Below are positions 1 through 64,000 of a DNA stretch of 64,000 nt, piece after piece (position 1 is the first letter of the stretch; each line of letters begins with the position of its first letter). The notes below the pieces were generated by a model. The model was not told the DNA's origin. It saw only the letters and a program-made list of their open reading frames with translations, and searched no databases. Position numbers and translations under genes: made by a program. This DNA comes from Protula sp. h YS-2021 (lineage: Eukaryota; Annelida; Polychaeta; Sabellida; Serpulidae): the NCBI GenBank assembly GCA_949752745.1, contig OX457029.1, positions 15,935,956-15,999,955 on the forward strand. The letters run 5' to 3'.

Positions 1-3000
1 ATATGATTTTAAGATCAAGATGAGCAATAGCCCTTAAAACGACGGACATTTCTGCAATTAAAGGTCGATGAACAACGAATGTTTCTCTGTTTTTTTAGAA
101 GAAATATCTATGATCTGTCGAAAATGAACAGGTTTACATCATTATCCAATAAGATTGTATTTGATATATCATTTCAGTAGACAAATTGTTTTCAAAACTG
201 TTTTTTCACAAGATACCCCCTATGATTACGGACAGTAATCTAACTTGAAAAATAATGATGAATATTCAAATATTCGTTCATATTCAATGAACATGTATAC
301 ACAAGACCTTCAGATTTGAATAAGTTGTAGTAAAAGGTCATATAACTAAAGTTTCAAACCATATCTCGTGCACAATTTGAAAATTAGATTTATTATCAAA
401 GATATTTGGATGCTGGCTGGCACAATTCAGTAGTGCCAAAACATTATCTTGTAGCTAACAAAATTTTCATCCGTTCTAAATCTACTAATGCTTCCTCTAA
501 ACATTCTTTACAACCTACTCCTAATGTCATGGACAATAATTCCACAACAGATGCATTAATATTTTTCATATCTCATGAGATTTTATGACTATTGCATTCT
601 GAATTAATTATTTTGTAGAAATATTGAGTAAAACAACAGTTTTAAGCCATGGTTTATAACAAGATAAGCTTTAGTCTAATTTAAAGAATCGAAAAAATGC
701 TCCAAGACCCTCAATGATAATACCCCTTAAGACGGCGGACGTTTACATAGTGGTTATTGTTTTCGATGAATTTATTCATTATAGTTTCCAAATAAAACAT
801 ACCTTCATACTGTAGCTAAACTTATGTTTAAATGCCGAACTTATAAGTTCCTATGTTATTATCTGTCTTAGATGAAAACATGTTCCTTTGATAATTCTCA
901 AAATACCCCCTAAGATGATGGACAGTTGCTTCACTAAAGGATACTATAAAAACAAAAGCTTTTTTAATTTGCGACAATAACAACACAAAAACAATCAAAA
1001 TGCAACATGCTGACTCTAAATCTGACAAAATAACATCTGTAAATTATAATTATTAGTACCATATTGTTTAATCTCAATTAAGTTGGCAAACATATGATTT
1101 TAAGATCAAGATGAGCAATAGCCCTTAAAACGACGGACAATTCTGCAATCAAAGGTCGATGAACAACGAATGTTTCTCTGTTTTGTTTAGAAGAAATATC
1201 TATAATCTGTCGAAAATCAACAGCTCTACATCATTATCAAATAAGAATGTATTTTATATATCATTTCAGTAGACAAATTGTTTTCAAAACTGCTTTTTCA
1301 CAAGATACCCCCTAAGATTACGGACAGTAATCTACCTTGAAAAATGATGATGAATATTCAAATATTCGTTCATATTCAATGAACATGTATACACAAGACC
1401 TTCAGCTTGAAATATGTTGTAGTAAAATGTCATATAACTAAAGTTTCAAACCATTTCTCGTTCACAATTTGAAAATTAGATTTATTATCAAAGATATTTG
1501 GATGCTGGCTGGCACAATTCAGTAGTGCTAAACATTATCTTGTAGCTAACAACCTTGTCATCCGTTCTAAGTCTACTAATGCTTCCTCTAAACATTCTTT
1601 ACAACCTATCCCTAATGTCATGGACAATAATTCCACAAAAATAAATCAATATTTTTCATATCTCATGAGATTTTATGACTATTGCTTTCTGAAATAATTA
1701 TTTTGTAGAAACATTGAGTAAAACAACAGTTTTAAGCCATGATTCATAACAAGACAAGCTTAAGTCTAATTTAAAGAATCGAAAAAATGCTCCAAGACCC
1801 TCAACAATAATACCCCTTAAGACGGCGGACGTTTACATAGTGGTTATTGTTTCAGATGCATTTATTCAATATGGTATTCAGATCAAACATACCTTCATAC
1901 TGTAACTAAACGTATCTTTAAATGCCGAACTTACAAGTTGCTATGTTATTATCTGTCTTAGATGAAAACGTGTTCCCTTGATAATTCTCAAAATACCCCC
2001 TAAGATGATGGACAGTTGCTTCCTCTAAACGTTCTTTACAACCTATCCCTTATGTCATAGACGGACAATAATTCCACAAAAAATAAATCAATATTTTTCA
2101 TATCTCATGAGATTTTATGACTATTGCATTCTGAATTAATTATTTTGTAGAAATATTGAGTAAAACAACAGTTTTAAGCCATGATTCATAACAAGATAAG
2201 CTTTAGTCTAATTTAAAGAATCGAAAAAATGCTCCAAGACCCTCAATGATAATACCCCTTAAGACGGCGGACGTTTACATAGTGGTTATTGTTTCACATG
2301 CATTTATTCAATATAGTTTCCAAATAAAACATACCTTCATACTGTAGCTAAACTTATGTTTAAATGCCGAACATACAAGTTCCTATGTTATTATATGTCG
2401 TAGATGAAAACATGTTCCTTTGATAATTCTCAAAATACCCCCTAAGATCATGGACAGCTACTAAACTAAAGGATACTATAAAAAGAAAAGCTTTTTCAAT
2501 TTGCGAAAATATCAACACGTAAACAATCAAAATGCAACATGCTGTCTCCAAGTCTGACAAAATAACACCTGTAAATTATAATTCTTAGTACCATATTGTT
2601 TAATCTCAATTAAGTTGGCAAACATATGATTTTAACATCAAGATGAGCAATAGCCCTTAAAACGACGGACAATTCTGCAATTAATGGTCGATGAACAACG
2701 AATGTTTCTGTGTTTTGTTTAGAAGAAATATCTATAATCTGTCGAAAATCAACAGGTCTACAACATTATCCAATAAGATTGTATTTTATATATCATTTCA
2801 GTAGACAAATTGTTTTCAAAACTGCTTTTTCACAAGATACCCCCTAAGATTACGGACAGTAATCTACCTTGAAAAATGATGATGAATATTCAAATATTCG
2901 TTCATATTCAATGAACATGTATACACAAGACCTTCAGCTTGAAATATGTTGTAGTAAAATGTCATATAACTAAAGTTTCAAACCATTTCTCGTTCACAAG

Positions 3001-6000
3001 TTGAAAATTAGATTTATTATCAAAGATATTTGGATGCTGGCTGGCACAATTCAGTAGTGCTAAACATTATCTTGTAGCTAACAACCTTGTCATCCGTTCT
3101 AAGTCTACTAATGCTTCCTCTAAGCATTCTTTACAACCTATCCCTAATGTCATGGACAATAATTCCACAAAAATAAATCAATATTTTTCATTTCTCATGA
3201 GATTTTATGACTATTGCATTCTGAATTAATTATTTTGTAGAAATATTGAGTAAAACAGCAGTTTTTAGCTATGATTCATAACAAGACAAGCTTAAGTCTA
3301 ATTTAAAGAATCGAAAAAATGCTCCAAGACCCTCAACAATAATACCCCTTAAGACGGCGGACGTTTACATAGTGGTTATTGTTTCAGATGCATTTATTCA
3401 ATATGGTATTCAGATCAAACATACCTTCATACTGTAACTAAACGTATCTTTAAATGCCGAACTTACAAGTTGCTATGTTATTACCTGTCTTAGATGAAAA
3501 CGTGTTCCCTTGATAATTCTCAAAATACCCCCTAAGATGATGGACAGTTGCTTCCTCTAAACGTTCTTTACAACCTATCCCTTATGTCATGGACGGACAA
3601 TAATTCCACAAAAAATAAATCAATATTTTTCATTTTTATGAGATTTTATGAGTATTGCATTCTGAATTAATTATTTTGTAGAAATATTGAGTAAAACAGC
3701 AGTTTTTAGCTATGATTCATAACAAGACAAGCTTAAGTCTAATTTAAACAATCGAAAAAATGCTCCAAGACCCTCAACAATAGTACCCTTAAGACGGCGG
3801 ACGTTTACATAGTGGTTATTGTTTCAGATGCATTTATTCAATATGGTTTTCAGATCAAAAACACCTTCATACTGTAACTAAACTTATGTTTAAATGCCGA
3901 ACTTACAAGTTCCTATGTTATTATCTGTCTTAGATGAAAACATGTTCCTTTGATAATTCTCAAAATACCCCCTAAGATCATGGACAGTTGCTCCACTAAA
4001 GGATACTATAAAAACAAAAGCTTTTTTAATTTGCGACAATAACAACACAAAAACAATCAAAATGCAACATGCTGACTCTAAATCTGACAAAATAACACCT
4101 GTAAATTATAATTATTAGTACCATATTGTTTAATCTCAATTAAGTTGGCAAATATATGATTTTAAGATCAAGATGAACAATAGCCCTTAAAACGACGGGC
4201 AATTCTGCAATTAAAGGTCGATGAACAACGAATGTTTCTCTGTTTTGTTTAGAAGAAATATCTATAATCTGTCTAAAATCAACAGGTTTACATCATTATC
4301 CAATAAGATTGTATTAGATATATCATTTCAGTAGACAATTTTTTTAAAAAATATTTTTTCACAAGATACCCCCAAAGATTACAGACAGTAATCTAACCTG
4401 AAAAATAATGATGAATATTCAACTATTCGTTCATTTTCAATGAACATGTATACACAAGACCTTCAGCTTGAAATATGTTGTAGTAAAATGTCATATAACT
4501 AAAGTTTCAAACCATTTCTCGTTCACAATTTGAAAATTAGATTTATTATCAAAGATATTTGGATGCTGGCTGGCACAATTCAGTAGTGCCAAAACATTAT
4601 CTTGTAGCTAACAAAATTTTCATCCGTTCTAAATCTACTAATGCTGCCTTTAAACATTCTTTACAACCTATCCCTTATGTCATGGACAATAATTCCACAA
4701 AAAATAAATCAATATTTTTCATTTTTTTATGAGATTTTATGACTATTGCATTCTGAATTAATTATTTTGTAGAAACATTGAGTAAAACAACAGTTTTTAG
4801 CTATGATTCATAGCAAGACAAGCTTAAGTCTAATTTAAAGAATTGAAAAAATGCCTCAAGACCCTCAACAATAATACCCCTTAAGACGGCGGACGTTTGC
4901 ACAGTGGTTATTGTTTCAGATGCATTTATTCAATATGGTTTTCAGATCAAACATACCTTCATACTGTAACTGAACTTATGTTTAAATGCCGAACTTACAA
5001 GTTGCTATGTTATTATCTGTCTTAGATGAAAACGTGTTCCCTTGATAATTCTCAAAATACCCCCTAAGATGATGGACAGTTGCTTCCTCTAAACATTCTT
5101 TACAACCTATCCCTTATGTCATGGACAATAATTCCACAAAAAATAAATCAATATTTTTCATTTTTTATGAGATTTTATGACTATTGCATTCTGAATTAAT
5201 TATTTTGTAGAAACATTGAGTAAAACAACAGTTTTTAGCTATGATTCATAACAAGACAAGCTTAAGCCCAACTTAAAGAATCGAAAAAATGCTCCAAGAC
5301 CCTCAACAATAATACCCCTTAAGACGGCGGACGTTTACATAGTGGTTATTGTTTCAGATGCATTTATTCAATATGGTTTTCAGATCAAACATACCTTCAT
5401 ACTGTAACTAAACTTATGTTTAAATGCCGAACTTACAAGTTGCTATGTTATTATCTGTCTTAGATGAAAACGTGTTCCCTTGATAATTCTCAAAATACCC
5501 CCTAAGATCATGGACAGTTGCTCCACTAAAGGATACTATAAAAACAAAAGCTTTTTCAATTTGCGACAATAACAACACAAAAAGAATCAAAATGCAACAT
5601 GCTGACTCTAAATCTGACAAAATAACACCTGTAAATCAAATTATTAGTACCATATTGTTCAATCTCAATTAAGTTGGCAAATATATGATTTTAAGATCAA
5701 GATGAGCAATAGCCCTTAAAACGACGGACAATTCTGCAATTAAAGGTCGATGAACAACGAATGTTTCTCTGTTTTGTTTAGAAGAAATATCTATAATCTG
5801 TCTAAAATCAACAGGTTTACATCATTATCCAATAAGATTGTATTTGATATATCATTTCAGTAGACAATTTTTAAAAAAAATGTTTTTTCACAAGATACCC
5901 CCTAAGATTACAGACAGTAATCTAACCTGAAAAATAATGATGAATATTCAACTATTCGTTCATTTTCAATGAACATGTATACACAAGACCTTCAGCTTGA

Positions 6001-9000
6001 AATATGTTGTAGTAAAATGTCATATAACTAAAGTTTCAAACCATTTCTCGTGCACAATTTGAAAATTAGATTTATTATCAAAGATATTTGGATGCTGGCT
6101 GGCAGAATTCAGTAGTGCCTAAACATCTTGTAGCTAACAAAATTTTCGTCAGTTCTAAATCTACTAATGCTTCCTCTAAACGTTCTTTACAACCTATCCC
6201 TTATGTTATGAACAATAATTCCACAAAAAATAAATCAATATTTTTCATTTTTATGAGATTTTATGACTATTGCATTCTGAATTAATTATTTTGTAGAAAC
6301 ATTGAGTAAAACAACAGTTTTTAGCTATGATTCATAATAAGACAAGCTTAAGGCTAACTTAAAGAATCGAAAAAAAATGCTCCAAGACCCTCAACAATAA
6401 TACCCCTTAAGACGGCGGACGTTTACATAGTGGTTATTGTTTCAGATGCATTTATTCAATATGGTTTTCAGATCAAATATGCCTTCATACTGTAGCTAAA
6501 CTTATGTTTAAATGCCGAACTTACAAGTCCCTATGTTATTATCTGTCTTAGATGAAAACATGTTCCTTTGATAATTTTCAAAATACCCCCTAAGATGATG
6601 GACAGTTGCTCCACTAAAGGATACTATAAAAACAAAAGCTTTTTAATTTGCGACAATAACAACACAAAAACAATCAAAATGCAACATGCTGACTCTAAAT
6701 CTGACAAAATAACACCTGTAAATTATATTTATTAGTACCATATTGTTTAATCTCAATTAAGTTGGCAAATATATGATTTTAAGATCAAGATGAGCAATAG
6801 CCCTTAAAACGACGGACATTTCTGCAATTAAAGGTCGATGAACAACGAATGTTTCTCTGTTTTGTTTAGAAGAAATATCTATAATCTGTCGAAAATCAAC
6901 AGATTTAGATCATTATCCAATAAGATTGTATTTGATATATCATTTCAGTAGACAAATTGTTTTGAAAAATGTTTTTTCACAAGATACCCCCTAAGATTAC
7001 GGACAGTAATCTAACTTGAAAAATAATGATGAATATTCAAATATTCGTTCATTTTCAATGAACATGTATACACAAGGCCTTTAGCTTGAATATGTTGTAG
7101 TAAAATGTCATATAACTAAAGTTTCAAACCATTTCTCGCTCACAATTTGAAAATTAGATTTAGTATCAAAGATATTTGGATGCTGGCTGGCACAATTCAG
7201 TAGTGCCAAAACATCTTGTAGCTAACAAAATTTTCGTCCGTTCTAAATCTACTAATGCTTCCTCTAAACGTTCTTTACAACCTATCCCTTATGTTATGAA
7301 CAATAATTCCACAAAAAATAAATCAATATTTTTCATTTTTATGAGATTTTATGACTATTGCATTCTGAATTAATTATTTTGTAGAAACATTGAGTAAAAC
7401 AACAGTTTTTAGCTATGATTCATAACAAGACAAGCTTAAGTCTAATTTGAAGAATCGAAAAAAATGTTCCAAGACCCTCAACAATAATGCCCCTTAAGAC
7501 GGCGGACGTTTACACAGTGGTTATTGTTTCAGATCCATTTATTCAATATGGTTTTCAGATCTAAAATACCTTTATACTGTAGCTAAACTTATGTTTAAAT
7601 GCCGAACTTAGAAGTTGCTATGTTATTATCTGTCTTAGATGAAAACATGTTCCTTTGATAATTCTGAAAGTACCCCCTAAGATCATGGACATTTGCTCCA
7701 CTAAAGGATACTATAAAAACAAAAGCTTTTTCAATTTGCGACAATAACAACACAAAAACAATCAAAATGCAACATGCTGACTCTAAATCTGACAAAGTAA
7801 CACCTGTAAATTATAATTATTAGTACCATATTGTTTAATCTGAATTAAGTTGGCAAACATATGATTTTAAGACCAAGATGAACAATAGCCCTTAAAACGA
7901 CGGACATTTCTGCAATTAAAGGTCGATGAACAACGAATGTTTCTCTGTTTTGTTTAGAAGAAATATCTATAATCTGTCTAAAATCAACAGGTTTACATCA
8001 TTATCAAATAAGATTGTATTTGATATATCATTTCAGTAGACAAATTGTTTTGAAAAATGTTTTTTCACAAGATACCCAGTAAGATTACGGACAGTAATCT
8101 AACTTGAAAAATAATGATGAATATTTAAATATTCGTTCTATTCAATGAAGATATAGACACAAGACCTTCCACTTTGAATATGATGCAGTAAAATGTCATA
8201 TAACTAAAGTTTCAAACCATTTCTCGTAAACAATTTGAAAATTAGATTTATTATCAAAGATATCTGGATGCTGGCTGGCACAATTCAGTAGTGCCAAAAC
8301 ATTATCTTGTAGCTAACAAAATTTTCATCCGTTCTAAGTCTACTAATACTTCCTCTAAACATTCTTTACAACCTATCCCTTATGTCATGGACAATAATTC
8401 CACAAAAAATAAATCAATATTTTTCATTTTTTATGAGATTTTATGACTATTGCATTCTGAATTAATTATTTTGTAGGAACATTGAGTAAAACAACAGTTT
8501 TTAGCTATGATTCATAACAAGACAAGCTTAAGGCTAACTTAAAGAATCGAAAAAAATGCTCCTAGACCCTCAACAATAATACCCCTTAAGACGGCGGACG
8601 TTTACATAGTGGTTATTGTTTCAGACGCATTTATTGAATATGGTTTTCAGATCAAACATACCTTCATACTGTAACTAAACTTATGTTCAAATGCCGAACT
8701 TACAAGTTGCTATGTTATTATCTGTCTTAGATGAAAACGTGTTCCCTTGATAATTCTCAAAATACCCCCTAAGATGATGGACAGTTGCTTCTTCTAAACA
8801 TTCTTTATAACCTATCCCTTATGTCATGGACAATATTTCCACAAAAAATAAATCAATATTTTTCATTTTTTATGAGATTTTATGACTATTGCTTTCTGAA
8901 TTATTTTGTAGAAACATTGAGTAAAACAACAGTTTTTAGCTATGATTCATAATAAGACAAGCTTAAGGCTAACTTAAAGAATCGAAAAAAAAATGCTCCA

Positions 9001-12000
9001 AGACCCTCAACAATAATACCCCTTAAGACGGCGGACGTTTACATAGTGGTTATTGTTTCAGATGCATTTATTCAATATGGTTTTCAGATCAAATATGCCT
9101 TCATACTGTAGCTAAACTTATGTTTAAATGCCGAACTTACAAGTCCCTATGTTATTATCTGTCTTAGATGAAAACATGTTCCTTTGATAATTCTCAAAAT
9201 ACCCCCTAAGATCATGGACAGTTGCTCCACTTAAGGATACTATAAAAACAAAAGCTTTTTCAATTTGCGACAATAACAACACAAAAACAATCAAAATGCA
9301 ACATGCTGACTCTAAATCTGACAAAATAACACCTGTAAATTATAATTATTAGTACCATATTGTTTAATCTCAATTAAGTTGGCAAATATATGATTTTAAG
9401 ATCAAGATGAGCAATAGCCCTTAAAACGACGGACATTTCTGCAATTAAAGGTCGATGAACAACGAATGTTTCTCTGTTTTGTTTAGAAGAAATATCTATA
9501 ATCTGTCTAAAATCAACAGATTTAGATCATTATCCAATAAGATTGTATTTGATATATCATTTCAGTAGACAAATTGTTTTGAAAAATGTTTTTTCACAAG
9601 ATACCCCCTAAGATTACGGACAGTAATCTAACTTGAAAAATGATGATGAATATTCAAATATTCGTTCATATTCAATGACCATGTATACACAAGACCTTCA
9701 GCTTTAAATATGTTGTAGTAAAATGTTATATAACTAAAGTTTCAAACCATTTCTCGTTCACAATTTGAAAATTAGATTTATTATCAAAGATATCTGGATG
9801 CTGGCTGGCACAATTCAGTAGTGCCAAAACATTATCTTGTAGCTAACAAAATTTTCATCCGTTCTAAGTCTGCTAATGCTTCCTCTAAACATTCTTTACA
9901 ACCTATCCCTTATGTCATGGACAATAATTCCACAAAAAATAAATCAATATTTTTCATTTTTTATGAGATTTTATGACTATTGCATTCTGAATTAATTATC
10001 TTGTAGGAACATTGAGTAAAACAACAGTTTTTAGCTATGATTCATAATAAGACAAGCTTAAGGCTAACTTAAAGAATCGAAAAAAATGCTCCTAGACCCT
10101 CAACAATAATACCCCTTAAGACGGCGGACGTTTACATAGTGGTTATTGTTTCAGATGCATTTATTGAATATGGTTTTCAGATCAAACATACCTTCATACT
10201 GTAACTAAACTTATGTTCAAATGCCGAACTTACAAGTTGCTATGTTATTATCTGTCTTAGATGAAAACGTGTTCCCTTGATAATTCTCAAAATACCCCCT
10301 AAGATGATGGACAGTTGCTTCTTCTAAACATTCTTTATAACCTATCCCTTATGTCATGGACAATATTTCCACAAAAAATAAATCAATATTTTTTATTTTT
10401 TATGAGATTTTATGACTATTGCTTTCTGAATTATTTTGTAGAAACATTGAGTAAAACAACAGTTTTTAGCTATGATTCATAATAAGACAAGCTTAAGGCT
10501 AACTTAAAGAATCGAAAAAAAAATGCTCCAAGACCCTCAACAATAATACCCCTTAAGACGGCGGACGTTTACATAGTGGTTATTGTTTCAGATGCATTTA
10601 TTCAATATGGTTTTCAGATCAAATATGCCTTCATACTGTAGCTAAACTTATGTTTAAATGCCGAACTTACAAGTCCCTATGTTATTATCTGTCTTAGATG
10701 AAAACATGTTCCTTTGATAATTCTCAAAATACCCCCTAAGATCATGGACAGTTGCTCCACTTAAGGATACTATAAAAACAAAAGCTTTTTCAATTTGCGA
10801 CATTAACAACACAAAAACAATCAAAATGCAACATGCTGACTCTAAATCTGACAAAATAACACCTGTAAATTATAATTATTAGTACCATATTGTTTAATCT
10901 CAATTAAGTTGGCAAATATATGATTTTAAGATCAAGATGAGTAATAGCCCTTAAAACGACGGACATTTCTGCAATTAAAGGTCGATGAACAACGAATGTT
11001 TCTCTGTTTTGTTTAGAAGAAATATCTATAATCTGTCTAAAATCAACAGATTTAGATCATTATCCAATAAGATTGTATTTGATATATCATTTCAGTAGAC
11101 AAATTGTTTTGAAAAATGTTTTTTCACAAGATACCCCCTAAGATTACGGACAGTAATCTAACTTGAAAAATGATGATGAATATTCAAATATTCGTTCATA
11201 TTCAATGACCATGTATACACAAGACCTTCAGCTTTAAATATGTTGTAGTAAAATGTTATATAACTAAAGTTTCAAACCATTTCTCGTTCACAATTTGAAA
11301 ATTAGATTTATTATCAAAGATATTTGGATGCTGGCTGGCACAATTCAGTAGTGCCAAAACATTATCTTGTAGCTAACAAAATTTTCATCCGTTCTAAGTC
11401 TACTAATGCTTCCTCTAAACATTCTTTACAACCTATCCCTTATGTCATGGACAATAATTCCACAAAAAATAAATCAATATTTTTCATTTTTTATGAGATT
11501 TTATGACTATTGCATTCTGAATTAATTATTTTGTAGGAACATTGAGTAAAACAACAGTTTTTAGCTATGATTCATAACAAGCCAAACTTAAAGCTAACTT
11601 AAAGAATCGAAAAAAATGCTCCAAGACCCTCAACAATAATACCCCTTTAGACGGCGGACGTTTACATAGTGGTTATTGTTTCAGACGCATTTATTGAATA
11701 TGGTTTTCAGATCAAACATACCTTCATACTGTAACTAAACTTATGTTCAAATGCCGAACTTACAAGTTGCTATGTTATTATCTGTCTTAGATGAAAACGT
11801 GTTCCCTTGATAATTCTCAAAATACCCCCTAAGATGATGGACAGTTGCTTCTTCTAAACATTCTTTATAACCTATCCCTTATGTCATGGACAATATTTCC
11901 ACAAAAAATAAATCAATATTTTTTATTTTTTATGAGATTTTATGACTATTGCTTTCTGAATTATTTTGTAGAAACATTGAGTAAAACAACAGTTTTTAGC

Positions 12001-13985
12001 TATGATTCATAATAAGACAAGCTTAAGGCTAACTTAAAGAATCGAAAAAAAAAATGCTCCAACCCTCAACAATAATACCCCTTAAGACGGCGGACGTTTA
12101 CATAGTGGTTATTGTTTCAGATGCATTTATTCAATATGGTTTTCAGATCAAATATGCCTTCATACTGTAGCTAAACTTATGTTTAAATGCCGAACTTACA
12201 AGTCCCTATGTTATTATCTGTCTTAGATGAAAACATGTTCCCTTGATAATTCTCAAAATATCCCCTAAGATCATGGACAGTTGCTCCACTTAAGGATACT
12301 ATAAAAACAAAAGCTTTTTCAATTTGCGACATTAACAACACAAAAACAATCAAAATGCAACATGCTGACTCTAAATCTGACAAAATAACACCTGTAAATT
12401 ATAATTATTAGTACCATATTGTTTAATCTCAATTAAGTTGGCAAATATATGATTTTAAGATCAAGATGAGCAATAGCCCTTAAAACGACGGACATTTCTG
12501 CAATTAAAGGTCGATGAACAACGAATGTTTCTCTGTTTTGTTTAGAAGAAATATCTATAATCTGTCTAAAATCAACAGATTTAGATCATTATCCAATAAG
12601 ATTGTATTTGATATATCATTTCAGTAGACAAATTGTTTTGAAAAATGTTTTTTCACAAGATACCCCCTAAGATTACGGACAGTAATCTAACTTGAAAAAT
12701 GATGATGAATATTCAAATATTCGTTCATATTCAATGACCATGTATACACAAGACCTTCAGCTTTAAATATGTTGTAGTAAAATGTTATATAACTAAAGTT
12801 TCAAACCATTTCTCGTTCACAATTTGAAAATTAGATTTATTATCAAAGATATCTGGATGCTGGCTGGCACAATTCAGTAGTGCCAAAACATTATCTTGTA
12901 GCTAACAAAATTTTCATCCGTTCTAAGTCTACTAATGCTTCCTCTAAACATTCTTTACAACCTATCCCTTATGTCATGGACAATAATTCCACAAAAAATA
13001 AATCAATATTTTTCATTTTTTATGAGATTTTATGACTATTGCATTCTGAATTAATTATTTTGTAGGAACATTGAGTAAAACAACAGTTTTTAGCTATGAT
13101 TCATAACAAGCCAAACTTAAAGCTAACTTAAAGAATCGAAAAAAATGCTCCAAGACCCTCAACAATAATACCCCTTTAGACGGCGGACGTTTACATAGTG
13201 GTTATTGTTTCAGACGCATTTATTGAATATGGTTTTCAGATCAAACATACCTTCATACTGTAACTAAACTTATGTTCAAATGCCGAACTTACAAGTTGCT
13301 ATGTTATTATCTGTCTTAGATGAAAACGTGTTCCCTTGATAATTCTCAAAATACCCCCTAAGATGATGGACAGTTGCTTCTTCTAAACATTCTTTATAAC
13401 CTATCCCTTATGTCATGGACAATATTTCCACAAAAAATAAATCAATATTTTTTATTTTTTATGAGATTTTATGACTATTGCTTTCTGAATTATTTTGTAG
13501 AAACATTGAGTAAAACAACAGTTTTTAGCTATGATTCATAATAAGACAAGCTTAAGGCTAACTTAAAGAATCGAAGAAAAAAAATGCTCCAACCCTCAAC
13601 AATAATACCCCTTAAGACGGCGGACGTTTACATAGTGGTTATTGTTTCAGATGCATTTATTCAATATGGTTTTCAGATCAAATATGCCTTCATACTGTAG
13701 CTAAACTTATGTTTAAATGCCGAACTTACAAGTCCCTATGTTATTATCTGTCTTAGATGAAAACATGTTCCCTTGATAATTCTCAAAATACCCCCTAAGA
13801 TCATGGACAGTTGCTCCACTTAAGGATACTATAAAAACAAAAGCTTTTTCAATTTGCGACATTAACAACACAAAAACAATCAAAATGCAACATGCTGACT
13901 CTAAATCTGACAAAATAACACCTGTAAATCAAATTATTAGTACCATATTGTTTAATCTCAATTAAGTTGGCAAACATATGATTTT
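1..13985. repeat. Higher-order satellite array, unit about 1,530 bp
   Basis: The block starting near 828 recurs at about 2360, 3890, 5420, 6510, 7595, 9124, 10654, 12183 and 13713. Most spacings are 1,529-1,532 bp. Each full unit is a segment of about 1,089 bp plus a segment of about 440 bp that begins like the first but jumps early to its tail (for example 1926-2359). Shorter degenerate subunits share a motif of the form CCCCTTAAGA or CCCCTAAGAT, 3-6 variable bases, then GGACA, roughly every 170-300 bp. The last three units are nearly identical; the first ones differ more. The array is cut by the window start and ends abruptly near 13,985. Recurring short ORFs (66 codons minus, 60-65 codons plus) come with the repeat and are not called genes. 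Confidence 0.95.
5420..7595. repeat. Two consecutive short satellite units lacking the 440-bp segment
   Basis: Between 5420 and 7595 the unit spacing is about 1,090 and 1,085 bp instead of 1,530. In both, the block around 5500 and 6600 continues into the 'long' sequence without the extra segment present in the other units. They may be the ancestral form, or deletion products of unequal crossover between the two related segments of a full unit. Confidence 0.85.
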
Positions 13986-14440
13986 CAGAACAAGAAGAAG
14001 TGGTTCTTGATTCGGCACGAAGCTATCCTTTTCATCGATCCCTTAATGTTTTCGATCGGATTTAAATCCAGACTTTTAGCCCGCCATACTTTTGTGTCTT
14101 TCGGTTCGTGCTTTTAAGAATTTGTCGATTATTCTTGCGATAACTGATAGAATTCCACTAAACTGTAAATAACTGTATCAAGAGCAGTGTTGCAACTAGG
14201 CTCAAAATTTAGACTACCAGCTGGACGGGCTACTCAGCAAAGTTGCCTATCCGACTGAAAAAGTCACCCGTCCGAACTTACAAAAGCGGAAAATAATACT
14301 TGGCGCAAAAATGTATGGCTTACCGTAATAACACAATATTATGGTGTCGGAAATTGTCATGCATGTGGAATGTACAATATAAACAAGAGCCATCAGTGAT
14401 GGCAATACTCCTTGGCCCACGTTCAGGTCTGCTTAAGGGT
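13986..14440. other. Unique-looking sequence right of the satellite
   Basis: No convincing gene, RNA or repeat is seen here. The satellite unit breaks after a segment matching its normal start, so this is a clean array boundary. Confidence 0.5.
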
Positions 14441-15290
14441 ATATTTTGACCGGTAAATGTGTGTATAAAATTTGAGGATGATTGGCCAAGTAGTTTTTCA
14501 CTCATCGTGTTTGCAAGATTTTAACGAAAAATTCAAGATGGCGGCCGGCAGCTATTTTGCATTTTCTGATCGGGCTCAAAAACGATACCAGCCAAGAGTT
14601 TGACCTGGTAAATGTGTGTATAAAATCTGGTGATGATTGTCCAAGCAGTTTTTCACTTGTCGTGTTTAAAGGAAATATACAAGATAGCGACTGGCAGCCA
14701 TTTTGAAATTCCCGATCTGTCCCAAAATCAATATCAGCGAAGATTTTGACCTGGTAAATATGTAAATTTTGACCTGGTAAATATGTAAATAAAATTTTGT
14801 GATGATTGGCCAAGTAGTTTTTCACTTACTGTGTTTACAAGATTTTTCATCCAGCCATTTTGCATTTTCCTATGAGACCCAAAATCAATACCAGTCGAGA
14901 TTTTGACCTGGTAAATGTGTGTATAAAATTTAGTGATGATCGGTCAAGTACTTTTATTGCTAACGTGCTTACAAGGTTGATGCTAAAAACAAGATGCGGG
15001 CATATAAAATAGCCCGATCGGGCCCAAAATCAATTCCATCCTAGATCTTTACCTGATTAGTTTCTGCACAAAATGTCTTGATGATCGACTAAGTGCCATT
15101 CAAGCTATCGTGTGTACAAAAAGTTACTGTCAAAAACACGATGGCCGCTCGGCGGGCATTTTAAATTGTTCGATCGGGCCGAAATGAATACCAGCCCAGA
15201 TATGTACCCGATTAGTTCCTGCATAAAATTTCGTGATGATCGGCTAAGTGCTTGTCAAGCGATCGTGTTCAGAAGATTGTCGTAAGGGAT
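14440..15290. repeat. Degenerate tandem repeat, about 130-170 bp, 5-6 copies
   Basis: A phrase of the type GATGATTGGCCAAGTAG followed by a TTTTTCACT-like stretch recurs near 14,477, 14,633, 14,802, 14,934, 15,081 and 15,236. Each copy also carries an 'ATTTTGACCTGGTAAAT'-like or 'CCTGATTAGTT'-like stretch and an 'AAGATGGCGGC'-like stretch. Copies are well diverged. No coding potential is seen. Confidence 0.75.
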
Positions 15291-15479
15291 AGACAGACAG
15301 ATGGGCAGACACCACGACGATGACAATACTCCTTCGGCCAATTTTGGGGGTAATATGCAGTGCTCATTATTAACCGCAAAAAATACGGGCCCGAAAGTTT
15401 AGACCTAACGGTCGGGCGGGTAACTGAAGAGTTGCTCCAAATGCAACACTGATCAACAGTTTTCATTAAGCGAACATAA

Positions 15480-16403
15480 TTTTCAAGAAATTCTGTCCGT
15501 GTGTTAGGGGCAATCCCTCCTAAGACACGAATCAAATAGCCCCTAAGTCACGGGTATAGACCCTAAGACTGACATATCCGTACGCGTTTTGAAAAAAATT
15601 TGTCCATATGTTAGGGGCGATCCCCCCTAAGATATAGACAAAGTAGCCCCTAAGACCCAGATTTACGCCTAACGGTCGGGCGGGTAACTTTGAAAAGTTG
15701 CCCGTCCGACGGAAAAGTAGCCCGTCTCGGACGGGCGGGCTGGCCCCAAATGCAACACTGATCAACAGTATTCATAAAGGGAACAGAATTTTGACGAAAT
15801 CCTATCCGTGTGTTAGGGGCGATCAATCCTAAGACATGGACAAAATAGCCGGTAAGTCACGGGCATAGCCCCTAAGACCGACATATCCGCACGCGTTTTG
15901 AAAAAATTTTGTCCATGTGTTAGGGGCGATCCCCCCTAAGATATGGACAAAATAGCCCCTAAGTCACGGGCATAGCCCCCAAGACCGACATATCCGCACG
16001 CGTTTTGAAAAATTTTGACCATGTGTTAGGAGCAATCCCCCCTAAGATATGGACAAAATAGCCCTTAAGTCACGAGCATAGCCCCTAAGACCGATATATC
16101 CGCACGTGTTTTGAAAAATGTTGTCCATGTGTTAGGAGCGATCCCCCCTAAGATATGGACAAAATAGCCCCTAAGTCACGGGCATAGCCCCTAAGACCGA
16201 CATATCCGCACGTGTTTTGAACAATTTTGTCCATGTGTTAGGGGCGATCCCCCCTAAGATATGGACAGAATAGCCCCTAAGTCACGGGCATAGCCCCTAA
16301 GACCGACATATCCGCACGCGTTTTGAAAAAATTTTGTCCATGTGTTAGGGGCGATCCCCCCTAAGATATGGACAAAATAGCCCCTAAGACCGAGATTTAC
16401 GTC
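15480..16403. repeat. Tandem array, about 108-bp unit, with TTAGGGG / CCCCTAA hairpins
   Basis: GTGTTAGGRGCGAT recurs near 15,810, 15,919, 16,023, 16,132, 16,237 and 16,342, with more degenerate copies from 15,500. Each unit holds TTAGGGGCGATCCCCCCTAA, whose arms TTAGGGG and CCCCTAA can pair, followed by GATATGGACAAAATAGCCCC and a second CCCCTAAG. The array ends in a (CCGT)n tract that joins directly to the family A element. Confidence 0.85.
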
Positions 16404-16714
16404 TGTCCGTCCGTCCGTCCGTCCGTCCCCTCTTCAAGCTAAGGACTTTGTGGACACCACTTCTATATCAACGAAGCATAATTCAGCTTTCATATTTCAT
16501 ATAGGCAACATATAGGGTATAAAGATGTGCATCGTCAAGGTTTCAGTTTGATCGAAGCAAAATTGACAAAATGACAGGCTTTTAAAAATCGTCATAAATC
16601 GACATATATGCAAACGGAGTGGACTTCAAGGAAGGGTGTCCAGCTTAGATATTGCATAGGGGTAATATTTAGGGTTTCACGGGGGATATTGCTGCTCTCT
16701 GACAGCATCTAGTT
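16404..16714 (+). mobile_element. Helentron-like family A element, partial (3' part)
   Basis: It begins inside a (CCGT)n tract after the 108-bp array, with no 5' head, then one core copy. It ends with GTTTCACGGGGGAT, a TGCTG/CAGCA hairpin and CTAGTT at 16,709-16,714. The next base starts a second family A element. The missing head suggests recombination at the CCGT microsatellite. The Helentron-like label rests on architecture alone; no transposase is present. Confidence 0.6.
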
Positions 16715-17723
16715 ATCCCCCGTGAAACGGAGGGATATAGGTTTGAGATTGTCCGTCCGTCTGTCCGTCCGTCCGTCCGTCCGTCCCCTCTTCAAGCTAA
16801 GGACTTTGTGGACACCACTTCTATATCAACGAAGCATAATTCAGCTTTCATATTTCATACAGGCAAAATATAGGGTATAAAGATGTGCAACGTCAAGGTT
16901 TCAGTTTGATCGAAGCAAAATTGACAAATTGACAGGCTTTTGAAAATCGTCGAAAATAGACATATGTGCACATGTATAGGACTTTGTGGACACCACTTCT
17001 ATATCAACGAAGCATAATTCAGCTTTCATATTTCATACAGGCAAAATATAGGGTATAAAGATGTGCAACGTCAAGGTTTCAGTTTGATCGAAGCAAAATT
17101 GACAAATTGACAGGCTTTTGAAAATCGTCGAAAATAGACATATGTGCACATGTATAGGACTTTGTGGACACCACTTCTATATCAACGAAGCATAATTCAG
17201 CTTTCATATTTCATATAGGCAACATATAGGGTATAACGATGTGCAACGTTGAGGTTTCAGTTTGATCGAAGCAAAATTGACAAATTGACAGGCTTTTGAG
17301 AATCGTCGAAAATAGACATATGTGCACATGTATAGGACTTTGTGGACACCACTTCTATATCAACGAAGCATAATTCAGCTTTCATATTTCATGTAGGCAA
17401 CATATAGGGTATAAAGATGTGCAACGTCAAGGTTTCAGTTTGATCGAAGCAAAATTGACAAAATGACAGGCTTTTAAAAATCGTCATAAATCGACATATA
17501 TGCAAACGGAGTGGACTTCGTGGATTAGATTAGATTACGTAAGATTAATAAAAAATAGATTCGGGTTATATCTGTTCAAAGACAGTTTGTAGTATTGTTG
17601 ATTTGTCGTTCAAGGAAGGGTGTCCAGTTTCCTGTCAATGGTAATCCATTAGCTTAGATATTGCATAGGGGTAATATTTAGAGTTTCACGGGGGATATTG
17701 CTGCTCTCTGACAGCATCTAGTT
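16715..17723 (+). mobile_element. Helentron-like family A element, complete
   Basis: The 5' end is ATCCCCCGTGAAAC, the reverse complement of the subterminal GTTTCACGGGGGAT near the 3' end (about 17,681). A head (GGAGGGATATAGGTTTGAG) is followed by a (CCGT)n tract, then about four tandem core copies of about 179 bp (start points near 16,798, 16,977, 17,156 and 17,334). The 3' end has a TGCTG/CAGCA hairpin and CTAGTT. This order of 5' inverted motif, microsatellite, tandem core, 3' inverted motif, hairpin and short tail matches what is known of pearl elements and non-autonomous Helentrons. It has no coding capacity. Confidence 0.65.
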
Positions 17724-17835
17724 CTTTCTGTTGTGCAGCAGATACGTTCCCGTACACTTCCCATTCCGATCAATTGTCGCCAGAGCAGTTGTCGGGATAC
17801 CGATACTGTCTGCGATGTCCCTAGGCATTCTTTTC

Positions 17836-19074
17836 AGACCAGCCGACTTCGTCGAGCTGAACTTACCACATCAGTGGGGTATCCGTCGTCTGTATGTACG
17901 TGTGTACGCATGCACATACAGCATGTAAACTTTCGCTTAAAATGCTTCGTTTCCCTCAGTTTTGATCAGATTCCTTTAAAATTCTGCGCGAATGCTCTCT
18001 AGACAAGTGTCTCTTTTTTTTTTTTTTTTTGCCGGTCCGCGAAAAATTGGACAAATGGGGACTATTTAAAATTTTTTGGTTGCCAATTTCAAAGTGCTTC
18101 TCCTACAATTTTGATCTCATTGTCTTCAAATTGTGCACAAATGTTTACTAGGAAAATGTCTTTTGAAAAATCACTTTCACGGATTTCTCTAGAGGGCATT
18201 TTAAAATTTTCAAAATGCTTCAAATCCCTGAATTTAGATCGCATTCCTTTCAAATTGTGTACAAATGTTTAGTGGATAGGTCTCTCTTGAAAATTTTTGG
18301 CGATCCAGCAAGAATTGCCCATGTAGGGTGCATTTTTAAAAATTTTTGGTAGCCATTTTTCCAAAATTTGTTAAATTGGGTGCATTTAAGAAAAATTGGT
18401 AGACAATTTTCAAAATACTTCCTCTTAGACAGATTTGATCGGATTCTTTAGGATTTTGAAAGATTGTTCACTAGGTGGTTCTGTCTTAAAAATTTAGTTT
18501 AATGTTTTTATAGCCAATTTTTCATATTTTTTCTTCCACAGTTTTGATCGGATTGCCTTCGAATTTTGCATGAATGTTCACTAGGGTGTCCTTTCTTAAA
18601 AATTGCTTTTTTGGCAGTCCACCAAAAATTGGCTAAACGGGGGGAATGTAAAAAATTGCTTTTCCTCTCACAATAATTGTGATCAGATTATCTTTAAAAT
18701 TTCCTATGAATGTGTGGCAAAAATTTGCCAAATATTCAGCATATGAAAAAATTTTGGCAGCCAATTTTCCAAAGGTTGTTCTTCCACATTTTGATCGGAT
18801 TGGCATCATACTTTCAAAAATGTACACCAGGCGGTCCTCTTTTGAAAAGTTACTTTTTTGGAATTGGCCAAAAAAATTGGCTAAAAGAGGGGGGATTTAA
18901 AAAAAAAAGTAGCAGATTTTCAAAATGTTTTGACTGGATTCCTTTAAATTTGTGTACGAATTATCAATAACCGGTTTTTAAAATATGAATGCTTCTTTTG
19001 GCGACCATGCAAGCCTATTGATACTTGATCCACCAGATCTTGCCTGGTTACAATGTCCCTGGACATTCTTGTTT
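17836..19074 (+). mobile_element. Helentron-like family C element (copy 1)
   Basis: The 5' head AGACCAGCCGACTTCGTCGA is followed by a TGTACGTGTGTACG-type microsatellite. Then come about eight degenerate copies of a core of about 150 bp with recognisable GGATTCCTTTAAATT and GCGATCCGCAAAAATTGG-type phrases. The 3' end is AATGTCCCTGGACATT (a hairpin) followed by CTTGTTT. The 112 bp just before it (17,724-17,835) end in ATGTCCCTAGGCATTC, which looks like another family C tail, so elements may be stacked head to tail. Confidence 0.65.
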
Positions 19075-19500
19075 AGCTTTTTTAACGTTTGATTGTTTTT
19101 AACAGAGTGGGATATGTCACCAATTCGTATTTTTCGTGATAAATAAGGGTTTTGAAAAATACCTCATTTTAAATTGACCTTGAACGTCAAGGTAAAACAA
19201 ATGTACAGATTTCACGACGTCTCATCATCGTCTCTCTTTGTGCCATGTTTCATCTTAGTAGGTCAAATAGCCCATGATGAGTCTTCTGGAACCCACCCGA
19301 GGTGAAAAAAAGGGAAATAAACTTCTGGAATATCTAGCAAAGCGTACCCGTTTGTAAATATTTTTGCAAGGGGGAATAATAAACTAGAATAGGCGGAGAA
19401 TAGAAACACATGATATGTTGTTGTGAACATTATGCAAGACCTTAGGCTGACCGAAATTGTAGATTGTGTTTGTTTTTTCGGGATAGGTGTTTTGCCGGTT
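19075..19500. other. No gene recognised
   Basis: AT-rich sequence with no supported ORF, RNA or repeat. Confidence 0.4.
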
Positions 19501-19509
19501 CGACGATTA

Positions 19510-20085
19510 CAACTGGGACTGGTCGCTGCAGTACGTCAGCATGTCGTGTATGCAGAGCCGACTACGCGTGATGCTCATGAAATCGCCCAGGATCTACCAC
19601 ATAGGCGAATGGTTAGTGCCCACTCCCCCCCCCCCCCTTCCCAACGACCCGCAGTACGTCAGCATGTCGTGTGTGCAGAGCCGACTACGCGTGATGCTCA
19701 TGAAATCGCCCAGGATCTACCACATAGGCGAATGGTTAGTGCCCACTCCCCCCCCCCCCCGCACCCACGGCACGTCAGGATGTCGTGTGTGCAGAGCCGA
19801 CTACGCGTGATGCTCATGAAATCACCCAGGATCTACCACATAGGCGAATGGTTAGTGCCCACTCCCCCCCCCCCCCGCACCCACGGCATGTCAGCATGTC
19901 GTGTGTGCAGAGCCGACTACGCGTGATGCTCATGAAATCACCCAGGATCTACCACATAGGCGAATGGTTAGTGCCCACTCCCCCCCCCCCCCGCACCCAC
20001 GGCACGTCAGGATGTCGTGTGTGCAGAGCCGGCTACGCGTGATGCTCATGAAATCACCCGGCATCTACCATATAGGCGAATGACT
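19510..20085. repeat. Tandem repeat, about 116 bp, five copies, each with a poly-C run
   Basis: ATGTCGTGTGTGCAGAGCCG recurs near 19,541 (variant), 19,663, 19,779, 19,895 and 20,011. Four copies carry an 11-17-base C run. Copies are almost identical, so the array is young or actively homogenised. Open frames on the plus strand are a by-product of the repeat. Confidence 0.9.
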
Positions 20086-20186
20086 AGTCACGGTTGCACC
20101 TCACCCCCTCCCACCTCCACCCCCCTCTACTTACTTTTAAAGCCTGTTTCCCGACACAACATAGTTTCTGTATTGGAAAGAGATAT

Positions 20187-20990
20187 CCATATCATGGTAT
20201 TAACTGCGACATGAAAGAGATACTGATATCATGGTATTAACTGCGACATGAAAGAGATACTCATATCATGGTATTAACTGCGACATGAAAAAGATACTCA
20301 TATCATGGTATTAACTGTGACATGAAAGAGATACTCATATCATGGTATTACTGTGACATGAAAAAGATACTCATATTTTGGTATTAACTGTGACATGAAA
20401 GAGATACTCATATCATGGTATTACTGTGACATAAAAGAGATACTCATATCATGGTATTAACTGCGACATGAAAAAGATACTCATATCATGGTATTAACTG
20501 TGACATGAAAGAGATACTCATATCATGGTATTACTGTGACATGAAAGAGATACTGATATCATGGTATTAACTGTGACATGAAAGAGATACTCATATCATG
20601 GTATTAACTGTGACATGAAAGAGATACTCATATCATGGTATTAACTGTGACATGAAAGAGATACTCATATCATGGCATTACTGTGACATGAAAGAGATAC
20701 TCATATCATGGTATTAACTGTGACATGAAAGAGATACTGTTATCATGGTATTACTGTGACATGAAAGAGATCCTCATATCATGGTATTACTGTGACATGA
20801 AAGAGATACTCATATCATGGTATTTACTGTGACATGAAAGAGATACTCATATCATGGTATTAACTGTGACATGAAAGAGATACTCATATCATGGTATTAA
20901 CTGTGACATGAAAGAGATACTCATATCATGGCATTACTGTGACATGAAAGAGATACTCATATCATGGTATTAACTGTGACATGAAAGAGC
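20187..20990. repeat. Minisatellite, 35-37-bp unit, about 22 copies
   Basis: Units read GACATGAAAGAGATACTCAT followed by ATCATGGTATTAACTGT. A 35-bp form lacks two A residues before CTGT. The two length forms are interspersed. Confidence 0.95.
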
Positions 20991-21179
20991 TGAAACGAAG
21001 CAGACAAATGTAGGAGAGAGTTTCTCAGGTAGATATTAGTTCACTTTGCAATTGCCTGCTAGTAACATGCATGTGTGCAAGGAATGGGCGTATTGCTGCA
21101 GTACAAACTGTGTATTCCGTTCGGCGTGGAAGTACACAATGTGTTCTGACTCGTCTGGCAGTGTTCGATGTGATGTTTC

Positions 21180-21400
21180 CATGCGTCAGTCATACGTCAG
21201 TTATGTGTCAGTGATGTGTCAGTCGTGTGAAAAACGTGGTGTCAGTCATGTGTTAGTCGTGTCAATCATGTATCAAACGTGTCACTCGTGTGTCAAACGT
21301 GTCACTCGTGTCAATCACCTGTCAGTGGTGTGTCAGTCACGTGTCAGTTGTATCATTCATATGCCAATCGTGTGAATCGTGCCAAACATGTGTCAATCTC
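21180..21400. repeat. Degenerate short repeat of GTGTCAGTC type
   Basis: About twenty imperfect repetitions of GTGTCA with RTC, RAC or GTC spacers, roughly 10-12 bp each. Confidence 0.7.
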
Positions 21401-21673
21401 TTCTGCCTTTGCAATCTTTCCTACGATGTATGAGTAAAGAATGTGAAAATGAGATGGAGCAGAAATGTTGATTAGTCAAATTATTCACTTCATTTGATTT
21501 TCCACGTTTTCCATTTTTTACAGTTGTTTATATTGATTTATGCAGATCTAGTGCGACGCATTTCATTTAAGCCAGCCTTCACGAAAGTTGCATTTAACAG
21601 AAAAAAGTAGCGCCATAACTCTGATTTTAAAATAAAATGCATTTAAAAACAAGACTGTGTCTTTGTTTTTCAG

Positions 21674-21890
21674 CGGGGTTCACCACAAGGGCAAGAACTG
21701 TGATCCGCGCGGGAGAGTGGCAGCCATTAAAAAACTGCTGTCTGATAGTGAACAGTTTCTCTTTCCCGATCAGCTAGAGGTCGCTGGCTATCCGCGAACA
21801 CCATCCAAGATGCCTAAGCCGAATGGGGGCTGGGGAGACAGGAGGGACCATGAATTATGTATCAGCTTCACTCAACCGGATCTCCATTGA
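21674..21890 (+). CDS. Possible terminal exon, unrecognised protein
   Basis: A pyrimidine-rich acceptor (TTTGTTTTTCAG) precedes an open frame entered in phase 2 that runs 72 codons to TGA at 21,888-21,890. The segment is more GC-rich than its surroundings and its composition looks coding: it includes HHKGKNCDPRGRVAAIKKLL and later PNGGWGDRRDHELCISF. I do not recognise the family. No upstream exon could be linked, and the sequence to the left is minisatellite. It may be the last exon of a gene entering from the left across long introns, or a relic. Another acceptor and short open segment follow at 22,521. Confidence 0.4.
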
Positions 21891-22244
21891 TGAATGCGTT
21901 GTTATGTAATAATTATAGTAGCTGTTTAGATGATTGTGTGTAAAAGAAGGAAAAATCCGGCTTGCGCTTCGCTTGTGCTAAATGTCTATCCCTTACATGA
22001 TGCTTCAAGCATGTCTAATATAATGCCAAAGTTTGGCTCCACGGCAGCTGTGGTAAAACAAACCTGTGCCACACCGGAGACTAAACCGGTGTTTTTCTGT
22101 GTATGTTTCTCATATTTACAGCCTACGTTTGTACCATTTCCTTAATTTCCTTGTTTTTTTTCAAACAAAGTGTGTCTTACAACCAACGTTTGTTCCCTTT
22201 TCCTTTTTTTAACGAAGTGTGTGTTGCCGTTTTTAATGTGTCTG

Positions 22245-22310
22245 ACATGTTGGCAAGCCGCAGCGTCACTTTGTCTGACATGTTGGCAAGCCGCAGCGTC
22301 TGACATGTTG
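22245..22310. repeat. Short direct duplication
   Basis: TCTGACATGTTGGCAAGCCG occurs twice about 35 bp apart, with a third partial TCTGACATGTTG. Confidence 0.7.
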
Positions 22311-22520
22311 TCGCGCAGGTTAGCGATATTATCGTCATTTCCTTTCTGTTATAAAGGCTTAATTCTGACAAGGGCCACAACCCCGCAGATTCTTCCATTT
22401 GCCCCAGATTTTTTGCTTCGCCGGATGTATGGGGGGGGGAGGGGTAGGGGGTGCTGCTATGGACTGAAAAAGGGCCCGGTGCAGGAAGATATTGTTTGTT
22501 TTATATATATAATGTTGTAG

Positions 22521-22642
22521 GCAATAACCGGCCAATTCGCGTATTGCCTGAAATGTCCGGCAGATATGTGTATTGCTTCAATGGTAGGACAGTTCATGAA
22601 GTTTATCGTTATGATTACAGAGATTTGCCGGACTTGATGTGA
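22521..22642 (+). CDS. Possible short terminal exon, unrecognised
   Basis: A TAATGTTGTAG acceptor is followed by a frame entered in phase 1 that encodes a compact, biased peptide containing RPIRVLPEMSGRYVYCFNG and VYRYDYRDLPDL, ending in TGA at 22,640-22,642. It could be an alternative last exon of the same plus-strand gene as 21,674-21,890. The family is unknown and it may be spurious. Confidence 0.25.
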
Positions 22643-22649
22643 CTTGTTG

Positions 22650-23640
22650 TTTTTTTTTTTTTTAACCAGTGATTTGTTAATAAGTCGTTTGGTAAAGCTA
22701 TTTTTGCTAAGGAAGTCGTGACCGTTTAAGATTTAATAATTGTCTTCGGTTTTCTGCGAGAAGAGTAGGGAGGAGGGGGTATGCTACCATTGGTCCCTGA
22801 TCACAGAAAAATATATATGTATATTTTAAAAAATGCATGTATGTACAAGGACTCTCGCTCGTATTTACGGATCTACAGGGTATATCCCTCACGCTGTATG
22901 TCGTTAATGGTGGCACCATTGAACTGCCACCAATGTCCCCGTTAACTGTGGCACGATTGAACTGCCATTAATGACACCGTTAATTGCGGCACCATTGAGC
23001 TGCAACTAATGTTGCCGTCTCGAAAATCAAAATGCTTCTTATCCTACATTTCTTATTCAGTCCCTCGGTCCGTGTAATCCAAGCTGTTTATTATTATTAA
23101 TATTATTATTATTTATTTTGTACTTTAAATTGATTTTCATAGGAGTAAGCATAACACACGCATCTGCCCTGTTATAATCTCTGTCACTTTTAAATAGAGT
23201 TTTTGACATTTGATACTGAAGTATCATTCCGTTATTTCGAATTCAATTTCTTGAAAATGCAAATTATTAGTGTTATGGAAAAAGTGTTGTTCCTACGAGA
23301 ACAATTCCGCCGTGTTTAGTTGACAATTATCCACGGCCAGGTTTGCACCGTGGGTGTATCTAATAGTAATCCCAAAACCTCTGCTAAACATTTCGACTAA
23401 GTCCTTGTTTTGGGCGTGTCAGTTTGGAGGAGTAGTTGTGGTTGAAGACTACTTTGGCCAGGTAGTTGGCTTATTTTGACCTTGAAGTTACAGTTGTTGT
23501 GAAGCTCTTCAAACCCAATTTCATTTGTGGTATTGTGGTTTTCAGTGATGTACGGATCCATGATGCTCCTTGTTTAAAAGAGGTGGAGATGCTATGTAAA
23601 TATATTGTCGTCAAGGGGCGCCTCTCAAAAGTGGTAGTTT
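22650..23640. other. Intergenic or intronic; small triplicate repeat at about 22,905-23,010
   Basis: The only structure seen is three imperfect copies (about 46 bp) of a phrase like GGCACCATTGAACTGC...AATGNCNCCGTTAA, and an ATT-rich tract near 23,090. No gene is supported. Confidence 0.5.
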
Positions 23641-23642
23641 TT

Positions 23643-24062
23643 AGCCCCCTAGCCGGGGCTTTATGCCCCGGAGGGCGGCTCTTTATTGGGCTCTGTTTGT
23701 CTGTCCGTCCGTCCGTTACCACTCATTCCTCTTACAAGTTTAGGCCATTTGGTCTGATAGTTTACAGGACTCACCCCCATGGTCGAAGCTTGATGCACGC
23801 CAATCTTTTTGGCGGTTGGTTAAAAATTGGAATTTTGGCGAATTTTTTTTAATTTTTCAGCTTGATTGTAAAGTGTGTAAAGCTGTTCTTGTCGACACGA
23901 TATCTGAAATTCAGTTGGACGAATTTCAACCAAAGCTGCAGTGTGACTTGTGTGGAGAAGGATCGTGACCTGATTACCTTCGGCTGGACGAATTTCAACA
24001 AAAATTTGTCTGTAACTTGTATGCAAAGGTGTCACAACCTGGTTAGGTTGGGGTGACCTTGG
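23643..24062 (+). mobile_element. Interspersed element, family E, head plus core
   Basis: It starts with GC-rich interlocking palindromes (AGCCCCCTAGCCGGGGCT, then GCCCCGGAGGGCGGCT), followed by (TCCG)n at about 23,700 and two core copies of about 105 bp that share GGACGAATTTCAAC and GTNACTTGT. The head-microsatellite-tandem layout matches families A, C and D. I could not define a 3' end. Confidence 0.45.
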
Positions 24063-24640
24063 ATTAAAGGTCAACGCCACGGTGATACAAACTGAATTCT
24101 GAATGCTACCGAAGCGTGGTAGCTGCGGTTGCGTATTACGTAGGTGTGGTGTTACTCACAGACACGTACTTCGTAGTTTGCTACTCAAAAGGCAATGCTA
24201 TGAGAAGATTGAAAAAACTTTGACGATGGACATAGTGTTTGGACGTGTTTTAGACAATACTTAAACCTTTGGTTTAAGTTACCGTCCCGACCGGAGTCCC
24301 CGTCAGGTTGGGCTGTAACAAATCGTTTGGTACTATTCACAGTATCACAGTCGGATCGTACCTTAATTTTAAACCGACTCATTGCCGTTTCCGTTTGGGG
24401 GCTGTGCTCTCGATGATAGTTTGTTATGATCCAATTAATAGAAACAAACCTATACTATTTATCCACTCCCCATCCCTCCCCCCCCCCCCCCCCCCGCTCC
24501 TTTTCTTCCTCTGTAACGAGGCATAATGTTGACCTTTCTTCATGTGTTTGGAAAAAATAATCTTTTGAGAACAGTTGTCACGTCACTCCGTGCCTATCCG
24601 CATCCCCTCCAGTACTTGAACAAGAAGTACTGTGTGACAC
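24063..24640. other. No gene recognised; poly-C tract at about 24,479
   Basis: A C run lies at 24,479-24,495. No supported gene. Confidence 0.4.
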
Positions 24641-25140
24641 GGACAGGTGTGGATGAGTGCAGATCGCGATTTTCAGTCAGCAGCCTGTGACAAGGATAGG
24701 TCTGGGTGAGTGCAGATCGCGATTTGCAGCCAGTACCCTGTGACAAGGACAGGTCTAGGTGGGTGCAGATCGCGATTTTCAGTCAGTACCCTGTGACACG
24801 GACAGGTCTGAGTGGGTGCAGATCGTGATTTGCAGTGATTACCCTGTGACACGGACAGGTCTGAGTGGGTGCAGATCGTGATTTGCAGTGATTACCCTGT
24901 GACAAGGACAGGTCTAGGTGGGTGCAGATCGCGATTTTCAGTCAGTACCCTGTGACACGGACAGGTCTGAGTGGGTGCAGATCGTGATTTGCAGTGATTA
25001 CCCTGTGACAAGGACAGGTCTGGGTGGGTGCAGATCGCGATTTTCAGTCAGTACCCTGTGACAAGGACAGGTCTAGGTGGGTGCAGATCGTGATTTGCAG
25101 TCAGTACCCTGTGACACGGACAGGTCTAGGTGGGTGCAGA
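24641..25140. repeat. Minisatellite, 53-bp unit, about nine copies
   Basis: Units read GGACAGGTCTRGGTGGGTGC, AGATCGYGATTTKCAGTSA, then GTACCCTGTGACAMG. Two alternating subtypes (GCGATTTTCAGTCAG and GTGATTTGCAGTGAT) are present. Confidence 0.95.
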
Positions 25141-25144
25141 TGAG

Positions 25145-26150
25145 TCAGTACCTCGTTTTTTGGTTAATGAAGTCCAAACTGGTTGTTGGATTTTTGCAGC
25201 TTTGTTGCAATTTGATGTAATTTGCTATTATCAGTATTAGAAACGGTGGCAGAAATTTCCATGAGTTTTCCATGTTTTGTGGTCTTAGTTGTGATGTGAC
25301 TGGCAACTCATTTCCCTTGTTTTGTTTTGTCAAATCGTTTGAGAAATGGTACATTTCTGCGGCCATTGCATTGAAATTCCCATGTGAAAATCAGAATTAG
25401 GAAGTGCTTCTTGGAGACTCGAATCAAAACAATTATTTATAAAAACAAATCAAAATAAAGGGGTTGTTTGTGTGTAATACGGTGCTTTTAAGTGGCGTTG
25501 GGCTGTCTCGATTATGCTATTTTACCCTGTACTTTTAAAGAGCAAATTGAAAAGCGTACGTACATCAGATGTGTGAGTTGTCTTGCTGCCGTGACCTGGT
25601 GTGGCAGTGTGGAGTGAAAGGAAGAGCGTAGTGAGTCCTCGGTCAGTGACGTATGTAATTGTCTGTCATCATTTGCCGTTTGTAGAGCAGTTCTTATGTG
25701 ATTGGTACGGACTTCACGAATCGTTGTTAGGAAGTCCGCTAAAATTTTAGTTAATTCAATGATGTATTGAAGTCTGAAGTTTGGGAATCAAGCCTTAACA
25801 GATTCGAGTGTTAAGACAATGACAAACAGTGGCACTGTTGTTAGGGGGCGTTATGAATCGTCATTGTGCACTCGATTGTTTCTTTTTGATTGGCACACTG
25901 TAATCAGAGCAGTAAGTTGTTCGTCTCGTTGTGAGAGAGACAGCGAGAGATACAGTCTCTGCTTGTGTGCAAAAATAAGCATATTTGTAAATACACCTTG
26001 ATATTTGCGTGCATTTTTTTTTGCTATGTACCGAACTGTCATATGCAGTGCGTGCCATACATGTTTTAATTTTGTGAGTAACATATTTTGAAGTGATTTT
26101 AACAGTATTCCATCCATAGAGGTTTTAGAATTTAGATCTTTATGTTGTAG
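25145..26150. other. No gene recognised
   Basis: AT-rich sequence with only short fortuitous open frames. No splice-bounded coding segment is seen on either strand. Confidence 0.4.
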
Positions 26151-26157
26151 TCAATTA

Positions 26158-26400
26158 GTGTAGAACACTTATGAGTGTGGATTCTACTTGATGTCATATT
26201 CTACACTTCTGAGTGCGGATTCTACTTGATGTCATATTCTACACTTCTGAGTGCGGATTCTACTTGATGTCATATTCTACACTTCTGAGTGCGGATTCTA
26301 CTTGATTTCATATTCTACACTTCTGAGTGCGGATTCTACTTGATTTCATATTCTACACTCCTGAGAGCGGATTCTGCTTAATATCATGTTCTACACTTCT
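26158..26400. repeat. Minisatellite, 38-bp unit, about six copies
   Basis: Units contain CACTTCTGAGTGCGGATTC followed by TACTTGATGTCATATTCTA. Outer copies are more diverged. Confidence 0.9.
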
Positions 26401-27098
26401 CGTGGTCAATATTAGAACTGATGTTTTAACTGTTGTACTTAATATTTTAAATGCAAGTCTCTTTCTGACATCAAGTTCTGTGAGAAATGTCACAGGTTAT
26501 GCGCTGTGACCCGCAATCTGTGGTATGTAGATTATGAGTGTAGAAAATGTGCTTCATTCAGTTAGTTAAAATGCTAATCTCGTAAAATATTCATCACCCT
26601 CACTTCCCCCCCCCCCCCCCCCCCCCCACTCCAAGCTAGCAAGCTTAAGTTTGTTATTCTAAGTTGTGAAATGTCATTGACGCGATTATCAGTGTCCCAT
26701 ACCTGCAAGATGTGCAGATTCTACTTTCCGGAAAAGTGTCTCAGAATAATTGGTTCAGGTACACATGCCAGTATGTGTATATCTTCTCTATATTAGACAA
26801 TAGTTGGTATTTCAAATTCATTCACGTGGTTACTTCGCAAGGGAATTGGAATTCTGGTGGTGGGATAATTTATGCTTTCAGTTTCACACACTCATAGCTA
26901 CTAAATAAGCGTCCGTTGTAACGTTTTAAACTGCAAAAGAATAAGTGCAGAATTACCGACTATCCACCATTAATTCTCTAAAACTTACTTATCAAATAGA
27001 CCAGCAATTCATTAACCTATTGAATTCTAACTCAGCGTGTATTTGTGAGTGAATTATAAATTATATATATGGTTCATAATACTAGGTACAGTGTATTT
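26401..27098. other. No gene recognised; poly-C tract at about 26,607
   Basis: A C run of about 20 bases lies near 26,607-26,627. The rest is AT-rich with no supported feature. Confidence 0.4.
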
Positions 27099-27730
27099 AT
27101 CCCCCTTGTAAGCGAGGGATGTGGTTATGAGCGTATCGGTCTGTCTGTCTGTCCGCTGGTGCCCCTCATGGTTTTGTCCACGCAAGTTCTCAAAAACTGT
27201 TTAAGGTGCGGTTCTGATTTTTTATACAGTGAAAATTTATATCTTGTTCAAGGTCGTATTATTTTTGAAATCGGTGGAAAAGTGACAAAAGGAGAACTTG
27301 TCAAAATTGCCAGAAATTGCGTTGAACTTAGCTATTGTGCAATATTTATCCGCGCCATTTCGCATATAACCATTTCTCGTAGTGACCTTTAAGCTTGTAT
27401 AGTGAAAATATATATATATTGCACATGTACATCGTCGTATTAGTTTTGGTGAAATCGATGAAAAATTGACAAACTGGTAACTTGTCTCTCTTGGTGTTAG
27501 CTGGAAAGTGATCATGCTAGACCAGCAAGAACAGAGGTTACTCTGTTGTGGTATTAGTTGTCTAAAGTTTCAGTTAAAATGTCCAGGCTAAAGTGAATGG
27601 GGCATTCGGGACCGAGACAACTCGTCCATTATAGAGGGTGTTCACTACTGGGAGGTGTACAGCAGTGGAGGTGTTACTTTATATAATTTTCCTTACACGG
27701 GGGATCCTGTCTCACTGAGACTGTCGTTTT
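27099..27730 (+). mobile_element. Helentron-like family D element (copy 1)
   Basis: The 5' head ATCCCCCTTGTAAGCGAGGG includes a motif (ATCCCCCTTGTAA) nearly complementary to the subterminal TTACACGGGGGAT at about 27,694. A (GTCT)n/GTCC tract follows, then two cores with phrases such as GTCAAAATTGCCAGAAATTG and CATATAACCATTTCTCGTAG. The 3' end has a GTCTCA/TGAGAC hairpin and then TGTCGTTTT. It has no coding capacity. Confidence 0.6.
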
Positions 27731-29560
27731 ATTTTAAATAAAAATGACTACATTACTCCTTTGATAAAAAAACGCATCCATTTATGTGCCAAAAATATTC
27801 CAAATAAACTTGACTCATTATGTTCTGGAAACAATTTCCTGGAAGAAAAACGCTTATTGCTATCTCTGTACACCACACTGGTAAGTCAGTGTTGAGTGTT
27901 GATAAATAATTCTTATAATCAGGTAACACTGGCTTTAGTAAACCTCTATACATGTCACTATGTGACCGACACCAGCCAATCAGCTTTACACATATTGAGC
28001 AGGTGGGGAGGGGGGTGGGGTGGTGGGAATCAGGTGGGGAGGGGGGGGAGGTGGTGGGAATATGCAAATACCCGTGAAGAATAAAGTATTGATTGCGAAG
28101 ATTGCCGGAATTAGTATGAAACAGTAACTAGAAGTGTCCTTGTACGGAAAATTGGTGATCGCGCCTGTAGAGAAAAAGCGGGTGATCATACGCATCTTTT
28201 CACCGTCGTGTATGCTGAGCTATTGAATTGCCGAATTTTTGTTCTACCTCAAAATAACTTGTGTGTTTCTTGGGTTTTCTTTTTTTGTTTTTTTTTTTTT
28301 TTGAAAAGGAAAAGTTTGTTGAATTAAAGTTTCCGGAAACGGACATGGACAGTAAAATATTTGGTTTTAACCAATCCCATATGCATAAGAAGTGTGAAGC
28401 ATTTTAGGGGATGATTGCGTGTGTGGCGTGTGGTGGATAGGGAGAAGAGCAGTGGTGGGAAGGGAGAAGAGTAGTGGCGTGTGGTGGGAAGGGAGAAGAG
28501 CAGTGGCGTGTGGTGGGAAGGGAGAAGAGCAGCGGTTGGTAGGGAGAAGAGCAGCTTTTTTATCAATAAGTTTGAGGCACAGTCAAGGTGCCGTTTAGGA
28601 TTGTGCATCCCATACAATACACTAGTTTTTTTTTAACCAAAATTTAGTAGAAGTGTAGAAAGCATTCGCCCAGTCCCCAGGTACTGCTTTGGTGTCTGTG
28701 TAAATGATTACTTTGCAGCCATGCAGCTGCCGCCTCGGGACTCGTGCCATAATTGTTTTCTGGGTGGGAGATCGCAGACTCAGCTCGTGTTCATGTCTAA
28801 GGGGTTCGCAAGAGTCTGACGAGCTGGAAGTGTGTATATTTTTGATTCCACTTTGTTAAGGATTTATAGTTATGGATATTATTTTACGTTGCATGTCGCT
28901 TTTAATTATCATGCGTTGAGTTTTGTTGAATTTCTTAGTCGTTTTTTCTTTTATTTTTTCTGTTTGGTGGGAATTTTGGGTTTCGTTTTGAATTTGGAGA
29001 TTTTGTGGTTTTAGAATCTTAAGAAACAAGTTTTGTTCACTCTTTATTAAGTAAGTGTTATTTGTTTTCTGTTTGCCAGTTAGCACAGGAGTCCAGATGA
29101 ATGTTCTCAAATGAACTTTTAAAACAAGCTCTTGTCTGCTTTAAACTGACTGTCTAATTACGGGCTAGTGTATTGCAATGACGTAAGATTGTAAAGCTGT
29201 AAGTGATTTCAAGTGAGAGGTAACAGGAGTTTGTATTTATTACAATGAACGTTGCTGGCTTGGTATTGACAGACCGTTGTCAAGTATGCAGCGCCGGTGT
29301 CTTCATTCTATTTAACTTATAAAATTGTTGTGCTGTCATGGAAATAGCTGCTCCCGCCGTATCTGCAGGAATCTGCCGTATTCCTGTTGATGTAATTTGT
29401 GGGAAAGGCAGTATCTGATAGTCTGTGAACGTGTTTATTTGTTGTATTTGGAAAATAAAGATCTTTTTAGCATTTGTGTTTCAAATGATACGTTGAATAG
29501 CAGTTACGCACTACTGTAATTTTCACGTCCTTTTGAACTGACACGCGTCTTTATTGTTAC
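27731..29560. other. No gene recognised; G-rich runs and a 29-bp repeat
   Basis: A G-rich stretch at about 27,998-28,060, with many GGGG runs, could form G-quadruplex DNA on the plus strand. At about 28,425-28,553 a GTGGTGGGAAGGGAGAAGAG phrase repeats four to five times. No gene is supported. Confidence 0.5.
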
Positions 29561-29567
29561 GCTTTTG

Positions 29568-29640
29568 ATGACGCAGTAATGACGTAATCATAGGACAACT
29601 GAATGGGTTTATACTCATTCCGTTGTCAAAACGAATTGGA
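29568..29640 (+). promoter_or_regulatory. Possible promoter with CRE-like and TATA-like sites
   Basis: Two CRE/AP-1-like sites (TGACGCAG and TGACGTAAT) lie within 20 bp, followed about 20 bp later by a TTATACTC TATA-like box near 29,609. A signal-peptide ORF begins about 140 bp further on. This fits a core promoter with a short 5' UTR, but it is inferred from motifs only. Confidence 0.3.
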
Positions 29641-29749
29641 TTCTAAGACGTTCAGTAGAAGGTCTCAATATTAACCAAGCTCATCGAGCTCGAATATCTA
29701 GCTCTGTTAATTTAAAGACAAAGGAAGACACAGAGCAAGTGCTCCTTAT

Positions 29750-29896
29750 ATGAAGCCCTCCTTTACCCTGATACTCGTATGCCTCGCTGTTTATGGCTCG
29801 TTGAGAAAGGTAACGAGACCCGAACGCTCGTCTGCCGCCCATGCCACGGGCTTTTCCGGAAATTGGGATACCGAATGGCCGAATTCCATCTATTAG
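29750..29896 (+). CDS. Possible signal-peptide first exon or 48-aa secreted peptide
   Basis: The ATG at 29,750 opens a 48-codon frame. It begins MKPSFTLILVCLAVYGS, a typical signal peptide: a basic N-region, a hydrophobic core, and a small residue at the expected cleavage site. The tail is GFSGNWDTEWPNSIY, then TAG. After codon 20 there is a good donor (AGAAAG followed by GTAACG), so this may be exon 1 of a larger secreted protein rather than a whole peptide gene. CRE-like and TATA-like motifs lie 110-180 bp upstream. The frame is too short to be significant by length alone. No homologue is recognised and no second exon was identified. Confidence 0.4.
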   Translation: MKPSFTLILVCLAVYGSLRKVTRPERSSAAHATGFSGNWDTEWPNSIY

Positions 29897-29974
29897 TGCT
29901 TAATCTTTGCGACCACTTCTTGTGTATGGGACAGAACTGAATAAAAAGAAGCGGCTAACAGGGTGTTGTTCGAG

Positions 29975-30800
29975 TCAGCGAGCATCGGCGCGTGGTTGCT
30001 GTGGTTGTTCGGGTGAACGAGCATCGGCGCGTGGTTGTTGTGGTTGTTCGGGTGAATGAGCATCGGCGCGTGGTTGCTGTGGTTGTTCGGGTGAATGAGC
30101 ATCGGCGCGTGGTTGCTGTGGTTGTTCTGGTGAACGAGCATCGGCGCGTGGTTGTTGTGGTTGTTCGGGTGAACGAGCATCGGCGCGTGGTTGTTGTGGT
30201 TGTTCGGGTGAACGAGCATCGGCACGTGGTTGCTGCGGTTGTTCGGGCGAGCGAGCATGGGCGCGTGGTTGCTGTGGTTGTTCGGGTGAGCGAGCATCGG
30301 CGCGTGGTTGCTGTGGTTGTTCTGGTGAATAAGCATCGGCGCGTGGTTGCTGTGGTTGTTCGGGTGAGCGAGCATGGGCGCGTTGTTGCTGTGGTCGTTC
30401 GGGTGAGCGAGCATCGGCGCGTGGTTGCTGTGGTTGTTCTGGTGAATGAGCATCGGCACGTGGTTGCTGTGGTTGTTCGGGTGAGCGAGCATGGGCGCGT
30501 GGTTGCTGTGGTTGTTCGAGTGAGCGAGCATGGGCGCGTGGTTGCTGTGGTTGTTCGGGTGAGCGAGCATCGGCACGTGGTTGCTGTGGTTGTTCGGGTG
30601 AGCGAGCATCGGCGCGTGGTTGCTGTGGTTGTTCGGGTGAACGAGCATCGGCGCGTGGTTGTTGTGGTTGTTCGGGTGAACGAGCATCGGCACGTGGTTG
30701 CTGTGGTTGTTCGGGTGAGCGAGCATGGGCGCGTGGTTGCTGTGGTTGTTCGGGTGAACGAGCATCGGCGCGTGGTTGTTCGGGTGAGCGAGCACCCACG
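29975..30800. repeat. Minisatellite, 39-bp unit, about 21 copies
   Basis: On the plus strand each unit reads GGTTGYTGTGGTTGTTCGGG then TGARCGAGCATCGGCGCGT. One copy near the right end lacks about 15 bases (30,767-30,795). Variation is mostly single-base. Confidence 0.95.
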
Positions 30801-30955
30801 TCGTCGGCGCGTAGTTGCTGTGGCATGACGTATCCACGAACTAAGTGTATCATTCGCATATTGTTAGCACGGTCCTTTTGTTGATGTACATTTTGAGTCC
30901 TAGCCGTGGTTGAAAAGACGCTTCTGGTATATTTTCTTATGTTAATAAATGACAT
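29975..30955 (-). CDS. Possible repeat protein, 326 aa, 13-residue repeats
   Basis: A 39-bp tandem array of about 21 copies (about 29,975-30,800) keeps frame because 39 is divisible by 3. On the minus strand this frame reads as repeats of ARSPEQPQQPRAD after a non-repetitive N-terminus of about 55 residues. Other frames are also open (minus 29,893-30,837; plus 29,992-30,828). In this frame, however, many unit-to-unit differences are silent (CGC/CGT, CAG/CAA, CCC/CCA, CCA/CCG), with R/H and D/H the main replacements, whereas the other frames turn several of them into amino-acid changes. That favours this frame if any is coding. The product would be low-complexity, rich in Pro, Gln and Arg, with no signal peptide or known domain. 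A non-coding minisatellite remains quite possible. Confidence 0.35.
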   Translation of the reverse strand: MSFINIRKYTRSVFSTTARTQNVHQQKDRANNMRMIHLVRGYVMPQQLRADDVGARSPEQPRADARSPEQPQQPRAHARSPEQPQQPRADARSPEQPQQPRADARSPEQPQQPRADARSPEQPQQPRADARSPEQPQQPRAHARSLEQPQQPRAHARSPEQPQQPRADAHSPEQPQQPRADARSPERPQQQRAHARSPEQPQQPRADAYSPEQPQQPRADARSPEQPQQPRAHARSPEQPQQPRADARSPEQPQQPRADARSPEQPQQPRADARSPEQPQQPRADAHSPEQPQQPRADAHSPEQPQQPRADARSPEQPQQPRADAR

Positions 30956-30959
30956 AAAA

Positions 30960-31370
30960 TCCTAAGTGTTGTTTTGTGAAAAACACAGGCGCATACCTCA
31001 TTCACAGCCTTCAGCTTAAACATTACAAGGATCGTTTTCCCATGACCTATTCCTTCACGGCACTTCGCTTCATGCGTTAGGATATTGGTTTACTTTAAGT
31101 AATTTTTTTTAGACTCTTGATTTGAAATGAGTTTGTCCAAATAATTAAGAGTAAATGAAGCAGTCGTGAGGAGAAACGGCACCCGGCAATGCGATTTAAC
31201 GATCTTACTTCGTTTTAAAGAAACATATATTTCTGTCATTTACTGCAAGTGTCATTGCGCCTGTGGGACTAAAACACTGAACCCCACACCCACCCCATTC
31301 CCCCCCCCCCCCCAAATGCACACACGCGCACAAAGTAATTACACTTGGGGATTTGTACTGCGCATCGATG
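30960..31370. other. No gene recognised; poly-C tract at about 31,301
   Basis: Includes a C run at about 31,301-31,312. No coding segment is supported. Confidence 0.4.
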
Positions 31371-31374
31371 CAAG

Positions 31375-33525
31375 TTAAATAAACATGCGCATTGGTCCGA
31401 AATGTGAACCGCGCATCGACGGAAGATAAATAAAGATGCGAACTGGTCCAAAATAAGCACCGCGCATCAACGCAAGCTAAATAAACATGCGCACTGGTCC
31501 GAAAAAAGAACCGCGCATCAACGCAACCCAAAGAAACATGCGCACTGGTCCAAAATGAGAACCACGCATCAACACAAGTTAAATAAACATGGGCAATGGC
31601 CTGAAATGCGAACCGCGCATCGACGGAAGTTAAATAAACATGCGATCCGGTCCAAAATAAGCACCGCACATCAACGCAAGTTAAGCAAACATGCGCAGTG
31701 GTCCGAAGAAAGAACCATGAATCGACGCAAGTTGAATAGACATAAGAGTAGGGCATCGACGGGACTTAAATAAACCTGCGTTCTGGTCCGAAATGCAAAT
31801 TGTGCGTCAACGCAAGTTAAATGAACCTGCTCACTGGTCCCAAAATGCGAACCGCGCATCAACGCAACCTGAAGAAACAGGTATACTAGTCCAAAATGCG
31901 AACCGGATATCAACGCAAATTAATAAACATGCACACTGGTCCCAATTGCGAGCCACACGTCAGCGCAAGTTAAATAAACATTTGCACTGGTCCAAAATAA
32001 GTACCGAGCATCAACACAAGTTAAATAAATATGCGCAATGGTAAAAAATGCGAACCACGCATCAACACAAGTTAAAAAACATGCGCACTGGTCCGAAATG
32101 CGAACCGCACATCAACACAAGCTAAATAAGCAAGTACACTGGACCAAAATAAGCACCGTGCATCAACGCAAGTTAAAAAAACATGAGCACTGGTTCGAAA
32201 TGCGAATTACCCATTAACGCAACTTAAATAACATGCGCACTATTCAAAATAAGAACTGCGCATCAACGCAGCTTAAATAAACATGCGCACTGGTCCAGAA
32301 TAAGAACCGCGCATCAACTCAAGTTAAAGAAATATGCGCATTGGCCTGAAATAAGAACCGCGCATCGTTAAATAAACATGGGCAGTGGTTCGAAATGCGA
32401 ACCACGCGACAACGCAAGTTAAATAAACATTTGCACTGGTCCAAAATAAGCACCGCGCATCAACGCAAGTTAAATAAACATGCGCAGTGGTTCGAAATGC
32501 GGACCACGCTCCAACGCAAGTTAAATTAACATTTGCACTGGTCCAAAATGCAAACCACGCATCAACACAAGTTAAATAAACATGCGCACTGGTTCGAAAT
32601 TCGAACCGCGCATTAACGCAAGTTAAATAAACATGCGTAATGGTCCGAAATTCGAACTGCTCATCAACGCAAGTTGAATAAACATGCACACTGGTCCAAA
32701 ATGCAAACCGCGCACCAACGCAAGTTAACATATTCGCAGGTCCGAAATAAGCACCGGGCATCAACGCAAGTTAAATAAACATGCAAACTGGTCCGAAGTG
32801 CGAACCGCGCATCAAGGCAACCTAAGGAAACTTGGGCACTTGTCCAAAATAAGTACCGCTCATCAACGCAAGTAAAATAAACATGCGCATTGGTCTGGAA
32901 TAAGAACCGCACATCAACACAAGGTAAATAAACATGCACACTGATCCGAAATAAGAACCGCCCATCAACACAAAGTTAATAAACATGCGCGTTGATCCGA
33001 AATAAGAACCGCACACCAACACAAGATAAATATACATGCGCACTGATCCGAAATAAGAACCGCGCATCAACACAAGGTAAAAACATGGGCGCTGGTCCGA
33101 AATGCGAACCGCACATCAACGCAAGTTAAATAAACATGGGCACTGTTCCAAAATGGGAGCCGCGCATCTACGCAAAATTAAAGAAACATGCGCACTTGTC
33201 TGAATAAGAACCGCGCATCAAGGCAAGTTACATAAATATGCGCACTGGTCCGAAATGCGAGCGTTGTTTGAAGGTATCTATGGCAGACTATCCAGTCTAC
33301 CAGAGATACAAACAAATCTGTTTCCCATTTTTCTGGGAAAGAAATCTTTGTATGCATTTATCGGTCTATGTTGTGGTCCGGTGCTAAATTAAATATTGAG
33401 CTAGCTCTTTGCCGTCTCATCTTTTGAAGCCCAATTTTTCAGGGAAATTCCCTTGCTCATGCACGCTGGAATTGGTCTTATTGCTTTTCGTAAGCTGGGA
33501 CTTTGTCCTTGGACAAACTTGTTTT
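31375..33525 (+). mobile_element. Family H element: 51-bp array plus shared tail (copy 1)
   Basis: About 37 copies of a 51-bp unit (ATGCGCACTGGTCCGAAATG, CGAACCGCGCATCAACGCA, AGTTAAATAAAC) run to about 33,262. A non-repetitive tail of about 260 bp follows, also found after the second array at 42,540-42,829. The tail ends with a TTTGTCC/GGACAAA hairpin and CTTGTTTT. Because 51 is divisible by 3, open frames with a 17-residue period (AHVYLTCVDARFAFRTS) appear on the minus strand, but frequent stops and frame slips break them. They are treated as repeat by-products. Confidence 0.7.
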
Positions 33526-34027
33526 AACCATGACCTCAGAGAACTTCGATGACCTTGCTCTCCTCGGCCATGGTCAAAGTTTAAAACCCGGAAGTGGGCC
33601 ATTATCTCGAAAACTGTTAGAGATAGAGCGATTTTGAGCTTAATTTTGGACCCTATACACCTAAAAGGCGAATTGCAACAGTTACCTCGGTGACCTTGAC
33701 CTCCTCGGCCATGGTCAAAGTCAGAAACCTGAAGTTGACTATTATCTCGAAAACGGCTAGAGATAGATCGATTTTGAGCTTATTGTCGATCCTTTGGGAA
33801 TGAAAGATCATGTGTAAGAGATACCTCGGTGATCTTAACCTCCTCGGCCATGGTCAAACCAAAAACCGGACGTTGACCATTATCTTGAAAACGGTTAGAG
33901 GTAGAGCGATTTTGAGTTTAATTTTGGTCCTAAAAGACACAATGTAAGAGGTGAAGAGTTCATAATCGTATTTTTTGTGACCTCTAAGTGTAATTTTCGC
34001 TACTCGGTAGCGAAAAAGGTCTAGTTT
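33526..34027 (+). mobile_element. Family G element (copy 1)
   Basis: Three core copies of about 130 bp share CTCCTCGGCCATGGTCAAA and TAGAGCGATTTTGAGYTTA. The 3' end is a strong hairpin with arms TTTTCGCTAC and GTAGCGAAAA, then AGGT and CTAGTTTTT. It directly abuts the end of family H copy 1. A diverged relative is at 46,042-46,480. Confidence 0.5.
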
Positions 34028-34043
34028 TTACGTTGTGTTTATT

Positions 34044-34650
34044 ATGTCTCCCCGACCAATCGGAGACATATAGTGTTTGTACGTTCTGTGTGTGTGTATG
34101 TGTGTGTGTGTGTCAGTCTGTTGTGAACAAAGTGTCTGCAAGACATCTCGAGAACGAAACGTCGGATCGACTTCAAACTTGATCGATTTATTCCTTGGTT
34201 AGGTCGGACGGTTCTATCAACTTTTGGCGCATGTCACGTGATTAGGGCAGGTGGGTGACGTCATTACGTAAAAATCTTGTCTGCGAAATTTCTCTGCCGC
34301 TGAACATCGGAGAAACTTGAAACTTGGTGGGATTGTTGCTTGGTTGGTCCGAAAGACTCTGTAGAATTTTTTCGGGAGTAGAACGGACGATTTCGGCGTA
34401 TGACGTCATCACGTAAAATATGTATATATTATAAACAAGATCTCGTGTGCAAAATATCTCGATAACGGGTCCTATCGACTTCAAATTTTATATGGATATT
34501 CCTTGGGTCAGTCGGACGGTTCTTTCAGCGTTTCACTCATGTCACGTGATTAGGGCAAGTGTATTACGTCATCACGTAAAAATCTTGCGTCATTTCTACT
34601 TAAAACTTTATATGGATATTCCTTGGTTCAGTCAGACGAGTGTTTCAATT
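34044..34650 (+). mobile_element. Family F element with ATGTCTCC hairpin head
   Basis: The 5' palindromic head has arms TATGTCTCC and GGAGACATA and is followed by a (TG)n microsatellite at 34,087-34,114. Degenerate cores follow, with CATCTCGAGAACGAAACGTC-, GACTTCAAACTT- and GACGTCATYACGTAAA-type phrases. No clear 3' end is seen. The right side runs into a transposase-like fragment. Confidence 0.45.
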
Positions 34651-34654
34651 TTTC

Positions 34655-34846
34655 ACTGGTAAAAAAAATTTTGACGTTTATGAGGAAATGTTTGGTGCGA
34701 TCCGGCAAGTCTGTGAGCAGATGGACTTGTACGTAGACATAGTAGATTGCGATTTTGAACAGGCATTCATTCGCGCCATAGCTGAAGTCCTTGGTCCGTA
34801 TATCGGTATGCGTTGTTGTTTCTGTCACTTGACCATGGCGACGTGA
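34655..34846 (+). pseudogene. MULE-like transposase fragment
   Basis: The open plus-strand segment includes FDVYEEMFGAIRQVCEQM, then DCDFEQAFIRAIAEVLGPY and CCFCHLTM, before stopping at TGA near 34,844. The spacing of an acidic DFE-A-A motif about 20 residues before a C-x-H motif is the pattern of MULE-superfamily DDE transposases, where this D and the CxH belong to the catalytic core. Only about 60 residues are present. The first catalytic Asp and last Glu are missing, so this is a dead fragment. It lies at the right edge of a family F element. Confidence 0.45.
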
Positions 34847-35036
34847 AATTGAAAAATTCCGATGTTTTGTGGTCAGATGGACGGCCTTGCATTTTTGCCC
34901 ATCGAAGACGTTTAATTCGGCATCGCGTAGCTCTGCGAAAACACACTTGTCGGTGCGGAACCCTTTCTTGAATACTTTGACGCGACGTACGTAACCGGAA
35001 CGTTTCGCCGGGTAAACCAAGTCGACGGCGTACGTA

Positions 35037-35615
35037 TTAGACGCATTCCTCCAAGGTACCCAACGCATCTTTGGAATGTCCACGAGGCGACGTTGAACAA
35101 CCAGCCAAGAACCAATAACCTTTGCGAAGCCTCGAACCACAGATTCTCCCATCTTGTTGGACACACGCATCCCAGCATATGGGCTTTGATAATGGCTGTG
35201 AAACAGGAGGACTGCGAAGAAGCGCATCCGGCGCCAGTTCGTTGATCTGCAGAACCGCCTCACAACTCTTTGAAAAGACAGCGCCGATGGCAGAAAAACC
35301 ATCGAGAAATTCCTCCGTGGTGTTTGTGTTGATGTCTCCAGCGGCGACGTTTCTTGGCTCAGCGGTAGCTTCCACATGAAGGCAGGATGCGAAGATAAAT
35401 ACATTTAACAGACATGTGTCGTCGTTGCCCCACTGCAGAAGCCTAGCGGGGACAAGCTGCCTGTAGTCGTAGTCGTCTCCCATGCAGCAGGCGAAGGGAT
35501 GGTGTTGGCACATGTCGACAAACGTCACCGCGTACAGGTTGCTACCGGCTTCTCGCCTCGAATGACTCGAGCTGGCGTGAGTGCGAGAGCAGCTCGTATA
35601 TATATGCCGTTCCAA
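35037..35615 (-). CDS. Unrecognised GC-rich ORF, possibly a degraded gene
   Basis: A 192-codon frame lies in a segment markedly richer in GC than its surroundings. Its middle is diverse and coding-like (CCMGDDYDYRQLVPARLL, then DINTNTTEEFLDGFSAIG). A minus-strand TATATATA box lies at 35,596-35,606, so the internal Met near 35,513 is the more plausible start. Toward its C-terminus composition worsens, while another minus-strand frame (covering about 34,850-35,200) becomes coding-like there, suggesting a frameshift near 35,200. I do not recognise the family. It could be a relic of a mobile element, a captured gene, or chance. Confidence 0.25.
   Translation of the reverse strand: MERHIYTSCSRTHASSSHSRREAGSNLYAVTFVDMCQHHPFACCMGDDYDYRQLVPARLLQWGNDDTCLLNVFIFASCLHVEATAEPRNVAAGDINTNTTEEFLDGFSAIGAVFSKSCEAVLQINELAPDALLRSPPVSQPLSKPICWDACVQQDGRICGSRLRKGYWFLAGCSTSPRGHSKDALGTLEECV
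35596..35606 (-). promoter_or_regulatory. TATA-like box
   Basis: CATATATATAC on the minus strand lies about 85 bp upstream of an in-frame ATG of the GC-rich ORF. Motif evidence only. Confidence 0.25.
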
Positions 35616-35699
35616 CGGCTGTCACGTCGTCTCGTTTCGCGTTCCTTTACGCAGTTAATATTAACTCCAGGACCCGAGAAATGAGCCGCAGAAGTCCTG

Positions 35700-36450
35700 A
35701 ACAACAAGAGTTTTATTGTTTCCTGACATTTTTCCTATCAACTTCTCCATGGGCCGGCTTATCGTTCAGACACTCCAGAAATGCTGGTATCGACGAAGTT
35801 TGCTACGTCTCTAGCCGGGTTGCAGTTTGCGACTTCGCTCTGAGGTGGCTGAGCTTCGCTGGCTGCCCTTGTTGTCTTGTATGTTGCTCACTGCTGCTTG
35901 AAGGGCACGCTGCTGGACTAATGTAAGCCTTAGGGCCTTTAAGGCAGCATTGTCAATAAGGAAGAGTCCTCTCCTATGAGCGCTTCTACCGTATTAGCTG
36001 TTTGGAGCTTTTTCTTTGTCCATGCTCGGAGTGCTTCAAAAGCTACCACGACCTGCTGCTCTTCCTTCTTGGGCAATAGAAATAGCTGTGAACCAAATTA
36101 AGTCGCAGAATTTTCGTCGCGAAAGACCTTGATGTTGTTGTTCGTTAATGCTGAGTAATGCGTGAAAAAGGGGATTTATATATAGCAAATTTGCCATCAC
36201 GGGTCGAGATGGGTTTCACCCAATTACAAGGCAGGGAAAACTGCGCTCTTTTACCTAGGCAGTGAACGCGACATAAAGCGTACGCCGTCCATTGTAGCCA
36301 GCCGGTTTAAAACTAGAGATCCTCACATGCCAAAATGAGCATCTTAACCTTTGCACATCGCAGCTGAACTGACAGAATGAAAAATTTTATAAATGTTATT
36401 TCAAATAATCAACAGCATGTCCGGAACAGCCTAACGACCTTGTCCTTATT
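35700..36450. other. No gene recognised
   Basis: Mixed-composition sequence without a supported ORF, repeat or RNA. Confidence 0.4.
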
Positions 36451-37367
36451 AGCCCAGCTTACGTTATGCATAAGCTGGGGTTTTCCTATCGGTCTGCAGA
36501 CGGCGTCCGTTGGTTAGTTGGTTGGTTAGGCAGTTAGTTAATTAGTTAGTTAGTTGTTTGTTTAGTAAACTTTTGTTCAAAATGTATCTCCTCCTACAGT
36601 TCTAATTCTATGTCATTTATTTTTTATGTGAGGCATCCTTAGGAGGTCATGCATATGGCTTGTGCTTTTCTAGCCGATCGGGTAATTTTTGGCAAATTTT
36701 TGAAGAAAAATTTTTAAAATGTATCTCCTACATTTTTTAACCGATGTCGTTCATTTTTGGTATGAAACACCCCTAAGGGGTCGTACATACGGCTTGTGCT
36801 TTTTTAATCGATCGAACATTTTTTTATATTTTTGGTGAATTCTTGAAGAACAATTTTCATAAATAATTGCATCTCCTCTTACATTTATGAACCGATGTCG
36901 TTTATTTTCGGTCTGAGGTTTCCCTAAGGGATCATGCGTATGGCTTGTGCTTTTCTAGTCGATCATTTTTTTTTTAATTTGGGGGGAATTTTTGAAGAAA
37001 AAATCTCCACGTGCATTTTTGATCCAATGTCGTTCATTTTTGGCATGAAGCACCCCTAAGGGGTCCTACATATCATTCGTGTTTTTTAGCCAATCGGATA
37101 ATTTTTGTATTTTGGGAGAATTTTTGAAAAAAGAACTTGCATTTTCACCAACAGTTTTATCCGATTTCGTTTGTTTTTGGTAGAGGCATCCTAGGTGGGT
37201 CATGCATACGACTTGTGCTTTTTGTGTTTTGGGGGGGGGGGAAGGGGAATTTTTGAAAAAAAAAAACAAACTTCAAAATGCATTTCCCCCTACTGTTTTT
37301 ATTCGATTTCATTTTATTTTTGGCATGAGGCCTCCTGGGTGGGTCTTGCATACGACTTGTGCTTTTT
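36451..37367 (+). mobile_element. Family B element, left part (interrupted by family C)
   Basis: The palindromic head has arms CCCAGCTTA and TAAGCTGGG, followed by a (GTTAGTTA)-like microsatellite near 36,515-36,560. Tandem cores of about 140 bp follow, with phrases CATACGGCTTGTGCTTTT and GAATTTTTGAAGAAAA. The array resumes at 40,770 with the same phrase order, so the intervening 3.4 kb is an insertion. Confidence 0.6.
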
Positions 37368-40300
37368 AGACCAGCCGACTATGTCGGGCTGGTCTTATCT
37401 TATCAATAGAGGGGTATCCCTCGTCCGTATGTACGTATGTACGTGTGTATGTACGTGTGTAAACTTTTACTTAAAATGCTTCTTCTCCTTCAGTTTTGAT
37501 CGGATTCCTCTCAAATTTTACACGAATGTTCTCTAGATATACCTCTCTTTAAAAATTGTTTTTTTTTTTTGGCGATCCGCCAAAAATTGGCTAAATGAGC
37601 GGCATTTCAAATTTTTCGGTTGCCAATTTTCAAAATGCTTCTTCTCCTTCAGTTTTGATCGGATTCCTCTCAAATTTTACACGAATATTTCCTAGGTAGA
37701 CCTCTTTTGAAAAATTACTCATTTTGGCGATCCGCCAAAATTTGGCCAAATAGGGGATATTTTTTAATTTTTTGGTGTCAAATTTTCAAATTGCTTCTTC
37801 TCCCACAATTTTGATCGGATTCCTTTCCAATTTTGGATAGTTGTTTTCTAGCTAGACTTGTCTTGAAAAATTACTCTTTTTGGCGATCCGGCATAAAATT
37901 GGCCAAATGGGGGACATTTGTAATTTTGTGGTTGCCAATTTTCAAAATGCTTCTTCTCCCACAATTTTGATCAGATTATCTTCAAATTTTGCACAAATAT
38001 TCTCTAGGTACTCATTTTGACGATCCGCCAAAAATTGGCTAAATGGGGGACATTTTTTAATTTTTTGGTGTCAAATTTTCAAATCGCTTCTTCTCGCACA
38101 ATTTTAATCGGATTCCTTTTCAACTTTGGATAGTTGTTCTCAAGGTAGACCTCTTTTGAAAAGTTACTCTTTTTGGCGATCCACCAAAAATTGGCCAAAT
38201 GGGGGACATTTGTAATTTTGTGGTTGCCAATTTTCAAAATATTTCTTCTCCCACCAATGTGATCAGATTTTCTTCAAAGTTTGCACCCATATTTCCTAGG
38301 TAGACCTCTTTTGAAAAATTGCTCGTTTTGGCTCTCCGCCAAAAATTGGTTTAATGGGGGACATTTTTTAATTTTTTGGTGTCAAATTTTCAAAGTGCTT
38401 CTTCTCGCACAATTTTGATCGGATTCCTTTCCAATTTTGGATAGTTGTTCTCAAGGTAGACCTCTCTTGAAAAGTTACTCTTTTTGGCAATCCACCAAAA
38501 ATTGGCCAAATGGGGGACATTTGTAATTTTGTGGTTGCCAATTTTCAAAATGTTTCTTCTCCCACAATTTTGATCAGATTTTCTTCAAATTTTGCACCAT
38601 TATTCCCTAGGTAGGCTTGTTTTGAAATTTTAGTTTATTTGGCGATCCGCCAAAAATTGGCCAAATGGGGGACATTTTCAAATTTTTTGGTCTACAATTT
38701 TCAAATTGCTTCTTCTCGCACAATTTTGATCGGATTCCTTTTCAATTTTTGATAGTTGTTCTCAAGGTAGATCTCTCTTGAAAAATTACTCTTTTTGTCA
38801 ATTGCCAAAAATTGGCCAAATGGGGGACATTTGTAATTTTGTGGTTGCCAATTTTCAAAATGCTTCTTCTCCCACAATTTTGATCAGATTTTCACCAAAT
38901 TTTGCACGAATATTCCCTAGGTAGACCTCTTCTGAAAAATTACTATTTTGGCGATGCGCCAAAAATTGGCCAATGATGGACATTTTTTAATTTTTTGGTG
39001 TCAAATTTTCAAATCGCTTCTTCTCGCACAATTTTGATCAGATTCCTTTCCAATTTTTGATAGTTGTTCTCAAGGTAGACCTCTCTTGAAAAGTCACTTT
39101 TTAGGCGATCCGCCAAAAATTGGCCAAATGGGGGACATTTGTAATTTTGTGGTTGCCAATTTTCAAAATGCTTCTTCTCCTTCAGTTTTGATCGGATTCC
39201 TCTCAAATTATACTCGAATGTTTTCCAAGTAGGCCTTTCTTTCAAAAATTTTTTTTTTTGGCGATCCGCCAAAAATTGGCTCAATGGGGGACATTTGAAA
39301 TTTTTCGGTTGCCAATTTTCAAAATGCTTCTTCTCCCACAATTGTGATCAGATTTTCTTCAAATTTTGCATGAATATTCCCTATGTAGGCCTCTTTTGAA
39401 AAGTTACTCATTTTGGCGATCCGCCGAAAATTGGCCAAATGGGGGACATTTTTTAATTTTTTGGTGTCAAATTTTCAAATTGCTTCTTCTCCCATAATTT
39501 TGATCGGATTCCTTTCCAATTTTGAAAAGCTGTTCTCAAATTACACCTCTCTTGAAAACTTACTTTGTTTGACGATCCGGCAAAAATTGGCCAAATGGGG
39601 GACATTTGTAATTTTGTGGTTGCTAATTTTCAAAATGCTTTTCCTCCCACAATTTTGATCAGATTTTCTTCAAATTTTGCACCCATATTCCCCAGTTAGA
39701 CCTCTTTTGAAAAATTACTCGTTTTGGCGATCCGCAAAATATTGGCCAAATGGGGGACATTTTTTATTTTTTGGTGTCAAATTTTCAAATTGCTTCTTCT
39801 CGCACAATTTTGATCGGATTCCTTTTCAATTTTTGATAGTTGTTCTCAAGGTAGACCTCTCTTGAAAAATTACTCTTTTTGGCAATCCGCCAAAAATTGG
39901 CCAAATGGGGGACATTTGTAATTTTGTGGTTGCCAATTTTCAAAATGCTTCTTTTGCCACAATTTTGATCAGATTTTCACCAAATTTTGCACGAATATTC
40001 CCTAGGTAGACCTCTTTTAAAAAATTACTATTTTGGCGATCCGCCAAAAATTGGCCAAATGGGGGACATTTGTAATTTTGTGGTTGCCAATTTTCAAAAT
40101 ACTTCTCCAACAATTTTGATCAGATTTTCTTCAAATTTTGCACCCATATTCCATAGGTTGACCTGTTTTTAAAAATTACTCATTTTGGCGATCCGCCAAA
40201 AATTGGCCAAATGGGGGACATTTTCTTTTGGTGTCAAATTTTCAAATTGCTTCTTCTCGTACAATTTTGATCGGATTCCTTTCCTATTTTTGATAGTTGT

Positions 40301-40769
40301 TCTCAAGCTAGACCTGTCTTGAAAAATTGCTCTTTTTGGCGATCCGCCAAAAATTGGCCAAATGGGGGACATTTGTAATTTTGTGGTTGCCAATTTTCAA
40401 AATGCTTCTTATCCCACAATTAGATTTTCTTCAAATTTTTCACGAATACTCCCTAGGTAGGCCTCTTTTGAAAAATTACTCATTTTGGCGTTCCGAAAAA
40501 AATTGACCAAATGGGGGACATTTTTTAATTTTTTTGTGTCTAATTTTCAAGTTGCTTCTTCTCCCACAATTTTGAGTATGGCCGCTCACTTTAATTTGGT
40601 ACGCTGTGATGACAACTACACCGAGCAAGTGAGCGAATATTTTCTCCATTCAGTTACGGCTTTTTTTCGTAACCGCTGTCTGCCAATTTGATCATGATTT
40701 TGTCTGTGATTCTTGGATATATATTCTGTAGGTCACGGCTGGTCACCATGTCCCTGGACATGCTTGTTT
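37368..40769 (+). mobile_element. Helentron-like family C element (copy 2), 3.4 kb
   Basis: The 5' palindromic head has arms GACCAGCCGA and TCGGGCTGGTC, followed by a GTAC-rich microsatellite and about twenty core units of about 155 bp. Two core subtypes mostly alternate, giving a dimeric repeat of about 310 bp. Subtype 1 has ATTTTTTGGTGTCAAATTTT and GATCGGATTCC; subtype 2 has TTTGTGGTTGCCAATTTTC and GATCAGATTTTC. The 3' end is CATGTCCCTGGACATG then CTTGTTT. Both ends are intact and sit within a family B array. Confidence 0.75.
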
Positions 40770-41182
40770 ATTGATCGGACTATTTTTGTATTTTTGGGGG
40801 AGTTTTTGAAGGAAAACTTGAAAATGCATTCCCCCTACAATTTTATCCGATTTCATTTATTTTTGGTGTGAGGCATTCCTAGATGGGTCGATCATACAGC
40901 TTGTGGTTTTTGACTCAATTTGGAAATGTTTAATTTTTGGTCGAATTTTTGAAGACAATTCTACAAAATGCATCTTCTCCTACAGTTTTGATCCGATATT
41001 ATTTATTTTAGATGTGTGGTATGCTTTAGGCGTTCGTGAATACGGCTTGTGCTTTTTGAGTTGATCAGGGAATTTTTGAAGAACCAGACTCAAGATGCAT
41101 TTCGTCCTACAATTTTATCAGATGCCATTTATTTTTGGTATGAGCCGTCTGTAGGGGGTCATGCATACTTCTTGTGCACTTT
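40770..41182 (+). mobile_element. Family B element, right part
   Basis: It resumes the family B core (TTGATCGGACTATTTTTGTA, GAATTTTTGAAGA) and ends where the second 51-bp array begins, at about 41,185. Confidence 0.6.
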
Positions 41183-41184
41183 GT

Positions 41185-42829
41185 TCGAAATGCGAACCGC
41201 ATGGCAACGCAAGTTAAATAAACATGCGCACTGGTCCGAAATAAGAGCCGCGCATCGACGCAAGTTGAATAAACATGCGCACTAGTCCGAAATAAGAACC
41301 GCGCATCGACGGAATTTAAGTACATGGGCACTGGTCTAAAATAAGCATCGCGCATCAACGCAAATTAAATAAACATGCGCACTGGTCCGAACTGCGAGCC
41401 GCACATCGACGCAAGTTAAATAAACATGCGCAGTGGTTCGAAATGCGAACCGCGCATTAACGCAAGTTGATAAAAACGTGTGCAGTGGTCCAAAATGCGA
41501 ACCGCGCATCGACGCAAGTTAAATAGACATGCGCACTGGTTTGAAATGCGAATCGCGCATTAACCGAAGTGAAAAAAACCAGTGCAGTGGTCCGAAATGC
41601 GAACCGCACATCGACACATGCCAAATAAGCATGTGTACTGGTCCAAAATAAGCACCGCGCATCAATGGAAGTTAAAACAACATGCGCACTGATTCGAAAT
41701 GCAAATCGCGCATCAACACACCTCAATAAACATGCGTACTGGTCCAAAATAAGAATCCCACATCAACTCCAGTTAAAAAAATATAGGCATTGAACAGAAA
41801 TAAGAACTGCGCATCGACGCAAGTTAAATAAACATGCGCAGTGGTTTGAAATGCGAACCTCACATCAACGCAAGTTAAATAAATATTTGCTAATGAACGC
41901 AACCTTAAGAAACATGCGCACTGGTCCAAAATAAGAACTGCGCATCAACACAAGTTCAATAGACATGCGCATTGGTCTGAAATAATAACTGCGCATCGAC
42001 GAAAGTTAAATAAACAGGCACACTGGTCCGAAATGCAAACCGCGCATCAACGCAAATTGAATAAGCATGCGCATTTCTCCGAAATGCGAACCGCGCATTA
42101 ACACAAGTTAAATAATCATACGCACTGGCCCGAAATGGGAAAAGCTATCAAAGCAAATTGAATAAGCATGCGCATTTCTCTGAAACGCGAATCGCGCATC
42201 GACGCAAGTTAAATAAACATGCGCACTGGTCCGATCTGCGAACCGCGCATAAACACAAGTGAAATAATCATTCGCACTGGTCCGAAATGCGAACCAGGCA
42301 TCGGCAAAACGCACGCTGAAAAAAATCATGCGCACTTGTCTGAACTGCGAACCGGGCATAAAAGCAAGTTGAATAAGCATGCGCACTTGTCCATAAAAGA
42401 ACCGCACATCAACACAAGTTAAATAAACATGCGCACTGTTCTGAATAAGAACCGCGCATCGAGGGAAGTCACATAAACATGCGCACTTTTCTGAAATGCG
42501 AACCGCACAAAATCTATGTATATCCGACCAACAGCACACGTGTGTGGATGCAATTTCGATACTTTGCTCGAAGGTACCTCTGGTAAAATATCCACTGTAC
42601 CAGAGATACACAAGATTTGTTTAGCAGTTTTCTTGGAAACAAATCTGATGTATGTACTTATCAGTCTGTGTTCGGGTCCGTTTCTAAATTAATTATTTAG
42701 CTAGCTCTTTGCCGTCTCGTCTTTTGAAGCCCAAATTTTCAGGGAAATTCTCTTGCCCATGCACGCTAGAATTGGTCTTATCGCTTTTCGTAAACTGGGA
42801 CTTTGTCCTTGGACAAACTTGTTTTTAAT
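41185..42829 (+). mobile_element. Family H element (copy 2)
   Basis: About 26 copies of the same 51-bp unit as at 31.4-33.3 kb, in the same orientation. The same tail follows (CCAGAGATACA near 42,600, GCTAGCTCTTTGCCGTCTC near 42,702, then TTTGTCC/GGACAAA and CTTGTTTTT). Array lengths differ between the copies (about 26 and 37 units) while the tail is conserved. Confidence 0.7.
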
Positions 42830-42954
42830 TAATTGCATGTGATCTATCTGGGGATTAGCCAGATCGGAAGTGTAATGCAAGGACGTTGGCGTCATATCGT
42901 CAGATCGAGACATATCGCCCCGACTTGGGTAGGTGGGGTTATGATTCGTATTTG

Positions 42955-44225
42955 GGATTCGCCAAATGGGGGGCATCTGAAATTTTGCGGTTAAGAATTT
43001 TCAAAATGTTTCTTCTCCAACACTTTTGATTGCATTTTCTTTAATCTATGAACGACTGTTCTCTAGATAAGCCTGTCTTGAAAAATTACTTTGTTTTAGC
43101 GATCCGGCAAAAATTGGCCGAATGGGGCATTTTTTTTTATCTTTTGGCGTCTAATTTTCAAAATGCTTCTCTCTCAATTTTGATTGGATTCCTTTCCAAT
43201 TTTGAACAATTGTTCTCAAAGTAGGCCTTTCTTAAAAAGTTACTGTTTTGGCGATTCGCCAAAAATTGGCTAAATGGGGGGGGGGGGCATTTAATTTTTT
43301 TGGGAAATTTTCAAAACACTTCTTCGTACACAATTTTGATCATATTTCCTTTAAATTTTGTTCAAATATTCTTAACTTAGGCTTCTCTTGAAAAGTTACT
43401 TTTTTGGCGATCCGCTAAAAATTGGCCAAACGGGGGCATTTTTTAATTTATTGGCTTCCAATTTTCAGAATGTTTCTTTTCGCACAATTTGCTTTCCCAT
43501 AATTTGGACTTCTTTCCAATTTAGTTCGATTGTTCTCTAGTTAGGCTTCACTTGAAAAATTACTTTTTTTGGCGATCGGCCAAATATTGGTTAAATTTTG
43601 AGGCAGTTTTTAATTTACTGATAGCCAATTTACAAAACACTTTATCTCGCACAATTTAGATTGGATTCTTTTCCAATTTTGTAAGATTGTTATCTCAATG
43701 TTTCCTTCTTGAACAATAACTTTTTTGGGCGATCCGCCAAACTATTTCATGAATATTTACCAGGCTTTCTTCTCTTGAAAAGCTAGTTTTGGGCGATCCA
43801 AAAGAAAATTGGTTAAAAAGGGGATATTTAAAAATTTTTGGGGAAGCCGATTTTAAAACTGCTTCTACTCCCCCGATCTGAATCGTATTCTTTCCAAATA
43901 TTGTACGGATGTTTACTGGGTAGGCCCCTCTTGAAAATGTTAGGCGATCCACCAAAATTGGCCAAAGAGATGACATTTTAAAATTTTTGGTGGCCAATTC
44001 TCCAAAGTTTTTTTCCCCAACAATTTTTGATGGGATTCTCTTCAAATTGTATAATTGTTCTCTAGACGGTCCGCTTTTGAAAAGTTACTTGTTGGCTATT
44101 CACGAAAACTTAGCTAAATGGGGGCATTTAAAAAAAATTAGTGGTCCAGTTTTCAAGATGCTTCTCCCACAATTTTGGATCGTTCGTTCAACTTTTGAAC
44201 GAGGGGTTTTTGTCGATCGGGTAAA
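42955..44225 (+). mobile_element. Family C core relics without ends
   Basis: About eight degenerate cores (GCGATCCGCCAAAAATTGGC, CACAATTTTGATC) lacking the AGACCAGCC head and the CTTGTTT end. Confidence 0.6.
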
Positions 44226-44237
44226 AGATTGGTTAAT

Positions 44238-45562
44238 TTACCCCCGCATAAACGTGCGATATAGTTATGAGAGTGTCCGTATTTGTGAAGTCAGTGAAAA
44301 ATAGAGAAAATGACAAATTGTCAAAAATTATCAAAAATTGCGTTAGACTTAGCAATTTTGTGATATTTTGTCCGCACCACTTCACATAAAACCATTTGTC
44401 ATAGTGGAATCCAGGACAAAACGTCCCCGGTCATAAGGTCGGCGGCCAAAAAGTACTCGGTCATAATACCCCTGCCATAAGGTCCCCAAATGAAGTTAGG
44501 GCAAAAAACACCCCCAAACAAAAACGTATGATAACCTATATTAATGCTTTATTCAGCTTTACATTGGCCATAAGGACCCCAAGTGAATTAAGGGCCAAAA
44601 CATCCCCAAAGTTAAATATATACATATGATAACCTAAAGTAATGCTTTATTCAGCTTCACCCCGGCTCTTAGGTATCTGGTTATAATGCCACCGGCCATG
44701 AAGTCCCCAAATGAATTTAGGACCAAAAACGTCCCCAAAGTAAAATATGTCGTTTAGTCTAGGACAAAATATCCGGCCATAAGGTCCCCGGACATAAAGT
44801 ACCAGATTATAATGCCCCCGGTCATAAGATCCCCAAATGAATTTCTTACAAAGACGTCTTCAAAATAAAAGAAACATATGATGACCCAAATTAACGTTTT
44901 ATTAAGCTTTACCCCGGCCCTATGGTTCCAAAATAGATTTGTGGCCAAAAGCTTCCAAAGCAAAATAATGTATGATAACCTAAATTAACGCTTTATTAAA
45001 CTTTACACCGGCAATAATGTTTTCTCTCATAAGGTCCCCAAATGAATTTAGGGCCAAAATCTCCAAAGCAAACTTTGTCGTATTGGAATCCAGGACAAAA
45101 CCTCTCCGGCCATAAAGTTCCCGGCCATAAGGTACCCAAATGAATTAAGTTCCAAAATGTCTCCGAAGCACAAAAACCTATGATAACCATATTAACGCTT
45201 TGTTGGGCTTTGCGTTATTTTTTTTACATGCGTTCAAGGCAAAATTCACTAGAAAAAACTGTCAAAAATTGCCAAAAACTACGTTTGACTTAGAAACTGT
45301 GCGATGTTTTGTTATGCACTTCGCATATAACCATTTGTCGTGCGAAAGTGCAACCTTACAGTGAATATATATATATATATTGTAGTTGTGCACCGTCGTA
45401 TTATTTTTGAAATCGGTGAAAAAGTGATTGTGGGAATTTGGGACCGAGATAAGTCGTACATTATAGAAGGTGTTCACTATTGGGAGGTTTTCAGTAATGG
45501 ATGTTTTACTGCATATAATTTGCTTTACACGGGGGATCCTGTCTCACTGAAACTCTAATTTT
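44238..45562 (+). mobile_element. Family D element (copy 2) split by another repeat
   Basis: The head-like GATATAGTTATGAG at 44,258 and the end (CACGGGGGATCCTGTCTCAC then CTAATTTT at about 45,562) match family D. D-type cores (GTCAAAAATTGCCAAAAAC, CATATAACCATTTGTCGT) occur only near each end; the centre is the 44,400-45,190 repeat. Confidence 0.5.
44400..45190 (+). repeat. Repeat with phrases like CCGGCCATAAGGTCCCC, inserted in family D
   Basis: The units repeat CCATAAGGTCCCC, CAAATGAATTTAGGGCCAAA and GATAACCTAAATTAACGC about five times with variable spacing. GGAATCCAGGACAAAAC occurs at the left edge (about 44,405) and again near 45,084. Built of short reiterated phrases, it resembles the foldback elements at 54.1 and 58.2 kb in style but not in sequence. 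No clear inverted ends were found. Confidence 0.55.
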
Positions 45563-46041
45563 CCAAAACATTTTTCTTCTGATCCAAAAGAAAGTTGGCT
45601 AAATGGGGGGAGCATTTTAAAATTTTTTTGGAGCCAATTCTCAAAATGTCTGTCTTGGTTTTTTTTTTTTTTTTTTTTTTTTGGCGATTCACCAAAAATT
45701 AGCCATATAGGAGGCATTTTTTACTTTGTTGGTATCCAAAGGGTTTTTCCCGACAATTTTGATCGGATTCTCTTCAAATTTTGCATAAATGTTCATCAGG
45801 TGGTCCTCTCTTGAAAAGTTACTTTTTCGCCAAAAGTAGGCTAAATGGGGAGCATTTAAAAAATATTTAGCAGCTAATTTTCAAAATGTTTATTTTCCCA
45901 CAATTGTGACTGGATTCGTTTATAAATTTTACGAATTTTCTATAACCGGGTTTAACAATATGACAACCACTTTTTGGCGACCTATTGACGCCGATTTAAT
46001 AAATCTCGGCTGGTCATAATGTCCTTTGACAATGTTGTTTA
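45563..46041 (+). mobile_element. Family C element (copy 4), 3' part
   Basis: Degenerate cores end with ATCTCGGCTGGTCATAATGT and GTTGTTTA. The head is missing. A T run lies at about 45,660-45,682. Confidence 0.55.
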
Positions 46042-47135
46042 TTTGACCCAAAGGGTGTAAAATGAGCTCAAAAGCTCTAACCTTTTTCGGGAAAATGGTC
46101 AGCTTCTGGTTTTTGACCTTGATCGAGAAGATTCAAGGTCACCGAAGTACCTCTTGTATAATGTTGCTTACGCCCAAAGGGTTGAAAATGAGCTCAAAAT
46201 CTCCTGTCTCCAACCCTTTTCGCGATAATAGTCAACTTCCTGTTATTTTACCGTGACGGGAAAGTCAAGGTCGCCGAGGTACCCCTTGTTTACCGTCGTT
46301 TAGGTTCAAAGGCCAACATTGAGCTCAAGATGGCTCTATCTCTAACCGTTTTTAAGATAATGGCCAAGTTCCGGTTTCAGACCTTGACCGTGACCAAGAA
46401 GGTTAAGGTCACCGAAGTAGCCCTTATGTCACGCGTTGAGGTCCAAAGGGTCACAAATGAACTCAAATCGCTAAGGATTGTGCACTGTGCTGATCCGCCG
46501 TTTGGGGTTGTATTAGACGTATATTGGGCAATGTGTGACGAAATAGGACATTAAAATGTAACAGTTACGTCATTACCGTAACTGCATAACGAAACGTCGG
46601 ATTAGCTTCAAACTTGGTGGGATAGTGCATTGGGTGGGTGGGAGAGGGTGATTTCCGACGGTTCGTAATGTATTTGGTGCAACATGTGACGTCATTACGT
46701 GTTTTCTAACCAGTCGGATCACCTTCAAACTTGGTTGGATTATGCGCTGGGTGAGTCTGCCGGTTGGGATTGTGTTTACCACGTATTGGACAGTTGTTAT
46801 TATATCTGACGTATAAAGCGCAGCGTATGAAGTCGTATGACGTTGTTTTTTGTGTTGTAGTCACTAGACTTTGTTAACATAAGAAGTCTGGAGCGACAAA
46901 TCAAATCTGCTTCAAATGCGGTGGGATCATGCATTGTGTTGGTCCGCCGTTTGGGATTGTATTTGACATATAGGTGGGGAACGCGTGACGTCGTAGGACG
47001 TTGAAACATGGGAGTTGCGTCATTACTGTAACAGTATAACAAAACGTTTATGTTTAGCTTCAAACTTGGTAAGATAGTGCCTTGGGTGGGTAGGGGGGAG
47101 GTGTCCGACGGTTCGTAATGTATTTGGAGTACATA
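46042..47135 (+). mobile_element. Families G and F relics
   Basis: 46,042-46,480 repeats AAAGGGTNNAAAATGAGCTC and GGTCACCGAAGTA phrases akin to family G. 46,560-47,130 repeats ACGAAACGTCGGATTAGCTT and TTCAAACTTGGTGGGAT phrases akin to family F. As at 33.5-34.6 kb, G precedes F in the same orientation. Confidence 0.45.
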
Positions 47136-47139
47136 TCTA

Positions 47140-47930
47140 GTCACCGGGGGTGATATAATTAGGAAGGAGGGGGTTTCAACAATCTTACCGGGAGTATAAC
47201 AACCTACTGTATAGGTCTCACTGGGAGGGGAGTGTTATAACACCACTACTATATTGGTCTTACTTGAGGGGGGCGGGGGTTATAACAACCCCATTATGTA
47301 GGTCTCACTGGGGGTATAACTGCCTCTATTATATTCTCTCCGGGGGTATAACAACCCTTATTACACAGGTCTCACCGGGGGTATAACTACCCCTATGATA
47401 TAGGTCTCAGTAGGGGGTATAACAACCCTATTACATTCTCGCCGGGGGTATAACAACCCTTATTACACAGGTCTCACCGGGGGTATAACTACCCCTATGA
47501 TATAGGTCTCAGTAGGGGGTATAACAACCCTATTACATTCTCGCCGGGGGTATAACAACCCTTATTACACAGGTCTCACCGGGGGTATAACTACCCCAAT
47601 GATATAGGTCTCAGTAGGGGGTATAACCCTATTACATTCTCGCCGGGGGTATAACAACCCTTATTACACAGGTCTCACCGGGGGTATAACTACCCCTATG
47701 ATATAGGTCTCAGTAGGGGGTATAACAACCCTATTACATTCTCGCCGGGGGTATAACAACCCTTATTACACAGGTCTCACCGGGGGTATAACTACCCCTA
47801 TGATATAGGTCTCAGTAGGGGGTATAACAACCCTATTACATTCTCGCCGGGGGTATAACAACCCTTATTACGGAGGTCTCACTGGCGGTGGGGGTTTGAC
47901 AACTCCATCATGCAGGTCTCGCCAGGGGGG
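47140..47930. repeat. Three-part higher-order minisatellite, 102-bp repeat
   Basis: Basic units of 32-35 bp share GGGGGTATAACNACCC. From about 47,368 three distinct units form a 102-bp block starting near 47,368, 47,470, 47,572, 47,671 and 47,773 (one block 99 bp). Flanking units at both sides are irregular monomers. A G-rich run follows at about 47,926. Confidence 0.9.
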
Positions 47931-47939
47931 GGGGGGGGC

Positions 47940-49700
47940 GGGGGCGGGGGGATTATAAAACCCCTGTCTGTATGGCGTATAGACTCACACACGGTCTAAT
48001 AAATACATGGCACAAAGCACATCAAAGTAGCAGGGTTCAATGTAATAGTTATTCACCCTGCTGATGAACACGAAAACTTATGACAGTCTGTAACACAAAT
48101 AAAAGAATGTCGACAACTCCTGCATCTGTGTTTATTCACTCACAACATTCACACCAGGCAAATGTCAATACACAATTTCGTTCAATCAAACTTGACATCG
48201 AAATGGATACAATGAACCTTTCTTTCTATTTTAACAGAATCGCAGAAGTAAATAATCATATAACTTTCAATCATTAATACTGTATTGTCAACATTTTGTC
48301 AAACATGTCCTCTCTCGCAAGGATAATTTTTCAAATAAAAATTCAGCGATTTTGCCACAAAAAAAGTTTTTCCCCATTTTCTTTTTTTTTTTTTTTTGGT
48401 AGGTTACCTGATGTCAATATAAGTGCCTTTTTAAATTGAAAGCCAACGAGAATTATTTTACGGAGGTAACAATGTTAGTCCCGACATGCTGCAATGAGAA
48501 ACCGCCACATTCGCTTGACTTAACATTCGCGTCGTTTAGCTTTTACATTCGCTGGAGTTTAAGAGACGAATGCTTTCCATTGTTCTTCTACCGGCGCATC
48601 CTCATGCAGAGAAATGAGACAGAGGTTGGAACAGATATTGTGTGTGTGTGTGTGCTTGTCCCATGCAACTCATCAAAGTTTTTAATTCATAAGTGCTCAG
48701 AAACTGAAAACTCGGCTCTACGATTTTTCCCAGACCACCTAAATGTGTAGTTTATACACAATGGTGCGTGTAACTTCACGAGAACAGGCGTGTGACGTAA
48801 CGCCTGACTGTGCCACACTTAAGCCATCGCCCTACATCAGTGCATTTCTCAACATGCACAAGATTCCGTAGCCCAATGAGGTTGTATCATCAAACACACA
48901 ACGAATGAATTTTTTGGTGGGGGTGGGAGGGCTGGGGGGGTAGGGGAATACTCCAGAAAAAAACAACAAAACAACTGGTAATATGATTCACATGAAACGG
49001 AAGACCCGCGACCGCTAAAACAAGGAGTTTTTACGGTGATGGGAGGAGAGGGAAGAGAGGAGGGGCTAAAATAATTCTCATGGAATGGAATATCGAAGAC
49101 GAAACCCATGATTTCTGGAGCCACTGCTATGTGCCACGCTTCTCACAGTAACACGATTTGTGCTTTGTGAAAAAAGTACAGCTTTCTGCTGTAAAACGAG
49201 TGTTATACCTTATCCCCAAATCAAACGGAACTAGAACCATATTTCGCAAGCGAAATCTTCAACACCTGACAAACTTTAAAAGTTAAAAATATTTCTTTGA
49301 ACGGGTTATTATTTCTTGAAGTTTTTTTAACAAGCCGCATAGTTTGTAATACAACTGAGTACAGAGCTTATGGCGCAGCACGTATGCGGCTTATAAGGTT
49401 CATCTGCTTGGTTATGTTGGCTCAACGGCGTTATTGATTGAACGGACTAGCACTTTTTCTCTATGCAGGCAGACCTCGCGTAACGCCCTTAAGCTGTGCT
49501 GTTTTGCACAACCGTTACTTTGCACGGCGCAGCACGTATGCGGCTTATACGGTTCGAAAAAAAGAGCGGAATGCACACCCTCGGATCAAGTTCTACATAA
49601 GCACAAAGTTTTGTGGTCCTAGGGCCTGTAGTGTTTGAGATGAAGGTGAGACAAGAAAGTGAATTTTTACTGTCAAGAAAAAAAAGCACCAACGGCTCAT
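47940..49700. other. No gene recognised
   Basis: Only short chance ORFs are present. A T run lies near 48,384. No splice-bounded or conserved coding segment was found. Confidence 0.4.
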
Positions 49701-49734
49701 GGCACTCGTGGCCCTGGAGACGTCGAGGGAACGG

Positions 49735-50090
49735 CGGGCGGGCGAACGACAAGAATGCGGCCTCGGTGCATGCCTGTTCCTGCCCTCCTGACGGCGAGGG
49801 AACAACTGGAATGTGGCCTGAGGGCATGCGTGTTCCCTGCCCTGGAGACGGCCTGAGGGTATGCATATTCTCTCCCGTGGTGACGGCGTGGAAACGAGAA
49901 TGCGGCCTGCCGGCATGCGCGTTCCCTGCCCTGGTGAGGGCGAGGGAACGACAAGAATTCGGCCAGAGGGCATGCGCGTTGTCTCCCCTGATAGTCGCGA
50001 GGGAACAAGAATGTGGCCTGAGGGCATGCATGTTCCCTGGTGACGGCGTTGGAGCGACGAGAATGCGCCTGAGCGCACGCGGGCAAAACC
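49735..50090. repeat. Degenerate GC-rich minisatellite, about 55 bp, six copies
   Basis: GGCATGCRYGTTCCCTGCC-like and GGCGAGGGAAC-like phrases recur near 49,769, 49,824, 49,860, 49,913, 49,969 and 50,023. Overlapping open frames on both strands follow from the GC content. Confidence 0.75.
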
Positions 50091-50178
50091 ATCGTGACAC
50101 CACTCGTCCAAAGTAAAGTGGTTCAGAAGCTAAAGTTACAACCTCAAATTCGAGACCCCACCCCAGCACCAAAAAAAA

Positions 50179-50210
<32 letters not shown>

Positions 50211-50983
50211 AAACGTAAACTAACGTATATAAACTAAGAGTGCTGAGGTTTTGTGAGGCCTGTGTCTGGTAAATCTCTTGGTGAATATTTGCTATTACAC
50301 TAACGCCACCTGCGCTAGCCTCGTGTTACCCGACCTGGGGCGGGCGGTCGGGGGTTGAGGCTGGAAGGGAGGAAGGGTTGAGGAGATGGTTGCCATATTG
50401 CTGAAATTCTGAGCAGACCAAACGAACCGCTTTTGAAATTTTCACATTTCTCTTAACGCGTTTCACATAAAACAACTTAGAGTGCATATTAGTGGGTTAG
50501 TGCAATGACAGAAAAAGCAACACAGCTCCAGGTTAGCACTTGCGTCTACTCAAATATGCGGTATATACATTCCGAATGGAGTGCATAGGCGGTGTGATGA
50601 AAACATTAGCTTAAATAAAATAAGAAATCTATGGTGAAAACATTAGGTTAAATAAAATATAGAAATATAAACATATAAATATATTAATGTTGAATATACC
50701 TTTAGCAATTCCCAGAAAGCTGCAACAATGAAAAGCTTTGCCGTGACCTCCCAAGCTACCCACCATACTGAACAACAAATAATTTCAAACTGCACGCTGC
50801 TATACACTAAAATAGGCACAGCGGCAAACTTCTGTTCTGAAGGTGTGGCTGTTGGTTCAACTTTGCTGCGCTCGTACAGTACCCTACACAATATGCATCC
50901 ACATATCACACAGGTTACATTTACATATCCCACGTGTGCTGTTTATTCGGGACTGTGTCTGAAGCGGCTTGAGCGCAACATGC

Positions 50984-51017
<34 letters not shown>

Positions 51018-51350
51018 CAAACAAACAACAAACAAAGCAAAACAAAAAAGGGGGAAAGAAAAAAAACCCGCAACATTTAATGGGTGCTACTTTTGACGTC
51101 TTTACACAAACACAGAACAAGAAAGGAACGAACACTTGACATATCCACCACTATGTAGCCCCTCCTTCTACCCCCTTCCCCTCCTCCCCCCTCCCCACAT
51201 TAATGTTAATACTGCTAGATCTGACAACCCAGTCCGGTGGTTTCTCCTTTACTTGAGAAAAGAAAAAGAAAAGAAAAACACTGAAAAGAAAGGAAGGATA
51301 AAGACAATAAAAAGTGCCAGATGCCCTCTCAAACGATGATGCCAAGTGCT
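50091..51350. other. No gene recognised; two poly-A tracts
   Basis: A runs lie at about 50,170-50,212 and 50,990-51,017. No target duplication could be paired with them, so retrocopy origin is not claimed. Confidence 0.4.
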
Positions 51351-51353
51351 TAC

Positions 51354-51540
51354 TCTATAACGTGGACACTTTACGCTCTTCGTGTCAAGTGCCCTCTCTA
51401 TAATGTGGACACTTTACGCTCTTCGTGTCAGGTGCCCTCTCTATAATGTGGACACTTTATGCTCTTCGTGTCAAGTACCCTCTCTATAATGTGGACACTT
51501 TATGCTCTCGATGTAAGTACTTTCTCTAAAATGTGAACCC
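51354..51540. repeat. Minisatellite, 43-bp unit, four copies
   Basis: CTATAATGTGGACACTTTAC then GCTCTTCGTGTCAAGTGCC repeats with an exact 43-bp spacing (for example GTGGAC at 51,362, 51,405, 51,448 and 51,491). The last copy is shorter. Confidence 0.9.
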
Positions 51541-52290
51541 TTCGTGTTTTACCTGCAAGCTTTTCACGAAGGTTTTAAGTCTCCCCCTCCGCGACACACC
51601 TCCCGTGTGGCATGACCCTCTCTACAGTGGACTTTATAAGAACAAAAAAAAAAACAATGGACGAGTCGGAATCACTACGCAGGCAGTAATGAAGCGTGTT
51701 CGTTACAATAATATCGTGACAACAAACGCCCGTGAAAACCACCACCGACACCAACTCGACACCTGTCAACGCAGTCAATATCCGCGCTAACCAAAACAAA
51801 TACGGTTCAATTAAAATCGCTTTCTTTTCCAAATTTACTTTCATTGTTAGTGACAGACGGAAGCCCACCCCCCACCCACCCCTCCCCGGCAAACCTGCTA
51901 ACAAGCGCATTCTCTTCAGCTTTTCCACTACGGAAGTAAGTTTGTGACATGGAGTGGCAAACAACTGCGGGATACCTCAGGGACTAGGGACATACTTGAA
52001 GCCCAGCTTCTGAACCAACACAACACTGTCATTAAAGACTTAACCATTACGTAAACTTTACGAGGACTTCGGTACAGAAACACTACACACCACTTTCAAA
52101 AATCTCGTTGTGTCCCCTTACTTGTCTTCTGTTACAGTTCATGTGCTGACCTCATATCAAAAGGTCAGATCTATGAGACGAATCCATATATTCAACAGCA
52201 CGAGGTTCAAGCGATGGCTCGACAATTTCCGCAGCGCTCTTCTAAGATTAGCGCCGGGGTGATTCAAGGAAATGCTTTCCCGGGGAAATA
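51541..52290. other. No gene recognised
   Basis: No supported gene. The left edge of the next minisatellite lies at about 52,290. Confidence 0.4.
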
Positions 52291-52294
52291 CAGC

Positions 52295-53130
52295 CGTGAC
52301 TTGTCTGGAACGCCATCAAATCCCGGACAATCACAGACGTGACGTGTCTGGAGCGCCATCAAATCCCCGACAATCACAGCCGTGACGTGTCTGGAGCGCC
52401 ATCAAATCCCAGACAATCACGGACGTGACGTGTCTGGAGCGCCATCAAATCCCAGACAATCACAGACGTGACGTGTCTGGAGCGCCATCAAATCCCGGAC
52501 AATCACAGACGTGACGTGTCTGGAGCGCCATCAAATCCCAGACAATCACAGCCGTGACGTGTCTGGAGCGCCATCAAATCCCAGACAATCACAGACGTGA
52601 CGTGTCTGGAGCGCCATCAAATCCCAGACAATCACAGACAATCACAGACGTGACGTGTCTGGAGCGCCATCAAATCCCAGACAATCACAGACGTGACGTG
52701 TCTGGAGCGCCATCAAATCCTAGACAATCACAGACGTGACGTGTCTGGAACGCCATCAAATCCCGGACAATCACAGACGTGACGTGTCTGGAGCGCCATC
52801 AAATCCCGGACAATCACAGACGTGACCTGGCTGGAGCGCCATCAAATCCCGGACAATCACAGACGTGACGTGTCTGGAGCGCCATCAAATCCCGGACAAT
52901 CACAGACGTGACGTGTCTGGAGCGCCATCAAATCCCGGACAATCACAGACGTGACGTGTCTGGAGCGCCATCAAATCCCAGACAATCACAGCCGTGACGT
53001 GTCTGGAGCGCCATCAAATCCCGGACAATCACAGACGTGACGTGTCTGGAGCGCCATCAAATCCCGGACAATCACAGCCGTGACGTGTCTGGAACGCCAT
53101 CAAATCCCGGACAATCACAGCCGTCACGTG
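52295..53130. repeat. Minisatellite, 43-bp unit, about 19 copies
   Basis: Units read ACGTGTCTGGAGCGCCATCA, AATCCCRGACAATCACAG and MCGTG. One copy near 52,630 has an 11-bp internal duplication (ACAATCACAG twice). Copies are almost identical. Confidence 0.95.
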
Positions 53131-53384
53131 TCCACAGGCAATATATTCACAGTATTTCACATAATGATGTGTCTACGCATGATAACTATATACACATACA
53201 ACGTCACTCCGTTCACCGGAGCACTCTGGCTACGACTCAAGGATCCCCGTTTTCCTTCAGTATATTCCTTGCCCACAAGATGCCAATGACAAATGAAAGC
53301 ATAAATCTTAAACCACACGCTCTTATAGAAAATACCCTCAACATTTAGCCTGCTCGGTGTTCAGGAAGCTGATTAGCAGGTGAG

Positions 53385-53665
53385 AAAAACATTACGGCTG
53401 TGAGGATAACACAACGGCTGTGAGGATAACACACCGGCTGTGAGGATAAAACACCGGCTGTGAGGATAACACACCGGCTGTGAGGATAACACACCGGCTG
53501 TGAGGATAACATGTCGGCTGTGAGAATCGCATACCGGCTGTAAGGATAACACACCGGCTGTGAGAAAAACATTACGGCTGTAAGGATAACACACCGGCTG
53601 TGAGGAAAACACAGGCTATGAGGATAACATGGCGGCTTTGAGGATAACAAGTTGGTTGTGGGGAA
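53385..53665. repeat. Minisatellite, 20-bp unit, about 13 copies
   Basis: GGCTGTGAGGATAACACACC repeats. Variants are ATTACGG, ATGTCGG and ATGGCGG. The edges are more diverged than the centre. Confidence 0.9.
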
Positions 53666-54104
53666 AATATACCAGGTGAATTATCTGACAACACTCTACC
53701 TGTTTTCTCAGTAACATACATAACAAACAAATCATCTTTCAATAACGAAGTTGACATGCAAAAAATGCACAACTAATAAATAGCAGATTCCTGACTAAAT
53801 AATACATTAACTAATGATAACACAGGTCAACAAAACAAGCACATCACATAAGACTTGAGAAAACTGAGGAATGTTGTGCACTGTCTCAAACAGAAAAACA
53901 CACGCACCAAAAACAACCCCATACCACCGGGTTCAAAAACTGTGGAAAACCGTGACATGCGAGAGCTGGATTGATTGAGTGGCGTGTCGGTGGTGCGAGA
54001 CGCCTGCAGGCCTTCTAATGAGCAGCGATCTAACACCAAGCCCTGCGCCTGTTTATGCCACACCTCACAACCGAACACCTCGTGATCACGATGACAACAC
54101 GGTA
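53666..54104. other. No gene recognised
   Basis: AT-rich sequence without a supported feature. Confidence 0.4.
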
Positions 54105-54875
54105 CCTGGACGATTAGGCCACAAAACACATTAGGCCTCAAAGACGATTAGGCCACAGCAGAAACAGAGACAATTAGGCCTACAAATTGGATAATTAGGT
54201 CTCGAAATTTTACTCACGATATTCAATTAATTTGTATTCTGGAGGGATGTACACACCGTATTCGGGTGATTCTTTCTTCAGCACCGATTTATTATTTTTT
54301 TAAGGCAAAGGTTTTTACTCACATAAAAACGTCAGAAGCGTTCTTCACACTTCTAAGCAAAGATTCGATTGATTGCAATTGCTAGCAATGAAAAGATCAT
54401 TGAACTCCTCTCTGGGCTTATGCAAAATTGTGTTTAATTGGGTTTATTTTGACTTAGAAAATAACATGTATTAAATGAGATACGAAGACGTTTCATGTAC
54501 ACAGATGATAAAGTTTGAAAATGTGTGCTCAATCTGTCAATTAATTGTTAGATTATAAATGTTTATGCATCATGTTCAGATTGTGGTGTGTAAAATCACC
54601 AAAACATTGGCATTTCAATAAAATAAATTTTCAACGTACTTTCGGGTTTATCAAACGTTTTTTTTTTATTCGAGAAAAGTGCAAAAAAAATATGAAAAAT
54701 CTATTATAAAATGAAGACCACGACGTACTAAAAGTCTAAAGATTAAAAAAAAAAAGTTATAAAATTGGAAACCGTGGCCCAATTGACCTGGTCCTAAACG
54801 TCTTTGGCCTAATCGTCTCAAGTCCTAATTGTCTCGTCTAGTGGCCTAATTTGTTTTGTGGCCGAATTGTCTAGG
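54105..54875. mobile_element. Foldback element with reiterated GATTAGGCC ends
   Basis: The left end reads CCTGGACGATTAGGCCACAA and the reverse complement of the right end reads CCTAGACAATTCGGCCACAA. Each end repeats the phrase GACRATTAGGCC several times over about 100 bp, in opposite orientation. The middle (about 570 bp) is AT-rich with no ORF. ACAACAC lies a few bases outside both ends but is not flush, so no target duplication is claimed. Confidence 0.65.
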
Positions 54876-54880
54876 AAGCG

Positions 54881-54956
54881 ACAACACATCACTTAACAAC
54901 ATATCACTTAACAACACACCAATTAACAACACATCACTTAACAACACACCACTTCA
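54881..54956. repeat. Minisatellite, 15-bp unit, five copies
   Basis: ACAACACATCACTTA and close variants lie immediately right of the foldback element. Confidence 0.85.
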
Positions 54957-55381
54957 GAACAACCTCACCCTGACTAAGGCTCAGTAATCAGCCACTTATG
55001 TGCTAGCCTGCGGTCATTTTTTTAATTTTTTTTTTAAACAACAAAAGCGCACAACAGCTAATATTGTCATCGATTTCACTGCAATCACCAGATTGTTGCA
55101 CCCCCGAAGGCGCTTTTTACACCATATACCAGGAAGAGTTAACAGGGAAGTGATTAGTTGCAATCTTCCACAAGCCACATCTATTCGCTAAAACTGTTTG
55201 TGCTGTGATGTAAAAAACACGGCAGTGGATAATGGAAAGTACACGTGACAGCAGGACATGGAAGGATATGTTACCAAACAACTGCCCATCATTTCTATAA
55301 CACACAGATAAATGACAATGACATGTTGGACAGAGTACGAGATTCCGTCGCCGGCTTGGCCTCTTCTTCACATACACATAG

Positions 55382-55570
55382 AACTCAAATACTGTGTACT
55401 CGATCCACACATACAGAACTCAAATACTATGTGCTAGCTCTGCACGTCCACACACACAGAACTCAAATACTGTGTGCTCGCTCCACACACACAACTCAAA
55501 TACTGTGTGCTCGCTCCACACAGCCCACACACACGGAACTCAAATACTGCGTGCCTGCTCCACACGTCCA
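55382..55570. repeat. Minisatellite, 33-44-bp unit, five copies
   Basis: AACTCAAATACTGTGTGCTC and a following CTCCACAC stretch recur, with a variable CA-rich spacer. Confidence 0.85.
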
Positions 55571-55814
55571 ACATCAGACGTGTCAGAGAAACCAAAGCTA
55601 AGTCCCAGGTCAATTTTCTCCACTCTTAAGGGATATGCTGAATATGTATGAACGACGTGCACTGATGTCTATCCCGGTGACTGGTCTCTGTCGGTCGCTT
55701 TCCTCCCCACAAACAAGCACCAAAGCAGTGTTATACAGCACGAGGATAGGCAGATGGCAACGTCACGGGAACAAACACATGGGCGGAAGGCGTGGGGGCG
55801 GCGGGACGGGGAGG

Positions 55815-55917
55815 TTATTCGTCATCGGTTTCCTCGTCGCTCGAGGCGTGGTCCGAGCGACCCTGCTGCTGCTGCTGCTGTGTTTTGGCTTGCACCATGT
55901 GCGAGAATCGCCTGTAC
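55815..55917 (-). CDS. ZRANB1 last coding exon: poly-Gln and acidic tail
   Basis: Acceptor GATTGTTTCAG, entry phase 2 (AG+G makes Arg), 34 codons to TAA at 55,817-55,815. It encodes YRRFSHMVQAKT, six Gln (CAG)n, then SSDEETDDE and stop. This matches the YRQIR...acidic end of Trabid, with an added Gln run that may vary in length between alleles. Confidence 0.9.
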
Positions 55918-58900
55918 CTGAAACAATCAATTGGATCAAAAATGAACTACGCTGGCAACAATGTGAGTAAAATAACTAGAACAGTGGCTGTTTAGGTGTC
56001 AAGTTTGTTGTATAACTATAACGAAAACGCCCTCACAGTATTAGTATTGTAATAGGCCATGGTCGATCGAAGTTCACGGGGCGATGAAAGAGGATTATTG
56101 TTAAATATCGGAAAATAAACATTTAATATTGTGGACAATGGTACTGTGATCTTCGACCTAAGCAAACATGTTGCATCTTTACTCGAACTTAAGAAAATAC
56201 TTACATTTTGGCAAACTACGCCTATGATTCCTTTAGCAGTTGCAGAGGCTGTGTGGCCGCTGCCATATTGCCAGCCATTTTGTACTTGATATTACGGTGT
56301 ACAAGATGGCCGTAGTTGACTCATAACACCGTCATGTCAAATACAAGATAGCTGACAATATGCAGCGGCCACACTGAAAACATACAATATGGCGATCGTT
56401 AATGACCTCATAGCCCGAGAACTACCTTTGCATAATTAAATCGTATATTCATACTCTCACAACATAACGCCTTGTTTTTTGGCCAAACATTTGCTTGGTT
56501 GTAACTACTTTTCTTCCGCGGTACATAATTAACAGCAAGTTTTTCGGCACGAGTGTTAACAGGGTTAATTTGAAAACAAACTGACAAAAATCAGTATTTT
56601 AATTCGCATCATTTTTCAAAAAATCTGTTCGATGCTGCCACATATACTTCTATGATTTTAGGTGTTTACTCAGCCCATTTCGTCATTTCTCCACGAAGCA
56701 CACGGCAAATATGCACGACGGTGCTCCATCACTGTCAGCATTAATCAAACCTGCAGTCTCACCCTCGTCCATCTGCTTGACGAGGAGGGTACGCTGTGGG
56801 ATGTTCTGTTGGGCGACCAACAGACCGCCGCCCGTCATGCAGCACGCCCCTCCCCAACCACCTGCCCTGCTCCACCCCACCCACCTTTCGAGCCACTCGT
56901 CCATCATCTGCTTGACGAGGAGGGGGCGTTGTGGGATCTTCTGCTGGGCGACCAACAGACCGCCGTCCGTCACGCAGCACTCGAGCCAGTCCCGCAGGAT
57001 CGTCTCCTCTCTGCCCAACTGAGAAACACACGTACACAATAAGTCAGTGTTTGTTAGTGTATATTTGGGTAAACTAGAACCTCAGTAAGCCAGGATCCCC
57101 CGTGAAGCAGTAAAAGTAAAATGAGGTCAAGTCACGCCGCAAGGTTTCACGTTCCTACGACAATCCCTTCTATGAGAAGTCGGTCCGACAAAAACATCCT
57201 CTCACGGCTAAGTTCAAGCCAAAAATTCACCATACTTGACAATTTCCCATGACGTCAATTTTCCGCTGATTTTGACAATAATGCCACGTCGCACATCTTC
57301 AATATATATATTTTCACCACGCAAGGTTTCAGATTCCTACGACAATTCCTTCTATGAAAAGTCGGCCGGACAAAACTTAGTACTTTTTGTGGATAGACAG
57401 ACGGACGGACGCAGGGACCAGCTCATAACTATATCCCTCCGTAAGGGATATCTCAAAAGCGATGGGGGGGGGGGGGGACACTTGCTACCTCATTTTTTTT
57501 TTACTCATTGATCATATTTCATTTATTTGATTTAATTGTTAAGTTTTGATCATTAAAACTGCTAACATTTGTGCCAGCCATCTGACAGACATTTTCTTTC
57601 GAACGCTCTTGAATCTGCCATTTTCTGTTGTATTGTTGTAAGGGTGTTTTTTGACGGGCTTACCTCTCCGGGCGGCAGGAAGTGGATGGGCAGTAGCTTG
57701 CCCTCGCAGTCCGTGAGTGGCAGGTAGGCAATCTGCTCGTCGTCCGCGCCATCTAGGTGCGCACCGGCCCCCATACACCCACCCACGTCCACCTCCATGG
57801 GCACGAGGGCGGAGAAGTGACCGCGCGTGTAGCCCAGCGAGATGGGCGTCTTGAAGCAGAAGCTCTGCTCCCACAGCAGCGGCAGATACACTCCTTTTAC
57901 GTGAGAAATAACATACAGATAAGCGTGTGATTTAGGGCTAGTCCGGAAAAAGACCTTCATGGCTGAAGCAAGACCCTTTGCCCCCAGGCATCCCCCTCGT
58001 CGCCTTTGTCTAACAAACTACACGCTATTTTCACCAAAACATCGTGTTACTTCTTTTTGTTTTTACAGCACACGGGTTTATTTTTCATTTTATAATACAC
58101 TGAGGTATTTTTAAGGCGTCAGCGTTGTGAACTTAGCTTTTGCATAATTAAAATTGCCTAAAATTACATGTATTTTACGTCAGCGTTGTGAACTTAACTT
58201 TTGCATAATTAAAATGGTCTCTGGACAACTCGGCACCTGTCAAACTCGGCACCTACAAAGTCGGCACTTTTTGGATAACTCGGCACCTAAAATTTTGGAC
58301 AACTCGGCACCTCATTTTCAGACTCGGCACTTTTGTTTTTTTTTATTATTTTTAATTTTTTTTTATTTTTACAGGCTTAATGCTTCAACAACAGTTTATT
58401 TTTTATTAAAGTGGCTCATTTTTATACTTTTTCTTTTTAGATTTATTCCTTATGGCTTGAGTTTATTCCTTAAGTGTTTCATCTCACAATTCCAGAGCAC
58501 TCTGGACACCACAATTCATTGCAATCACCATGAAAAGGGGCCGTTTGTGTACTCTGAAACCTTTTATGTATTTATGATTATTTTGTTCCCTGTGATTTTG
58601 CGCTCAAAGAGCCTTTCATTTGACATCACTCACTATTGCTGAGAACTCTGGACACCACAATTAACTTCAATCGCTAGAGCAAAGAGCCTTTCATGTCAGG
58701 GTACTCTGAAACCTCTTATGTATTTATTATTGTTTTGTTCCCTGTTATTTTGCAACCATAGGTTGGATTGCACTTGCTAATTGCAGTTGTTGTGATCAAT
58801 TTTTCGGAGTATCATAAATTGCAATTAGTACCACAGAGCGGAAGCAGGGAGCACTGTATTACTTTAATAGCAATTATGAAACAATGCCTATGCGAATTGC

Positions 58901-60948
58901 GTGGTTGCTTTAATTTTATTTGCCCAAGGAGGCGCCTAACTCAACAGTCACCTCGTTCTGATCTCTCTCGAAGATTGAATATAAAATTGAAATAAAATCA
59001 CCCCACAAATTAAATCAAAAAGGAAACGGATCATAAACAAAGAGCAGGAAATAAACAAAACGCAGGAATTCCACCAGGCAAACAGAGGTAACTTTTACAT
59101 TTTGGTGTCATGGTACAATTATACAGTTGAGTACACACAGTGATGTCAAATGAAAGGCTCTTTGAGGGAGCAAAACATTAATAAATACATAAATAATAAT
59201 AATAATAATAATAAATAAACACACAAAAGGCCCCTTTTCATGGTGATTGCAATGAATTGTGGTGTCCAGAGTGCTCTGGGATTGTGAGATGAAACACTTT
59301 GTTCAAGCCATAAGGGATAAATCTAAAAAGAAAAGTATAAAAATGAGCCACTTTAATAAAAAATTAACTGTTGTTGAAGCATTAAGACTATAAAAATTAA
59401 AAAAAAAATTAGGTGCCGAGTTGTCCAAAAAGTGCCGAGTTTGAAAATGAGGTGCCGACTTTGTAGGTGCCGAGTTTGACAGGTGCCGAGATGTCCAGTC
59501 CCCATTAAAATTACCTAAAATTACATGTTTTACTTTTACTTTCAATTCAAGACAAAAAATATGGGGGAGGGAAAATTTACAAATAAAACTATACCCTGAA
59601 ATCTAGCAAAGCCGAGATTCTCTCCTCGAAAGCTTTTCACGAATTTGATCCCATAAACGATAACTGGTCTTCTGAGTATGTGTGCTAAGGCAAATATATG
59701 AACTTGTTCCAAAGAAGAACCTGAATGACATAAAAAAACACGTCACAAGACCAGCCTGAATGACATCAAAAAACGTCACTTATCAGTCAAGAAATCTGTC
59801 GGACAGTGATTTACCAGTTACTTATCAGCATAAAATAGAAGACTTGTGTTGCGTACTCAGGATGGAATCTGGGACGCAAGAATAATGTGCAAAACGAATC
59901 AAACAATGTCACCAGACTCGCATTTGACCCGTCCATGGGCTCCGCTTTCGAAGCTGAGGGCGATCGCTGCTTCAGCATGCATTAGACGAAAGTAAACACC
60001 AAGTGACACAGAGGAGCGACTTCCTGTAGGAGTCTGTTCAGCTTTCTCAGGCAGTTTGACATTGTTCAATAGATGGAGGAAGAAGAGGTAGAGAGAGCGG
60101 GGCGTACCTGGCTGACCAGCCAAGGTGAGGAGTATTGTCCAGTCCTGCTGCCACTGGTTCTCGTCCAGCGAGAAGTGCATCGCCTCGGCCTGCCGAACCT
60201 CACACTCCTTCCAGCGCGGGTAAAACCTGCTCCAGGCGGCACAACGCAAACATCAAAGACCACCACATCAACATGTTTTCCTGGACTGATATGTCGTCAC
60301 ATTCAAGGAACGAGTTATAAACAAGAAAGCAGGTTCATTCTCGGGCCTTAACTTGAAAGGTTTTCTTATGTTTACCATACTCTTACTGAGCCTGAGTCAA
60401 TTATATACATTAAGCACCGCACACTGGGCACTGTCAAATTCAAACCACTTAGGTGTGTGTCAACTTCTAAACAAAAAAAATAGGTGAAATTTTACATGGT
60501 GGCGCCATCTACGAGACTGTCTGCCAGCGCCCGGCGCAGCGTGTTATCGCGATCAAAGATGCCGAAGGAGGCCTGGAGGACGGAGTCGAGCAGGCAGTCG
60601 CCGGCCGTGCGATTCCACAGCGCGTATAGACGGCTGTTGAGGCGCTCCGTCAGTTCCACGCTCCAGTTGATGACCGGCTCTTCGTCCTCCAGTTCTGGAA
60701 GAACGCAAAATCTGCTGTTCATTCAAAACTGCTTCCTGGAAATGGCTTAAAGTTTTAATAAAGATACAAAATGAAGATAAGCCTTGTTATAAATTAGTGG
60801 CAACCAAAAACATGCTGTAGCGACCGCTCAACCAATTAAACATCTACAAACACGTCGTTCTGAAAAAGCTACAAACCCTTCTGGACGTTCTGGTCTAGAA
60901 GTTCTGAGAACATCTGCTTCTTAACAGGCACAGGAAAATCTTCAATAT
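55815..60948 (-). CDS. ZRANB1/TRABID OTU deubiquitinase, 3' seven exons
   Basis: The exons are 60,948-60,877, 60,694-60,496, 60,226-60,108, 59,720-59,595, 57,893-57,664, 57,018-56,885 and 55,917-55,815. All have AG acceptors and GT donors and join in phase through six introns to one stop, giving about 325 residues. The product matches the C-terminal half of animal Trabid: the linker (IEDFP...), the OTU nucleophile motif NRTAGDCLLDS, HIFALAHILRRP, VYLPLLWEQSF, the catalytic-His motif LGYTRGHFSAL, and the acidic tail. Trabid is a K29/K33-preferring deubiquitinase with a role in Wnt signalling (family knowledge). The catalytic Cys and His are both present and no frame is broken, so this looks functional. 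Human Trabid is about 708 aa. The NZF fingers and ankyrin-like ubiquitin-binding region are not found here and should lie beyond 64,000. Confidence 0.93.
55918..56763 (-). other. ZRANB1 last intron
   Basis: No further exon or repeat is seen apart from the partial exon copy at its upstream end. Short ATGGC/GCCAT phrases (near 56,270 and 56,310) occur in both orientations. Confidence 0.6.
56764..56845 (-). pseudogene. Intronic partial copy of the ZRANB1 penultimate exon
   Basis: This is about 90% similar to 56,899-56,980, offset by exactly 135 bp (45 codons). The frame stays open from the real exon through this copy (GGGLLVAQQNIPQRTLLVKQ) if the 56,884 donor is skipped. A donor-like GAGG/GTGAGA follows at about 56,762, but its phase does not match the last exon. 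It is read as a tandem duplication now inside the intron. Confidence 0.75.
56885..57018 (-). CDS. ZRANB1 exon: C-terminal helical segment
   Basis: Acceptor GTGTTTCTCAG, 134 bp, donor GAAAG then GTGGGT. It encodes LGREETILRDWLECCVTDGG and LVKQMMDEWLE, matching the LLREWLDCCVTEGGVLVA and MVEKWLDR segment. Most of it is duplicated in the next intron (56,764-56,845). Confidence 0.92.
57071..57451 (-). mobile_element. Family D-like element in a ZRANB1 intron
   Basis: On the minus strand it starts ATATCCCTTACGGAGGGATA then TAGTTATGAGC and a (CCGT)n-like tract. Two cores share AAGGTTTCANNTTCCTACGAC-type sequence (written for the plus strand), and it ends CACGGGGGATCCTGGC...CTAGTTT. It is in the same transcriptional orientation as the gene. 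Confidence 0.55.
57664..57893 (-). CDS. ZRANB1 exon: catalytic histidine
   Basis: A 230-bp exon with a weak acceptor (CACGTAAAAG) and donor GAGAG then GTAAGC. It encodes VYLPLLWEQSFCFKTPISLG then YTRGHFSALVPMEVD. The His of RGHFSAL is the conserved catalytic base of the family. It ends with LPIHFLPPGE in phase 0. Confidence 0.93.
58118..58215. repeat. 63-bp direct duplication at the foldback insertion site
   Basis: GTCAGCGTTGTGAACTTAGC and TTTTGCATAATTAAAAT occur at about 58,119 and again at about 58,181. The foldback element sits at the end of the second copy. Confidence 0.8.
58216..59503. mobile_element. Foldback transposon with 8-bp target duplication
   Basis: ATTAAAAT flanks both sides (58,208-58,215 and 59,504-59,511). 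The ends are inverted: left GGTCTCTGGACAACTCGGCA, right (reverse complement) GGGGACTGGACATCTCGGCA. The inverted arms extend about 400 bp: reiterated ACTCGGCACCT phrases, a T-rich stretch, then AGTGGCTCATTTTTATACTT and CTGGACACCACAATTCATTG. The loop of about 500 bp carries no transposase. An 8-bp duplication is typical of hAT-type insertion, but the ends are not canonical hAT ends. It lies within the ZRANB1 intron between the 59,595 and 57,893 exon boundaries. Confidence 0.85.
59595..59720 (-). CDS. ZRANB1 exon: HIFALAHILRRP segment
   Basis: This 126-bp exon has acceptor TTTTTTTATGTCATTCAG and donor CAGG then GTATAG; phase 1 at both ends. It has no internal Met, so it is easily missed. It encodes SSLEQVHIFALAHILRRP and ENLGFARFQ. 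A second copy of the acceptor region (GATGTCATTCAG) lies about 35 bp upstream in a local duplication (about 59,721-59,780). Using it would introduce an in-frame TGA, so the proximal site must be used. Confidence 0.93.
60108..60226 (-). CDS. ZRANB1 exon: OTU core (FYPRWKE segment)
   Basis: Acceptor CTGGAGCAG, 119 bp, donor CCAG then GTACGC (entry phase 2, exit phase 1). It encodes FYPRWKECEVRQAEAMHFSL and WQQDWTILLTLAGQP, matching the FYTRWK...HFSL...W..DW segment of Trabid. The acceptor has a poor pyrimidine tract but is the only one that keeps phase. Confidence 0.88.
60496..60694 (-). CDS. ZRANB1 exon: OTU catalytic cysteine
   Basis: Acceptor GCGTTCTTCCAG, 199 bp, donor ACCAT then GTAAAA (entry phase 1, exit phase 2). 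It carries PVINWSVELTERLNSRLYAL and NRTAGDCLLDSVLQ; the Cys in GDCLLDS aligns with the Trabid nucleophile. The Asp of the GDC motif and the RxLRxAL helix (LRRALADSL) are intact. Confidence 0.93.
60877..60948 (-). CDS. ZRANB1 exon: linker before the OTU domain
   Basis: Acceptor TTTTAATGCAG, 72 bp, donor AAGG then GTTTGT; phase 1 at both ends. It encodes IEDFPVPVKKQMFSELLD and QNVQK, matching the IEDLPP...VQK linker of animal Trabid. The preceding residue needs a G from an exon not found in the window. Confidence 0.85.
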
Positions 60949-61159
60949 CTGCATTAAAATGGAAGCAAACATTCTTAAGTAGTTGGTGAATTTATAAATT
61001 TTCTCTGTTACCAATAAATAACTGATTACAGTCTAGAATGCGGCAGTACATACACACAATGGGACAGTGAAATTCTGTGATTTCCAACAGAGGATACGGA
61101 AACTGGCAGATGATGGTGTCCAGGTGGCGTCAGAGTCACACAACACCAACTGGCACTGC

Positions 61160-61690
61160 GATTCTGTCAAAACATGGTGGACAGTTGGTGAAAATTATGA
61201 CTCTATCATTAAATATTTTACGTATTCTCAACACTAGTTTCGTTCTAGTGTTTATTCCAAAGCCGCTGAAATTTTCAGCGGCTTTGTAAAGTCGCTGGTT
61301 CACTTAGCGGCTTTGTAAAACCGCTGGAATTTTCAGCGGCTTTGTTTTATAGCTCGAAAATTTGACAATTCCGCTGAAATGATAAAGTAGAAAGAGCAAG
61401 GCAATATTTCTCTTATTGTCGCTGGAACTGTAGAATTAGATGGTAGTTTTAAAAGTACAACTAAAGGGCTAAATTTCAACATTTATTATTGAACGCAGTG
61501 CATAAACTTGACAGTCGATTCATACCATTTCATTCAGTATTTGTAATTTATCATTAAAATGTGACCTCCCCCCTCCCTCCCCACCATCATTTTTCTCCAA
61601 TTTTCATTTTAAAGATTATTATTAACTGGTGGACAGTTGGTGGAAATTATGATTCTATCATTAAATATTTTACGTATTCTCAACATCAAT
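61160..61690. repeat. Direct repeats flanking a palindrome-rich insert
   Basis: A segment of about 75 bp (GGTGGACAGTTGGTG, AAATTATGA, CTATCATTAAATATTTTACG, TATTCTCAACA) occurs at 61,171-61,235 and 61,628-61,693. Between them, 61,253-61,360 holds repeated perfect palindromes with arms AAAGCCGCTGAAA and TTTCAGCGGCTTT. Confidence 0.75.
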
Positions 61691-61989
61691 TTCATTCTGG
61701 ACTGCAAATTCTAGCTTGTCTTCATTCCGCCAACGACATCATGCTGAATAAGACGCAAGTGCCTTAGCCACTTTCATTTTGTTTGTGGCGTACTATCCAC
61801 ACCGCGATATTGTGGAAAAGCACAGTGAAAAAGCATAACTGAACTAGGTCTTATTATTTATTCCAACCGGCTTTAGCCAGTCTACCATGAAAATATAACA
61901 TTGATATTTTAAAGTCAAGTCGTGACCGCAGTGTTTGCGATAACACGGGACGAAAAATTTTTCAGTGCTTTTTTCTTATAAAATTATTA

Positions 61990-62355
61990 CAGGGTTCGAA
62001 ATTAGCGGTGGCGCGGTGGCGATTTGCTACTAAGTTTTGACATTTCGCAACCAGAAAAAAATCTTGGTGGCGGAATTTTGCCACCAGCAAATCTGAGGAA
62101 AACATAGTTCACAAATTTAAACAATTTTCTTTTCATAAATAACATTATTAATTGGCAAATGGGCGGCGGCCTGTCAAGTGGATTAGATTAATACCGGTTT
62201 ATTGATAATAAACAGTGGAGCGCTTATTTGACTTGTTGTTTTCATGTTGTTGCCAGTTGGTCACTTGGGACACGGGTTAACTCAATTTCGCCACCAGAAC
62301 AAGAAGTTGGTGGCGATTTTCGCCACCATGTCAAAGGGCTTAAGTCCGAACCCTG
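61990..62355. mobile_element. Small inverted-repeat element, hAT-like ends
   Basis: CAGGGTTCG at 61,990 and its inverse CGAACCCTG at 62,347-62,355 bound 366 bp rich in GGTGGCG / CGCCACC phrases in both orientations. The CAGGG termini resemble hAT MITEs, but no flush 8-bp target duplication is visible. Confidence 0.5.
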
Positions 62356-62537
62356 TATTGGGTTTATATTTTGCAACCACGGCTGCGGTTTCACTTACAA
62401 TGAATTTCCGGGAAAGTGGTCATTAAAAACGAAAGTAAAACTGCAATACAGTTTATTGTTAATAAAGCATGCTGGGTGTCAATCAAATGTAAAGGAATTT
62501 GTTAGTTAAATTTGACGAAGGAAATGAATTGAAGAAA

Positions 62538-63403
62538 TAACAAGAATGTACAGGGACATTGTGACCAGCCGAGATGTTGTGAATCACGTATCAATAGGAA
62601 CGTATGGTCGCCAAAAACTGGTACCAGTAGTCAAAAACCCTGTTGTTGAAAATTCCCATAAAATTTTAAAGCAATTCGGTCAAAACTGTGAAAGACTTTT
62701 TCAAAAGAGGACGGCCGATGCAAAACTGGAAGGTAATCCGATCAAAATTATGGAAGAAGAAGCATTTTGAAAACTGGCAACCAAAAACGTATAAATGCTA
62801 CCCCCCCCCCCCCCCCTCCATTTGGCAAATTTTTGGCCGATCGCTCAAAAGTGCCCTTTTCAAGAGAGGACCACCCGGAGAACATTATGAAACATTTGAA
62901 GGCAACCCGATCCAAATTGAGGAAGAAAAAGCTCTTTGAAAATTGGCCACCGAAAAATGCCCCCCCCCCCCCCCCCACCTTCGCTAATTTTTGTTGGCTC
63001 GCCAAAAAGTAACTTTCATGAGATGAAAGACTAGTGAATATTTATGTAAAAATTGAAGACAGTTCGATCAAAATTGTGATAGAAGAAGCATTTTCTTCCT
63101 CAATTCCTAGCAAACATTTATCCAGATTTTTAAGACAATGCAATCAAAATTGGGAGAAGCATTTTGAAGATTCGCAACCAAAAAAAAAAAAAAGAAGCTA
63201 AATGGCCCCCATTTAGCCAATTTTGGACGTATTGCCAAAAAAATCTTTCAAGAGAGGATTTGAAAGGATTCCGGTCAAAATTATGACAGAAGAAACATTT
63301 TAAGTAAATTTTTACATACGTACACGCGTACATACTGTACATACAGTTGATGGATACCCTTCTACTGATGTGATAAGACCAGCCCTACGAACTCGGCTGG
63401 TCT
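62538..63403 (-). mobile_element. Helentron-like family C element (copy 3), reverse orientation
   Basis: On the minus strand it starts AGACCAGCCGAGTTCGTAGG then GCTGGTCTTATC, a GTAC microsatellite, and four to five degenerate cores (with poly-G runs opposite 62,800 and 62,958). It ends CTCGGCTGGTCACAATGTCC then CTTGTTA. Both ends are intact, which confirms the boundaries deduced from the other copies. Confidence 0.7.
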
Positions 63404-64000
63404 AAAAAGGGCCTCGGGAAGTGAAGGTCCTTCAAATAAGAAACAAAAAAACTAGACATTTAATAGCAATGGCATGAAATGAAACAGAAGAAAGATGGGT
63501 TAGTTTATGGCACAGACACAGATAAAATGGCATGCACTGTATGTATGAAATCCAGACAATCAAACGCTTTTACGAAATCCGGACAGTCAAACGCTTTTAC
63601 GAAATCCGGACAGTCAAACGCTTCTACGAAAGGATGTTCAGATTTTCAACTGTCAGCAAAAAAAGAAACATACAAGTCTTCCACAACATATATGGTATAG
63701 AACTACGTGCACTATTACAAAAGTTACTAAAATGTGCAATACATTTTCATGTGAATGAAGTAGTATATGTGACTTCATACAGCGACATCCGTTCCCCGGC
63801 GGATAATAAAGTGGTATATGTGTTCATACAGCAATATCGCGAGTCAAGAAAACTAGTTATAAAATTTTGCACAGGCCTTGTCTGTTTTTTTTTTAAGTTA
63901 AAAAAAAATACATACAATTACAAATAAATGGCAGCAAATATACAAATATTGAAATAAACAATATATATATATAATATATATATATATAGAATGTTTATGT
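63404..64000. other. No exon identified at the right edge; AT microsatellite at the end
   Basis: Apart from the 27-bp repeat and a (TA)n tract at about 63,960-63,990, no ZRANB1 exon or other gene could be recognised. Confidence 0.4.
63547..63628. repeat. 27-bp tandem repeat, three copies
   Basis: GAAATCCGGACAGTCAAACG followed by CTTTTAC occurs three times. Confidence 0.9.

Follow-up and report, generated by a model that had tools for sequence, protein, structure and literature searches.

The analysed window, a 64,000-nucleotide stretch of the Protula sp. h YS-2021 genome, contains copies of five repeat families (A, C, D, G, and H), some of them nested in one another, and the 5' end of a further element. 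The initial annotation had read these families as pearl elements or non-autonomous Helentrons (HINEs). The features, in window coordinates, are as follows.

16390..16712, plus strand: A copy 1, lacking its 5' part and with an approximate start; one unit after a GTCC microsatellite, then 3' subTIR, hairpin, CTAG
16714..17721, plus strand: complete A element (copy 2), whose TATCCCCCGTGAAACGGAGGGATATAG 5' end lies within the TT after copy 1; four 178-bp units behind a GTCC microsatellite, then hairpin, CTAG
17836..19071, plus strand: C copy; AGACCAGCCGA 5' subTIR and inverted repeat, GTAC-type microsatellite, diverged 155-bp units, TGTCCCTGGACA hairpin, CTTG
27099..27726, plus strand: third D copy, missed in the initial annotation; palindrome GTCTCACTGAGAC intact (27709-27721), GTCG at the CTAG position
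31357..33521, plus strand: H copy, 5'-truncated; 51-bp array, right end, TTGTCCTTGGACAA hairpin, CTTG
33546..34024, plus strand: G copy; 138-bp array, TTTTCGCTACTCGGTAGCGAAAA hairpin, CTAG
34043..34073, plus strand: 5' end of an additional HINE-like element, with subTIR, inverted repeat, and GT microsatellite
36451..42821, plus strand: H copy, complete, interrupted by a C element (37368-40766); CCCAGCTTACG 5' subTIR and inverted repeat, GTTA microsatellite, 151-bp array, 51-bp array, right end, hairpin, CTTG
37368..40766, plus strand: C copy nested in H; 155/311-bp array, TGTCCCTGGACA hairpin, CTTG
42957..46038, plus strand: C copy, 5' end unrecognised, interrupted by D (44239-45558); 3' end decayed
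44239..45558, plus strand: D copy in the C array, with an uncertain 5' end; decayed 3' hairpin, and CTAA in place of CTAG
57074..57450, minus strand: D copy, ending in CTAG, where genome-wide matches stop; degenerate 5' end
62541..63403, minus strand: C copy, short, both ends present

A common terminal arrangement had been proposed for the five families, consisting of a hairpin followed by CTAG or CTTG, with a complementary 5' motif in A, C, and D. The listed ends were present in A (CTAG at 16709-16712 and 17718-17721), C (CTTG at 19068 and 40763), H (CTTG at 33518 and 42818), and G (CTAG at 34021), and on the minus strand near 62541 (C) and 57074 (D), with the exceptions that the C end near 46038 is decayed and the D end at 45555 reads CTAA. 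The C/H-type end has the form GCTGG..TGTCCNTGGACA-CTTG. A hairpin precedes the end in A, C, G, and H, whereas in D the palindrome is intact in one of the three window copies and decayed in the other two. The 5' motif complementary to the stretch before the hairpin is clear in A and C but in D spans only 5-7 bases (ATCCCCC at 27099, ACCCCC and ATCCC in the other two copies). H also has such a motif (36453-36479), which was absent from the original list. The 5' subTIR with an adjacent inverted repeat that is expected of a HINE is present in A, C, and H, and weakly so in D. We sought a 5' end for G and a 3' end for the HINE-like element at 34043-34073 and found neither, and the H copy at 31357-33521 has no H-type 5' end within the window. 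Pfam searches of five window frames identified no domain, and Rfam gave no match.

We rejected CTWGTTT by itself as a signal, as its 30 occurrences in the window are at the chance level (29.4 expected). When preceded by a hairpin, however, two motifs of this kind exceeded chance. Hairpins with a stem of at least 6 followed by CTWRTT numbered 9 in the window, whereas 60 shuffles gave 3.1 (sd 1.9) and never more than 8. CTTGTTT followed a hairpin five times in the window, compared with 0.61 times on average for permutations of its letters; the count of CTAGTT behind a hairpin was unremarkable there (2 versus 0.99). A strict automatic two-end finder, too stringent to detect families beyond A and C, returned two pairs (A and C) versus 0.32 by chance (largest 2), and one pair versus 0.15 (largest 2) with stems of at least 6. 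The folding energies of the hairpins were ordinary in A (z -1.3), C (z -0.6), and H (z -0.95), the two D copies that were folded had no such hairpin (z 0.4 and -0.6), and the G hairpin folded strongly (z -4.9).

To locate copies outside the window, we searched the 863 Mb Protula sp. h YS-2021 genome and, for each DNA query, scored only the 40 top-ranking candidates, so that the copies are not an unbiased sample. Family A had 30 distinct right flanks that diverged directly after CTAGTT, any two of them agreeing at no more than 12 of 20 positions; CTAGTT lay inside the query, and it is the divergence beyond it that is informative. Among the 39 non-self top matches for each of the other families, 37 of C ended within 9 nt of CTTG, 36 of D within 4 nt of CTAG, and 33 of G within 7 nt of CTAG, while all those of H ended 1-14 nt beyond CTTG (36 within 8). 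Six G matches ended 16-21 nt beyond CTAG, and two C matches continued into H sequence. Genome copies of all five families stop, as had been predicted, at the proposed ends. The chance-level count of bare CTWGTTT, together with most hairpins folding no better than shuffles, is what would be expected if these were unrelated satellites whose ends are alike by chance, but the match between genome-wide boundaries and proposed ends in all five families makes that explanation barely credible.

TT preceded all 34 of the matched A/D 5' starts, with 27 distinct left flanks, and lay outside the pattern used to match them. Two empty sites were identified, one for C in H, where the joined flanks align over the junction to H's own array, and one for A within an H right end (locus L014), which has two extra T's. 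Insertion at TT with no longer target-site duplication was observed at the A/D 5' starts and at both empty sites; the window D 5' end at 57450 has no preceding TT. The T-rich target anticipated in the initial annotation is supported, as TT, on A and on C in H.

The bodies of the families had been described as all different, which did not hold. The D and A cores scored above letter shuffles (z 12.5, 4.7, and 4.0, with the best of 200 shuffles outscoring the real alignment in the comparison at z 4.0), as did the C unit against the 151-bp unit of H (z 5.0). Based on these alignments A and D look related, as do C and H. By sequence, the ends themselves form two or more lineages, A/D and C/H, with G in addition.

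The initial annotation had proposed looking for an autonomous Rep-helicase element that shares the ends, and in the loci read a coding one was found for family A only. This locus, L030 (G000:C3:13392667-13401102), is a Rep-helicase-endonuclease element that has both A ends (5' end 13392667, 3' end 13401102) and the 178-bp array of A, located between the 5' end and the gene. Its frame of 1267 codons matched Helitron_like_N (2e-12, profile 143-191), PIF1 (1e-25), and Exo_endo_phos (1e-7) in Pfam, and so combines the Rep HUH domain, PIF1 helicase, and C-terminal AP endonuclease of a Helentron. The PDB matches of the protein include Helraiser, and its motif EFQQRGSPHIH bears the S between G and P that is of Helentron type according to PMC4067079. 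Since most of the Rep N-terminal domain is missing from the frame, which retains the last quarter of Helitron_like_N only, we treat the L030 protein as predicted and possibly inactive. A second (RPA) gene was not recognised in L030 in a cursory look.

Twelve of 13 non-coding A loci compared match 187-605 bp of the 3' 638 bp of L030 at 99.5-100%, and the remaining locus, L008, is 94.7% identical to the L030 3' region. Because L030 holds both A ends and the 178-bp array, we read family A as derived from this coding Helentron, the probable direction being from L030 to the A copies. These results also bear on whether a cut-and-paste transposase could have moved the repeats as MITEs or foldback elements, in which case the complementary motifs would be ordinary inverted repeats. 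The 5' and 3' motifs are indeed complementary, and the two extra T's at L014 could represent a 2-bp duplication. We find this interpretation very improbable, however, as the 3' motif lies in a subterminal position ahead of the hairpin and CTAG/CTTG, and A's coding relative encodes a Rep-helicase-endonuclease.

A second group of coding Helentrons was represented by three loci read, with a common GCGCGAACCCGGCGGATTC-ATGCTtctcgAGCAT-CTAG end, a hairpin-CTAG arrangement, and these loci diverge at, or no more than 7 nt after, TT. The 5' end of this group was sought through its subTIR complement in all the loci studied, among them L050 and L070, which lie upstream of one member, and was not found. 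Ends of the C, H, D, or G type beside Rep loci were sought by patterns or BLAST in L033-L069, parts of which were read, with L068 and L069 checked for hairpin ends and second-group motifs only; no coding element with such ends was identified among the 27 Rep matches, some of whose 3' regions were read. A C 5' end in L037 has no tie to the Rep gene. Separately, a weak G-like stretch (78% over 41 bp, E 6e-4) lies inside the Helentron of L060/L061.

The initial annotation had suggested that a single replicative machinery serves all of these repeats. Mobilisation of the five families by one trans-acting Helentron protein would accord with the end grammar common to all of them, and with A, C, and D being nested in or adjoining one another or H. 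We nevertheless consider it unlikely, as the end sequences split into at least two lineages, with G in addition, another coding group has a hairpin-CTAG end of its own, and in the loci read a coding relative with matching ends was found for A only. A single end grammar need not imply a single enzyme, and the data support one mechanism with several lineages.

The ends, the TT targets, and the coding relative of A all support the non-autonomous Helentron reading. The families are very probably satellite-carrying HINEs spread by Rep-driven rolling-circle copying, with A stemming from L030 and a common mechanism at work in two or more end lineages, in G, and in an additional coding group. A Helentron-encoded Rep protein, presumably of the L030 type for family A, would recognise the 5' subTIR and inverted repeat, the element would be copied by rolling-circle replication as far as the hairpin and CTAG/CTTG terminator at its 3' end, and the new copy would be inserted between two T's. 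The A ends would mobilise anything between them. Copies of A carry approximately 1 to 6 units of the 178-bp array, and four of them (L022, L023, L024, and L026) have a nested insert of 2.4-3.8 kb with foreign arrays, which would travel along with the A ends.

The further proposal that such a machinery creates satellites from many sources received no support, the A array being already inside L030, and its location there argues for an intrinsic origin of this array. We speculate that the array could be a working part of the coding Helentron, that the unit number may change during copying, and that the A ends may spread their own and foreign arrays as composites. The lineage would then generate dispersed satellites rather than simply carry them, which we regard as possible though doubtful.

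Bivalve pearl elements, reportedly described by Gaffney et al. in 2003 as short arrays of ~160-bp core repeats, are said to have been re-classed later as a non-autonomous Helentron. The elements described here resemble them, by description, in their short core-repeat arrays.

The end architecture in the window is already known for HINEs. Satellite-carrying HINEs abound in the Pacific oyster, Crassostrea gigas, where they go by the name Cg_HINE (PMC7492417). They share with our families the 5' subTIR, adjacent inverted repeat, microsatellite (GTCY/GTCC in several), 3' subTIR, palindrome, and T-rich targets, as well as a satellite-like array in fixed orientation, with oyster consensus units of 138-181 bp (PMC7492417). 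Two Cg_HINE cases have two arrays per element (PMC7492417), as H does here; the 151-bp and 51-bp arrays of H are a point of difference. The likeness is one of architecture between different genomes. The 2020 oyster study was unable to link its HINEs with any of ten coding Helentrons (PMC7492417), whereas A was matched to one here.

According to PMC4067079, the non-autonomous copies of HINE/DINE-1 derive by deletion from a Rep/helicase/endonuclease element whose ends they share. A same-ended coding partner and TT insertion are features in common with our elements, and some HINE/DINE-1 copies carry microsatellites or tandem repeats (PMC4067079); unlike the element described there, the coding element of A itself holds the 178-bp satellite array. 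A coding element that, judging from the sequences, is tied to A by both ends and by the array is what is new here. Since A is tied to this element by both ends, a near-identical interior, and the array, the source of the array and its expansion are testable.

The window corresponds to positions 15935956–15999955 of contig C6. The genome searches (863 Mb, 218 contigs) showed that copies of all five repeat families, A, C, D, G and H, stop at the ends proposed for them in the initial annotation. First-look candidates numbered 764 for A, 2393 for H, 857 for C, 1004 for D and 2106 for G; the boundary figures rest on the best 40 scored for each family, a sample that is not unbiased and gives no copy number. 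For family A, 30 ends were compared, 28 from loci outside the window (among them L002, the end of a coding element discussed below) and two from window copies. CTAGTT was included in the A query and pattern, and its presence is therefore no test, only the divergence after it; all 30 right flanks diverged immediately past CTAGTT, any pair being alike at no more than 12 of 20 positions. The queries for the other families extended beyond the presumed end, and their matches stopped there. Among the best 40 of each, all 39 non-self H matches stopped 1–14 nt past CTTG (36 within 8 nt), 37 of 39 C matches stopped within 9 nt, 36 of 39 D matches no more than 4 nt from CTAG (the other three no more than 16 nt) and 33 of 39 G matches within 7 nt (six at 16–21 nt). 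The two other C matches continued into H, an arrangement also present in the window. One extra row in the C search was another fragment from a place already counted, and 31 extra rows in the D search were pieces of the upstream array. The predicted T-rich target was also borne out for A and D: TT, left out of the search pattern, stood directly before every one of the 34 A- or D-type 5' starts matched, and 27 of these starts had distinct flanks.

Within the window the listed family ends were all located, and an end motif exceeded chance only when a hairpin preceded it. The heptamer CTWGTTT by itself was at chance level (30 versus 29.4 expected), whereas a hairpin directly preceding CTWRTT was enriched (nine sites versus 3.1 in shuffles; sd 1.9, largest of 60 being 8). 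Four of the nine sites were the CTTGTTT ends of C and H, one was that of G, and the remaining four were unassigned. The hairpin of G has a strong fold; those of A, C and H are short, and many shuffles fold equally well. Of the three D copies in the window, one keeps an intact hairpin (27709–27721) and two have lost it. A stricter two-ended search of the window recovered A and C alone, barely exceeding the chance level of that search.

Nested copies provided information on target sites. At L014, an A copy sits within an H right end, and the filled site, GGTCTTATT-ATCCCC..CTAG-TTGC, has two extra T's over the uninterrupted window H, GGTCTTATTGC. The extra T's fit a TT duplication or, alternatively, insertion between two T's of an element bearing a T at each end. 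In the window, C (37368–40766) lies inside H (36451–42821), and H's array of 151-bp units aligns with the rejoined flanks straight across the insertion point (81%, 72 columns); D (44239–45558) lies inside a C array, and the second A copy starts within the TT following the first. At L024, A likewise starts within the TT following a C/H-type end.

The five families probably represent fewer lineages, based on their sequence similarities. The initial annotation had given them different bodies, but A looks related to D and C to H. A and D have a common subTIR, CACGGGGGAT (the 5' motif complementary to the stretch just before the 3' hairpin), and their cores are related (three D copies scored z 12.5, 4.7 and 4.0; one of 200 shuffles beat the copy at 4.0). 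C and H have in common the hairpin core TGTCCYTGGACA before CTTG, both of their subTIRs contain GCTGG, and their 155-bp and 151-bp units are related (z 5.0). G was set apart from A (z 0.1) and from the H 151-bp unit (z 0.4), with z 2.2 against C. These comparisons used single-letter shuffles as controls, a choice that inflates the scores of AT-rich pairs. C/H-like ends with different subTIRs were also found in L016 and L024, with a weak one in L005.

A single replicative machinery, as proposed earlier, is not supported; a Rep-helicase element with matching ends was found for one family, A. A helicase and endonuclease frame lies upstream of the A end at L002, and the full coding element (contig C3, 13392667–13401102, 8.4 kb) includes the A 5' end, a GTCC microsatellite, 178-bp units (four matches) and the A 3' end. 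Its frame of 1267 codons matched Helitron_like_N (2e-12, profile 143–191 of 191), PIF1 (1e-25) and Exo_endo_phos (1e-7), and residues 1–700 had 39% identity to the best of 521 database matches. Two further copies are present in part on contigs C3 and C11 (95–98% identical). Among the 13 non-coding A loci listed in a comparison with its 3' 638 bp, 12 matched over 187–605 bp at 99.5–100%; the thirteenth, L008, had 94.7% identity.

The coding element also has a second, internal 5' end at 13393494, flanked by ATGAAATGCATTTGT. This end and flank recur in five of the 28 A loci (L010, L014, L016, L022 and L028; L002–L009 extend too little upstream to show it), marking those five as descendants of one composite. 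Exact matching, a method that overlooks diverged units, gave one to six units per A copy when the count began at the outermost 5' end located. Four A copies carry an insert in the microsatellite (L022, ~3.5 kb; L023, ~3.8 kb; L024, ~2.4 kb; L026, ~3.2 kb) comprising H's 151-bp and 51-bp arrays between CCACATAAG-rich edges. The L022 copy starts at the internal 5' end. Since all four have different flanks and retain intact A ends, A plus insert probably moved as a unit. The same 51-bp array lies beside the A microsatellite in L003 and L008, which stop short of any 5' end. Separately, the A copy at L017 has two 5' ends 801 bp apart with identical host flank, a tandem duplication including flanking DNA.

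A protein search with the coding element, in which 37 of 1106 candidates were scored, gave 30 more rows at ~26 places (38–47% identity), most covering the helicase or endonuclease part only. The 3' ends of three places, on contigs C6, C2 and C3, were read. Each finishes in GCGCGAACCCGGCGGATTC-ATGCTtctcgAGCAT-CTAG, and the three sequences diverge at TT or no more than 7 nt past it. Together with the A coding element, hairpin-CTAG is therefore a coding-Helentron end here in two groups. Two long Helentron frames of 2339 and 2347 codons on contigs C2 and C8 (L038, L039, L060 and L061) come from another element, and the sequence read stops before its ends. Where read, the two frames were 99.8–99.9% alike; a stretch downstream of them may be an RPA-like exon.

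The window also contains a large tandem at 1–14000, with ~1.53-kb units that hold a duplicated 437–440-bp segment, roughly 89–98% alike. Directly past the G end, at 34043–34110, is another HINE-like 5' end (ATGTCTCCCCGA..GGAGACAT followed by a GT microsatellite), for which a 3' end was sought and not found. Exon-like stretches on the minus strand at 55820–57960 presumably resemble ZRANB1, and a D element is situated between them; Pfam identified no domain in the frame at 57562–58017. Further tandem arrays were as follows.

15805–16388, tandem array of 106-bp units
20176–20989, tandem array of 37-bp units
24626–25141, tandem array of 53-bp units
29965–30778, tandem array of 39-bp units
52290–53132, tandem array of 43-bp units

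The window repeats are genuine non-autonomous Helentrons (HINEs) that carry satellites and have well-defined boundaries, and they belong to a known kind. In a limited literature search, including parts of PMC11136912, PMC12628747 and PMC10294476, no report was found of a coding partner of such HINEs in molluscs, and PMC7492417 states that it could relate none of ten coding oyster Helentrons to Cg_HINEs. The present analyses add a coding relative of one family, A, that holds the same array, and a shared grammar that spans several lineages. The anatomy of the families matches that of HINEs and Cg_HINEs as described in PMC4067079 and PMC7492417, respectively, and the two arrays of H, 151 bp first and 51 bp second, are similar to the arrangement in two oyster HINEs that likewise have two arrays.
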